Part shown: one piece after another, positions 1 through 64,000 of the stretch
Numbering within the stretch: position 1 is the first letter of the stretch
Layout: each line of letters starts with the position of its first letter
Assembly: GCA_903813345.2 (NCBI GenBank)
Contig: CAIIXF020000004.1
Span: forward strand, 3,429,525 to 3,493,524
Length of the DNA: 64,000 nt
DNA from: Owenia fusiformis
Taxonomy: Eukaryota > Annelida > Polychaeta > Sabellida > Oweniidae
Direction: 5' to 3'
Notes under the pieces: model-generated
What the model was told of the DNA's origin: nothing
Seen by the model: only the letters and a program-made list of their open reading frames with translations
Database searches by the model: none
Translations under genes and position numbers: made by a program

Positions 1-1849
1 AATCATTTAATCTTTTTTGAATTCTTGAAAAATCTTTAATTTTATCTTCAATCACAATATCCTTTGGCAGGTTTTTGTCAGACATATGCTGTCTACGTTC
101 TTCACAATGAGCCAAAGATTCTTCTATTTGTTGTAAAATTTGATCAAATCGTTTAGTCATGATGGAGGAAGCTTTTTCTTGAATTTCGTACAAATAATCA
201 AACATTTGTTCCAGTAGTATATCTAAGTCTTGGTATACAAAACATTTAGGTTCTGTAAATCCAGGTACGTTGCTCGAAATAGCGACTGATATAGGTCGAT
301 GTTCAGAAAGCCATCGTAATTTGGTTGTACAATCGTTGTCTTCACATTTAACTAAAATCGCTTCAAAGTCGTAACATGCAAAGAAATCATAACTCCTGTA
401 TTTCTCTTCCACATTATACCCGTGTGATTCTAAGTCTTCAAAGAGAGTCTCTTGTAGATTATAGAATCCTCCTGGATATTTATATGTAGCTGCTGAATCA
501 CAAGCACGTTCATGTCGCTTTAACCTGGAGCAGTTTGGAAAAAGCTTTTCACAATTTCTGCATTTGTATTTCTTGGAATAACCAGCGAGATCTTTGATAT
601 AACTCAAATGTTGGTTGAATAAATTTAAGTTCATCGTGGTTTTATGTTTGGACGCGCTTTTGTATATAATCTCTGCCTGTCCATTTTCGCCGATAGAAAA
701 TATGTTGACATTTGTTGTAAATGTATCTTCAAATAATGGTAATTGTTTTGCTAAAGATACACCTTTATTTTGTTCGCCAGTAATTGTAAACCATTGTTGA
801 ATCAATGGATATTTGTAAGATTCAATCCTTCTCAAGTTCTTAGTTCTATGATACGCCAAACATCTGAATATACAATTATTATCATCATAGCTTTTTCCGG
901 TGTTTTTGTTAGTTGTTAAACCCACAATAAAGGGGTTACTTTTGATATATTTTGGTAATTCAACGAGTGCACCCAAGGGAAAGTCGAAAGGATAGATCAC
1001 CCAACGTATGTTGGTTATTCGATAAGGTAACCATTTTGTGTCTGGCCTTTGACGAAGAATATGTTCAAGAAAGTCTATACCGCTCAAACGCGTTAATAAA
1101 GAAGTTATATCATCTCTAGTTGAAATAATACTGGGGCTATCTAATACAGTTTCATTATTATGTGGATAAAAATATCGTAATTGACCGGTCTCTCGATTAC
1201 TTATTACAATACCTAAACTCAATTGGATCTTAAATACGTTCGATTCATTTAAGTATATCTCTTCTAATTGATTTTCCATATCTCGCATTTCTATTCTACC
1301 AGAGGGAATATGGAAATTATACTCGTGTGATACAACACCTCTTCTATGAGGTGCATATATAATATGTTCATTAGCTTCATAAATGTCTCTTAACTGTACA
1401 TCCACAGATCCGTCAGGATTTATGTATGGTTGTTGGTTAAAATTATCAGCATCATTGTCCCCATAACCAGCTTGATCCAATATCATATCAACATCATTCT
1501 GTAACGTTTGTTCATCTGGAGGATTAATTAATAAATCGGCCGCTATTTCCTCACATTTCTCAAAATCATTAACTGTCAGACAGTCATTATCATCGCAAGG
1601 TGATGGATCCAGCGTAATGAATTGTTCTGCTGAAACATCATTACATTCTGAAGTAGAAGAACTTGTCTGTAGACTAGTACTAATATTACATTTCTCTAGA
1701 TGACACTTTAAATTATAGTTTCGAGTAAATTCTTTGCAACATTTGGAACATACTACCCTTCTTTTTCTATGTTCAACATGTTCATGACGATCTCTGTTCT
1801 TTTTCTTTGTATACAGTTTTGTACAGAATCTACATTTAAAATGACCCAT
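1..1849 (-). CDS. C2H2-finger / family-B DNA polymerase of a Polinton- or adintovirus-like element (partial)
   Basis: An uninterrupted minus-strand frame starts at ATG 1849-1847 and leaves the window after about 616 codons, so only the N-terminal half is present. Seen: two tandem CxxC...H zinc-finger-like units in the first 55 residues (start MGHFKCRFC); an acidic linker to about residue 120; an NCIFRCLAYH motif near residue 330 that resembles the Cys box of OTU-type domains; another C2H2 finger (YKCRNCEKLF, then RLKRHERAC) near residues 435-460; and a YDFEA motif near residue 490, which fits the Exo I site (DxE) of protein-primed family-B polymerases. Polymerases of this build are known from Polinton/Maverick elements and adintoviruses; the catalytic palm would lie beyond the left edge. 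The start lies 12 nt after the stop of the upstream ORF. Family B is fairly sure; the exact element class is inferred. Confidence 0.72.
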   Translation of the reverse strand, partial: MGHFKCRFCTKLYTKKKNRDRHEHVEHRKRRVVCSKCCKEFTRNYNLKCHLEKCNISTSLQTSSSTSECNDVSAEQFITLDPSPCDDNDCLTVNDFEKCEEIAADLLINPPDEQTLQNDVDMILDQAGYGDNDADNFNQQPYINPDGSVDVQLRDIYEANEHIIYAPHRRGVVSHEYNFHIPSGRIEMRDMENQLEEIYLNESNVFKIQLSLGIVISNRETGQLRYFYPHNNETVLDSPSIISTRDDITSLLTRLSGIDFLEHILRQRPDTKWLPYRITNIRWVIYPFDFPLGALVELPKYIKSNPFIVGLTTNKNTGKSYDDNNCIFRCLAYHRTKNLRRIESYKYPLIQQWFTITGEQNKGVSLAKQLPLFEDTFTTNVNIFSIGENGQAEIIYKSASKHKTTMNLNLFNQHLSYIKDLAGYSKKYKCRNCEKLFPNCSRLKRHERACDSAATYKYPGGFYNLQETLFEDLESHGYNVEEKYRSYDFFACYDFEAILVKCEDNDCTTKLRWLSEHRPISVAISSNVPGFTEPKCFVYQDLDILLEQMFDYLYEIQEKASSIMTKRFDQILQQIEESLAHCEERRQHMSDKNLPKDIVIEDKIKDFSRIQKRLND

Positions 1850-1861
1850 ACTTCTTGAATA

Positions 1862-2251
1862 TTAAACCCAAAAGCATGAAAACGTTTGACGCAATTCTGC
1901 GCTTTTCAATTCTCGAAATACCGCTTCGATATATAAAGTCATCATTTCATTTAATTTGGAATCTGGTTTATCAAGTATACGTTGTTTTACATCGAGTATA
2001 TATTTGGATAATAGTATCTGTCTACAATTATCCATATCTGCTAACTCTGTGAATGGGTATGGTATGTTTTCAGAATCATATATGTTATTGTTTAAACATC
2101 TTTTGCTTATCTCATTCAACCAATATAAGGCACACATGCAATGTTCCTCTTTCCAATGTATTGTTTGATGATATCGTCCAATAGCTAACAAGGAATCGAT
2201 GGTTTCATAATGTACAATATCATCCCATGTTGAATGAACTTTAGAAATCAT
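1862..2251 (-). CDS. 129-residue unknown protein upstream of the polymerase ORF
   Basis: ATG-started 129-codon frame (MISKVHSTWDD...FSCFWV). It lies between the spliced small ORF, whose TGA ends 3 nt before this ATG, and the polymerase ORF, whose ATG is 12 nt after this stop. I do not recognise a family. The protein is mixed-charge with no signal peptide or membrane segment; CMCALYWLNEI and an ILLSKYILDVKQRILDK stretch suggest a helical domain. Such tight packing is unusual for an animal gene and typical of compact viruses and Polinton-like elements. It may be translated from the same mRNA as the polymerase, by reinitiation or after splicing. Shadow frames exist on the plus strand, but this one is the longest and fits the order of its neighbours. 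Confidence 0.5.
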   Translation of the reverse strand: MISKVHSTWDDIVHYETIDSLLAIGRYHQTIHWKEEHCMCALYWLNEISKRCLNNNIYDSENIPYPFTELADMDNCRQILLSKYILDVKQRILDKPDSKLNEMMTLYIEAVFRELKSAELRQTFSCFWV

Positions 2252-2254
2252 AGT

Positions 2255-2511
2255 TCAGTGATACAGGGATGTTCCTTCGTCACACAGTGATTGCAAATGG
2301 TCTTCATTATCCCACGCTATTTCATCAGTACTAGATGTCTGAAAAAACAATATTATTTGCATTAATAAGATCGGAAAACATTTTATTCAAACATTTGATT
2401 TATTCAATTTGAACCATTTCTAAACATCAAGTAAAATAAACTTTTATTTACACAACTTAAAATACATTTGAAAATACGTACCACAATTTGCTCTGGCAAA
2501 AACTTATCCAT
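2255..2511 (-). CDS. Small spliced ORF heading the minus-strand cluster
   Basis: Two exons on the minus strand: 2511-2482 (ten codons, MDKFLPEQIV) and 2338-2255 (27 codons plus TGA, ending EGTSLYH). The intron 2481-2339 has donor GTACGT and acceptor TTTTTTCAG and keeps the frame, giving a 37-residue peptide with many Asp and Glu. The TGA lies three bases before the ATG of the next ORF. A TATA-like ATATATAAAGGGG on the minus strand at about 2571-2583 sits 60-70 nt upstream of the ATG. No homologue is recognised. An alternative is that this is the 5' exon pair of a longer alternatively spliced mRNA feeding the two downstream ORFs. Confidence 0.42.
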
Positions 2512-2826
2512 GTTTTATATTGTACAATCAACATTCTGTTTGATCTCTCCATACTGAAAAGAAGAAATACCCCTTTATATATACATAGCATCTACCAAAT
2601 GTCACGTGACTTATAAAAGCATTGATCCGAACATATGATTGGATGATTCAAATAATGTAACACTGATTTGTGTGGGTGTGGAAGTGAGGGTGAAGGAAAT
2701 CCGATCACGTGACCTACAAATAATAATAAAACATTTTGATTGGTTAAATATGAATAATATAATTTCATAAAAGGCACAATTCCTATCAAGTTTTTTCATT
2801 CATTTAAACGTAGCTGATAAACAAGC
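2512..2826. promoter_or_regulatory. Divergent promoter between the two arms of the virus-like element
   Basis: This 315-bp spacer separates the minus-strand ORF cluster from the plus-strand two-exon gene. It contains a minus-strand TATA-like box (about 2571-2583) and a plus-strand TATA-like TCATAAAAGG (2765-2774), two palindromic CACGTG boxes (2603-2608 and 2706-2711), and two ATTGG (inverted CCAAT) motifs near 2638 and 2740. The near-symmetric layout suggests shared control of both directions. The boxes are seen; their function is inferred. Confidence 0.45.
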
Positions 2827-3419
2827 ATGGAAAATCAATTTAGTTGGAATACGATTTTGGGTGTTGAAAGTACTAACACTCAAAATGATAGTCATATCTT
2901 GAGTAACAATGAAGTAGATGGTTGTTTATTCAGACTTAAGACGAAAACGCCTATTGGAAGTGGTGAAATTTATGCAGAAAAGAAGCAGGAAAATTCATTC
3001 ACCGATGAATTTAAAGACGAACTGATTTCTAGACTTGATAAAATAGAAAAGAAAATAACTGATATTGTTCAATCTGTCAACATACTTAAGGATAATAAGA
3101 ATGACAAGTGAAATATGTGAAGTGAAATAATGTCATCAAAACATTTACGTACATATATAAACTTTATATTTCCAGAATGTATGATAAAGAACTAAAGTAC
3201 GCGAAAGAGGAACAGATAGAGGAGGAGGAAACAACGGAGCTATACACAAGAGAGGGACTCAATGTTATAGAACTATATTACTTTAGATTCGATTTAATAT
3301 TCCAAGACTCGAATACACACGTACGTTCACACCTATCGGGAACCAACAAAAGAAAACTAGTTTTCGAAGGGGAGTCATATATACCAGCTCCCCTTTGGAA
3401 ACTACAAAGATTACAATGA
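2827..3419 (+). CDS. Two-exon 175-residue unknown protein, plus-strand arm of the element
   Basis: Exon 1 is 2827-3107 and exon 2 is 3176-3419. The 68-nt intron starts with GTGAAA and ends with TTTCCAG. Splicing removes the in-frame TGA at 3109 and joins 94 codons to the 80-codon second frame in phase, so the two short frames are best read as one 175-residue protein. The first part begins MENQFSWNTILGVES. Residues about 60-92 form a charged heptad-like helix (LISRLDKIEKKITDIVQSVNIL) that could be a coiled coil. The second part is acidic (EEQIEEEETTE) and then rich in Tyr and Phe. No family is recognised. A structural or regulatory protein of the mobile element is possible from context. Poly(A) signals AATAAA lie at 3516 and 3520, with a hairpin (GGAACACCT 3428-3436 / AGGTGTTCC 3466-3474) just after the stop. 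Confidence 0.5.
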
Positions 3420-3525
3420 CATTATCTGGAACACCTCTAGAAGTGGAAGACTTTTCGGAGATAAAAGGTGTTCCACTAGACAGGTTTTACTGAACTTGTA
3501 AATATGATATATTTAAATAAATAAA

Positions 3526-3829
3526 ATACAATATAATATAATGTAACATTTTTGTTCTTTTGGTATGATTAAATCGAGAAGGTGATGTAATAGTTCTTTC
3601 CAATAGAATCCGTCCCTTTTGCTGAATCAAAGATAAATAATAGTGGAATCCTTAGTACTCAAATAAAATAACATCTCTGATTCCATGGTAAATTTCCAGA
3701 TTGAAAAATTGAGTTGATTTCTTTTTCCAAAATGACAAGTAATGATAATAAATGCTCAGTAATAATTAAGTTCTTATAGAAGAAGCGTGTATCCCATCAA
3801 GTAGGAGGTTTCCTTTTGATATCTGATAA
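3526..3829. other. AT-rich non-coding stretch
   Basis: No ORF, RNA gene or clear repeat is seen between the poly(A) signals and the tandem repeat that follows. Confidence 0.4.
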
Positions 3830-4075
3830 TCTGTGAGGGGTACGTGGGTGTAGGTAGGAATGTAATTCCTTTTGATATTTATTTAAACCTGTGGGGTAGG
3901 CGTAGGCGTACGTAGGTGTAGGTTCCGGTCTCCAGTCTCCATGTGGCCTCTTTAAACCTGTGGGGTAGGCATAGGCGTAGGCGTACGTAGGTGTAGGTTC
4001 CGGTCTCCAGTCTCCATGTGGCCTCTTTAACGTAGGCGTAGGTTCCAGTCTCCAGTCTCCATGCGGCCCCTTTTA
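3830..4075. repeat. GTAGG-rich tandem repeat
   Basis: About two and a half copies of a 70-80-bp unit: CCTGTGGGGTAGGCGTAGGC, then CGTACGTAGGTGTAGGTTCC, then a block with CAGTCTCCATGTGGCCTC. The last copy is shortened. No coding potential. Confidence 0.75.
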
Positions 4076-4099
4076 TACGCGTTACACTACTATGATCCT

Positions 4100-4290
4100 A
4101 CACTGCGTGAAATCTGGGATTCCAAATCTTGACACGTCTAGAAACTAGTCTTTTCACGCCGAGTTCCTAGGCGTGTCAATTATTTACACCTCTTGACACG
4201 CGATGAATCCAACTCTTTACACCTCTATGCACTTCTTGACACACGCCGTGTAACGCAGTGCAAAGATCATGTCAAAAGTAATCTCATTAC
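4100..4290. repeat. Cluster of short CTTGACACG / CTAGAAAC / GTGCAAAG motifs
   Basis: Repeated short words (TCTTGACACG, TCTAGAAACT, TTTACACCTC, GCAGTGCAAAGA) form several small inverted repeats. The same words recur at 11648-11795 in the same orientation, so this is likely a dispersed short transposable-element end or satellite fragment. Boundaries are unclear. Confidence 0.4.
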
Positions 4291-5378
4291 TCGCTCTTGG
4301 CACATTGATAATTATGTGTAAACAACTGACCAAATTACCATAAGCAATACATTTAGTATTTTAACATGAAGTAATTCTACTTCATATATTTTTAAAAGGG
4401 ATAAGTAATTTATCTTTTGTGATAATATAATACTACTTGTTGATTGGTTTGCCAAATATAAGACCCCGTCATAAGACCCTTGTCTCTGATTGTGAAACAT
4501 GTGTATGCATCCCCGGGTATGCATCAAATCCGAGAAATATTACATTATGTGAAACAATTCCAAAAAGTTCTGTCTTGAACTCAATAACGTAATGTCAGGC
4601 ACTATAGGTTAACAGGTTAACAGGTTTTTAGTTTTGCTCTTTTTTGTCATGCTTAAATTGTGTGCTTTATTTTTTGGGGATTTGAATTTGAAAAGGTGAA
4701 TTCACGATCCAATAAAGCTTATAGTATCATTTATTAACAGATGCATCGAGATAGAGCCACCGTTCAAAAGACATAAACATAACTCTGTCGAGTGCAAACC
4801 AGTTTTAAATGTCTCTGTTTAAACCTACATGTAGTAAAGTTTACAACATCAATGGATATAATTACAGTCACATGTACTTTGTTATTAAATTCAGAAACTT
4901 TAACGGCCGGCGCGTAAGCAGCTTATTGTCGGATTTTAAACTTGATATTGTTTATTGGATTGTTATCAAGATTCTTCTTCATTTTTTTTATTTGGGAACG
5001 TATATTTTTTATTATTAGAGAACCCAGGAAAACAATACATGTACAACAATTACTATTACTAATTAAGCTAATGGTCACTTGGCTTGGTGTATTTCCATTC
5101 TCATTTATAAAGTTCAAAAGACGAGCGCGTTCTTATAAATAAATAAATGAATAACGCAAACCACGTCCTTAATGTTTTTATTCAGAATCGTATTTTATAT
5201 TCAGTACTTTTTTATTTATAAAGTTACAGACACAAGCGGCACATATATGTTTGTTGTAAGACCATTTCTGCGATGACCAAGGTGCGTATTTTGGTTTTAT
5301 AACGGGGATATTGCTCGAGCTTGAATAACAAATAAAAGGCATGTTCTTATTTCTGTATTCTGTCCTTTGATTGTGTAT
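4291..5378. other. Non-coding
   Basis: Only short chance frames. Nothing further recognised. Confidence 0.4.
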
Positions 5379-6031
5379 TGTTGGACCCCTTGGGTCAGTC
5401 CAATGGATTGTTAAAATTACCTAATTTTGTAAGGAAAGAAACAACAAGTCGATTCCTTAATACTAAATTTATTTAATAATTTTGAAGTCTTGGATCGAAA
5501 AACATTAAAGTATAATATGTGTTTACTGATAAAAACCTAGCCGAAAAAGTGCTACAAATTCTTTACAACTGCCTTTTATAGTAAGACAGAAGGAAGAAAA
5601 CTATAAAATACAATGCAATTAATCATTTATAAACATCTCACAATAAAGAAATAGGAATATTCTCAAAGAATATTCTCTTAGGAATAAAGAATATTCACAA
5701 GGAATATTCTCCATCATTTATAAACATCTCACAAATAAGGAATAAAGAAATAGGAATATTCTCAAAGAATATTCTCTAAGGAATAAAGAATATTCACAAG
5801 GAATATTCTCCATCATTTATAAACAAATCTTACTGATGGATTTCTTCTCAAAGGTCAGCTACATGTCATAGAAGGAATAAGCAATTAAAAATATTCTCAA
5901 CTGTCAACAACATGACATAGTGTGAAGAAGTCAAGGAATAATGTATCTCTGGCAAGAAGCCAAAAATGAAGAAACTAATAAATCAATCAGTCCTAACATG
6001 AACTAAAAACCCTAAAATAAAATGTCCAACA
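5379..6031. mobile_element. Candidate solo LTR or similar terminal-repeat element (653 bp)
   Basis: The segment begins TGTTGGACCCC and ends GTCCAACA. These form an 8-bp inverted end of the TG...CA type used by LTR retrotransposons, and the segment is flanked on both sides by GTAT (5375-5378 and 6032-6035), a possible 4-bp target duplication. Inside, an approximately 95-bp unit (AGGAATATTCTCAAAGAATA and flanks) is tandemly duplicated at about 5620-5712 and 5713-5812. No internal gag or pol is present. A MITE is the alternative. Confidence 0.4.
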
Positions 6032-6035
6032 GTAT

Positions 6036-7026
6036 TAAGTTAAGCTGCACGCCAAACGTAAAAGATTGTTAAAACGCTTAAAATAAAACTTTATTCTTTT
6101 AGAGGGAAAAGTCAAATATGCATTGTAACCCAAAAAATAATTCATTAAAGTGTCGTACACATTTCATAACATTTATATAAATAAAACAAATAAAGCACAT
6201 CTCTAATGCCCTTATGAATTCATATCGGCGCAAACGGCCCTTGCAATAAAAACGCATCGAAGCAGGGAATGCTTGGGAAATTTTTCCGAGACTGACTTTT
6301 GTTATTTCAAAATTGAAATATGCCAAATTCATTTGAAATAATCAAATAACCACACGATCTTTCCCCTGGATTTTACTCTATTTTAGATTTACCAGAAAAA
6401 TGTTTATATGATGTTGTGATGATTTCGTTTGCTTCTCATGAGTTCATTGAAAAGTTCAGTCGAAAAACTTCAGAGATCAAATGGACTAATTAGGCACCTG
6501 ATTGCGAGAGTTTGATTGCATTTCGATCGCCGGGATTTTACGAGAACGTATTGTTTATGTAGCGATCGTGTTCTTGGGATCTTGATAACTTCCTATTTTA
6601 AGTTTTGGGTTGGAAGCAATGAGTATGTCGGACTTTCTCAAGTCCACATATTTCTGTTTTCAAATGAAATAATTTCACCCTTGCCGACTGACTTGTAGAT
6701 AATGCACGAATCAAATAGCATTGAGATCAGATAATCAGATTGATTCGTATTTTCGCAATCAGATGAATTAACTTATTGTTTTCTCTGATTAAAAGGCGGT
6801 TTGAAGCTCCCGGGTTGAAGCTACTTTTAACTGTTTACAGGATTTGTAAATTCGCAATCAGACTGGCTTATTTTAATATTTAGTCAGTGCAAGAGGAGGG
6901 GGCTATAATGTAGAACAATAACTGAATAATTTATCACAATTGTTAAATACGCAAACAGAGACAGGTTTAAAAATGAGAATAGAGGCAAAAAACTCATGAA
7001 ATGTAATTAAAACCCGGGAATTAAAA
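6036..7026. other. Non-coding
   Basis: Short frames only. No codon structure or recognisable repeat. Confidence 0.35.
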
Positions 7027-7700
7027 GACTGTTAGATGATCTCTTCTGTAATCAAGGTGATGTTGGTACACTTCCGCCGTTAGAAAAACAAAGACTAAGA
7101 CAAAGACTATATAGCAATTAATCCTTTTGTAATCATTAAATGTTAGATTCTTATTATTTTGTTGGACAATGTTCAGACTTCTGACCAAGATTAATTCATT
7201 TATGTTTGTATTTAAGAAATAGTATTTCAAATAGACAGACGTTCTAATGAGTTAGAAAAATACATTTGTCCATTTCCTCTCAAGAAGTTTTCAAAGGTAA
7301 TCAAGTCGATTTGTTTGAAAGTTTAGCATTGTTTTTCATAATTTGACGCTTCCATGAACAGAATGACTTTGAAATGAGTTTTTATAATTTTAGCTTTCAT
7401 ACGGACATGCTTATTGTATATTTCTATATGAACGTTGTAATTTATGTGATGTAACATCGCCCCCCCCCCAAATTAGAGGTATACAAATTTTGGTCGGAAT
7501 GCTTTAACTTGCAATTAAAAGCAATTTTAGACTGTTAGATGATCTCTTATGTAATCTAGGTGATGTTGGTACACTTCCGCATTTAAGAAAACAAAGACTA
7601 AGACAAAGAGAACTAAGCAATTAATCATTTTGTTATCATTAAATGTTAGATTCTTATTTTTTATTGGACACTATTAAGACTTCTGTCTCCGATTGTTATG
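7027..7700. repeat. Direct duplication of about 150 bp
   Basis: A block starting GACTGTTAGATGATCTCTTC at 7027 recurs at 7533. It continues through AGGTGATGTTGGTACACTTC and AACAAAGACTAAGACAAAGA to TCATTAAATGTTAGATTCTT. The copies are about 505 bp apart and highly similar. No gene is evident in or between them. Confidence 0.6.
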
Positions 7701-8039
7701 CAGGTATGTGTATAAAATCATGCGAACAACATTATCGTGGAAACTCCCATATTCATTCTCATAATGTCTTACAGCTATTTCGCAAATGGCATAATCCTAA
7801 ACAACATGTGGACATAATATTACAGAACTGAGCGAAAAGAAAGGTGGAACAAATCAGATTAAGATATTTTATTTTTTAAATGCACAAAGGGCAACAGTTG
7901 AAGAACAAAAGTTAAAGGCGTTGTGAAATAGATCGTGCTTTTATATGATCCCCTTCTGTAGTACCCTGCCCTTTGCATTTGTTCGACTTAACTTCTTAAA
8001 GTCTTCTCGTCTTCTCGTAGTTTATAATTAGACTCTGCA

Positions 8040-8170
8040 CGCAGCGTAATAGTGCCCCTATCCATGACCAGGGGCATAGCCAATTTTCAGTCGGGGGGGG
8101 GGTGCAATCGCCAGAAAACAATAACGGTTTTCAGTCGGGGGGAGGGGGTTGCGATTGTGGCAAAAGCAAG
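8040..8170. repeat. Fragment of GTAGCCAG-type element with poly-G tract
   Basis: GGGGCATAGCCAATTTTCAG followed by G-runs resembles the start of the fuller element at 8795. The opposite end is not seen here. Confidence 0.4.
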
Positions 8171-8794
8171 CCAAAAGATGCAACTTCCTTCAAAATAGCA
8201 TCTACTATAATATTTATTTTTCTATCCGATATACAACTGATATTGATATCTTTTCCCGGACAATGTGTTATCTCATGGTCCGTTGACATCATCAACAATT
8301 TGATTTACCACAAGAGATTAACCAACATTCCTTAATTAAAAAGTTGACATTTCTTGAATTTTTAAAGCAAAAACACTATGACACAATAACATCGAGGCAA
8401 AATCAAAACATGGTGTGGAAATAAAAGGCATACAAAATGGCCATTAAAAAGACATTTTTGTTCATAAAAGTATCAACTTTACTACATTGGTCGCAAATAC
8501 AAAGTATAGAATAAATAAAAATAACGTCTTCCCAGAGATTACAATACGGATCAGTAAGTCAACAAATCTAACCGTTGAATAAACAAACTTCGCCCACGTC
8601 TGAAACTGTTCGTCTGCTGGTCAGAACTTGGTATTCGCTTCGGATAATCAATTTCTGAGAATACTGATGTCTTAAATAATTCATAAAGACGACGTTGTCT
8701 TTAAATAAGGATCTTTAATCTACAAACTGATATTAATAACAGTTTTTAGTATACAAATTGAACATACAAAATGTAGCGTACTGATTACACGTTA

Positions 8795-9059
8795 CAGTGG
8801 CGTAGCCAGCTTTCAGTCGGGGCATGAGCCCATGGTCGGGGGGGTGGAGGGGGGGGGGGTGCGATCATGGCATAAAAAATGTTTTTGAAGATTTGTTTTG
8901 AATTTTACAAAAATTGGTGCAACTTCGTTCAAAATCGAGCTAGGAGCTTCAAATAAAAAGCATTTTGAGACTTTTTTCTTCTATCTAATGGTTCTATTTT
9001 CATCGGTTATGGAGGGGGGGGTGCGATCGCACCCATCACATCCCCCTGGCTACGCCTAT
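8795..9059. mobile_element. Short inverted-repeat element (CAGTGGCGTAGCCAG ends)
   Basis: Left end CAGTGGCGTAGCCAGC and right end CTGGCTACGCCTATG are inverted repeats bracketing about 265 bp with G-runs (GGGGGGGTGCGATC) and no ORF. This is typical of a non-autonomous DNA transposon. Confidence 0.6.
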
Positions 9060-10969
9060 GCGCTATATTAATATAACAAGGTTATCATATCATGCCAATA
9101 GTTAGATGGTTAACTAATATTAACACAAAATAATAATACACGATAATTAAAAAAATAAACCTCGGTATTCGGGCCTAAAATCCAAGGATACGTGTACCAT
9201 TACTTAAGTGTAAGCTGCAATACCATATCGAATACCTGTACCATTACTCAATAATAACCACCAGTAAGACCATAATAACAAGCTTAATAACTAGCTTATT
9301 GCAAGTTATTTCATACGATTTTGTCTTGTGTGTAATGAGATAGTTTTGAAGTTCGAAAACCGGGTGAAATTGGTTATAGTAAATTGAATATGATAATCAG
9401 AGCCAGAAAACAGAGATACATGTACGTAGCTAAAATAATGGGGAATTAAAAATAGCCTCAAATAAAGTGCAATCATGAACTCTCTTGAAAGCCCATGCTC
9501 TAATCAAAGTAATCTTGGGATATCCTGTCCATAAAAAGCAAGAACCCAATCAAACAGTTAATTAATTGATTATCTGGTCTAGACTAGGGTACAAGAAAAG
9601 TATTAATATATGAAGGACAGGGGGCTACTGAAACTGGTAGTTCAAGCGTATGCTTGTAATGCCTGGGTCACATTTGCTCAGAATCATCGTTCGGCCTCCG
9701 GTCGATTGAGTATTTTGTTTAAATTGTATTAGGGTTTGAACAAAACACTCAATCGGCCGGCGCCCGGCAGATGAATTGGAGCAAATGGGACCTAGGCATA
9801 TGAGGGGCAACATTTAAGATATAGTATTGTTTGAAATCCTGGGAAAATCCCCAATTTTGCAAATATGGTCTGGTGCTTATGAACCCTCTAATTTGTTTTA
9901 CGTTTACATGAGCAACTAACAAATATATTTATTCTCATTCTGTCTCAGCTTAGTTTTAATTAAATTTTACCCCCACCCTTCGAACGTCTTTGTCTCCCTT
10001 ATTTTTGCAACCCTACATTCAGTTTCTTTTTAAACCAAATCAAGAACTATCCGTCCACATATCAGATATTAAATCAATAGTTGTTTATTATTATAAGATG
10101 TTTATAGATCATAAGCTATTTGTAATTTCAGCTATAAAATTAGCCCTCCCCCCCCCCCCTCTTCGCCGACAGATAGAGATGTATTGTTTAAAATAATACT
10201 GCATCCCCGGCCAATAATTCTTTTACCACATTGAGCAGTTTGTAATTTTGAGCAATTATCAAATGTGACCCGACCCCTGGAATAATTCAAAAGTCATTCC
10301 CTTAGCAAATGTAGGCTTCGGACCTGGTACTTATCAAGACGAAATAATTTGCGTTGATTATTGGAAATATCCATTTAAACAGACCCTCTAATTGATGACA
10401 AGTTAACAATAAAAAAGAATGTTGCGATGCTTTTTGATTTGAGAACGCATATTTAGCTAAAGCAAAATACGAAATATAAACTCATGCGGTAATTATGATT
10501 TAATTTACAAATACCCGGGTCCAAATATCATGAGTGTTGATTGCAATTATGTTCGATGATCGTCAACATGAAAGAAATATATGTCTGAATAATTAGCTAT
10601 AAAACATCTTTATCAAAACTTCCCTACACTTTTAAATGCTCATCTTGTCAAAGAGTACCATCCACCTGAGATTTAGATGTAGATCGAAAATCAAATTGTT
10701 TTCAAAAGTATTTATATATTGGTTTACATGAGGGGTTCTGTCCATGTGGGTGGTGTATTCTTTGCGTAACAAAGAGTTGTTTTGCTTCCAGGGTCCTAAA
10801 TTCTTCAATATAAATAGTAATTAATAAGATTAATAAGATCAAAAAGACTCGAGGCACTGCCGTCGCCCCATCATGATCAATACAGGTGACAATAAGCGAC
10901 AGTTGTTACAGTTACAAGTTATTGATTCAGGTTCATATTTGTTATAAATATAGACTTGATTACGTTTCA
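9060..10969. other. Non-coding
   Basis: AT-rich DNA with C-runs near 10147-10158. Only chance frames. No supported gene. Confidence 0.4.
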
Positions 10970-11323
10970 GACCCGTAGCCAGGATTTGCCAAGAGGTGGG
11001 TTACTTTTTAAAAAATTCCAGGGGGAGTTCACTTTTGGCAATGTTAGTTCAAAAATGGCCAAAATAATTTAAAAAGTGCTCAGAATGGTGTAAAATAATG
11101 CATTTTTGGTGACGGAGGAGGTCGCTAGAACCAATCTACTCCCCCCCCCTGTATACGGGCCTGCATGTGCTATCTACATATTTGACTATTTGATCAGTCC
11201 CGTAGCCAGTATTTGCCAAGGGGATCACTTAAAACGTGCTCAGAATGGTGAAACCTGCATGATTTTGAAAGACTTTTTGGCCGGGGGGGGGGGGTCGAAC
11301 CCGTCGACCCCCTGGCTACGGGC
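10970..11323. mobile_element. Second GTAGCCAG-family inverted-repeat element, duplicated inside
   Basis: It starts ACCCGTAGCCAGGATTTGCC at 10971 and ends CCCCTGGCTACGGGCCTG near 11323. A second internal copy of the left end (TCCCGTAGCCAGTATTTGCC) lies near 11200, so two copies or a partial tandem are present. No transposase. Confidence 0.55.
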
Positions 11324-12734
11324 CTGTTGATTGACACGGTTGAAAGTGGAGTTTGTTAATTATTCAAACTGTTCTAAAAGAGGAATATGCGTCCAATTAA
11401 AATCATATCGTGATCCTGTAAAAATGTCAGATTTAGCAAAATAAATAGGCGATCTCCATCTGCACACGTCTACACTTACGCGCACACACATACTTTAAGA
11501 TTAAATTTATTTTGATAATGATTTAAAAAACATCAATTATTATCAACATGAAATTAAAACGATTGTCAGTATATTCCAAAAGTATAATTAAGCGCGACTA
11601 TAGCGCATAACAACAGGTAGCCGGTATAATTATACTGTTTGTTTTGATAAGGCAGTGCAAAGAGATATCAAAACTCTTGACACGCTCTGTACACGCGAGG
11701 TCTTTGCACCTCTTGACACATCTGGAATCTCTAGATACGCGGAGTTTCTAGACTATCTTTGCACGTCTAGAAATAGGATAGTTTCTAAATAGCAGAAAAA
11801 TCAATGAAATCTCGTGCTGCCATCTTTTATTCAGCTTTTAACTCTGGCTAGAGCTCCATTCGCTTACATGCTAAAATCTTGGAAAAGTGGCTTAATTTCA
11901 TGATTTATCAAAGTGTGTTTGTTGAATCTGTATAAAACTTGAATGATATACCACATGATGACCCTGTTCATGAACATGTTGTGATTAAACATGCTAATGT
12001 TGATTGACATACAAATAATCCACGGTTTTAAAGAATTTTAGCATTGCATCTATGGACATTTGGCCCAACTTTTTTTAAATTGTCATAGAAAATTATTAAA
12101 ATTACATAACTGTGTAAATCAAAGCTATTTTAGGAGAAAACATTCCACTGAATTCAAATATACCATTTAAAAGAAGGTAATGTAAGTCATTAGAGGTCTA
12201 ATATGCAAGTCTCTTAAAATCTCACGAAAAACGAGATTTAGCGAGATTTCAAAAGCTATATGGAAATTATACTATTGCTTGGAACTTCACATTTGACGCA
12301 GTGCTATGCGTTGCAAATTACATGCTCGTGCATTTTGAACAAAAGCAGTTCATCCAAGTGCACTTCAACCACTAATTACGCTGTGGCAACGTAGTCGGCA
12401 GCTCACGCGTGTCAACCGCATCGGCTTGTTGCTAGTGCACCACAGGAGTTCGATTGTAATAAGCCGTGATGTCTTTCAAAATACTTATGCGAGTGTTAGT
12501 GCGCCTGAATAAGCTTTTTTTTTGTTGAAAGCACATGAACATGTAATGAGTACTGTAGGGTTTAAACTTATTGTTCTTTTTAGTGATACCTGGGGAGAAA
12601 CTTCATTAAAATATTACGCATTTCACTGGCAACGCGGGCATACAATAATACCATGTTAGTAGCACTAAAGATCAGTGGTAGGAATTAAAGGCACTCTCCT
12701 GCAAAATGGTTGAATGTATTAACGATTCCTAACT
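11324..12734. other. Non-coding; dispersed CTTGACAC motif cluster at 11648-11795
   Basis: Apart from the motif cluster shared with 4100-4290, no gene or ordered repeat is visible. Confidence 0.4.
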
Positions 12735-13587
12735 CACCCTTGGTATACGCAGCTAACGAAAATTGACCGGTACGGGTCAAAAGCTGGACCGGTATGGGTT
12801 AACGGTTTTATTTGAATTTAAAATAGCCATAACTTGCTCAATATTGACTTCCTCGTGTCTAATTTGAAATATATGATGCCTCCCGATGCTTTTAAGTACC
12901 CCAATTTTTTACAGATTTTTAAACGGACCAAAACTCTCTAAATGCGCATTTATGCTCTTTTCTCTCGAGAACGACTGTCTCATTTTCACGATAACTTTTA
13001 TTTAGTACTTCTAACATATAAGATCTATTTTTCCCCATCAAGGTATGATGTGAATGACATACTATTTACATCTTGTGAGTTTCAATGACGCGCGTTTGAT
13101 TTTATAAAAAATGCCAAACTTTGTGACAAAGAATTTCATCAGTTATTGCCCCGAACCGGTCCGTCTTCTCACTACAAGCAGGATGAAATTCTTTGTCACA
13201 AAGTTTGGCATTTTTTATAAAATCAAACGCGCGTCATTGAAACTCACAAGATGTAAATAGCATGTCATTTACATCATACCTTGATGGGGAAAAATAGATC
13301 TTGTATGTAAGAAGTACCAAATAAAAGTTATCGTGAAAATGAGACAGTCGTTCTCGAGAGAAAAGAGCATAAATGCGCATTTAGAGAGTTTTGGTCCGTT
13401 TAAAAATCTGTAAAAAATTGGGGTACTTAAAAGCATCGGGAGGCATCATATATTTCAAATTAGACACGAGGAAGTCAATATTGAGCAAGTTATGGCTGTT
13501 TTAAATTCAAATAAAACCGTTAACCCGTACCGGTCCAGCTTTTGACCGGTACCGGTCAATTTTCGTTAGCTGCGTATACCAAGGGTG
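12735..13587. mobile_element. 853-bp fold-back (long inverted repeat) transposable element
   Basis: Two arms of about 405 bp, from CACCCTTGGTATACGCAGC at 12735 to TTTCATC at 13140 and from GATGAAATTC near 13182 to CTGCGTATACCAAGGGTG at 13587, are nearly perfect reverse complements around a loop of about 41 bp. The element is flanked on both sides by TAACT, a 5-bp target-site duplication. The tips carry several ACCGGT sites. It has no ORF. The high arm identity suggests recent insertion or gene conversion between arms. Confidence 0.85.
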
Positions 13588-14602
13588 TAACTGCAATGAT
13601 AGAACTGGCTAACTATGATAGGACTGGCGAACTAGATAAACTGTTCTTTCTGACATCGATTTTTAACCATATACACTTAAGAACTATTTTCAACTGCATA
13701 CTTTCCTAGTATTTAATTAGAATGGTCACAAAAACAACAACGTTTCCAAAATATGTCTTTGTGTCAATCATGTTAAGTTATTTGCGAAGATATTCAAATC
13801 ACGTCATTCATTTCAAGTGAAAAAGTAAGACTCTTATTTCGATATGATCTTAATATGATCCCTACACTTCAGTTTCCAAAATGCACGGAAGAATTCAGAG
13901 AAATTAATTTTATTTGAAACGGAAACGGGCACGGCTTGAATGGCTTATAGGAAGTGCAGTGCAGGGATGTTTAACAACATCGTGGGTACAATGTACACAT
14001 CCTTCTTTTTGTACATTTTCACATACATATATAATTTCTTTGACTCCTCCTATGTACCTTCGAATCGAAGTGTCTGGATAATGTGTATTGGTGATTTTAT
14101 TAACATTAATAATTTATTAACTTTTTCACGATGATATAAGTTAAAATGTTAAAAATAAAATGAATTTTATAAAAAGGGAGTGCTGTTAGTGTTAAGATTT
14201 CAGAAGTTCTAGGTCGTGCTCAGTTGAAATGATGTGACGTAATGTGACGCCAATCATAACACGATAGTTCACGTAACTGCATCCCATTATATAACCAATC
14301 ACAGCATCCAAAGTCTCTTTTCTTTTTTGTTTTAGATTTTAGTGAACTAATGAAACCGATAAACTGATCCATTTCATAGTTGAGTAATAGTTCCACATTG
14401 CACTGAGTCCAGGGCTTAAATCCTTTGAATAAGCTGCAAGGTGTTTAGTGGGATTATTTGAGTTACCATTTTGTAATATTTCACATATAAGTCCCTGGGA
14501 ACATTTCCTCTGCCATGTAGTAATGGCATGATTCAGTCGTTGCAAAATCATACCAATCGTTTTAAAAATAACCGATTCTAACACTTGTTATGCCATTTAA
14601 AT

Positions 14603-14807
14603 GTAATAAATATAGGTTATTCACTGGGAGGGATTGAATATGGGTTTTATTCCGAGGGACAATATGATATTGACCGAAGGGTAATATGATATTGACCGAG
14701 GGAGCGCAGCGACCGAGTGTCAATATCATATAGCCCAAGGTCAATATCATATTTTCCGAGGAATGAAACCCATATTCAATCCCGACCAGAAATAACCTAT
14801 TTATTCC
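14603..14807. mobile_element. Short palindromic MITE-like element
   Basis: AATAAATATAGGTTATTC...GGGATTGAATATGGGTTTTA on the left pairs with GAAACCCATATTCAATCCC...AATAACCTATTTATT on the right. Between them lie degenerate repeats of CAATATGATATTGACCGA in both orientations. No ORF on either strand is convincing. Confidence 0.6.
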
Positions 14808-14884
14808 ATAATACACCCCTCTAAAATGCTACATTTGGATAATGCAAATAACCGGGAAAAAATAATCGGGAAACCGGAAATAGG

Positions 14885-15010
14885 TTAAAATGCTCCAATA
14901 CGATTTTTATCCCGGGGACAATACGATTTTTTCATGTAATACGCTCCAATACGATTTTTTGCCCGGGGACAATACGATTTTTTCATGTAATACGATTCAA
15001 TACGATTTTT
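14885..15010. repeat. Two tandem 60-bp CAATACGATTTTT repeats
   Basis: GCTCCAATACGATTTTTATC then CGGGGACAATACGATTTTTT, followed by a CATGTAATAC spacer, occurs twice and begins a third time. It adjoins the palindromic element and may belong to the same family. Confidence 0.55.
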
Positions 15011-15404
15011 ATTCCTTCATATTTCCCTGGGAAAACAGTAGTATTATGGAATAATTAATCATAACTGGTAATAACGGTATCATCCTTTTTAGATACATAT
15101 TTGAAATACACACAGAGTAACATGCATATCTAATATATCATTCGGTAGTTGACAATGACAAATCCCACACTTTTTGTATACAATTCATAAATATAACTGT
15201 TACAACAAATAGCATTATTCATATTTATCAATTTTGCAATGTATTAATCTTTATAAAGGATAAAAATGAATCGTAAGGAATAGTTTGACATAGTACACTT
15301 ACATCCTATGAGTTTGCATCTTGATGGGTAAAGTACTTCAAGCGGAGGAATCAACCAAGCGTGTTTTCGTTCTTGAATGAATACGATTGTCTACAGAAGG
15401 AAAT

Positions 15405-18400
15405 ATGTGTAAACGATTTACTTTTGTTGCGATAATTCTGAGCATTGCATGTACCACAGCACGTCGAAGAAAGTCTATCGAAACGGGGCCGGGTCCAGAG
15501 TGGAAGATACGAACGACAACGCCAACCCAGCGCCAGAAACCAGACCATGTTGGTGGTTCAAAGGATGAGGGCGTCTCATCTAGAGATGAGACAACGACAA
15601 AAGCGCCGAGAAAACGGGATAGAAAGTCGCGACCCAACCAAAGTGCCCCCGAATGGATTCCGTCTCACACCCCAACTAAATATTATGCAGGTACGTGTAT
15701 TATAAAAAGATTGAGGTAGACTTCTACGAAATCACTATTTTGGGGTCTCTAGACAACTCATGCCAAGTAAAGGACTTAAACCATACCAGACTTGTTTTTA
15801 AAATATGAAGAAACAGTATCCTTTTCATAAGGCAAATAGGACCATAAAAGAACCTAACTTACTATTGTCCTGCATTTTGAGCGTCGAATAATTATAGGAG
15901 CCGTCCACTTCTTCGGAGTCAAACGTGAATGTTGCTCGCTTATAAAATTCAGCATCAACACTAGATTTATATCCAAAGAACATGTGTACGTTTCTATAGA
16001 TTTTTTTATATAAAAAATAACACATTTACAAAACTTTTGGGCATGGGGAGATGGCTATTTATTGATCAGAACTGAAATAGTGTTACGCATGCAATGAAAG
16101 CGCAAAATCATGATTATGCAACTTTATATTATCATTAATCGTTGGGATAAGAGCCAAGAGCTCTGTGGGGAGATAAATAGTCGCCTCTGAAGTCCAGGCC
16201 ACCCGATACCCCTATTAAGATGGCGAAGGGGTGGGGGCGGGTAAGCTTTCGACTTCTTCGAGATACGAAAGTTCAGACTATGTTAACCAAACTACTACAG
16301 GACAAGTGGTATAGCATTAAGATAAGTTATTGTCCTGGCCAAATTGAATCTGTCAACACACTTTTAATTGAGCTGCTAGGACAGACGCCGTTCTCTGTGA
16401 TATAAACTAGATTTAACCAAACTTGATAAATCAGAAAAATAAATGTCCATACCGATTTTCAAGGCTTAATTTAACAAAGTGCATAACATGAAATATAAAT
16501 CAATCTATTTGTAGAAATCTCTTCAATTCATTCAAGCGTGCCCAACAAAATGACACATTCATAACCTGTCCATAAGATTACTTTTTCATGATTAATAGAA
16601 CTCATGCAAAACAACATGCAAGTGAATGGTTGCCTAGCTATAAGCTTTTGTGAGACCCTCCCCCTGTGTTGGGTTTGTGAAGTAGATAGGGCATGGGGGG
16701 GGGCACAGTCTTGAAGCTAAATGAATAAAGTCAATTTAATAATGTGTCTTGGAGATTAGTAGAGTTATTCAACGGCTTAACACATATATTGTACTTGTTT
16801 CGCACTTTAAAACTGGATGTAATCGCCTGCCGTTGTTTTACACGGAAAGCACATAAATGTGGTTGCCTCATCTACTACTGCATTTGCTTTGCATTATATT
16901 ACTGTGCACGCGAATATAATAGACATACACTTTTACTTCTTCCTTGTATAGGATATGCCTGGAGAGAATCTTATGATTCTTGCCTACCCGACAATGATGC
17001 TATCACGGAAACATTCACAATACCCGTCAGTGGCAGGGCTGATGCTCCTGAAAGATGCCTTCAGTTGTGCTTGAAGTCGTCAACGCTAGAATGTTGGTCA
17101 GTAGATTACCAAATAGATGTCAGTCAAGATGATAATACACTGTTAATAGTGACGTGTATTCTCTCTGAAGTGTCACGTGTTCGGGATCCAACTTCAACAA
17201 ACGTGGATGTGACCTGTTGTAAAGACTGGATGCATTTTGAAAAAGTGCCAGGTAAGCGTTACTGTACATTCGATGTTGATAATTCACTGGGGGCGGTTTG
17301 GATTTATACTATTGCCTTGTGTTTAAAGTTGTTTTACATTATGCGACATTTAACCTTATGTGTAGCCTTACAAACTAACATATTCATAGACTTTGTCTTT
17401 AACCTTGTTTTCTTTAACGGTCGGAGCTTGAGAAAGGGTAAAACAGAATGTTTAAAGGCCCATCATGCTAAATTTAGAAGGAAAACGGATAAAATGATCA
17501 TTGAAACATGTTATTAACACACTCAATCAAATACAGAGCTTGATTTGCATTGATATTGAACCGAGAAAAAATAACTCATGTACACAGACAAACAGCATTT
17601 GAAGTTTAGAGATCGTTAGTAATGCATGCCCATTCGCCCATGACGAAGTGCATGTTTTTAAATAACTCTTGATTTAAAAGATGGCGACACTTCAATAAAA
17701 CTGAATAAATGTACTACAAATAACTTAGCCATCGTTCATTGACATTGGTAAAAATTTGATAAATAAAAAATATGACGGATCAAAAATATTTTTAATAATC
17801 TATTGTAAGCTTTGATGTTGCCCGTTTGAGCTGTGTCCTATTCATGTCAAATGGAAGATAAAGTACTCGTCAATCCATTGGACATTAACTATGAACTTAA
17901 AAAATATCTTGATTTTGAAAAAAATGTTGAAAATACGCAAAGTGAGGCTTTAAGCAAAATAACTGATACCAGATAACACAACATTTCAAAGTTGGATAAT
18001 CGTTATTGACATTCGTAAAAGTTTATCTTATAAATTGTTTGTAAAAGGGTTCATTCGCTAATTAAATTTTAATGCATACACTAATATATTTAATCACATT
18101 CCTGATTTTTAACAAGGCCTTGCAGTTAATTGCGTTACAAATAATTCATAACATCCCTATATTTTTGAGTCGGTCTGGCGCCAAATTTGATAAATGATCA
18201 AACAAATTAGCCTATATTACCAAAGGTTGGATATGGAAGGATAAACCTGGTGTTACAATCCAAGATGGAATGCTGGACAAGAAATCCATGTACGCGGAAA
18301 CGTTTGAAACGTGTAAAGAAGCGTGTGCAGCTGAAACTGACTTCATCTGTATGTCTGTCGAATGGAAGAGTGCACTGGGGGAGGCAGCTAATTCGAATAC

Positions 18401-19347
18401 AACCCAAAATGCGTCAAATGAGTTAGCAACTCCTTTTCAGAGGAACTGCCATCTTCAAGCTAGGTGGAGCAGTTATCCAAAACAAATGCTTTCGATTGAC
18501 AACGGGAATTCTTACGCGGAAAAGGCAGTAGGTAAGACAAGGTGATTTTTTCTTTCTCCAATACCCTCTAAAGCAGGATTGTGGAGGCTGAAACCCTACG
18601 ATTTAAGGATGTTTTCCAACTGATATATATCCAATACAAAATAAATATATTATATCAAATGCATGCACACATCATGATAAGTGTAACAATATAAAAAAAT
18701 CAAGAATTTAAGCATATGATATAGGTTCACGTATAACGTGCAGACAGGAGCAATGTACTCTTGCATCTTTCAAGCTTAGATGATTTCTTTCGCACCTCTG
18801 TTTTGCTATACACTTCAGAGTCATCGACGGGTTGGGCTTGGACTTCAGTACAAGACGCTTGTATCAGTGGGCATGATAATAAAATTATTGGCGGAGTTCC
18901 AAATTTCGAAGACTGCAGAGCCCGTTGTCGGTAAGGATGCGCTAATCTTTGATTCCATAAGTTTCAACCCCAATCGAACAATCGCTCTTCTATACAGCTA
19001 TGTCAAATAAAAAAAAGCTGTTGCTATCCTGCCTTTTTCAAACGAAGAAATGCACTCATCAGCGAATTGTTTGGTGTTACAAAGGACATTAAATGCTTCA
19101 TTGCGCATTGCTTTTGTATATTTATTAAAGTATAATAATAAATAATTTCTTTGCCTTTATTTTGGATTATTTCATTATAATAAAGTGAATATATTTATTC
19201 CTTAGTAACGAGTTGGATTTTGTTTGCCGATCTGTGGAATACAAAGATGGGACATGTCGCCTGTCGCTGGCAGATTCCTCAGATACGTTCCATTACCAGC
19301 AGCCATGTGGAACCGCTGGCACGGAGTACAGTCAGAAGAACCTCTAA
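15405..19347 (+). CDS. Secreted protein with three PAN/Apple modules (five exons)
   Basis: Exons 15405-15690, 16952-17251, 18211-18531, 18819-18930 and 19206-19347 splice with GT..AG borders and consistent phases (1,1,1,2) into 387 codons including TAA. Start ATG 15405 gives a signal peptide (MCKRFTFVAIILSIACTTA), then a basic Thr/Pro-rich linker to about residue 95. Exon 2 is a PAN-like module with six spaced Cys, including ERCLQLC. Exon 3 is a second module with the TCKEAC pair but only four Cys. Exons 4-5 form a third module with six Cys (DACISG, EDCRARC, FVCRS, GTCRL, QPCG). PAN/Apple domains are extracellular protein- or carbohydrate-binding folds. Poly(A) signal AATAAA lies at 19409. 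Exon 3 could instead start at 18226, removing five residues. The ligand is unknown. Confidence 0.78.
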
Positions 19348-19414
19348 ATGAGATCAATACTACATATTCCTAAAACAATATGAGACTTGTTTGTAAATAT
19401 TTTTGTTAAATAAA

Positions 19415-20267
19415 TACACTTCTACTTTATTGTGCTTATCAAATTTTGAGTTAACTAATATAAAAAGCATGCGCGTCTGAAGGGTCGCAAAAATGTAAAA
19501 GGCGATTCCCTTTTTTCAATCCTCATGAACAAACATTTTTTAAAACTTTAATTCAATAATTTATTGTTTGATCAGATATCTCAATCATTTTCAGAAAATA
19601 AAATTAGAAATTGAAAAATAATACACACCAAAACCGTAACTGTTTTAGACATTCAAACCTTGGATTTCTATCAACATTTGTTCGAACAATTGAGAGTGGC
19701 ATGGTATTAATGTTTTGAAACAAGGTAAGTTAATGGTAATGACTTATAATATCCAACACAACTTCACCTGACAAATTAATAATATGACATAGAATCTTAT
19801 TTTTAATATGCCAGATGTTTATTTTTATTAAGAAAATTTATAGGGGTCAATCATTTTGCGCTACAGTCTAAATAAAACCAATATTGTAAACTACTACATT
19901 ACCAAATCACTCAGATTATAGGAACGTTGTTTTTTATATTTATTGAAGGCATACGATGGTTGACACAGATTTGAAACGCTTAAACAATGTATTTTGTTGC
20001 AAGTTTTGAAAGCTTAAACAATGTTTATTCGGTCATTTAATAAAGCGGCTCTTGTAATAGTTACTTTTTCTTTTTTAACAGAGATGACTCACTCTTCAGC
20101 AGCAGGTGATGTTTTAAAAATTATTAATGTTTGGTAAATTTCAGCTTAATTTCTTTGACCTTGATCATACTCATTTTGTAACCTTATATTATGAAGCAGA
20201 TGGTATTTTTCATGACCAAATATGCTTTTAATTCACGGACCTATATATCTTTTGAACGCAAGCCAAA
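19415..20267. other. Intergenic
   Basis: Between the poly(A) signal of the PAN gene and the promoter of peptide gene A. AT-rich, with no supported feature. Confidence 0.4.
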
Positions 20268-20524
20268 AATGGCCGAAGATCAAACATGAACGTTAACGCT
20301 TCAAGGAATTTGATTGGTTCCTTAAATCATCTTCGGTCATCTTCGTAATATTAACATATTTTGTGGCGGGGCATTTTTGCTCTTCCAATGAAATTGATGT
20401 ATATCATGCAATAGTTTCTATTGGTTATCGCATGGGTATATAAAACATTCAAACATTTCACGGACATAGGTTTGAGCAGGACAGGAGAAGGGAAAACGTC
20501 TATAGTCAGCGATTCGAGAACAAG
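20268..20524 (+). promoter_or_regulatory. Promoter and non-coding exon 1 of peptide gene A
   Basis: A block from ATGGCCGAAGATC (about 20270) through TTCGTAATATTAACAT and ATTGGTTATCG to the TATA box TATATAAAA (20437-20445) is closely similar to 49990-50195 upstream of gene C. The exon that follows (about 20465-20524) ends GATTCGAGAACAAG with donor GTACGTGT. Its match to 31510-31570 and 50215-50276 extends into the intron. It has no ORF, so the coding start is in exon 2 after a first intron of about 8.2 kb. Confidence 0.6.
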
Positions 20525-20772
20525 GTACGTGTACTTTTTGAAAACTTGTTATTTGAGGTATCCGTGGTTTGCAATGTGATTTTAGTCGATGGCTGTATCA
20601 TTCAAAAAATGTAAAGAATGTGAATTTTAGACTAGTAAACGCTTCCGTATTTTGCTATGATAGAACAATTAAAATAAATCTCTCTATATTAGTGATCGAC
20701 TTCTTAATACCTAATGATTTACGCCTATGATATTTGATTTATTAAGAAATGCAATATTAAAGATTGTCATAT

Positions 20773-20846
20773 TCTATTCTCTCATCACTACCCGTCATTC
20801 AACATAACATCAACTTTCAGTTTCAAGGAATGAGAGCACTTGGCAC
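20773..20846 (+). repeat. 74-bp repeat, copy 1 (second copy 23382-23455)
   Basis: CTATTCTCTCATCACTACCC...GAATGAGAGCACTTGGCAC is almost identical at both places. In the second place it directly follows the 180-bp repeat that is also found at 28066. Probably a transposable-element fragment. Confidence 0.65.
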
Positions 20847-20923
20847 CCGTGTTTATTAGTAGCGTTATCCCGCAAGACGGGGTTGACAAGACACAAATGT
20901 TTGTTCGATTATCGAGTACTCAT

Positions 20924-22858
20924 CAGTGGCGTAGGAACAATGTACGCCAAAACGCCAGTGCGTAGTGTTGAAAAGTGAGAATAAAAAGGCTTATAATTTA
21001 CCTATGTTCTTTATTCATATTTTCTTATATTGTATTGTGCAAAAGTAATCTCGAGCACACTACCCTAAAGAAATGTTTGTGGATACCATATGATATGCTC
21101 GATTTTTTAATAGTACTCTTTTGCATGTTTTCTGTGCCTCTGTTATTTTTCTAACCTTGGCCACAGATAAATGACACTTTTTGAAAAATAAAATATTGAA
21201 AGTTAATACCTTGTTTCTACAATTCTAATACTGTAGAAAATGCAAAGTAATCATTATTGCTCTGTTTGGCAAATAATCAATTAACAGATTGAATTCTCTT
21301 ACCAACATGCTTTATTTCATGAAAATCGAGTCACTATTGACTGACTATCTTATGGATTTTAAAACTAAAATAAAATTTCGCCAAATATTCGTGATTCTCG
21401 TTCTCTTCACGAGAGAAAAACAGTTTTTTTTATCAAAAACTACTTGATGAATACCTTTGCAATTGTTTGCGCATGTTCCGTAATGCTTATGCAAACTGTG
21501 GCATCGTTTAATTATAATGATGAACCTCTTTAAATTAGATTTATTTTTTTTATTCTCCCCTACCCCCAATTTTTCAATTTCACTATATCGATTTATATTC
21601 CTTTGCTAGGCAAAATCATAGACAGAAATTATAGTTAAGTCAGCAATTATCTATTTTCTTACTAAATCACCGATTGTTATTGGTAGTACTTCTTGAAATA
21701 TGATTGTTAAAGACAAAAAATAACTTGAAAATGTTGATTATTCAATTACGCGTTCCATTGATTTCAGTTCCAGAAAAGCTATTACCTAGATTTTTATTTC
21801 ATTTGAAAGATAATAGATTATTGTTTTTATGCAATATAACATTTTTGGCACCCCCTAAGTCACGCTGACCTCGATTTGACCTTTGTGGTGGGAGGTTTAT
21901 TTGGTCTTGCGAACTAGTGTTATAAAAAAGGTTGCAGACATTAGGATTAATTGTATCATTGATCACGAATGCGTTTCTTTAAATCAATTGATCAAGCTAG
22001 ATTCTTTAATCTGTACGTGTCGTATTGCACGGTACTATACACGATGGAATCAGACAATAATATATATCTCAATTCAATTATTCGAAAATGATTAAAAATC
22101 TCTCATTGTTATTTGGAAATCGATCGTCTTTATCGTTCGAGACATAAGAAAAGTGAGGATGATTTGTGTCGAGATTTAAAAGATCGGCTTTCCATGGTGA
22201 TTTTAAGGATGTTCCCTGGACGAAGTTGAAAACGATGAACACCAACCCCTAATTTTTCTTTTCAAAATGTGAAGTACATAGCATAACTAAGTGTTTCTGT
22301 GAGTTTAAGAAAAAGTTAAATATTCAAAAGTGTGTTTTGGGGTGAAAACCTGATTTTTAACATGGGTTTCAATGAGAAAGTGCCACGCCCACTTTTGTCA
22401 AATATTGACACTTTAGAGGCCTCTTGCTCAGAAAAAAGCACACTAACATATGGTTTTTAAAGTTTTAATATTCTTTGTTGCCCGTGAGAATCCCAGAAAA
22501 CCATTTTTGAGAAAAAGTTAAATACTATTGAATATTTTCCTATCTGACCAGGGAACATCCTTAAATGAAAAAAATCATTCGAACATTTTAAGCACATTAA
22601 AAAGGGTATCAGGGATATTAAGCTTGCATATAAAATCGAAACGCCAACCTATACGTATTACCAATCGCCCATACAAATACATCGCTTAACTATTTCCGTT
22701 CACATTTAGGTTGTGAAAACATTGCAAGCTTAAAATCTCTATTGCCATAAAATGACAATAAAATAGGCATTTTGATAAAGAAGATTTGACACAATTGTTT
22801 CATATTTTTGGCGGGATTTTTTGGCGTAGTGTTGAATTTACACCTTCCTACGCCCCTG
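20924..22858. mobile_element. 1.9-kb non-autonomous TIR element with 5-bp target duplication
   Basis: Left end CAGTGGCGTAGGAACAATG and right end ACCTTCCTACGCCCCTG are imperfect inverted repeats, and both sides are flanked by CTCAT (20919-20923 and 22859-22863). Subterminal GGCGTAGTGTTGAA is present near both ends. There is no transposase frame inside. It sits in the first intron of peptide gene A and itself hosts the 364-bp element at 22202. Confidence 0.7.
22202..22565. mobile_element. Nested 364-bp MITE (TTTAAGGATGTTCCCTGG ends)
   Basis: TTTAAGGATGTTCCCTGG at the left and CCAGGGAACATCCTTAAA at the right are exact 18-bp inverted repeats. The interior has no ORF. It is inserted within the 1.9-kb TIR element. 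Confidence 0.75.
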
Positions 22859-23201
22859 CTCATTGTGCGTAAAATGTATGTATACAGATCAAATTAACGT
22901 TAATAATCAAGCCTATATAAAGTATAATGATATCTCAGTGAATCCTAGAACTATTAATACGTTTAAAGTGAATCTGATTGGCACCATTAAAACCTCTACT
23001 CTTATTATGAGAGACCGAGGACTCCTTAAAAGCTTTAAAAAGAAACCATCTTCATCTAAACTGAGGTTTCTTTGGAGATGAAAAGGTATGTCAATCAAAA
23101 CCACTATCTACATGTATATTATTACTGAACAATACTCTTACAAGAGTTGATACATAATGTTTGAAATTTACGAATACAACACTGTAATGTGAATATTAAA
23201 A

Positions 23202-23455
23202 CGAAGTGTATGTGTTGACTACACGGTGACAAAGCTCAGAATGTCTTTCTATACACTCTACCTTCACCACGAAAACATCCACTCACTCACATAACTCTAC
23301 ATTGAACTGAACTCATCGTTCAGCCAATAGAAAGCATTTATGTTCTAAAGTCGCTACGCTCCACCGAACATAAATAGGCATTCTATTCTCTCATCACTAC
23401 CCGTCATTCAACATAACATCAACTTTCAGTTTCAAGGAATGAGAGCACTTGGCAC
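23202..23455 (+). repeat. 180-bp dispersed repeat plus the 74-bp repeat
   Basis: CGAAGTGTATGTGTTGACTA...CGAACATAAATAGGCATT (23202-23382) recurs almost unchanged at 28066-28247. Here it is followed by the 74-bp repeat also found at 20773. Contains ATTGAACTGAACTCATCGTT. No gene. Confidence 0.7.
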
Positions 23456-24600
23456 ACAGAAAATCTAAAGAACGGGAAAGATATAGAACAATAAATTGAT
23501 TATGTCAATTTGAATCCACAGATTCTAGATACCAACACTTTATAGATAAAAGTATCAGTCTTCGGCAGAAATACTTATTCAACAATCCTGTCTTTAAATG
23601 TCGGTCAGTATTTGAATTATTTTACACTGAACCAATGCTAAAATATAATGTCATCTCAATGTAAAGCAAAAAGCAGCAAACCCTAAGTTACACATTGCAA
23701 TGTCTCCAAGAGGTATAAAGTTCAATGATCGCTTCGTGTTAGGAAGAATCATAACAAACAATGCTCTAACTGGCTCCATCTGCGATTGTTTGAATATCAG
23801 TTCAAATGTCCCATCGCTGATATATTTGACTGATGTTGAATCACAAATGTTATGAAGTCCATATGACGTATATCCATCCTATGTCAGATTTGACAACATA
23901 TTTGTCACAAGGCAATTAATTGTACATTCTTTCAGTTGTGTTGATCAGCCCTTTAGCACAACGGTGCTTGCAACATCTGTGCCAAAATCCCTTAGTTCGG
24001 CATATAAACATCGCTTTACTTTAATTACTGCTCTACCAGCCTGGAAATATATCCATTAACAAATTTTAAATGTATAATTACAACAATATCTTTAACAATA
24101 AATCTATTCGTGAACGATTCACTGATTTTCCAACAGCTCATCTGCAATTCAGCAATATCTAAAGAAAATTGTTCAATATAAATGGACACCATCCAGATCA
24201 AAATACCTGAAAAGTAATTGTCCAATGAAATACATATAGAAATCATCAGGTTGTATATTGCCTATCATGACATGTTTACCTGTGAATTGTAATTCTTATG
24301 CAGTGGTACATTACACACGTCTAAACTATAAACTTGTGTCAGCATATACGAGCATCGTAATCTCACATATATAGAAATGTCGTTAGCAATTCTCATTTTG
24401 TGCACTATCATATATAACCTGGTGTATTCACGTGCATTTCTCAATATGTTTATCTGAATATCTCTGCGAGTTTACCTAAATATCTCAATGTTTACCTGAA
24501 CATCCCAATGTTTTTGCCTATACATTTCAATGTGTTTACATACACATCACATTACATCTGTATATCCCGTATGTTTCAAGGATTTTCCAGTTTTCTTGCC
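23456..24600. other. Intron 1 of gene A, unremarkable part
   Basis: AT-rich with no supported gene. The approach to the minisatellite (from about 24440) already shows degenerate TTTACCTGAACATC-like words. Confidence 0.4.
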
Positions 24601-26330
24601 CGCGCATTACAGTTTGCTAACCTTCAAACCACAGTGTGCTTACCTTCACATCATATTGTGATTAACTGCAACCATGGTGTGCATATCTACACATCAAGAT
24701 GTGCTTACCTACACATCACTGTGTACTTACCTGCACATCACGATGTGCTTACCTGCACATCACAGGGTGCTTACCTACACATAACAGTGTGCTTGCCTAC
24801 ACATTACAGTGTGCTTACCTACGCACCACTATTTACTTACCTGCACATCACAATGTGCTTACCTGTACATCACAGGGTGCTTACCTACACATTACAGTGT
24901 GCTTACCTACACATTACAATGTGCTTACCTACACATTACAGTGTGCTTACCTACACATTACAGTGTGCTTACCTGCACATCTCGCTGTGCTTACCTGCAC
25001 ATCACTGATACCCTGCACATCATGACGTGCTTACCTGCTCATCAAAGTATGCTACCCTGTACATCACGTTGTGTTACCCTGCATATCACGGTATGCTACC
25101 CTGCACATCGCTGTGTGCTACTCTGCACATTACAGTGTGCTTACCTGCACATCACAGTGTGTTACCCTGCACATCACGGTGTGCTAGCCTGCACGTCGCG
25201 GCGTGCTAATATTCACATCACACTGTGTTACCCTGCACATCACGGTATGCTAATCTGCACATCACAGTGTGCTACCCTTCACATCACGGTGTGCCAGCCT
25301 GCACGTCACGGCGTGCTAATATACACATCACACTGTGTTACCCTGCACATCACGGTGTGCTAACCTACACATCACGGTGTGCTAGCCTGCACGTCACGGC
25401 GTGCTCATATACACATCACACTGTGTTACCCTGCACATAACGTTGTGCTAACCTGCACATCACAGTGTGCTACCCTGCACATCACGGTGTGCTAGCCTTC
25501 ACGTCACAGCGTGCTTATATACATATCACACTGTACTAACCTGCACATCACAGTGTGCTACCCTGCACATCACGGTGTGCTAACCTGCATGTCACGGCGT
25601 GCTAACCTACACAATAAAATGTGCTACCAATCACATAACTTTGTGCTTACTTACATATCTCAGTTGGTTAACCTTCATATCACAGTGTGTTTACGTACAC
25701 ATCACAGTGGCTTACCTGTACGCGCCATGTTATGCATACATACACGTCCCGTTTTAATTTCTCTGTACATCACAGTGTGTTTACCTGCATATAATGGTCT
25801 GCTTACGTTCAACTATCAGTGTGCTAACCTGCACGTAATGGTATGCCTGCCTTTATATTACGGTGTGCTAACATTCACATCACGTTGCATGTCACAATAA
25901 TATGCTTACCTATGCATGCATCACAGTGTGGTCACCTGTAAATCAGTGTGTTCGATCTGCAAATCCCATTGTGCTAGCCTATATATTACAATCTGCTTTC
26001 ATGCACATCCCAGTGAGAGTACCTCTTCATCGCAATTTGATTGTATGAGCATTACAGTGCTTACATGTAGATCACAATGTGTTATCTTGTTCACCACGTT
26101 ATTCTTACCTGAATATCACTGTTTACCTCCACAGCAAAGTATCTTGATATGCTTACCTGCACCTAGTGATGTGCTTACCTGCATATCATGGCGTGCTTTC
26201 TTGCACGTCATTACCTGTCCATTCGAATATGCTAAGCTGTATAAGATGTTAATGAATGTTCTTACACAACCCAGTGTGCTTGTCTGTATAGCAATTGTGC
26301 TAAATGCGCAATACATGCATTTGCTAATAT
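24600..26330. repeat. 22-bp minisatellite array, about 1.7 kb
   Basis: Roughly 75 units of GTGTGCTTACCTACACATCA-type repeats. The core (24700-25020) is regular. From 25020 to 25620 a TGTGCTACCCTGCACATCAC variant with higher-order periodicity dominates. Beyond 25620 the units decay. All forward frames read as CLP/CAYLHIT-type repeats because the array is almost free of stops; these are not genes. It lies in intron 1 of gene A. Confidence 0.9.
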
Positions 26331-28065
26331 AAGCGTGCACATTATCCTCAATGTGCTGTATCAACAAACTAATATCTATGTCAAATAAACCATTGCTTTA
26401 ACTATTTAGCCTGTGCCGGATTATACTGTAACTTTAAAATGAATCTTAAATCTTAAAGCAAATACATGTTAACTTTTACCACCAAAACGTGTGAATTAAA
26501 CTAACTACTCTGACTTTACCCGGGTCTTGTTCCACAAAAGGATTGTTTGAAAACGCCTCTTTTTATGATTTTAAAAGCCTAAAGTCAAAATGTTAAGCTT
26601 TTGCAACGCTAAAGTTCTCATTGCCTTACGTTTTAAAATTAATGAACAACCTTCTTGATGAAAGTAGTAGTTCGAAATCAAGCTTCACTGTCCTGTCATC
26701 TAGATCTACAAAAATGCTTTACGATTGTCTACGCTGGAATAAACTCTAATTTCAACTCTATATTAACCTATAACATTTTTAAAAATGGGCACATCCAAAT
26801 GCCTTCGTATTAAGTTTTGATAATCTGTCAACCACAATTCTAGTTTTGAAGATATTTCAAGTAAGCTTATAAAACTACTTTATACGTGTAACTCTTTCTA
26901 CATTGAAATATTTTGCTTTCTTTTTCTGACAAGCCTCTGTGTTTACGAGTTAGTAAAACATGTCGAGTCTTTGATTAACGTTTTTAACTAACTCCTATAC
27001 GTTTAAACGTGTTTGATCTTTTCTGAAACCTGTATTTATTTGAAAATCTAATATGTCATTACTTGTTATCAAGTTGAAATTCTGAACATTGACCACTAAA
27101 TTTGATCTTTCTACAAATTATTTCTTTTTACTGCCTGCTTTATATACCCTTTATTTTTTTTTTAAACGAATCGGTTCATCTAAAATAGCTATTGTGAAAC
27201 AAACCTATCAACTTTTGAATATCAATCTCTCAGTTCTAATACCGAGGAAAAGAACATAAAATACGAAAAGAACTTGTAAAGGCCTCCCAATTGAGGAAAC
27301 ACTATAACATGTTGGTACAAGTACTTGTACGTACATAGATTGAAATCTACGAAGAAGACCTCTAAACAAATCTTGTAAGCACCGAACTACTGTCAGTAAT
27401 GTAAATCCCTGAAGAGATATCTAGCATTTCAAACAATAACATAAGAAAACATAATAATCTAATTAGCTACTTAACTTATTCGTGATTGCAGTAGTCGTTG
27501 ATCTCATTGCTCCCAAAATGACCTTGGTATGGCCATGGGCTTTCAACTAGAAAGCCCATGGTATGGCCCAGCTTCGCCGCATTGAAACCAGACATCGGTC
27601 ATCATTGGTAATCATGCTCACCCCGGCACTGCCCGATACTATGTTGTCGTAAAACAAGTTGCGACCTCTTGAGTCTAGTGGTACATACTGTAGGACATCC
27701 AGAACTTTCTGAAACGTAAAGGACCTCGAGAAAGCCTTTGTTACCAATTTTGTTATTTTATTTGAAGCTTCTTTTACGCTTTTTTATATATAGATGTTGA
27801 TTGTACTATCTGAGGTGATTGGAGTCATATTATTAACAGTTTATAACCAAAAGACATCTAACGTACCTGTTCAAACTAATCAATTTATTTTTTCGTAATA
27901 TAAAAGTTTTACCTTCTGTAATATTCTCTTCATATGACTGTGCTATTGTAAGTCAGCTGTTTCAACTATGTAGTAACGAGTAATATGGAGGTTTCTTCAA
28001 ATGTGTCTTGAACTTTCGAATTAAATTCGACAAAAGTTGTCTAATCTGTTGGTTTATTGAATAAA
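26331..28065. other. Intron 1 of gene A, non-coding; short hairpin at 27533-27561
   Basis: Nothing coding is supported. CCATGGGCTTTC-AACTA-GAAAGCCCATGG at 27533-27561 is a perfect 12-bp hairpin of unknown meaning. Confidence 0.4.
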
Positions 28066-28247
28066 CCGAAGTATATGTGTTGACTACACGGTGACAAAGC
28101 TCAGAATGTCTTTCTATACACTCTACCTTCACCACGAAAACATCCACTCACTCACATAACTCTACATTGAACTGAACTCATCGTTCAGCCATTAGAAAGC
28201 ATTTATGTTCTAAAGTCGCTACGCTCCACCGAACATAAATAGGCATT
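28066..28247 (+). repeat. Second copy of the 180-bp dispersed repeat
   Basis: Matches 23202-23382 except for a few bases (for example CAATAG versus CATTAG). It lies about 450 bp upstream of the coding exon of gene A. Confidence 0.7.
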
Positions 28248-28701
28248 ACTATCTATAGCCAGCAACTGTTTAATTGGTCAAAACCGGGTAACTTGATATA
28301 TCTTGTGGTATTCGATGACTATGTTTTTAAGATAAGATACACTGTGATAATATTGAATGCATGTGAACAACATGAATAACAATTATCAGCCATAATTAGT
28401 ATGAAATCAAATACATATGGAAAGAGTTTGGGTTGCTTGAGATTAACAGCTTGACAACATTTGAAATGACGTTAAAAGTTTAATTGTTCAATTTAAAACC
28501 TATATTTAATTGACATGAAGTGTTTTTGAAAAAAGCCTATCAAAATCATAGGATTATGAATGTTTCTTGTTGAAAATGTCTCCGGAATATATCTTGAAAA
28601 TTTCAGTTAGAATTGTCTTTCCATTGCAATACTAGAGTAATAAAAACACGATTGTATCATTGAACCTATCCGGAGTTTTCTGAATCTTTTTTATGTTACA
28701 G

Positions 28702-30149
28702 ATGCGATCAACTTCGATCATTTTCCTTGGCGTTTTAGTCATTTTGGTTTGCATCGTAATTACTGAAGGGAGGTCGCTTCTCATTGGATCTCCTCTTGAA
28801 GATAGACGTGCAGCAAAATTCTCGAAAAGGTTGCTGGTTTTTAAATGAGACATCATTTTTCAACGACTCAAAGCTATGTATTGTAGCGTTCTAGTTAACA
28901 ATTCCAGGTTTTGTGCCAATTTTGTTCTGGATTTTATTATCATCAGAGTTCAAAATTGACAGGTTTATAATAAATTATAATCTTCTCACGGTAATTTTCG
29001 CTCGTTAGAGCTTTTGTAGTTGTAAAAATACTGCCGACGAAGATAACACATTGTGATGTACAATCTACAAAATCCTAGAGGTACTGTAAATGGCTTTCCC
29101 GTACAAATATATATTTAAAGATATTAAAATATTCCCTTTACAGAAATGTTGTTAATTACAACCGGAAAGATGGTCCTGCCAGGCCGACTAGTGATGCTGT
29201 TATTCGACCACCAGCTATATATATTCCACATATACGGAAGTAAGTTGTTCCGGAGTATGAGACCCGCCATTATCGCAGTGAGGTTAGAAATGCCTTTCTG
29301 TGCAACCGATTATGGTTTTGAATATTCGTGCTGGAGTTTAATTTACTCAATGAATTCTGCAGTTATAAATTTCAATTTCTTTGTTCTGTTTCGTTTTGTA
29401 ACATTTTAATATTTTTGGGCTTCCACTTTTGACACGTGTGCTTACATATGAACGAGATGTGATGTTTCCAAACAGACTTTCTCAATATTCAGAACTCATT
29501 GATCAGAAACCTGTCTATACCAATATGTATGTCTGAGTGCAAAAGAAATGGCTAAACAATCAACACATTGGGGTATGTTACGGGAAATAAGGCTTATATT
29601 CACGGTTGCGCAGTATTTGAGATACGGGTGAACATGCCGTACTCACCTGCGGTATATGGCATATTCCACAAATAAGTGTTGTATATTCCACAGTGAATAT
29701 GCGATACATTGATTTTCGGTGAATACCCGATACTCACATGTGGAGTATGTCATACTCACTTGGGGAATATGCCATATACCGCAGGTGAGTATGACATATA
29801 CCGAAGGTGAAAACGTGATACAGAAAGCCTTGATTTGGTTGGTTGCAAGAATCGACTCTAAATGTAAAACCACGCTGGATTTGTTGCGCGGTAAAAACGA
29901 TACAAATATATGTCATATTCTGCAATGAATATGGCGTGTTCACCCTTAAGGCTAGGCACAAAAGCTTTCGGACCCCTCACTCCCTTCGGTCGTTCGGTGT
30001 ACAGAAAACGTTTGTGCCTAGCCCTGCGGTGTGTATTCGACAATATTACCCCTGCTCTTCGGTCTATATTTCTTAAGTAGACCATGCGTATTAAAGAAGC
30101 TATATGTTGTGTGTTTTTCAGACGAGCGACTGTTGTTGAAGAAGAGTAG
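28702..30149 (+). CDS. Peptide gene A: secreted proline-containing peptide precursor
   Basis: Coding exons 28702-28829, 29144-29239 and 30122-30149 join in phase (2,2) to 84 codons including TAG (83 residues). The acceptor TTACAG lies directly before the ATG. Exon 2 encodes a signal peptide (MRSTSIIFLGVLVILVCIV, then ITEG) and a short spacer ending in basic FSKR. Exon 3 (donor GTAAGT) encodes a basic site NRK followed by DGPARPTSD and RPPAIYIPHI. Exon 4 adds a further basic run (the IRKR junction) and the acidic tail ATVVEEE. Basic residues on both sides of a 22-residue Pro/Ile-rich core suggest a processed neuropeptide, pheromone or antimicrobial peptide; the function is unknown. Poly(A) signal AATAAA at 30200. 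Genes B and C have the same design. The last intron holds repeats. Confidence 0.66.
29626..29945. mobile_element. TACTCACCTGCGG-type palindromic element in the last intron of gene A
   Basis: GGGTGAACATGCC near the left end and GGCGTGTTCACCC at the right end are inverted repeats. The interior has many head-to-head words such as TATGGCATATTCC and GGAATATGCCATATACC. An orthologous copy lies at the matching place in gene B (about 41846-42165), so it inserted before the gene duplication. Confidence 0.6.
29950..30023. repeat. GGCTAGGCACAAA inverted-repeat element, copy 1
   Basis: GGCTAGGCACAAAAGC...CGTTTGTGCCTAGCC forms a hairpin around CTCCCTTCGGTCGTTCGG. It is followed by a conserved tail TATTCGACAATATTACCCCT and GGTCTATATTTCTTAA. 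Other copies: 31874-31947, 42343-42416, 50633-50680 (short) and 56721-56794 (opposite orientation). Confidence 0.75.
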
Positions 30150-30384
30150 TTAACTGCATAGAGTGTAACCAGATAATATTCTAAATGATATTTATTTGAA
30201 ATAAAACAATACAATTTCAAACGTATTGATATGTTTTATGTTTAATTACTTTTTAATACACACAAATATACAAAACATGAGTGGGTGACACTTTAAAAGT
30301 GTAAATTGCCAACAAAAGCTTTACAATAAAGGTGTGTTGTCATACCTGTTAAAGTGCAGGGTATAGTTGTTTTATGACATAGTT

Positions 30385-31313
30385 CCTGTGATGTATGTAT
30401 GCATAAATCTATTGTCCCTTATGTATAGAAAATATGGGTTTAGAAGGTAGATGATATATAAACTCAACATTGCAAATAAACTTTGGACATCATGTCAAAA
30501 TAAAAACGGCATCAATTTGATATTCATCCATGGATAAATGAAATTATATCACGAATGATATAAAATATTCAGTATTCGTAGTATGAACAGAAAATATCTC
30601 ACTTTATTTGTTTCCATTGCTTTAATATTTCCATTAAAAACTGCCAAAGGCCTTTAAACTAGTTAATAATGGGCCTCTTACGTCATCCTGTTGCACAATA
30701 AAGGCGAAAGGTGGTCGAAAATACTATATTATACCTAAATCAAAATACAAAGGAATTGAGACTTAGCTGGTTTATATATACTCAAAGGAAAAATAGGGAG
30801 AATATTAACACATTTGAACATATTAAACAACTAATGTACAAACTTCTTGTGGCTTGGTTGGCCGGCCATGAATCCCAAGTTCCGATGTGTCACATCAAGA
30901 AGACGATTTAGTGACAAGGAATAGGTCAAGCGGAATTCGTTAATTTTGTGTAAAGGGTCACGGAAGATAGTACAGAGTTTTACATTTGATATTTTTGCGA
31001 GTAGTTTGTGGCTGTAAGAATAAATGCATATGAATGGCCAATGCGTATTCTTCAAGAAAAGTTCAACGAATGATAGAAATAAAAAATAGAAATGGTGAAT
31101 TTTACTGGTTCCATTGAAAGGACCGAGGAGAACTGACGTAGAGTTGGCTTGAGTACAATTTTCTGCCCAGTTATAAGATTCCTTGCCTTGCAAAAATGTC
31201 TCAAATGGAAAAATCATTTTAAAATTCGCGGATATACTCTTCTTGAAATTCGATTCCTTCTCCCACATATGAATTTCTGAGACATAAAAGTTCTCTTCAA
31301 CTTGATATTTCAT
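30385..31313. repeat. Segmental duplication: upstream region of gene B (partner 48447-49250)
   Basis: TGTGATGTATGTATGCATAA through TATGGGTTTAGAAGGTAGAT and on to about 31300 matches 48447-49250 with scattered differences and small indels. In both places it lies between the 3' end of one peptide gene and the promoter of the next, which shows head-to-tail duplication. A minus-strand frame of 160 codons inside (31313-30831) is broken in the partner copy, so it is not taken as a gene. Confidence 0.75.
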
Positions 31314-31459
31314 TTAAAAAGATATTTGGTGAATTAAATCACATTTACACATTGATGGTACGGGACAAATTTCACAGATATATAAAGTCTGAAAATATGT
31401 TAAAAGTGTACTTATCTGAAGTGCCGACAGAAATGCAACACACAACCACATACGAAAAC

Positions 31460-31570
31460 TCAAGTCACGTGACAGACTATACCAACCTTGATATAACACG
31501 GAACATTTCTTTGACATATGTTGACGGAGCGGGATAGGAGACTTCTATAATTCAGTGACTCGAGATCAAG
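31460..31570 (+). promoter_or_regulatory. Promoter and non-coding exon 1 of peptide gene B
   Basis: TATA-like GATATAACACGGAACATTTC (from 31490) and the exon ending GTGACTCGAGATCAAG (31570) with donor GTACGTGC match gene C at 50188-50276. Upstream of the TATA the sequence no longer resembles genes A and C, and it has a CACGTG box at 31467. Control may therefore differ. The coding start is in exon 2 at 38614. Confidence 0.58.
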
Positions 31571-33292
31571 GTACGTGCATTTACGTTTTGAAATCTTGTT
31601 GTTATTTGAGGTATACGTGGTTTGCATACTGATTTCAGTCAATAGCTGTATTCAAAGAATATAAAGAATGTATATTTTTGAACTAGTACAAGCCGCCTTC
31701 TTTAAACTGTGAATAAAGTCAATATTTCATCCGGGTTACATTCGCGACCACAACCCCTTGTAATACCAGTAATGTGTGGCGTCATAACGGTGGCCCGTAG
31801 TAATGGCGGACAATAATGAATATTCGAAACAATTTCGTGTGTCAGAGCAGATGAAATAACGTCGAACCCTTGGGGCTAGGCACAAAAGCTCTTGAACCCC
31901 TCACTCCCTTCTGTCGTTCGGTGTAAAGAAAATATTTGTGCCTAGCCCTGAAGGTGTATTCGACAATATTACTCCTGTTCTTCGGTCTATATTTCTTAAA
32001 TATAAATCTTTCAATATTAACTCATTGCTAACCAACCCTGAGATATCTCGTCCATGACGTCATAATCTGACCAACACTGAGATATCTCGGGGTGCTTTAC
32101 AATAATTGTCACATAATTTATAATCGTGTACAATATTGTAGGGGTCACAAGGCGAACACCGTTGGGTTCAATTGAAATAAAAAGCTCACAAAAACAACAC
32201 AAAGGGTGTTGATACAGTCAATTTTATTCTCGAGTAATAAGTAAACTCTTTATTTTCAGACGAGTACGGTAACAAGGGACATTTGCCCATCATTATCTCT
32301 AAAGCGTTTTCTGGGTTGATTTTGATCCAATATGAAAATGTTGCAATCTTATGTTGTTTCTGTTAACTATACTCTCAATGAATTTTGATTCACTTAATAG
32401 AGTCATGGCCTTAGGAAGAAATTCTCAGAAAAATCCAATGGATAAATGGGCGTTGTTAGGCACGAGGCAAATAATTATTTAGGATAAAAAATCTACTTTT
32501 TGAATGAAAACATGAAATGAAATCTAATGATGTGATGATATTCCGTCGATTAATATGAAAATAAACGCAATTAGTTTTGGTAAAGGTGAAAGTGATGTCG
32601 ACGTCGACACATCGGGTACATAACTCAAGGTTATTTCAAAGATAGAATGGACAGTTTTTCGGAATGCTATTAAAAATACCGTACTGTAAAATTATTTTTT
32701 TATGTCGTACTGGGATTGCTCAAACAAATTCACATTTGTATTTATTTAATTTCAATAGATGATAAACTTCTCAATATAAGAACTAACCCTCATATTGTCA
32801 ATATTGCAAGGTGTGCTATGTGGCATCCCGCATTCTGTGTTCTCAACAAACATATATCTTTGCACAAAAGAGTAACATATTGTCTTAAACATTCTTAATA
32901 TAGCGGTATGGAGCCAGGAATTTTTGTATGTCAAAATTAAAATTTATGACACTAGGGTGACATGATAATATTTATCTATATTTTAAGCATTACTGTGAAA
33001 GTATTTATGACATCTCGGTATATTCAATAGTGTGTTTTTATTTTTTTTATAAATGTTTAAAACTAAAAATGATTAAAGGCAACATTCCTCTTCCAATTTT
33101 AATCAATTTCGACATTTTTTTGTCTCAAATCAATAATTTTTTGATCATTCATCTCATTTTCAGAAAAATGAATATTTTTACGGAACAAATCGGCATGATT
33201 TTGAAAATATTCCTTCCAATAATTTACACAAGATCCATCTCTACTACATGCTACTCTTTTAGTGGCGCGACGACCATAGCCAAATGATTGAT
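31571..33292. other. Intron 1 of gene B: repeats and gene-C-like intron sequence
   Basis: Contains copy 2 of the GGCTAGGCACAAA element (31874-31947) and a block (about 32580-33080, including GTGATGTCGACGTC and CAAACAAATTCACATT) that matches gene C intron 1 at 51440-51985. No gene. Confidence 0.5.
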
Positions 33293-34087
33293 TACCCCCC
33301 TATCACACCAAATTAGTTCTTACCCGTTCTTGCCAGTCCAACAAAAACGTCGTAAAACGGCCTCAATCTGGCTGTGGTCGGGAATGTCTAAAATAATTAG
33401 CTACTTCGTTCATAAACAGTCTTCAATACGTCCATCTCATTCACAGTTCGTTCAGGTCGCACCACATCGGTGTGCAAAGTCGTATAACGCGTCCCTTAGT
33501 CCAGAAGGTCATCATGACCTGATTACAGAATGGTATGGTCGACATCACATTTTGAATCGATTCAATATTCTAAATCACATTTCCTGTCCGGGAAAGTTCG
33601 TAAACAGACCGAAGAACGTTGTAGCTACGTTCATTCCGTTCGCACACAGTTTAAAACCAGTTTTGAATAACGCAATGGCAACTTGCTTGGTATGATAGCT
33701 ATATTTTTGCTAACTCGTTGATAAATACGTTCTAAATCAGTTTTAACCCGTTCACAATTAGTTCTACCTCGTTCTCAATACGTCCTCAGACAGATCAACT
33801 CGTTGTAAAAACGTCCCTAGTAGGATTGAAGTACGACGGTTCCGTTCGTAGTACGTCCAGCTCGTCGTTAGTAGGTTGTCACTTGTTCTAATTATAGAAC
33901 TTGACGACCAAGAGAACATTTTGAGCATGTTCTAAGTTCTAGAGAACCTACCGTTCGAGTACGTTCGATGAAGTTTGTAAATAGACCCCAAACGGTTCTA
34001 AGTACGTCCAGTCCGTTCTTGCACAGTTGAAGCCCGTTTTCGAGAACGTAGTGAGAACTAGTTTGGTGTGATATAATAGTAGGGTAA
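33293..34087. mobile_element. TIR element 1 of a tandem pair (ATCACACCAAACTAGTTCT family)
   Basis: Starts TTACCCCCCTATCACACCAA and ends GAACTAGTTTGGTGTGATAT then AATAGTAGGGTAA: inverted ends of about 25 bp. The interior is full of short ACGTTC, CGTCC and AGTTC words. A second internal end-like site (CTTGGTATGATAG, near 33684) divides it into two halves. The apparent 135-codon frame is not a transposase. Confidence 0.65.
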
Positions 34088-34155
34088 GGCGGAATTACAT
34101 CGAACGATCAACTTTTTCCATGTATTATATATACTCTTAAAGATACATCATTTCC

Positions 34156-34920
34156 TACCACCCCCCCCCCCCCCCTATCACACCAAACTAGTTCTTACCC
34201 GTTCTTGCCAGTCCTACGAAAACGTCGTAAAACGGGCTCAATCTGGCTGTGGTCGGGAAATATGTCTAAAATAATTAGCTACTTCGCTCATAAACAGTCT
34301 TCAATACGTCCATCTCATTCGCAGTTTGTTCAGGTCGCACCAGGTCGGTGTGCAACGTCGTGTAACGCGTCCCTTAGTCTAGAAGGTCATCATGAAAACT
34401 AAAATCACTTTCCCGTCTGAGAACGTTTATGAAGTTCGTAAAAAGACCTTAGAAAGTTGCAGCTACGTTCATTCCGTTCGCACGCAGTTTAAAACCAGTT
34501 TTGACGAACGCAGTGACAAGTTGTTTGGTGTGATAGCTATATTTTTGCTAACTCGTTCATAAGCAGTCTTTAATACGTTCTTAGTCAGTTTAAACCCGTT
34601 TGCAATTAGTTCTGACTCGTTCTCAATACGTCCTCAGACAGTTGAACTCGTTAAAAAACGTCTCTAGTAGGATTGAAGTACGACGGTTCCATTCGTAGTA
34701 CGTCCAGCTCGTCGTTAGTACGTTGTCACTCGTTCTTATTGTAGAATGTGACGACATTTTGAGCATGTTCTAAGTTCTAGAGGACCTACCCGTTCGAGTA
34801 CGTTCGATGAAGTTTGTAAATAGACCCCAGGCGGTTCTAAGTACGTCCAGTCCGTTCGTATACAGTTGAAGCCCGTTTTCGAAAACGTAGTGAGAACTAG
34901 TTTGGTGTGATAGTAGGGTA
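34156..34920. mobile_element. TIR element 2 of the pair
   Basis: A direct repeat of element 1 at high identity, with the same ends (CTATCACACCAAACTAGTTC...GAACTAGTTTGGTGTGATAG then TAGGGTA) and the same internal end-like site (TTTGGTGTGATAG near 34530). The two copies are separated by about 70 bp, which includes a long C-run. Confidence 0.65.
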
Positions 34921-35700
34921 CCAATATGACACCAAACGATTGAAAAACTGTTTATTGTGGAGTTGGAGGCTACAATAAACAACAGGGGTGTCATACGCGA
35001 CCAAAATATTATTCACTACGGATTTCCAAATTGTTGAAAATCGAGGAAATTTTGAACTTTGGCACCCTTAAAAGATGTTGTACATTTAGACAAGTATAGT
35101 GCAAAATTCCGCAATATAATTGTGTATACTCGTAAAGTAATTAATGATAATTCAGTCAAGCATATTGAGTGCAGATGTGACTGCAATATGGAGGGAAATT
35201 TGGGAATTTTCATTTTTTTGATTTTTGGTCGCTCACGGCAACCCTTGTGTCAATTTTTCTCTCTAACTCAACGAGAAAACAAAGGCCTTTCAAATTGGAT
35301 GATGCTATTTTGTTAGGAAATGATTTATCTTAAAAATGATATATCTTTAAACTTGGGTCACATCACTTAATTCCCGGGAAATTGGTAAAAAGTATTTTCA
35401 TCCGATATGACAGACGGTGAAGTTGTATCAGGAAGTCCTCCCAAGAAAAGGTTCAATACTGTATAACAAACGCGGGATAAAGATTTTACAAATGTATTCA
35501 AAATGTCAACTCATGAAAGCACGAAGAATATGGACTTAAACATGGAAGATCCGAATCTAATTTTTGTATGTTATTGTGTGACAGAGATCGTGATTTATAA
35601 CAGAATATTGGCAAACGTTTGAAAATAAACGTTATATCATAACAATATCGTGTACTTCTAAGTTTAATATTTTGTGCTACTTTAATGAGGAAATAATAAA
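34921..35700. other. Intron 1 of gene B, partly shared with gene C
   Basis: About 35120-35330 (CATATTGAGTGCAGATGTGA and following) matches gene C intron 1 at 52050-52230. No ORF is supported. Confidence 0.45.
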
Positions 35701-35838
35701 ACAAATATTGAATTCTGTGATCGTTTAATATCTGTATATATTTCTAAGGGATGTATTCACCTCGCCCTTCGGGCTGCGGTGAATACACCTTCAGAAATAT
35801 ATACAGATATTCAACCCCACAGAATTCAATATTTGTAT
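35701..35838. mobile_element. Small hairpin MITE
   Basis: ACAAATATTGAATTCTGTG at the left and CACAGAATTCAATATTTGT at the right are inverted repeats. An inner pair (ATATCTGTATATATTTCTAA / TTCAGAAATATATACAGATA) flanks CGCCCTTCGGGCTGCGG. Confidence 0.7.
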
Positions 35839-38613
35839 AATATTGCCTGCAGTAGTATTATTACCGCCGTTAATAACCAGGACTGAAACAGCAAGAAAAT
35901 CTTACGCATTGAACGATATCTAATTTCCCGGGCAAAATTGCCGGTCATTAATTGCATTCTTGACCGGCAATATCAACCACCAATATGATGTCACATATTG
36001 CTCAGGTCGATATAATAAAATGAATGCCTTCTACACTAGCACTTAAACTTGTCCCGCCAAAATCTTGATCCCGGCTACGGCCCTGAGAGTGCACACATTT
36101 TCCTCTAATGGAGCGTATTCGTATCAATGTAATGTTTGTATTTTTGCGACCTCGCCAGAAATTAATGGTTTTACATTTTGGAATTACTTTTTTAATTATT
36201 CAAAGCCAAGTTTATCATTATATTACGCCTTTCTTTCCCTAGAGGTCTTAACCTTCCCAAAAATCACAAATGGTGATTATTCCCCTATCTTGATACCGTA
36301 ACCTAAAGGACGGGTGTCATTAAGGGCCCTTTTTAGCCCCCAAAGATATCTGATAATAATGCATATCATATTGAAGAAAAATCATTTGTGCTTTATAAAA
36401 ATACAATTTCAGCGAATTTTGACCTTTGATGTTCACACAACAGTCATTTAAAGATCATATACCATTTTTGGTGTTTTTACAAAAAATTCTTTATTTATTG
36501 TTGTCTAAGTAAATAGTATATAAATATTAACCAATTTAAATATATAAAAATGTAATATATGAAATACTGAAGAAAAGATACGATTAAAATTATTTTCATG
36601 GAAAAGCACATAGAGCAATATTGACAAAATGCAAATGCTATTTTGGTAGGTTCTGGGCTAGCAATGGGTACATTTCAACTGTGACTGTAATGGATTACTA
36701 TTGACTTTTATCAGCATCACAGGGCAACATTTAAGCAACTTAAATACAAGGAAAATCAAAGATTTCCTCTCATTTCTAAAACGAGGAACAAAAGCATGAA
36801 TTCAAGGAAAATAAATGATGGCCTGTGCAAAAATATATAACATATGAGAAAGTTGTGGCACAGTAAAGGATATGTATAGGATATTATATGATTTTAAATG
36901 ATTTTATCTTTATCTCCGAGTTGATATCAATATCTTGCCAAGTTAGAATAGTGAATTAGCGCAGATATTGATATCAATGAGTTGGATTAACACAATATCA
37001 CGAAAATTCATAGGATGTTCTATTTTTCCCATAGTTCACCTCTAAAACTAAACAAAACATATCAAAACAACATCCATTCATCCCCGTGATGTCATGAAAT
37101 CACTATGTAACAAAACACATCATATTGGTGGTAGTTTTCAAATCCCTTCCAAAAGGTGATATCTGTGAAATATTTTCCGTATTCCACAGATATCACTTTT
37201 TCCACGCATTTGCAAAATATCACAAATATGTTTTCATGTTACCTAACAGAGCGGAACAGAGTTCAACTATGGGATAACGAATAAAAAATAGGTACATAAT
37301 TGAATTACCACTCCAAAAATATTAAATATGAGGGTTTAAAGAAAGAATATTGAATATGAGATTCAAAAAGACAAGTGGCCTCATGTATCACATTACCCAA
37401 ACCCCAGATCCTCGATGTCATATATACTTATATACTGTATATCAATGTTATTTACTGGGAGGATTAAATATGGAGTGTATAGCAATGGTCAATACGATAT
37501 TTCCAGATAGATATTTTTCCCTAGAAGCGGAACCCAAACTCAGTCATGACATAGAAGCTAACTTTTGCAATTAATAGAAACTTGTTTTTTATTATATTTT
37601 TGTGTTCTATATTTGAGATGAAATAATATGAGATTCATTTCTACAAGGATGGAACGAGTGTGAACTTGTATATTGAACTATACTCCTTTTCTGAATAAAC
37701 AGAACAACATTTTATCCAAGCCAATTAAGAAAACCAAGGCCAATGACTGTAATTCATGCCCAGTTAAACTAACACAATAACAACTTTTTGTCTGGACTCA
37801 CTTATTATGTAAGAATGAATTGTATTACTGTTTACTGCATTAAATGTCAAGTATACGATCTGTATTTAATTTCAAATTCCTATCTCACTTATCGAAGGTA
37901 TACAAGAAATGTTATTTTGAAACAAATTCAGCACAACCAAAACCATGTCCACATATATGACAAATCCAAGATGGCTGCCACAATTTTAGATCCATGCAGA
38001 TGTGAAGAAGTTAGAAATACACATGGTCCACAAGTTCCATCCCCAATAAAATAGGAAGTTTAAGGTTTTCACACATATCAACTCTATTCCTATATACTTT
38101 ATATTTGTGGTAAGGCTTGTGATCTAGGTAAACTTAGCATGTTCATGTACCTCCTATCCTCTGAAGCTAAAAACAGAAATAGTGACTTCAATTGAGAAAA
38201 ATGAATATTATGGGCTCCATATACATTTTGAGTGGCTGTCCGGCTTAAGTTAGATACTACTGATAATCTGAAATTGAAAATTATGTCAAGTTTAGTTCTC
38301 AGCCTCTCATAACGGATAACTTCGAGGTAATTGTGTTGTCACTGCAAAAACCTCTATTTCTTCATCACAAATCTACCATCTTTTGCATCTGTCAAAACCC
38401 TTCATTTCATGTTAATTTTCAGACTTTTGCTTGTGCCATCATTAAATATATATATTCAACTTGTTATTCAGAATATTTTAAGAACTTTTCATGAATTTTT
38501 TTATTTTCACACTTTTGAAAAAATGACTAAGTCAGAGAATGGCCTCTTAATGGCATGTCCCCTTTGGGGGCGAAGCTGATGAAAAATGTTTTAATTTCTT
38601 TTTCATGTTACAG
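35839..38613. other. Intron 1 of gene B, 3' part
   Basis: About 36045-36190 (CTTGTCCCGCCAAAATCTTG...CTCTAATGGAGCGTAT) matches gene C intron 1 at 52620-52770. The rest is AT-rich with no supported gene. Confidence 0.45.
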
Positions 38614-41600
38614 ATGGGGTCACCTTCGACCATTTTCTTTGGCGTTGTGGTGATTTTGGTTTGCATTGTAATTGCTGAAGTGAAATCGTTTCACCTTGAC
38701 ACTACTCTTGTTGAATATGCTCTTGCTGTCGAATCTCCTCTTGCAGCAGATTTTTCTAATAGGTTGCTAATTTTTAATGAGACTTTATTTTTAAAGAGTC
38801 AAACCTATTTATTGTATTGTTCTAGTTATTAGTCGTTTTTTATTCATTGTGATACATAATAAGACTTGGTTTGATATTTTTTATCAAATCGGCATTATTG
38901 ATTCTAAAATATGCAATTTTTGTTGTGATTTTATTATCATCAAAATGCAAAATTGACAGGAATGTAATTACAATCTTTTAACGATAATTTTCATAATTTA
39001 GTGCATTTGGGTCAATTTACGATAATTGTGATATTTCTAAAGATACAAAATTCGAGAAATATTCGAAATATTCACATGGCGATGATTTTTTTCTTGAATT
39101 GCAAAGGAAACGCATTATATTTCATAAATTCGTGAGCGGCATCATTTGAATTATATTGATATTTCGTAACTTGAGCAATTTGCAAAGCCATGATTTTATT
39201 AAGTCTAGTTTAATTTCAAACGCGATATTATTTATCACGTCTGTGAGTGTCAAACACATAATTAACATGTTTTTGCAGATTTAAGTATCGAATTATGATC
39301 ATATGTGAAACTAAGAGTGAAATATATTGTTTCCTAGTTTAGCAATGACTAGTACCTTGCTCTTATTTAAATATAAACAAAAAATACAAATATAACTAAC
39401 TGTTGATTGTACGTTCATATTTCACATCATTTTAGTCATTTTTCTCCTCTAACAAATGCTTAATAGAGTATTTCAAATTGACAATTAAGTATTTTCAATT
39501 AAGTATTTTCATGCCCAAAATAATAATCTTAAAATATTTTTCCAAAATACGATGTTTTAATAATTATGTGACTAAAACATATCAAACATCACGCTTTCAA
39601 GAGCTGGTCGCACATGCATTTTATTAACATGCTGAAAAATGCTGAAAAATATCAAATATCATGCTGAAACTTATCAACGCAATTAAAACATTAATTAAGT
39701 TCAGAAATCCGAGTTTATATTTATATACAAAATAAAATATTTGTTAATTGTCTAAAAGTCCATCATTTAAGCAATATTTGTTAAAAAAGATGAGCAATAT
39801 TCCAATTAAGCACCTTGTGGTGATGATTACTTGAAATCATGAAAACAAAAAATAACACATTGCTTGTCCATGAAATCAACGTATATGTCGCAGTCTCTAG
39901 TACAACAAAAGATTTTTAAAACATCAATTATCGTTAATTGGCCCATTTGTAGAAAATACTGTCGACGAAGATATAAGATATTGTGATGAACAATCTACAA
40001 AGTCCTAGAGGTAAATGGATATATCATTTAAATATGTACCTTTAGATATTAAAATATTCTCCTTTACAGAAATAGTGTTTATCACAAACGGCAAGATGGT
40101 CCCTCGCCCACTGTGCCTGGTATTCCAACACATTTTCCAATACATTTTCCGTAAGTACGAAAGTAGGTTGTTCCAACCGTCATCATTGCGCTAAGGTTAG
40201 AAATGCCTCTGTACTAATTATGACAATTAGTCCGGATGTGAAGTGCCATATTTTAAGTGAAGGTGGAAATGCTTATTATATGAATTTTTTTGCATTTTCT
40301 GTTAAAACATGATATCCATATTCAGAAACTGTCGGATGCCCAACGAGCATCTTTGAGGAATTTTTTTGGTGGCCATTTTGAATTTTCACACGTTTTATGT
40401 ATTTTAGCTAGCATATTAAAACAGAAAACTAGCATACACATAAACATATCTTGCTGTTTTTTCTATAATAGAGTTTTAATTTGATGTATACCAATATGTT
40501 AGGTTCCAAAAATGTTTCTTGACAAAAATAAAAAAAATTCAAGATGGCTGCCAACCTTACAATTCATGAAATGTCTCATTCTGTGATAATATCAAATTGA
40601 TATTAGTGTTTCCTACAAAATTATCAATAAATAATACTAAATACATCTGATTATGATCTCTTTCTCACATATAAAATATCTGAAATGAGTAAAAAGTAAT
40701 CTACATAATAATAATAATGATGTTCCACAAGGGTCATTTCTTGGTGCTATATATATCTTGAATTTATGAATTATCTTCTTTTACTTAGATTTCATCAAGG
40801 ATTTCCTCAATAAATCCTCGTCAGTTTCTTCCAATTCCTGTTCAGTTACTGTCTAAAAGTCCATCATTTAAGCAATATTTGTTAAAAAAAGATGAGCAAT
40901 ATTCCAAACAAGTACCTTGTGGTGATAATCACTTGAAATCTTGAATAAAAATAACACATTGCATGTCGATGAAATCAACGTATATGTCGCAGTCTCTAGT
41001 ACAACAAAAGATTTTTAAAATATCAATTATCGTTGATTGTAGAAAATACTGCCGACGAAGATATAATTTATTGTGATGAACAATCTACAAAGTCCTGGGA
41101 GTAAATGGCTATTACATTCAAATATGTACTTAAATATATTAAAAAAAATTATTTTACAGAAATAGTGTTTATCGCAAACGGCAAGATGGTCCCTCGCCAT
41201 CTGTGCCTGGTATCCCGACACTAAATATAGATGTTCCGATGTACGAAACTAGGGTGTCCACACAGCCCAAGCCATCATTGCACTAAGGTTAGAAATGCCT
41301 CTTCACTAATTACGACTTTGGTTTGGCGTGTTCTTATTGGGGGCTAATTTACTTTATGACTACTGGATACAGGGTGGGGCAAAAACGCCACTTTTTTAAA
41401 ATGCTATAACTTTTTTAATGTTTGATATTAAATCATAATTTGCATACCAAATAAAACTTGAGGTTGTTATCTAGCCATGTATCATGAATTTTTACTTTTA
41501 GGTTGGAAAATAAAAAAGTTGTAGTGTCTTGAAAAAAGTGGCGTTTTTTTGGCCTACCCTGTAGTTACTCTTACATGTTCCTCATTTTTTTGTTCTTCTT

Positions 41601-43745
41601 CGTTTTGTAACATTTTATTTTTTTTGGCTTCGTCTTCTGACACTTGCGCATACATTTGAACAATGTGAGACATGTTAAAGTATCAAAACAGACTCTCAAT
41701 ATTCAGAACTCGACATTGATCAGAAACCTTACTATACCAATAAGAAAGTACGAATTGCAAAAGGAAAGGCTGAACAATGGAAATTTGTTTGGTATGTTAC
41801 GCGAAATATGGCTTATATGTATGGTTGCGCAGTATTTGTGATACGGGTGAATTAGCCATACTCACCTTCGGTATATGGCATATTCCACAGGTGAGTTTGA
41901 TATATTCCGCAGTGAATTTGCGATACATTGATTTCAGTGAATATCCTATACTCACCTGTGAAATATGTCATACTCACTTGGGGAATATGCCATATATCGC
42001 AGGTGAGTATGACATTTACTGCAGGTGAAAACGTGATACAGAAGGCCTTGATTTTGTTGGTTGCAAGAATCGGCTCTAAATGTAAAACTACGCTGGATTT
42101 GTTGCGCAGTAAACACGATACAAACATATGTCATATTTTGCAATGAATATGGCATGTTCACCTGCGGTAAAAGACATACTGACTAACCAATGAGAAAGCG
42201 ATGCAGAAGTACGCATTTACATCGATTTAACAAATGGGCAAAAGTAAACTATTATATCAATAAATGAATCAACAGTTCAGTGTACTGAATATATCAACTA
42301 ATACAAAGGAATAACATACGCAAGTGGTACCTAGCCCCTTAAGGCTAGGCACAAACGCTTTCGAACCCCTCACTCCATTCGGTCGTTCGGAGTACAGAAA
42401 ACGTTTGAGCCTAGCCCTACAGTGTGTATTGGACGATATTACCCCTGCTCTTCGGTCTATATTTCTTAAGTAGACCATGTGTATTAAAGAAGCTTGCACA
42501 TGCCATTTGAAATGTAACACAAGTCAGTCAAAAAATTAAAATATGATACTTAGGTGGTTCAAAAAGTTTTGCAGTTGATGCCATAACTTCAAGGAAAAAA
42601 GAACTTTTACAATGAAACTTGGTACACATATGTGTTATACATTTACACATTATATGTTAAAATTTGGGACCTCAATTTTTATTGGTTCTTGAGTTATGGT
42701 TGCTATGGTAACCAGAGTGGTGGGTACCATGTTCAACCCGAAATTACGTTTTTCCAAATGGTTTTCTTGCTTGAATAAACTCTTTGTAAAGTGGCAATTA
42801 GCAGGTGTAAGTGTCTTTTGGAAAAGATAAAAGTTCTTATAGAGCAGGACAGACATATTTCATTAGAGGAAATAAGTGATTTACTGGATATATCTAAGGG
42901 GTCCTGCCATACAATTGTCACAAAGATCTTGAATAAGCGGTATGTTGCAGCAAAGTGGGTTCCAAAGTTCCTCACAGTGGAGCAAAAGGAAGCGCGTCTT
43001 GCAGCATCTATGCAATTTCTGGATACGTTTTGGCATAATTTCCAAATGCTCCCTGAACCAGTTCATAAGTCTCTTGCAAAGTCTTGCCATTTTGAGCCAT
43101 GCGCTGTATCAGATTTCTATGCTTCCATTTCATCAATTTGGCTGGTGTGGAAACATCTGCCATTTTGAAAAATTTGGAAAAAAATTCAAAATTTCCTCAC
43201 TTTTCCATCTCAATTTTCCAACTGGGTTTTGGACAGTATATATCACAAAGGAACTTATCGTGTCACTTGTCTATTGTGATGTCATAGAGAAAATCAGAAA
43301 AATTGAAGAATTTGAAGAAAAATAGCCACCCAAAGACACTTACACTTGCTAATTGCCACTTACGAAGAGTTTATTCAAGCAAGAAAACTATTTGGAAAAA
43401 CGTAATTTCGGGTTGAACATGGTACCCACCACTCTGGTTACCATAGCAACCATATCTCAAGAACCAATCAGAATTGAGGTCCCAAATTTTACCATATAAT
43501 GTATAAATATATAACATATATGTGTACCAAGTTTCATTGCAAAAGTCCTATTTTCCTAGAAGTTATGGCATCAACTGCAAAACTTTTTGAACCACCTAAG
43601 TAACTGCTTCTTTATATCGTTTCACTACTGTACAAAATCGTTTCACTACTGCACATGACATAAAATAACACCATCAATTAGTCATGCAATGTGTTGTATA
43701 TTTTTCAGAAGAGCAGGTGTTGTTGAAGAAGAGTTGACTGCATAG
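38614..43745 (+). CDS. Peptide gene B: secreted proline-rich peptide precursor with duplicated peptide exon
   Basis: Coding exons 38614-38762, 40070-40150, 41160-41240 (duplicate) and 43709-43745. Exon 2 encodes a signal peptide (MGSPSTIFFGVVVILVCIV, then IAEVKS) and an acidic spacer ending ADFSNR. The 81-nt exon 3 encodes NSVYHKR, a classical dibasic site, then QDGPSPTVPGIP and THFPIHF. Its duplicate encodes NSVYRKR, then QDGPSPSVPGIP. The last exon gives RAGVVEEELTA and TAG. All exons start and end in phase 2, so using either exon 3 copy gives 88 residues and using both gives 115 residues with two peptide modules. Q after KR could form pyroglutamate. Without splicing at GTAAGT 40151 the frame stops at TAA 40151-40153 minus one base register. 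Poly(A) signal AATAAA at 43784. The function is unknown. Confidence 0.66.
39745..41300 (+). repeat. 450-bp tandem duplication carrying the peptide exon of gene B
   Basis: GTCTAAAAGTCCATCATTTA at about 39749 recurs at 40852. Both copies run through AACGTATATGTCGCAGTCTC and TTTACAGAAATAGTGTTTAT to the end of the peptide exon. Spacing is about 1.1 kb. Coding differences include a His/Arg change before the KR site and a diverged 3' half. Confidence 0.82.
41370..41561. mobile_element. Mariner-like MITE (192 bp, TA target)
   Basis: CAGGGTGGGGCAAAAACGCC at the left and GGCGTTTTTTTGGCCTACCCTG at the right are inverted ends bracketed by TA dinucleotides (41368 and 41562). There is no ORF. The size and TA duplication fit a Tc1/mariner-type non-autonomous element. 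Confidence 0.7.
41846..42165. mobile_element. TACTCACCTGCGG-type element, copy in gene B
   Basis: Same structure as 29626-29945 (GGGTGAATTAGCC at the left, GGCATGTTCACCTGCGG at the right) and at the orthologous position. Copy 3 of the GGCTAGGCACAAA repeat follows at 42343-42416. Confidence 0.6.
42549..43600. mobile_element. Internally deleted mariner element with long TIRs (1052 bp)
   Basis: Begins CTTAGGTGGTTCAAAAAG and ends CTTTTTGAACCACCTAAG, flanked by TA on both sides (42547-42548 and 43601-43602). The inverted repeats extend imperfectly for about 260 bp on each side. Between them lies a fragment of mariner transposase. It is inserted in the last intron of peptide gene B; gene A lacks it at the same place. 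Confidence 0.85.
42791..43168 (+). pseudogene. Mariner transposase remnant, helix-turn-helix region
   Basis: The frame reads a mariner-like paired HTH: HISLEEISDLLDISKGSCHT, then KRYVAAKWVPKFLT and EQKEARLAASMQFLD, the standard N-terminal half of mariner transposases. The frame then loses similarity and stops. The DDD catalytic core is missing because the element is deleted to about 1 kb and the right TIR follows. The start lies inside the left TIR. It cannot encode an active enzyme. Confidence 0.8.
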
Positions 43746-43968
43746 TGCGTAACCAGATAATATTCTAAATGATATTTATTTGAAATAAAACAATACAATT
43801 TCAAACGTATTGATATCATGTTTATGTTTAATTGCTCTTTAATACACACAAATATACAAAACATGAGTGGGTAACACTTTAAAACTATGTATTGCCTACA
43901 AAAGCTTTACAATAAAGGTGTGTTGTCATACCTGTTAAAGTACAGAGTATATGTTGTTTTATGACAGT

Positions 43969-46255
43969 GTAACGGCCCAGTATTGAATACTGGGGCCGTT
44001 CCTTAGTTATTTTTAAGTTATTTCTAAAGTTTGGTGTATATACTTACTTTTTAGGTTGGGTAAAACTCTGGCACAGCTTGTGATTTTAGTCAAATTAACT
44101 TATTTTTGGTCATTTTCAAATTTTTGTATTTTTTGTTTTTCCGCCATGTTTGTTTTGGTTCAAAATCTCTAACGCGAGATTTCGTTTGTTCTGTTATGTT
44201 CGGCTACTTACTCATATTTAATCTACATCACACAAGCTCACATACTTTGTCAATATTCACTTTAGTTTTCTTAATATCTTTCATCCTTATAGGGGTGATT
44301 GTGATCCCTTATTTCTCATTGTTGCCAGTTTTGACTTCTATGTCAAGGGGTCTCTTCTCGCGAGATGATTGTGAAACGTGTTGTTCTGATCAAGAAGACG
44401 GATTACTTTCACTCGTGCCCGTATTCAGTTATTACCGTGTTAGGATAACTTCGCAACGTATAACCATGTCCGAGTTGTCGTCTGATGTTGCTGCATCTGG
44501 ACAGGCTATATAAGCTCATTTTATTGTACTTAGCTAACTTTTAATGCATTGAAGTAAATGGCCATTTTGAGTCTATTTCCAAATTTTTTCGTCAATTCTT
44601 CCTTGTTTCTGTAGTTTTGAGCCTTTGAGGGTGGGTGAGACCCACTATGACAGACCCATACGATCACCCAGTTAAGACAGGAACGTTTTGATACCGCTTT
44701 TAGTGACTTTAGTATGAAGAGCTAGGTGAATTTATAGCCTGATCTAGCATTGACCAGCCTTTTACAGCTACATCAGCTCTTTCTAGTTTAGCTCCAAGTG
44801 ACGTCATTTCTAGCTATTATCAGCTAAGCTCTCCTGCTAGCCTTTTACAGCCAATATATTGCAAAACTAGTGCCAGGGTATTCAGATACATAGCATATGC
44901 AGTAGTGACAACTTACCATTGAGGTGTATATGCATTGATATATATGTTTATCAGTTATTCCTGAAATAGAGTAAGTAATTTGTTGATTGGTTGTTTTTTT
45001 ATTATTAGTGAGTGTTGAGAGAACTCACTTATTCCCCCTCCCATTTATATTTGACTTCTATTAGCACAAGTTATACACATAACTTCTAGCACAGTCCCAT
45101 ATATTAACTACAGGTGTATCAATATTGACCCCCTCCCCCTCCTCCAGTCAACTAGGTACCTTGCTAGATTTGGCCGGAACCCCCGATACGCTAGATGTGG
45201 CTAGAATACCTGATATGCTAGAAGTGGCTTGAGTACCCAATAAAATTGGTGATACAGTTGCATGCACATAGGTACCTTGCTAGAAGTGGCTAGAATATCC
45301 ATCACCTTAATTATTTAGGACTTTTACACGCACAAAGGTACCTTGCTAGAAGTGGCTAGAATACCCATCTCCTTGATTGCTACTATTACACGCATATAGG
45401 TACCTTGCTAGAAGTAGCTAGAATACCCATCACCTTAATTATGACTTTTACACGCAAAAAGGTACCTTGCTAGAAGTGGCTAGAATACTCATCACCTTAA
45501 TTGAGACTATTACACGCACATAGGTACCTAGCTAGAAGTAGCTAGAATACCCATCACATTAGTTGAGACTATTACACGCACATAGGTACCTAGCTAGAAG
45601 TGGCTAGAATACCTGATATGCTAGAAGTGGCTGGAGTACCCAATAAAATTGGTGATACAATTGCATGCACATAGGTACCTTGCTAGAAGTGGCTAGAATA
45701 CCCATCACCTTAATTAGGACTCTTACATGTCAATAGGTACCTTGCTAGAAGTGGCTAGACTACCCATATCCTTAGTTGAGACTATTACACGCACATAGGT
45801 ACCTTGCTAGAAGTGCCTAGAATACCCATCACCTTAATTGAGACTATTACACGCACATATGCACCTTGCTAGAAGTGGCTAGAACACCGATACCTTAAGT
45901 GATACAGTTGCATGCACATATGTACCTTGCTAGAAGTGGCTAGACTACCCATATCCTTAGTTGAGACTATTACACGCACATAGGTACCTTGCTAGAAGTG
46001 CCTAGAATACCCATCACCTTAATTGAGACTATTACACGCACATATGCACCTTGCTAGAAGTGGCTAGAACACCGATACCTTAAGTGATACAGTTGCATGC
46101 ACATAGGTACCTTGCTAGAAGTGGCTAGATTACTCGATACCTTAATTCAGGCAATTGCATACACATAAGCACCTTGCTAGAAGTGGCTAACACCTCTCGT
46201 AAAACAATATTAGTAACACACATTTATTACACTAATTGAGTATATAAACCATAAT
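43969..46255. mobile_element. Insertion of uncertain class between genes B and C
   Basis: Where gene A is followed directly by the sequence at 30381, gene B is followed by TGTAACGGCCCAGTATTGAA, with an immediate hairpin (ACGGCCCAGTATT / AATACTGGGGCCGT), about 1.1 kb of unique DNA and a minisatellite, before the Harbinger-type insert. The TG start hints at an LTR or a Helitron-like end. The right boundary is not seen. A frame at 44106-44513 (hydrophobic, ending MSELSSDVAASGQAI) is without recognised homology. Confidence 0.4.
45160..46195. repeat. 62-bp minisatellite (GGTACCTTGCTAGAAGTGGC)
   Basis: About sixteen units of TAGGTACCTTGCTAGAAGTG, then GCTAGAATACCCATCACCTT, then AATTGAGACTATTACACGCA. 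A higher-order repeat of about 185 bp is visible where a GATACAGTTGCATGCACAT variant recurs (45780-46110). No ORF. Confidence 0.9.
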
Positions 46256-46589
46256 AGAGAGATTTCGCACATACGTGAACGTCAATGTAAAATACCTTCC
46301 CTTTAATTCTTGGCGTGGCAAGCCAGTATAAGAGGGGGTAGTTTATTTTGAAACCAAATTGGTGCATTAGGGTCTAACTGAAACATGAAGGGTAGTTGTA
46401 GGGATTTCAAGCTAACAAACCCATAAAATGTGAACATAAGAAGTAAGTTCTGTATAAAATAATAATGTATATTTATTGGTATCTGAAGATGCATGAAGTA
46501 ACAAATAGTAGATGGTGTTTGCGTGCTAAGGCGAATGGTGTTAAAGGGGAATAAGGCTAAGGGTTGAAGAAGTTGAAGGATAATTGAAG

Positions 46590-46770
46590 AATCTGAAGAC
46601 TTTAAAGACTGAATGAGGGCGTTGAAGACTTTGACGACTAAATGAGGGCGTTGAAGACTTTGAAGACTAAATGAAGGAGTTGAAGACTATGAAGACTAAA
46701 TGAAGGAGTTGAAGACTATGATGACTAAATGTAGGAGTTGAAGACTTTGAAGACTAAATGTAGCAAATGA
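46590..46770. repeat. Tandem repeat of about 30 bp (GTTGAAGACTTTGAAGACTA)
   Basis: Roughly six copies of TTGAAGACTTTGAAGACTAA followed by ATGAGGGCG or ATGAAGGAG, decaying towards 46770. Inside the non-autonomous Harbinger element. Confidence 0.8.
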
Positions 46771-48122
46771 AGACAATTTGAGAAATTATGGGTAAAATCG
46801 AAACTAATTGCTTAAAAAGTAAAGTAAATGGCTGTGACTGAATTAATGAACACTCGTAACAACTTAACACACATGATAAGACTCGAAGGCAATTTATCAA
46901 TTTTCCAGACAATCTATCCATACCGTGACCTTGGCTATGAAAGTTAGAAAAATTGTCAGGAAAACCCCAGCAGCACTGCCCGGAACTGAGTAAAAACCTG
47001 ATATGAAACGTTGAATACCAAACTCACAAAAGTAATGTTTAAACAACCAATGAACAGCCAGCAATGCTGAGCAGTTGCCACATAAATAGTTTTCAATAGA
47101 CACACTTGAATGCATATACACATAAATACATGTTGCTGTTCGATTTAAGCAAAGAGAGTAAGATTAACAATAATGTGTCATTCACAGTTAAATACTACAC
47201 TTAAATAGTACATAGAGCTTGATGAACATAAACAACAGTTATTGAAATACAATGGAGATTTGTTACATCAACTTATAACGTATACTTATACTTATAGGTA
47301 AACGTACAAGGTGTTTCATAATGTGGGCTTTTCGTCAGGAAAGATCTTCTCGGACTGTAATAAATAAAGGTCATTTGTTGAGCTCCTGAATGGATCGTTT
47401 CCAGTAATTGCTAGAAACTAATGGTTTGATTGGTTTTCAAATTGATGGTTAAAGTATTTGAATGGATACTGTTCCTACTCAGCCAATTAATTTTAAAAAA
47501 TGCTTGCGGTCAATTGTTCCACACACATGTAGGTAAAGCTTTATACGGAGATCCAACTGTATACGTTTATCATCTCGTATATATACCGTTTTGTAAGTTC
47601 ATTGAACTTATACTGATCATGAAAACTTTGAAATAATCAACTTGTTTATGTAATGACTCACTCTAAAGGATTATGAGTCACTTTCAAGGATCGTGTTTAT
47701 ACTACACTACAACTACTAGGACACGGAAGCAAGCATTTAATTATAACTTTGCATAATCTACACGTGCAGATGACAGTGCATTCACAGTCTCTAGTTGATG
47801 GAGCTTTTCTTTATCGGGAATAGTTATGTTCCATTAAAGCTGGACTAGACTACGCCCCGGAACGCAATCTTGGGTTGTTTCGGGATTGAACTTTATCATT
47901 TTGAGCTTAATGAAAGATTATAGAATGATGAACAAATGGGGCAAATATTGTGTAGAAATACTTACGATAAATGTGTCATTTCAAAGATTTTTCATTGAAT
48001 TTGCTTCGATCGGAGCCGGCGATATGATTTTGGAAAGGTTTCTAAATGAAGAACGTGACGTCACTTCCGAATCATAGCATTCAAAATAAGTAGCGTTTAA
48101 TTACTTCCACCATTCATAATAA

Positions 48123-48190
48123 TACGGTGGTGTAGCGGTAGAATCCTCGCCGAGCACGCGGGAGGCCCGGGTTTGAATCCCGCATTCGCC
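48123..48190 (+). ncRNA. tRNA-Gly-like sequence, probably a pseudogene or SINE head
   Basis: GGTGGTGTAGCGGTAGAATC, CTCGC-CGAGCAC-GCGGG and a B box GGTTTGAATCC closely resemble a tRNA-Gly body with a 5-bp anticodon stem and a T arm, followed by a T-run like a Pol III terminator. The acceptor stem does not pair (AATACGG versus ATTCGCC), and the loop CGAGCAC lacks U33 and a GCC anticodon. A functional tRNA is unlikely. Confidence 0.5.
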
Positions 48191-48446
48191 TTTTTATTTT
48201 TTTAACTAAATGATTGTTCTTTGATATTACGCAGAAAAAAACAATTTTTAATTTCATGAACTTTATATTAGAGTTTGAAAATGTAAAAACAATATATGTC
48301 AACATATTGCGTTTTGGAGCGATGTGCAGGTTTAAGTACAATTTAAAATTGATTTTAGTAAATATAATAGTTCGACATGACCCTTTAAACTATACGTATA
48401 CGTATAAGTTGTACTTTCACTTATGTGCGAAATCTCTCTAATTTCT

Positions 48447-49250
48447 GTGATGTATGTATGCATAAATCTATTGTCCCCTTGTGTATAGGAAATATGGGTT
48501 TAGAAGGTAGATGATATATAAACTTAACACTGCAAATAACCTTTTGGACATCATATCAAAATAAAAACGGCGTCAATTTGATATTCATCAGTGGATAAAT
48601 GAAATTATATCACACATGATATAAGATATTCAGTATTCTTAGTAGGAAACAGACAAGATCTCACTTTATTTTCTTCCGTCCTTCCAATATTTTCATTAAA
48701 AACTGCCAAAGGCCTTTAATGGCCCTCTTACGTAATCCTTTTGCACAATACAGGCCAAACGTGGTCGAAAATACTATATTATACCAAAATCAAAATACAA
48801 AGTAATTGAAACTGAACTGGTGTATGTGGACAAAGGAAAATATTTGGAATATTAACACATTTGAACATGTTGAACAACTAAACATACTTTTTGTGGTTTG
48901 GTTGAATGGCTATGAATCCCATGATCCGATGTGTCTCATCAAGAAGACGATATAGTGACAAGGATTAGGTCAAGCGGAGTTCGTAAATTTGGTGCAAAGG
49001 GTCACGGAAGATGGTGCAACAGATTTTGACAGTTGATATTTTTTGCGAGTAGTGGCTGTAAAAAATAAATGCATATGAAAGGCCAATGCATATTCTTCAA
49101 GAAAAGTTCAACGGATGGTATCAAGAGCAATTGGATTATCTCATATGTCGTGTTTAATCCACCCATCAACAAGCTATTTTTGATAAACATTCATCATTTT
49201 CACCTTCTTCTCCCAATTTTTTGCAATGTTTCATGCAAAGCTACAATGTA
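48447..49250. repeat. Segmental duplication partner: upstream region of gene C
   Basis: Matches 30385-31313 (TGTGATGTATGTATGCATAA onwards) with several small indels. Similarity fades after about 49250. The following 49250-49980 is non-coding with no recognised feature. Confidence 0.7.
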
Positions 49251-49984
49251 CTAGAAAATATGTTTCATCAGTTAAAATATATAAAGGATTAGATAAAGGA
49301 TTGGGATTGTGATGATCCAACATAAGGGGATACGTCTGGAAATGTATTTGGTATTCTTTTAGTACTGTACACTCAGATTAGATGTCATCGGTATGCCATT
49401 GGAGATAAAATATTCCATTTACAATGATTCTGTTCACATTGAGAGAGTGGAGTATCCAAAAGATGCGTATACACCAACCAATTGCAAACGGCATACTAGG
49501 CACTTGAGAAACCAAGGTGTTATTTGGATCAAAAGCACAGTTTTATAAATGGACTATATGCTCTTTATAAGTCTTCGATGATCTGATGCTCTGGGAGTTT
49601 GGCACCACTTTTCAAATTAGGTTAACTTTACTCCTCAAAAGCGCAAAAACTTAGCTTCTTATATCACAAGATAATCACAATTATTTAGCCTCGGGAATTG
49701 TTATAATTTTGGAAATTCGCGGAGGTCAAAGCCGACATTTGCGGGATTTCGCGGGACATTGTGGGACACGCGAATTAGCCAAATTTTGATCAAATTCGCG
49801 GGATAATCCCGCCATTCGCGGGACACTTGACAGCTCTGTGTAATATAAATCCTTGTATCAAAACTAGATTATTTAAATTGCTTCGTGTGTAGGACATTTA
49901 ATAATCCATGCTCTGTGCTAATACCCGATGAGAAGATCTAGATGTCAATTGTTCACAAGTAGATGATCCCAAAACCTCACCCAT

Positions 49985-50276
49985 AACCGAAGATGGCCGA
50001 AGATGACCGAAGATGGCCGAAGATCTCACATTAACCCTTCAAAGAATTTAATTGGTTTCTTGAAGCATTTTCAGCCATCTTCGTAATATTAACTTTAATA
50101 TTAATTATCTTTTGTTGCGTTGCACCTTTGTTCTCCGAGTGAAATTGATGTGTATCAGGCACCAGTTGCTATTGGTTATCGTGTAGGTATATAACACAGA
50201 ACATTTCCTTGACATATGTAGAAGGAGCAGGAGAGGAAAAGGTATAACTTCTATAATCCAGTGACTCGAGATCAAG
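49985..50276 (+). promoter_or_regulatory. Promoter and non-coding exon 1 of peptide gene C
   Basis: Three GAAGATGGCCGAAGATGACC-type words, then CATCTTCGTAATATTAAC, ATTGGTTATCG and TATA box TATATAA (50188-50194), matching gene A upstream. The exon (about 50215-50276) ends GTGACTCGAGATCAAG with donor GTACGTAC. Intron 1 would run to 52909. Confidence 0.6.
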
Positions 50277-50714
50277 GTACGTACATGTACGTTTTGAAAT
50301 CTTATTTGGGGTAAACGTGGTTTGCATTCTGATTTCAGTCGATACCTGCATTCAAAGAATGTAAAGAATGTGTATTTTTGAACTAGTACAAGCTTTCGTA
50401 TTTTGCTACGATAAAATAATAATTGGAACATGACTGTATTCACGCCTTCTATAAAATGTGAACAAAGTCAATATTTCACCCGGGTTATATTCGCGAACAA
50501 TACCCCTCGAGTAATGTGTTGCGTCATAATGGTGGCCCGTAGTAATGGCGGACCATAATGATGAAGAATTTTTATGTTAGAATCGTAATATAGACGTCAG
50601 AGCAGGTGTAATATCGTCGAATTCACCCCTCAGGACTAGGCACGAAAGCTTTCGAACAGAAACTGTTTTCTGCCTAGCCCTGCGGGGTCTTTGGAAAATC
50701 AATGATTGTGAGTC

Positions 50715-51393
50715 TCACACTACACCGTTTTTCTTCAATCTTGTTCCATTAAAACCTTCACAGAAATACCTTTCAGTCGAGACATTGCCTTTGTATGTAA
50801 AGTCCCTCGTTTTAGCGGCGTTTTGGTCCCCAGATGTGAGAAGTTGCAAATCCTCAGAGATTTCAACCACAATCCTTGATATCTCGTCAGTTCTTCTATC
50901 ACTCTCCCCCATATTCTGCGCAAGGACTCCCATTATAACCCTCCATCGCTGCATCAACATATTTATTACATGAAACGCAGCAATTTTGAAAAGTCCTACG
51001 CAACTGTTCGAAATTGACCAAAACGCCACGTTGTCTTCCAAAACGGCCCGCAGAGTCTAGACTACAAAAGTGTATACAAAGATCCAACGGGGCGTTTTGA
51101 AAGAGAACGGGGCGTTTTGATCAATTTCGAACAGATGCGTAGGACTTTTGGAAATTGGTGCGTTTAATGTAATAAATATGTTGATGCAGAGATGGAGGGT
51201 TGTAATGGGAGTCCTTGTGCAAATTATAGGGGAGAATAATAAAAAAAAAACTGGCGATATATCCAGGCTTTTGGTTGAAATCTCTGACGATTTGCATCTT
51301 CACACATCTGGGGACCAAAACGCCGCTAAAACGAGTGACTCAGTACACAAAAGCAATGTCTCGACTGAAAGGTATTACTGTGTATTACTATGA
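50715..51393. repeat. Inverted pair of related ORF-bearing segments
   Basis: A minus-strand frame (51041-50715) and a plus-strand frame (51148-51393) encode clearly related proteins: both share VINMLMQRWRV, then TSGDQNAAKT and then NVSTERY. They face each other head to head across about 100 bp containing AACGGGGCGTTTTG repeats. The proteins are similar but the DNA has diverged. I do not recognise the family. It is inside intron 1 of gene C and absent from gene B, so it is an insertion, perhaps transposon-derived. Confidence 0.5.
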
Positions 51394-52909
51394 TATTCCC
51401 TTGATTAACATGAAAAATAAATGCAATTAGTTAATGGTATAGGTGAAAGTGATGTCGACGTCACCACATCGGGCACATTACTCAAGGTTAATTCAAAGAT
51501 AGCATGGACAGTTTTTTCGGAATTCAATTAAAAATACCGTACTGTAAAATCATTTTTCTTTATGTCCTACCGGGATTGCTCAAACAAATTCACATTTTGT
51601 ATTTATTTAATTTCAATAGATGATAAACTACTCAGTATTAGAAATAACCCTCATATTGTCAATGTTGCATTGTATGCTATGTGACATCCCGCATTCTGTA
51701 TTCTCGACGAACATATATCTTTGCACAAAAGAGTAACATATTGTCTTAAACATTCTTAATATAGCGGTATGGAGCCAGGAATTTCTGTATGTCAAAATTA
51801 AAATCTTTGACACTAGGGTGACATGATAATATTTATCTATGTTTTCAGCATTACTGTGAGAGTATTTATGACATCTTGGTGTATTCAATAGTGTGTTTTA
51901 ATTTTTTTAATAAAGGTAATAAATAGTGTGTTTTAAATTTTTTATTAATGTTTAAAACTAAAAATGATTAAAGGCAACATTCCTCTTCACCCTATAGGCC
52001 TATTCAGCAATACATTTGTGTATACTCTTAAATTAATTAATGATGATTCAGTAAAGCATATTGAGTGCAGATGTGACTGAAATATGGAGGGCAATTTTGG
52101 AATTTTCATTTTTTTATTTTTTGATCGTTCGTGGCAACCCTGGTGTCAATTTTTCTCTCTAACTCCACGAGAAAACAAAGGCCTTTCAAATTGGATGATG
52201 TCATTTTGCTAGGAAATGATTTATCCTTAACATGATGTACTATAATCATCTTAAACGTGGGTATTGTTTTTTTGGCCCACCATGTATATTTTCTTAAAAT
52301 CCCTAAAGTCACTTTATTCCATACATAATGTGGATGTCCAAATTACCCTGTCTCTTTTTGGAGATTATATGTTGAGACGGTTAATGATATATATTGGGAG
52401 GTCAGTTGAGCACATTTCTTATAAATAACAACTTCAACCACATAAATTTCATGTACGATCTTGGCAGCAGATTAAAAATGAATAACCACAAGGAGCACAC
52501 GCGTCTCGAACTCGAAACCTCGTGACTACGGCAACTTCTAGATATATATTGGATTAGTTCGAATTCGAAAAGAGGTTGAGGATTGGGAGTCGAGTTTATC
52601 TTATAATGTTATGATGAAAACTTGTCCCGCCAAAATCTTGATCCTGGCTGCGGCCCTTAGATTGCACACATTTTCCTCTAATGGAGCGTATTTGTATCAA
52701 TGCAATATTTATATTTTTGCGACCTCGCCAGAATTTAACGATTTTACGTTTTCGAATTACTTTTTTAATCATTTTTTCCTTTCAAAATAGGCCTTACATA
52801 AAAAACGACACTTTACAACAAATAATCATTAACGTGTTGAGGATTTTCAAGATATGAATCTTTTTTAAGTCTGCCCTTAAATGTTTTAATTTCTTTTTTT
52901 ATGTTACAG
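51394..52909. other. Intron 1 of gene C, 3' part, homologous to gene B intron 1
   Basis: Blocks at 51440-51985, 52050-52230 and 52620-52770 match gene B intron 1 (32580-33080, 35120-35330, 36045-36190) in the same order. Gene B carries the TIR pair and other DNA between them. No gene. Confidence 0.55.
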
Positions 52910-53061
52910 ATGCGGTCACCTTCGATCATTTTCCTTTGCGTTGTAGTCATTTTGGTTTGCATCGTACTTGCTGAAGTGACATCGCTTTCCCTTCGACCTG
53001 CTCTTCGTGTTGAAACTGCTCTTGCTGCTGAATCTCCACTTGCAGCAGATTTCTCTAATAG
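52910..53061 (+). CDS. Peptide gene C: signal-peptide exon (partial gene)
   Basis: Exon 2 of the third paralogue begins with ATG directly after ATGTTACAG and ends AATAG before donor GTTGCTGG in phase 2, exactly as in gene B. It encodes a signal peptide (MRSPSIIFLCVVVILVCIV, then LAEVTS) and a spacer with ETALAAESPLAADFSN. The following intron matches gene B to about 53460 and resumes at about 62695, interrupted by roughly 9.2 kb containing the Harbinger element. The peptide exon and acidic-tail exon are not in the window, because the sequence switches to the palindrome at 62820. Whether the gene still works is unknown. Confidence 0.6.
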
Positions 53062-54217
53062 GTTGCTGGTTTTTAAATGAGAAAATATGCATTTTAATTG
53101 TGTTTTTATTATCATCAAAATACAAAATTGAAAGGAATGATATTACAATCTTTTAACGATAATTTTCACGAGTTAGTGCATTTGGGTCAATGAAATATAT
53201 TGTTTCCTAGTTTGGCAATGACTCATTCTTTGCTCTTATTGAAATATAAACATAGAAATATGAATACAACTAACTGTTTATTGTACGTTTACATTTCACA
53301 TCATTTTAGTCATTTTTTATCCTCTAACACATGCTTAATAGAGTATTTTAAACTGACAATTGAAATAATTCAAAAATTAAATAACGATGATTTAAACGCT
53401 TCAATCAAGTACTTTCATATCTAAAAATGTTTTTTCCAAAATATGATATTTTAATGTTTAGAGGATACAAAATATTGGACACCCTGGTCTAGACAACTTG
53501 AATTCCAACAGAAATACCAAAACTCAACCATATAGCTCCATTGTATGCAATTTAAGATATATTAGAGAGGTTTCGCACAACGTTTTTTAGCTCAACGTAT
53601 CCGTATCCGTAACGTATTTACCAGATTTATGCGCAGTCCGTCCAATTTATACGTGCAGCAATACGGAAAACACGAAAAATGAGGCTTTTGTACGTTGGTC
53701 ATTTACGCATCCCATTTTATCATACAATTACATTGATTTTAGTTCTAAAAGTATCACTGTATGAACAAACACATTGTGTTGTTCAATATATGACTTAGAT
53801 TTGGTGAATGGATTTGTTTATTGTTTGACATAAATCGAGTTTTCCAAATGGTATGTTCAATTCATTTTACACTGTGTGGAATGGTATTACAATAATCACA
53901 GTGTAGTTGCTTCGCACAACGTTTCAGCTGCCCGTATCAAAATCCGTAACGCATCGATGGAGCAAATGTGGACTCAATACGTTTGTGTTATGACTGCAAT
54001 ACCGAAAGTACGTAAAGTTGACACTTTTGTGCGTAGTTGTTTCCGCATCTATTTTTGTCTTTCAAATGTATATCAATTTCCCCTAAATGTTAAATTTAAG
54101 TGACCTACATAATGTTTAGTGTATATCGTGCTAATTTTGATGAAAGGAACCAGGCTAATTAGTCAACTAATTTGATTATGAGTGAGTGGCCTGCAAATCG
54201 TACTTATAAACAGCACA

Positions 54218-57200
54218 ATGAGCCTTCAATATTCATCCATAGCGCGTGGACTGCTGAACATCATGTCTCAAGATCAAGAAAGCGCCAAAAAACGTGTTTA
54301 CTTTAGACTCAAAGACGACTTAGTCTTAGTGCGTTCTTCCCTGGCAAGAAATCCATGGGAGAATCCTCCCAATTGGGAGGCTGTTCGCCTCGACGTGTGT
54401 AAAAGTCTCCACGTTGATAGTTTACGAACTATTCGTGAGAGGATGGAACTCCTCATCAAATCGTTCAAGAGGGAGGACAGATTGCGGAAATCCAAGTAAG
54501 ACGAAACGTTTTATGATCTTATCTCCCGGATTTAATCTTTAAAGTTTCAATATTCTTGTAGGTCATTTAGGTAGTTCTCCTTAATATAAGTACATGTAAT
54601 TATATCAATTATATCAATATCAAGTTAGCAATTGTATGATTGGCCATACACGTCTTCTTATCAGACAAGGCAATCACTGAATACCTAACGATAATTAATG
54701 CCATCATCTGTGTATATCAAAAACCCATGCACAATTAGCATGTTACACCTAAGCTGTCTTTGGCAGGGCCGTCAGATGGGGGGGGGGGTTCTATGGATGC
54801 GACCGCATACCCCCTAGACAACATCTTATTCAGTCTTAATTTTTTTTGAAATTTGGAATGAAAATTCTCATTCAGTCTATTGGATATAGACTAGCACCCC
54901 CCCCCCCGATAAAGAAATTGTAAAATTTTCTAGAGGGAGTAGGCCACCCTCACACCCCCACAAAACAATTGAAGTTATTTTATACATTGTCTCAGACACT
55001 TTTAAAGTGCCCAGACATCATCAAATAGCTCCTTACTATAGTCAGCATTTAACACTTGCTTCCTCTCTAGCACCCCCACCTCACCTCCACCTCTTAGTAT
55101 GTATCTAACAGACTGACTATAGAAGTCAGTCTGTTATGATGTACTACTGTCCTGTGGAAATTGCAGTGAAATTTTCTGCAAAAAATTATCAATTTGAGGA
55201 AGCATTAGTTAAAAAAACAACATTTTATCACTTCAATTAAGTAGTAAGGTACAATTAATTAAATGCAATAATAACACAACATATTAGGTGGAAATAAAGC
55301 TAGTTGAAGTAACAAATATGCAAATTAATTCACTCCCGCCATTTTGAGAAAGTGACTGTTTTATGTAAACAAATATTTTTTGTTAACAAATTTTAACATA
55401 CTATATGTATAGTCTGAATATTATTCAGACTAAATAGGATATAGTCTACTCCCCCCCTGGTTCCCTAATTTACACCCCCCCCCATAAAAAAGTCAATGTG
55501 TCTTATTGAATCATACACTTTGAAAGTTCCAAGAAAGCACAAGATAGCATTTTAAAATTGTAACTTTTTCTAGGGGGACCAATATACAAAACAATTGAAA
55601 ATTTTGAATTTATTTTATGTTTTTTTCTCAGATACGTTTAAAGTTCACAGACACCATTTAATAGCACCTTGATATGGTCAATGTTTCTTGGAGACAACCC
55701 CTAGCTCCCATCTGGCACCCCACCTCACTCTCTGGCATCCCGCAATAAAAGATCATTTTATTGACTCATACACTTTGACAGTGCTCAGAAAGCACCAAAT
55801 AGCATCTCAAAAGTGTACAATTTTCTAGGGGGAGCGGGCCACTAATCACGTCCCCATAAAACAATTTAAAAGCTTGGAAGTTGCATTTGTTCAATGCCCA
55901 GAATTAACATCAATAGCACCTTGATATGGTCAATATTTATTGGGGACAAACAATAAAGTGCCCAGAAAGCACCAAATAGCATATTAAAATCGTAAAATGT
56001 TCTAACGTAGTGGGCCACCCCACACATCCCACCAAAACAATTAGAACAATTCTGAATTCCATTTATTGTCTCAGACACTTTTAAAGTGCCCAGATATCAT
56101 AAAATAGCACCTTCATATGGTCAATGTTTCTGGGGGACAACCTATTGCTTCCGATCCCCTCTGGCACCCCACCCTAGCTCACCTTCTGAACCTCTTTGAC
56201 TCAATTCAATTTTATTGACTCATACACTTTGAACGTACCCAGAAATCACCAAATAGCATCTCAAAAGTGTAACATTTTCTAGGGGGAGCGGGCCACTCCT
56301 CACATCTCTATAAAACATTTGAAAAGTTTGGAAGTTGCATTTGTTAATTTAAACAGTGCCCAGAATTAACAAAGTGACATAATGAAATCATCAAAATTTG
56401 TGGCGACCCAACCCAAAACTCAAACATTCATTTACTCAACAGGTACTCTGAACACACATCAAAAGTTCTTCGAATTAACCGGTCAGTATCTTGAATTCGA
56501 ACATGACTGTATTCACACCTTTTATGACGTCAACATTTCACCCGGGGTATATTCGCCAACAGTACCCCTGTTAATACGAGTAATGTGTGACCTCATAACG
56601 GCGGGCCGTAGTAATGGCGGAAATTTCAATGAATATTTGAAAAATGTTGGTGAATTTTCATGGTCGAAGTAATATAGACCTCAGAGCAGGTGTTGTTATA
56701 TCGACGAATATACCCCGCAGGGCTAGGCACAAACGTTTTCTATACCCTGAACGACCGAAGGGAGTGAGGGGTTTGAAAGCTTTTGTGCCTAGCCCTAAGG
56801 GGTACATTCGAAGATATTTCTTAAATATCGAATATATCAAAAATATCGAAATTGCTTAGAACCTGGATAAACCTCACCCTGATGATTGAAAACTACTTGT
56901 CTAATTTCAATCGTGTTGGAATTGTAAACCTTATTCAATTACCTCTCCAAAAAGTAGGTCAACAAAATCGAGAACAACTTGACTTAAGGGTATTTTTGAC
57001 ATTCTGTTTTGATGCTTTTTCTATGAAAGGAAAATTGTTTGGTGCCAAAATGCTATAATTCTTAAAAGAATAGTCCATTATTGTTAAAATAAATCAAAAA
57101 ATCAACGTCTGTCAAGCTTTTGTATAACTCAGCTATGCACTTTCAATTGAAATTCAATTGAACGCAATTGTATTGTCAGCAATTTTCCATTCATATTTGC

Positions 57201-58634
57201 AAATATAGTATTACAAATGCCACTCGGTGTTTCAGTTCGGCAGTAGACTAATACTTAACTTGGTAGATTCCGAATATTTTTGGTCCATGACTTAGCCAAC
57301 CAACCACCAAGTAACGGCATATAAATCGAATTGGTGAAGTTGAAAAATTGGGAGAGGGAAAAAAGATCTGAAATTATGATCAGATAAATCGTTGCACAAA
57401 TGTTCAGGAACGTGCAAAAATAATAGCTATTCATCAAGCAGTTTTTTGAAAAACTGTTATCTCTCAAATTCGGGAAAAACGCGACTCGCGAGTTCATGCT
57501 TTAAATAGTAAATAGTGGCTTGATCGGGGGTTTGATTTTCATGAAATAAGCATGTGGGAAAGGAAATTCAATATGCTGAATGACTGTCTATCAGACACGC
57601 CATAAATAATGATCACTTTGCTTTTTCCACAGTATTAGGACAAGGCAACTATATCGACTTTCTGTTCATTGGCATCAAATTCCGATTATCATAAATATGA
57701 TCTTCCTCAATCAAACTGATTTCTACGCTAAAATGTGTCATTTATGTGCGGCTCAAGCTAAAAATGAGGGATTCACAAAATAACGTGCATAAAAGAACTC
57801 ATTAAAACAGAGGAGTCAATTTGACCACCGTTCTCCATTTGCAGACATTAGGGTCAAGCATGTATTTTCATAAATGCGCCTGAAAATTTATCTCGTCTTA
57901 AACTTAACGCTTTTAGATCTGGTACTGAAGAGGAATATGACGAGATGTCACAAATGTTGACTGAAGTGATTTCCCTAAAAGAAGATGTGGAAATGGAAAG
58001 AACAAAAACAAAACAGAAGAAGGAAGAAGATCAAGAAAAAGATCAAAAGAAAGTGACTGAAATTCTAGAGAAGTCGATGAACACCCTTGGTAAACAAACG
58101 AAATCGCCTCAATCAAGCCCTTCTAAGAAACGACTCTGCAAAAGAGGTAAGACCCAAACAGAATGACAGAATTATTTAAAAATCTATACAATCTGGGTAT
58201 TTATTGTTCTGCATTTAATTAAATTAATATGATATACGAACAACACATGCCGGTGTAAAAGGGTAGGAGGTCCTATCAAATTATGGTCCTACTCTCCATT
58301 GATTTATATGGTGACCTAATTACAACTCTTTCCCTTATTATCTTGTACACAATCAGGGCCAGTAAGGGCCGTTAGGAAAGGGGACCATAATCCCTGGGGG
58401 ACCATAATTTCTTTCACAATCATGAAACACTATTCATCCTTTACAATTCAAAAGAAGTGTTTCAATGATTTTTCATCCAAATCTAATCACATAGGATAAC
58501 ATGCATACGTTTCTGTTTTATGTGTTGTAGGTAACTTCTTAGAGGAATACCTCACCAGAAAAATGGAACTTGAGGAGAGGAAATTTGCACTGGAAAAGAG
58601 AAAATGGAACGCAATGAATCCCAAGAAAGACTGA
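54218..58634 (+). CDS. Harbinger Myb/SANT-like DNA-binding protein (three exons)
   Basis: Exons 54218-54495, 57917-58146 and 58531-58634 join in phase (2, then 1) into 204 codons including TGA; ATG 54263 is an alternative start. Residues about 20-90 form a Myb/SANT-like trihelical domain (YFRLKDDLVLVRSSLARNP, NWEAVRLDVCKSL, RTIRERMELLIKSFKRED). Exon 2 is acidic then Lys/Gln-rich, with a coiled-coil-like stretch and a basic SPSKKRLCKRG. Exon 3 has EEYLTRKMELEERKFALEKR, a helix ending in KKD. In PIF/Harbinger elements this partner protein brings the transposase to the TIRs and into the nucleus. Intron 1 contains a repeat array and nested elements; intron 2 contains a MITE. The splicing is inferred from motifs. 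Confidence 0.72.
54770..56350. repeat. Degenerate tandem repeats of 200-300 bp in the Harbinger intron
   Basis: At least five units carry, in order, TGACTCATACACTTTGA, AGAAAGCACCAAATAGCAT, TTTTCTAGGGGGAGCGGGCC, AAAACAATT, and ATAGCACCTTGATATGGTCA, then a C-rich part (TCTGGCACCCCACCTC). No coding signal. The repeats expand intron 1 of the Myb-like gene. Confidence 0.7.
56510..56840. mobile_element. Nested copy of the GGCTAGGCACAAA element (reverse orientation)
   Basis: GTATTCACACCTTTTATGAC and GGCGGGCCGTAGTAATGGCG precede ATATAGACCTCAGAGCAGGT and the GGCTAGGCACAAACG hairpin at 56721-56794. The same order is seen near 31680-31990 and 50430-50680, so this is a larger element of about 300 bp of which the hairpin is one end. 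Confidence 0.6.
58249..58417. mobile_element. CCGGTGTAAAAGG MITE, older copy
   Basis: Starts GCCGGTGTAAAAGGGTAGGA and continues like 61673-61847 (TGGTCCTACTCTCCATTGAT, AGGGCCAGTAAGGGCC) but with a degraded right end (CTTTCACAATC). It lies in intron 2 of the Myb-like gene. Confidence 0.75.
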
Positions 58635-60269
58635 TGATGTGGGCATACTGACATTAAAACGTCCGTGTCTGTAATTTTAATCCTAAATAGCCACATTTCA
58701 GTACTTACTTTAGTTCAAACATTTTTTCTCGATTGATTATTTCGGCAGCACTTTTGACAAGTAAAAAATCTTGTGCATACGGATTTGATGTTTTCTTTAA
58801 AATTAATAGCACTTGTTGTCTAATTCAACAAGCCTTACAGATCAATATTATCAGTAAAATATTCTGGAATGGAAAATTAGGATTAGACGTACATACTCAT
58901 AGATGGAGACTTCAACATCAGTTTGATGTGTTCTGTTTTAGTTACTTCTTTTTATTTGTTTTATTTGTCCTCATGGCAAGTTAAATTCATATTTTATTAT
59001 TATGAACGCAAAAAGATGAAGGTACAAAATGTTACTTTTAAAAAGACTCATTCCTTTAAACGCACTGATCACCAATCATCTCAATCATTTAAATTAGCTA
59101 ACTGCTAATGCTCCTCTTGTTCTAAATTTTGTTACGTATAAAAATGCTGTTTACTTGCATATAACATTTATTTTAATTATACATATACATATACATTATA
59201 CATGTAGCACGGGTTGTGATCGAAAGATTTGTCCGCTATGTTGTGTCATGTTATTTTTCATAAAAACACTAAGAAAACGTCACAATTTTTTGAGTCATAT
59301 GCTTCGTTATATCAAAGAACCTCAACTTACCCTGTGCAATGGGTACACCATTTGCAAGTAACCTTTACTTTTGTTTGAACTACAATAACGCTAGGAGCAA
59401 TATCTATTGAAAACAGCTCTAGAGTATCATACTCTAAAATGTACCAATTATTTTCTAAATTTTCAATTGCACTGAACACAGTGACATGATAATATCGCAT
59501 ATGTTTTAACTTAACTATGGGGGTATTAAGAGATCTAGTATAGATGAATTTTAGTATTTTTAATTTGTTCTATTGAAAAATGATGTCTAGATTTTTGTCC
59601 TCTATGGAGGACTAGTTGCAAATGTGAGATGCATCAAAGTTCCCAATATATTACTTTTACAGCTACACTTTAGGAACGATTTGATTTTGGGAGGGAGGTT
59701 TGATTCGTTTTCTCTAAAGTGTAGTTCAAAAGATACATTATGAATCTTAATGTACTTCACATTTGAAACTGTTCTTCCATAGCGGTCAATAATTTAACAT
59801 TATTTTTTATTAAAATAAATAAAAACGACCCATTACATCCAGATCTCATTAATACCTTCAGGGTTATGCTGAAGATATGGAAATATTATCGTATCACTAT
59901 ATCGTGCCATTAATAAGAAATGATACATTTAGAGTTTGATTTTGTCGTTTCCAATAGCTTTTACTAGCGTCATTGGACGTCAAACAGAAGTTAAGGTTAC
60001 CCGCTACTGATTAATCTCATTGCACGGAGTAGGTGAATTTCTTTGGTATAATGAAACATGTGAGTTAAATATAAATTGTGAAGTTTTCTTGGTGTGTTTT
60101 AGAAAAATAGCATGCTCCACCACAGCGGACAGATTTTTCGATTCCAATCAGCGATATGGTGTTTTTGCAATAATAAAGTTGTTTAATTATCAATTGTTTT
60201 AACAGTTGACAGTTTTCTATGATTGTTCATGTTTAGTCTCAAAATGTTTGGTTTGTTACACAATCATGT
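58635..60269. other. Space between the two convergent Harbinger genes
   Basis: AT-rich. No gene is supported. It presumably contains the 3' UTRs of both convergent genes. Confidence 0.4.
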
Positions 60270-61328
60270 TCATCTATGAATGTAGTATTCAAGTAACAGA
60301 GGTTCAGTGTTAAAGTAAGTATTCACTTGACTACCATAAAGGCATGTATGCACATTGGTTAAAAAAGCTCCATTTTTGTAATACTTAGCTATTGGAGATA
60401 AAAGTATTTTGAGATTCTTTTTAAAGTCCAAAAAAGCAAATTCCCTGATGATTTTTCCGAAACCCCATTCAACGCTTTCCCTCACAGAACTCATACTTCT
60501 ATTGAATTGGGCCTGTTGAGGGGTCACATCGAGTCCTCTAAATGGGGTAATAAGATGGGGAGTTCGGGGGTACGCGGGGTCTCCATAAATCGACATGGGT
60601 TCCCCGTTAGGCAGGCTTTTTGTTTCAAGTGCATCCAGGACATTACTGCGACGCAGCATTGAGGCATCGTGCCGGGACCCCTCAACAGGCCCATACAAAT
60701 TTGTAATAATGCCATTGGGTAATATGATAGACTGAAATTTAAGACAGTGTTCCCTTTTATGCCCACTGTAGAAATGACCCTGCCCTTCCTGTGGACGAGC
60801 ACATGGTCTTGGAGTCCCATCAATAAAACCGTAACAGTTTATAAGAGGGGCATCTTTAGCCTGAATCGCGCGAGCATATCGTTGTAAATCTGGAATGGTC
60901 ATCCATGGCTGGTTAAACTCTGTTAAAAGAGGTCCAAAATGTTCATACACGTAGTTGTTCACTGTGTTTATCAAAATCGAAGTTGTCGACAGATCCACAC
61001 CAAACATCCCATTGATGTCCCACAGTCGATTTGGGTACACAAGACGGCGAAGTAAAAGGCACAAGCCCTCGATGCCACTACACGAACATCGGTTATAACC
61101 AGTGAATACGTTTGGTAACTCCATGACCTGAGATATCCTGAATAGATCATCTTTTTCAAATCGAAACAAGAGACTGCACTCTTCATTTGATAGACTTTCC
61201 AGATTTATTCTGAATGCGTTAATACCACCACGCCTATCTTCCTCAAATAAGTGATATAGGAGGAGTGTTTCCTCGTCATCCTTGTCATCAATAATAGCGG
61301 CCGCGGTGACTGGGTCAATGCCTGCCAT
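60270..61328 (-). CDS. PIF/Harbinger DDE transposase (HARBI1-like nuclease), intact
   Basis: An uninterrupted 352-codon single-exon frame from ATG 61328 to stop 60270, a usual length for HARBI1-like proteins. The N-terminal 150 residues include an acidic start and an HTH-like region (LFRISQVMELPNVF, CSCSGIEGLCLLLRRL). The DDE_4 endonuclease core has the expected catalytic motifs: CYGFIDGTPRP (D170), GPVEGSRHDASML (D221) and SVEWGFGKI (E287), with GDPAYP (about 250) between the last two. The enzyme would cut the TIRs together with the Myb-like partner encoded on the other strand. No frameshift or missing catalytic residue is seen, so it could be active. An apparently identical copy starts at 63486 in inverted orientation. 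Confidence 0.93.
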   Translation of the reverse strand: MAGIDPVTAAAIIDDKDDEETLLLYHLFEEDRRGGINAFRINLESLSNEECSLLFRFEKDDLFRISQVMELPNVFTGYNRCSCSGIEGLCLLLRRLVYPNRLWDINGMFGVDLSTTSILINTVNNYVYEHFGPLLTEFNQPWMTIPDLQRYARAIQAKDAPLINCYGFIDGTPRPCARPQEGQGHFYSGHKREHCLKFQSIILPNGIITNLYGPVEGSRHDASMLRRSNVLDALETKSLPNGEPMSIYGDPAYPRTPHLITPFRGLDVTPQQAQFNRSMSSVRESVEWGFGKIIREFAFLDFKKNLKILLSPIAKYYKNGAFLTNVHTCLYGSQVNTYFNTEPLLLEYYIHR

Positions 61329-61672
61329 ATGTACAGTTGTCGAAGATCACACTACTAGAATGAAATAAAATAGTGAATTAGGCTAACTACTATTACCCCA
61401 TGGTTACAATGATATAGATCGAATATTACTTGAAAATATAATTGATATTTGGATCAGGATATCATATTTTAGCAAAGAATTCCCAAACAATCGAATATCA
61501 CTCCTTAAAAAGAGGCAACGCTGGTTGAATGGGGTATGCTATTTAGGATTGGTACTGAATGGGGATGGGACTGCTGTCAACGTATCTATAGTTCGTCAGT
61601 ATAAATACCTCGAAGTTCTATTGTATACCATAGAAAATATAGTCTGGTAACATGCATCCTTGGACTATATAT

Positions 61673-61847
61673 CCCGGTGTAAAAGGGTAGGAGGTCCTAT
61701 CAAATTATGGTCCTACTCTCCATTGATTTATATAGTGACCTAATCACAACTCTTTCCCTTATTATTTTATACACAATCAGGGCCAGTAAGGGCCGTTTGG
61801 AAAGGGGACCATAATCCCCAGGGGACCATAATTTCTTTCACACCGGG
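61673..61847. mobile_element. CCCGGTGTAAAAGG MITE with 9-bp target duplication (175 bp)
   Basis: CCCGGTGTAAAAGGGTAGG at the left and CTTTCACACCGGG at the right are inverted ends. ACTATATAT is repeated exactly on both sides (61664-61672 and 61848-61856). The interior has GGACCATAATTT-type inverted words. It lies upstream of the transposase gene inside the Harbinger. An inverted copy is at 62967-63141 as part of the palindrome. Confidence 0.85.
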
Positions 61848-61994
61848 ACTATATATTCAGGGAGATTATAGTATATTCACTTTTGACACCGGAAATGATC
61901 CAGAGTTTTTTCTTCCAATGTTATCCCATGTTTAGAGACAGAATGTACTATTATTCTATGTTCACGAAATGATATGAGGGGCAAAATAACATAA

Positions 61995-62819
61995 ATCGAT
62001 ATTTCCAAATTACACGACATGAGTGAACAAAATCTTACCTTTTTGAGAAGATATAACTGTTGTGTTACTTCCACAGGAAATGAATGTTATTGTCAAGGTC
62101 ATGGCTTGAGATACGTTTTGTGGATTACGTGCTAAAAAAACGTACTGCGAAACGAAAATTTTCGAATAACGTATCCGTAAACGTAACGAGATACGGATGC
62201 GGATACGTTTTAGCAAACCCGTTGTGCGAAACCTCTCTATTATTAAAATACACCTTCTTGCATAGATTTCACCAAATTATGTATTAATGTAATGAAGACA
62301 TGAACTATATGTTAAAAACAAAGGACATTAAGTAGAGTAGTTATGAAGTATAAAATAAGAATATGATATGCCATTTTAATTGTGATTTGAAATATATTAT
62401 CAAAAGTGCTTTGACTGAAAATTTAGTTTTTGATAGTTGCCCCGGGTCTTCATGCTTTCTGTTGCTATGGCAACCATAACTTCAACGAATCACATCACTT
62501 TGATCTGTAACTTAATATTATATCAATTCAAAATTGTTTAAACATTATTCTGTGCAAGTGTTATGAGGATTGGGTAAAATCTGAAGAAATGCCAGATACT
62601 TTTACCTTATTTATTGATCGCCCTGTGTATTGATATGGCCAATGTGTTGGAGGATACAAATATTAGACAAATCGTATATAAATCGTAGTGAAACATACAC
62701 AATTATGTGACTAAAACATATCAAACATTGCGCTTTCAAGAGCTGGTTGCACATACATTTTATAAACATGCTGAAAAATATCAACGCAATTGAAACATTA
62801 TAAGTTAAGAAATCCGATG
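61995..62819. other. Spacer of the long palindrome: Harbinger end plus gene C intron
   Basis: Holds the right Harbinger TIR (ending 62238), flanking DNA with ACAAATATTAGACAAAT, and from about 62695 the resumed intron of gene C (AATTATGTGACTAAAACATA), which matches gene B at 39560-39720. The match ends where the inverted arm begins. Confidence 0.7.
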
Positions 62820-63485
62820 TTATGTTATTTTGCCCCTCATATCATTTCGTGAACATAGAATAATAGTACATTCTGTCTCTAAACATGGGATAACATTGGA
62901 AGAAAAAACTCTGGATCATTTCCGGTGTCAAAAGTGAATATACTATAATCTCCCTGAATATATAGTCCCGGTGTGAAAGAAATTATGGTCCCCTGGGGAT
63001 TATGGTCCCCTTTCCAAACGGCCCTTACTGGCCCTGATTGTGTATAAAATAATAAGGGAAAGAGTTGTGATTAGGTCACTATATAAATCAATGGAGAGTA
63101 GGACCATAATTTGATAGGACCTCCTACCCTTTTACACCGGGATATATAGTCCAAGGATGCATGTTACCAGACTATATTTTCTATGGTATACAATAGAACT
63201 TCGAGGTATTTATACTGACGAACTATAGATACGTTGACAGCAGTCCCATCCCCATTCAGTACCAATCCTAAATAGCATACCCCATTCAACCAGCGTTGCC
63301 TCTTTTTAAGGAGTGATATTCGATTGTTTGGGAATTCTTTGCTAAAATATGATATCCTGATCCAAATATCAATTATATTTTCAAGTAATATTCGATCTAT
63401 ATCATTGTAACCATGGGGTAATAGTAGTTAGCCTAATTCACTATTTTATTTCATTCTAGTAGTGTGATCTTCGACAACTGTACAT

Positions 63486-64000
63486 ATGGCAGGCATTGAC
63501 CCAGTCACCGCGGCCGCTATTATTGATGACAAGGATGACGAGGAAACACTCCTCCTATATCACTTATTTGAGGAAGATAGGCGTGGTGGTATTAACGCAT
63601 TCAGAATAAATCTGGAAAGTCTATCAAATGAAGAGTGCAGTCTCTTGTTTCGATTTGAAAAAGATGATCTATTCAGGATATCTCAGGTCATGGAGTTACC
63701 AAACGTATTCACTGGTTATAACCGATGTTCGTGTAGTGGCATCGAGGGCTTGTGCCTTTTACTTCGCCGTCTTGTGTACCCAAATCGACTGTGGGACATC
63801 AATGGGATGTTTGGTGTGGATCTGTCGACAACTTCGATTTTGATAAACACAGTGAACAACTACGTGTATGAACATTTTGGACCTCTTTTAACAGAGTTTA
63901 ACCAGCCATGGATGACCATTCCAGATTTACAACGATATGCTCGCGCGATTCAGGCTAAAGATGCCCCTCTTATAAACTGTTACGGTTTTATTGATGGGAC
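63486..64000 (+). CDS. Second Harbinger transposase copy, cut by the window edge
   Basis: ATG 63486 opens the same frame as the transposase at 61328-60270, in inverted orientation, and reaches FIDGT (catalytic D170) at the right edge. The visible 171 codons appear identical to the first copy. It belongs to the palindrome, not to a separate insertion with its own TIR, since the right TIR is not present in the arm. Whether it is a real duplicate depends on whether the palindrome is real. Confidence 0.8.
   Translation, partial: MAGIDPVTAAAIIDDKDDEETLLLYHLFEEDRRGGINAFRINLESLSNEECSLLFRFEKDDLFRISQVMELPNVFTGYNRCSCSGIEGLCLLLRRLVYPNRLWDINGMFGVDLSTTSILINTVNNYVYEHFGPLLTEFNQPWMTIPDLQRYARAIQAKDAPLINCYGFIDG

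Follow-up and report, generated by a model that had tools for sequence, protein, structure and literature searches.

What kind of gene, if any, do three related blocks of DNA in the genome of the annelid Owenia fusiformis represent? The blocks, A, B and C, lie head-to-tail on the same strand and are homologous beyond chance expectation, as found by sequence comparison in the window, the whole 64,000-nucleotide stretch of DNA that was analyzed. The initial annotation had described them as three paralogous precursors of secreted peptides, built from a TATA promoter, a non-coding exon 1, a signal-peptide exon, a short peptide exon and a last exon with an acidic tail, in a layout resembling that of processed neuropeptides, pheromones or linear antimicrobial peptides such as the mussel myticalins. 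The best reading of the sequence is that of one putative orphan secreted-peptide gene (A) and two damaged copies (B and C).

Parts of the three copies

The DNA of exon 2 and that of exon 3 each find three matches in the genome, all within this cluster, and in a 302 kb search exons 1, 2 and 3 match solely at the places of A, B and C (Table 1). Exon 4 matches at the same places and at three further ones, which are weak (E 2e-4 to 6e-4) and were left out of the copy count. Intron 1 measures 8177 bp in A, 7043 bp in B and 2633 bp in C. The set sits inside a tandem array of secreted PAN-domain-like genes; descent of A–C from these neighbors was considered and rejected, as the A–C precursors have no match to their exons at E 0.01.

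Table 1. Features of copies A, B and C, in window positions; a slash marks the exon-intron boundary
Feature	Position	Strand	Description
Gene A, promoter block and non-coding exon 1	20263..20524	+	Block common with C; TATATA at 20437; donor AAG/GTACGT at 20525
Gene A, exon 2	28702..28829	+	ATG at acceptor; leader hydrophobic; FSKR at end of spacer; donor AG/GTTGCT weak
Gene A, exon 3 (96 nt)	29144..29239	+	NVVNYNRK followed by proline-rich core starting with DGP; end basic; donor GTAAGT
Gene A, last coding exon to TAG	30122..30149	+	RATVVEEE; AATAAA at 30200
Gene B, exon 1 region	31491..31570	+	Donor retained; A/C promoter block absent; GATATAAC replaces TATA box
Gene B, exon 2	38614..38762	+	Leader and spacer, ending FSNR
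Gene B, exon 3a (81 nt)	40070..40150	+	NSVYHKR, then QDGPSPTVPGIPTHFPIHFP
Gene B, exon 3b (81 nt)	41160..41240	+	Duplicate of exon 3a; NSVYRKR followed by QDGPSPSVPGIPTLNIDVP; acceptor weak; donor GTACGA
Gene B, last coding exon to TAG	43709..43745	+	RAGVVEEELTA; AATAAA at 43784
Gene C, promoter block and non-coding exon 1	50007..50276	+	Block common with A; TATATA at 50188; donor at 50277
Gene C, exon 2	52910..53061	+	Leader and spacer, ending FSNR
Gene C, last exon	L003:7432 (window-equivalent 71432), outside the window		Acidic tail stopped

The 5′ end differs among the copies. About 175 nt upstream of the TATATA boxes are common to A and C, whereas the homology of B starts only around exon 1, with GATATAAC at the place of the TATA box. 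The TATA promoter proposed for all three is thus confined to A and C. The non-coding exon 1 holds throughout, with the donor AAG/GTACGT in each copy, and an AATAAA is present downstream of each last exon. The acidic VVEEE tail, likewise attributed to every copy, is found in A (7 residues) and B (10 residues), but in C four codons and a stop take its place, resulting in a broken frame. Exon 3 of C was not detected by blastn or tblastn in 302 kb. The view of three head-to-tail paralogues is therefore correct as regards homologous blocks on one strand, but not for C as a full paralogue, and only one of the three copies, gene A, has the complete set of parts.

Evidence for a coding, secreted precursor

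In all three copies the ATG of exon 2 lies exactly at the acceptor, as initially described, and it opens a leader with a mean hydropathy of 3.5 to 3.9 over 15 residues (hydropathy windows). Judged by hydropathy only, the N-terminal hydrophobic signal characteristic of secreted precursors is present in 3/3 copies. The short peptide exon, in which a basic site precedes a DGP-started, proline-rich core, is borne out in A and B but not in C. The candidate cleavage sites before the core are SKR and NRK in A and HKR or RKR in B, and the core ends near another basic residue, as had been noted, this being RKR in A and a single Arg in B. The overall plan of a precursor for secretion, in which basic sites go together with a core rich in proline and a brief acidic tail, is thus supported for A and, apart from the promoter, for B.

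The DGP frame is open in all three peptide exons, each of which lies between phase-2 introns, in agreement with the layout that had been proposed. Gap lengths are multiples of three in 7/7 cases inside exons vs 5/25 outside (one-sided Fisher P = 0.0002, the gap events being partly overlapping). The phase-2 introns, the ATG at the acceptor with its leader, and these gap lengths make exons 2–4 look coding. Codon substitution gives no coding support, dN being not clearly smaller than dS: the ratios, all from small numbers, are about 0.9 (A–B and B–C) and 2.3 (A–C) for exon 2, and 2.5 (A–B3a), 1.8 (A–B3b) and 0.7 (B3a–B3b) for exon 3.

Splice-site strength was assessed with a rough home-made matrix and ranked against the GTs in the window. 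By this rough measure, the acceptors of exons 2 and 4, of exon 3 in A and of exon 3a in B are good, that of B3b is weak, and the donors of exon 1 and of exon 3 in A are good. The exon 2 donor AG/GTTGCT is weak, at the 75th percentile of window GTs in A and the 60th in B and C. It is the sole phase-2 GT past the signal peptide that is common to all three frames, and the predicted join of exon 2 to exon 3 is dependent on it. B has a 1-nt gap immediately past this donor, which is consistent with the sequence there being non-coding. A conserved stretch upstream of exon 3 was rejected as an alternative exon, since its acceptor AG in B is not kept at the corresponding place in A and the stretch, if read in the exon 2 frame, would soon reach a stop (by eye). 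As for this stretch being a known RNA, there was no Rfam match at the gathering level in the window, and between 39900 and 41320 two sub-threshold matches (Hatchet, 22.7 bits vs 51, E 0.11; sR1, 14 vs 45, E 0.96).

The putative peptide and competing explanations

If the model is correct, exon 2 would be spliced to exons 3 and 4 via the weak donor and the signal peptide would be removed, after which a proprotein convertase may cut at FSKR/FSNR, at the NRK, HKR or RKR site, or at both, and also ahead of the short acidic tail. Trimming of the basic residues would then release a peptide 20 to 30 residues long, rich in proline, free of cysteine and close to neutral, which may act as a secreted ligand, neuropeptide- or pheromone-like; in B, an exposed N-terminal Gln could turn into pyroglutamate. 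The DGP-started cores indeed contain no cysteine, have net charges at pH 7 of −0.2, −1.1 and −2.2 and a pI of 4.1 to 6.8, and the long forms, to which the pre-DGP stretch remains attached, have charges of +1.8, +1.0 and +0.8 and a pI of 8.6 to 9.7. Because the charge of the core is near or below zero, a ligand is favored over a cationic antimicrobial. For the same cores, already neutral to acidic, the idea that the tail neutralizes the core falls away; it could apply only if the pre-DGP stretch remains attached.

That the sequence is unrecognized, as first reported, was upheld in the protein set, Pfam, NCBIfam and PDB. Precursor B has no match in the protein set at E up to 1 (2 word-sharing candidates), nor has the four-row alignment (217 candidates). 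For A, B and C exon 2, Pfam likewise gave no family within this limit, and no similarity to a known neuropeptide family was found in Pfam or the protein set. The four rows found nothing at E up to 1 in NCBIfam, whose models are of bacteria and archaea, and the one PDB match (E 1.3) was taken as chance. QDGPSP and six other peptide strings were absent from the literature searched. Kinship to lumbricin-1 was rejected, as 870/1000 (A) and 885/1000 (B3a) shuffles score as high, as were kinship to Cg-Prp (213/1000 for A, 902/1000 for B3a) and similarity to myticalin A5 (625 and 136 of 1000).

Judging from its sequence features, gene A is probably a real secreted-precursor gene, and the ligand role, taken alone, is tentative and somewhat doubtful. 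The combined reading, in which A is an orphan Owenia fusiformis secreted-prepropeptide gene whose peptide serves as a secreted ligand, with B and C as tandem copies with lost or changed parts, has in our estimate a probability of roughly 0.4. Against it stand the weak exon 2 donor in 3/3 copies, the weak B3b acceptor, the lack of codon constraint, the completeness of only one copy in three, and the lack of a homologue in the searches above. Many neuropeptide precursors contain the peptide in several copies and have, next to the basic site, a Gly that allows amidation; the absence of both features here also counts against this reading.

The same secreted gene might instead produce a host-defense or epithelial secretion peptide with a diversifying core, used in its long, weakly cationic form (+0.8 to +1.8), which seems rather unlikely. 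Tandem duplication and loss are seen in other defense families (PMC12294457), and the A–B3a core is more divergent than its flanking DNA (22/58 vs 35/172, P = 0.013); the A–B3b contrast is weaker (23/57 vs 47/178, P = 0.066), however, and the B3a–B3b core (12/60) is not more divergent than the adjoining intron (14/59). The short cores, neutral to acidic with 0 to 9% Arg+Lys, and the shuffle results for the three antimicrobial peptides do not fit this role either. An unlikely view is that the layout is the remnant of an unused gene in a decayed or never-working family, its open frames being inherited or due to chance; the state of C, the missing promoter block of B, the unconstrained codons and the empty homology searches all agree with decay, whereas the frame is preserved by the gap lengths and A retains its promoter, frame, AATAAA and all splice signals except the exon 2 donor. 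Finally, coding may end in exon 2, the frame reading through the weak donor until it meets a stop (..RLLVFK, then stop, in A and C), with exons 3 and 4 unjoined or joined in some transcripts only. The weakness of the donor, about 20 nt past it that are highly similar across the three copies, a short run-on that is the same in A and C, the undetected exon 3 of C and an AATAAA at 28969 in A are in line with this proposal. It is nevertheless quite improbable: B, with its gap, ends differently, there is no AATAAA between exon 2 of C and position 54400, B has its first one at 39731, and exons 3 and 4, which are open, match in phase and are accompanied by AATAAA, would be left unexplained.

If expressed, gene A would encode a secreted peptide without a recognized relative in a worm that serves as a model for early-branching annelids; the set would then illustrate how a peptide exon is gained, lost and rewritten between copies. 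One can speculate, at long odds, that in this gene, known only from Owenia, the symmetrical phase-2 peptide exon is a cassette that underwent duplication in B (3a/3b), loss in C and rewriting between copies, with retention of the signal exon and the 3′ end, as part of a fast-diversifying system for recognition, mating or defense within the PAN-domain-like gene set. If not expressed, the locus is a case for caution, a plausible precursor layout in three copies of which one has all the parts.

Comparison with known peptide systems

Myticalins and modiocalins are linear cationic antimicrobial peptides of mussels, of the genera Mytilus and Modiolus (PMC5577615; PMC12294457). The Owenia genes share with them a short non-coding exon 1 and an exon 2 opening with ATG (PMC5577615), and also a precursor in three parts of which the C-terminal one is acidic, a variable peptide, and the occurrence of tandem copies and pseudogenes (PMC5577615; PMC12294457). 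Intron 1 is 303 or 340 bp in myticalins (PMC5577615), compared with 2.6 to 8.2 kb in Owenia. The mussel genes have three exons, with the peptide in exon 2 followed by a phase-1 intron, whereas the Owenia model has four exons, phase-2 introns and a separate exon 3. Their mature peptides are strongly cationic (pI > 11, > 10% Arg), unlike the Owenia cores, and their anionic C-terminal extension has 35 to 75 residues after Lys-Arg, far from the 7 or 10 in Owenia. The proposed resemblance to a myticalin layout thus does not hold for charge, for the phase of the introns, for the exon plan or for the length of the tail; membership was rejected on these grounds and on that of the annelid host, which also dismisses a mussel origin.

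The lumbricins (PMC6780910; PMC11678341) are likewise annelid, proline-rich and without large positive charge; they are about 60 residues long, and A and B3a are no more similar to lumbricin-1 than shuffles. Annelid BRICHOS antimicrobial precursors (PMC6780910) are similarly conserved in the precursor portion and highly variable in the peptide itself, but the Owenia precursors have no BRICHOS domain (Pfam) and their cores no cysteine. Compared with neuropeptide or pheromone precursors in general, the Owenia precursors hold one peptide each, lack a Gly amidation site and have a single Arg after the B core, but share with them the signal and the near-neutral, proline-rich core, and resemble them in the candidate basic cleavage sites around a short peptide.

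Gene models of the three copies

The three candidate secreted-peptide genes A, B and C of this annelid form a real and homologous set, which for the most part looks coding and of which one gene is complete. Self-comparison of the window places them in three homologous blocks on the same strand. The region of the non-coding exon 1 is 75.8% alike between A (20263-20669) and C (50007-50420), and in B homology begins at 31491 to C and at 31502 to A. Blocks with exon 2, which carries the signal leader and a spacer, lie at 28685 (A), 38584 (B) and 52879 (C). The block of the peptide exon (exon 3), at 29020 in A, corresponds to two in B, at 39947 and 41037, and that of the last exon (exon 4) is 90% alike between A (30099) and B (43686).

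Because the length of exon 2 exceeds a whole number of codons by 2 nt in all three copies and the peptide exons measure 96, 81 and 81 nt, the introns within the coding sequence are of phase 2, as the initial annotation had it. Once joined, the A frame runs from the leader and spacer to FSKR, then through NVVNYNRK, DGPARPTSDAVIRPPAIYIPHI and RKR to ATVVEEE. In B the spacer runs to FSNR and is followed, with exon 3a, by NSVYHKR, QDGPSPTVPGIPTHFPIHFP, R and AGVVEEELTA, and with exon 3b by NSVYRKR, QDGPSPSVPGIPTLNIDVPI, R and AGVVEEELTA; the two exons could be used singly or both together, the frame being unaltered. The A tail closes at a TAG absent from B, beyond which A retains LTA and a stop as in B. 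An acidic tail had been described, and VVEEE is found in the last exons of both A and B. A basic site had been placed before the core, the proline-rich part starting at DGP, and another basic residue near its end; A has NRK before the core and RKR after it, B has HKR or RKR before and a single R after.

Positions of the candidate exons and of the flanking PAN-like genes (L004 and L005 are stretches downstream of the window)
Feature	Position	Length or pieces
A exon 2	28702-28829	
A exon 3	29144-29239	96 nt
A last exon	30122-30149	
B exon 2	38614-38762	
B exon 3a	40070-40150	81 nt
B exon 3b	41160-41240	81 nt
B last exon	43709-43745	
C exon 2	52910-53061	
Upstream PAN-like gene	15405-18536	15405-15716, 16951-17256, 18225-18536
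Two downstream PAN-like genes	L004:5528, L004:7287, L005:580, L005:3921, L005:5446, L005:6030	

The copies are unequal. The TATA promoter thought to be common to all is present in A and C (TATATA at 20437 and 50188), but B is missing the upstream promoter block and has only GATATAAC. For C, neither blastn nor tblastn brought up an exon 3 in the surrounding 302 kb. The last exon of C lies 18 kb further downstream, at L003:7432 (window-equivalent 71432), and reads into TAA in place of the VVEEE of A and B, with AATAAA retained after it at L003:7512. Three homologous blocks on one strand are upheld; C as a full paralogue is not. Since B is without the promoter block and C has a stopped tail and no detected exon 3, only A carries the whole series, from the promoter through the leader and peptide exons to the tail and AATAAA. 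Across the 498 Mb and 525 contigs searched, the DNA of exon 2 (E up to 10) and of exon 3 (E up to 1) each matched at three places among the best candidates scored, all within the cluster; the C exon 2, as a protein query, recovered two of the three exon 2 places, those of B and C.

Coding evidence and splice sites

An ATG stands directly at the exon 2 acceptor in all three copies and is followed by a strongly hydrophobic leader, in line with the proposed signal-peptide exon. Gap lengths are multiples of three in 7/7 cases within exons 2, 3 and 4 vs 5/25 in the surrounding DNA (one-sided Fisher P = 0.0002), in pairwise counts where three of the seven exon gaps derive from two overlapping exon 2 events, two are last-exon gaps (one from C, whose frame is stopped), and exon 3 has the edges of B3a, so that a 1-nt gap near the B3b end is classed as non-coding. 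These features count for coding; the dN/dS values, the weak exon 2 donors and the weak B3b acceptor count against it. No codon constraint is seen in the substitutions among copies, whose numbers are small: dN/dS is ~0.9 (A-B, B-C) and 2.3 (A-C) for exon 2, and 2.5 (A-B3a), 1.8 (A-B3b) and 0.7 (B3a-B3b) for exon 3.

Splice sites were scored with a rough consensus matrix of our own, donors being given as percentiles among the GTs of the window. Exon 1 donors reach 99.6 and exon 3 donors 99.0 (A), 91.8 (B3a) and 90.6 (B3b), while those of exon 2 are weak (75.5 in A, 60.4 in B and C); past the signal peptide, the three frames have no further phase-2 GT in common. Acceptors of exons 2, 3 and 4 score 91 to 99.8, B3b excepted (40.2). 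Immediately 5' of exon 3, ~60 nt are kept in all three blocks (29023-29080, 39950-40010, 41040-41100), with 6/58 positions differing between A and B3a vs 23/61 in the core; this stretch matches no Rfam family at its cut-off.

Genomic surroundings

Tandem secreted genes, each having two PAN-like domains, lie on both sides of the cluster: one is upstream of it, and a further two are downstream. Four downstream domain ORFs were scanned against Pfam, one lying above the PAN_1 cut-off and two just under; the fourth and the upstream first-domain ORF have no PAN match there and are classed as PAN-like through similarity to the other domain ORFs.

The window almost certainly lies on chromosome 12. The published Owenia fusiformis assembly has 12 chromosome-scale scaffolds and 505.8 Mb (PMC9977687), and its 35 Fox genes occupy chromosomes 1, 2, 3, 5, 6, 7, 8, 11 and 12; foxQ2 genes stand in tandem on chromosomes 5 and 7, and foxC and foxL1 are in tight linkage on 11 (PMC9539403). 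With contigs taken in alphabetical chromosome order (1, 10, 11, 12, 2, 3 ... 9), C2, C7 and C12 correspond to chromosomes 10, 4 and 9, and the genome search gave no Forkhead matches on these. Its 38 matches, counted at the level of Forkhead as a whole, fall on C1, C3, C4 (the contig of the window), C5, C6, C8, C9, C10 and C11. C8 has a group of four that spans less than 17 kb, C10 has a group of three in 21 kb, and a distance of 31 kb separates two on C3.

Intron 1 of A holds a 190-bp duplication (23197-23386 / 28062-28252, 98% alike) ending in TATA-like ATAAATAGG, adjoined by an exact 76-bp repeat (20771-20846 / 23380-23455), together possibly a mobile element or a spare promoter, and a minisatellite of 22-bp unit (24605-25718). 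Others lie at 45163-46189 (unit ~62 bp) and 46559-46774 (29 bp). By eye, the CCGAAGATG motif has direct and inverted copies in the A and C promoter blocks (20263-20360, 49985-50090); tandem copies occur near C at 49986-50024. In B intron 3, an ORF resembling a mariner-type transposase fragment by eye (42779-43168) adjoins a 275-bp inverted repeat pair (42547-42821 / 43329-43602). A minus-strand transposase-like ORF (60270-61346), HARBI1-type by eye, overlaps an inverted duplication (60270-61998 / 62815-64000, 1186 bp) whose 99.9% identity points either to a very recent origin or to an effect of the assembly. The DNA just before the start of the window has, at L006:188-871 and L006:6908-7945, ORFs that, by eye only, resemble a Polinton-type packaging ATPase and DNA polymerase.

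Possible role and comparison with known families

The DGP-started cores have a net charge at pH 7 of -0.2 (A), -1.1 (B3a) and -2.2 (B3b) and contain 23%, 30% and 25% proline; with the stretch preceding DGP, the charges become +1.8, +1.0 and +0.8. By the same script, myticalin A5, with its sequence as given in a table of PMC11678341, has +8.8 and a pI of 11.7. No core contains cysteine, and none has a Gly in front of the basic site that comes after it; with these charges a cationic antimicrobial role is not the first choice. A secreted ligand is preferred for the predicted A/B product, a defence peptide being a near rival. Differences between A and B3a are more frequent in the core (22/58) than in the flanking DNA (35/172, P = 0.013), less clearly so between A and B3b (23/57 vs 47/178, P = 0.066), in a comparison whose flank contains the unusually conserved stretch; B3a and B3b have no excess in the core (12/60, vs 14/59 in the adjoining intron). 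Such an excess may reflect diversification or weak constraint.

No relatives of the precursors were found in Pfam, NCBIfam, PDB or a large protein set, which may hold few annelid proteins, and the set would be of a known general kind, the predicted secreted peptide precursor, with no known family matched. Kinship with lumbricin (PMC6780910, PMC11678341) was rejected, the similarity being no better than that of shuffles. The layout had also been likened to that of myticalins, mussel linear cationic antimicrobial peptides. In myticalins (PMC5577615, PMC12294457) the peptide is encoded within exon 2, the intron is of phase 1, the acidic extension is long and the pI exceeds 11. A and B differ in all of these and fall outside the family; what A and B have in common with myticalins is a non-coding exon 1 and a tripartite precursor.
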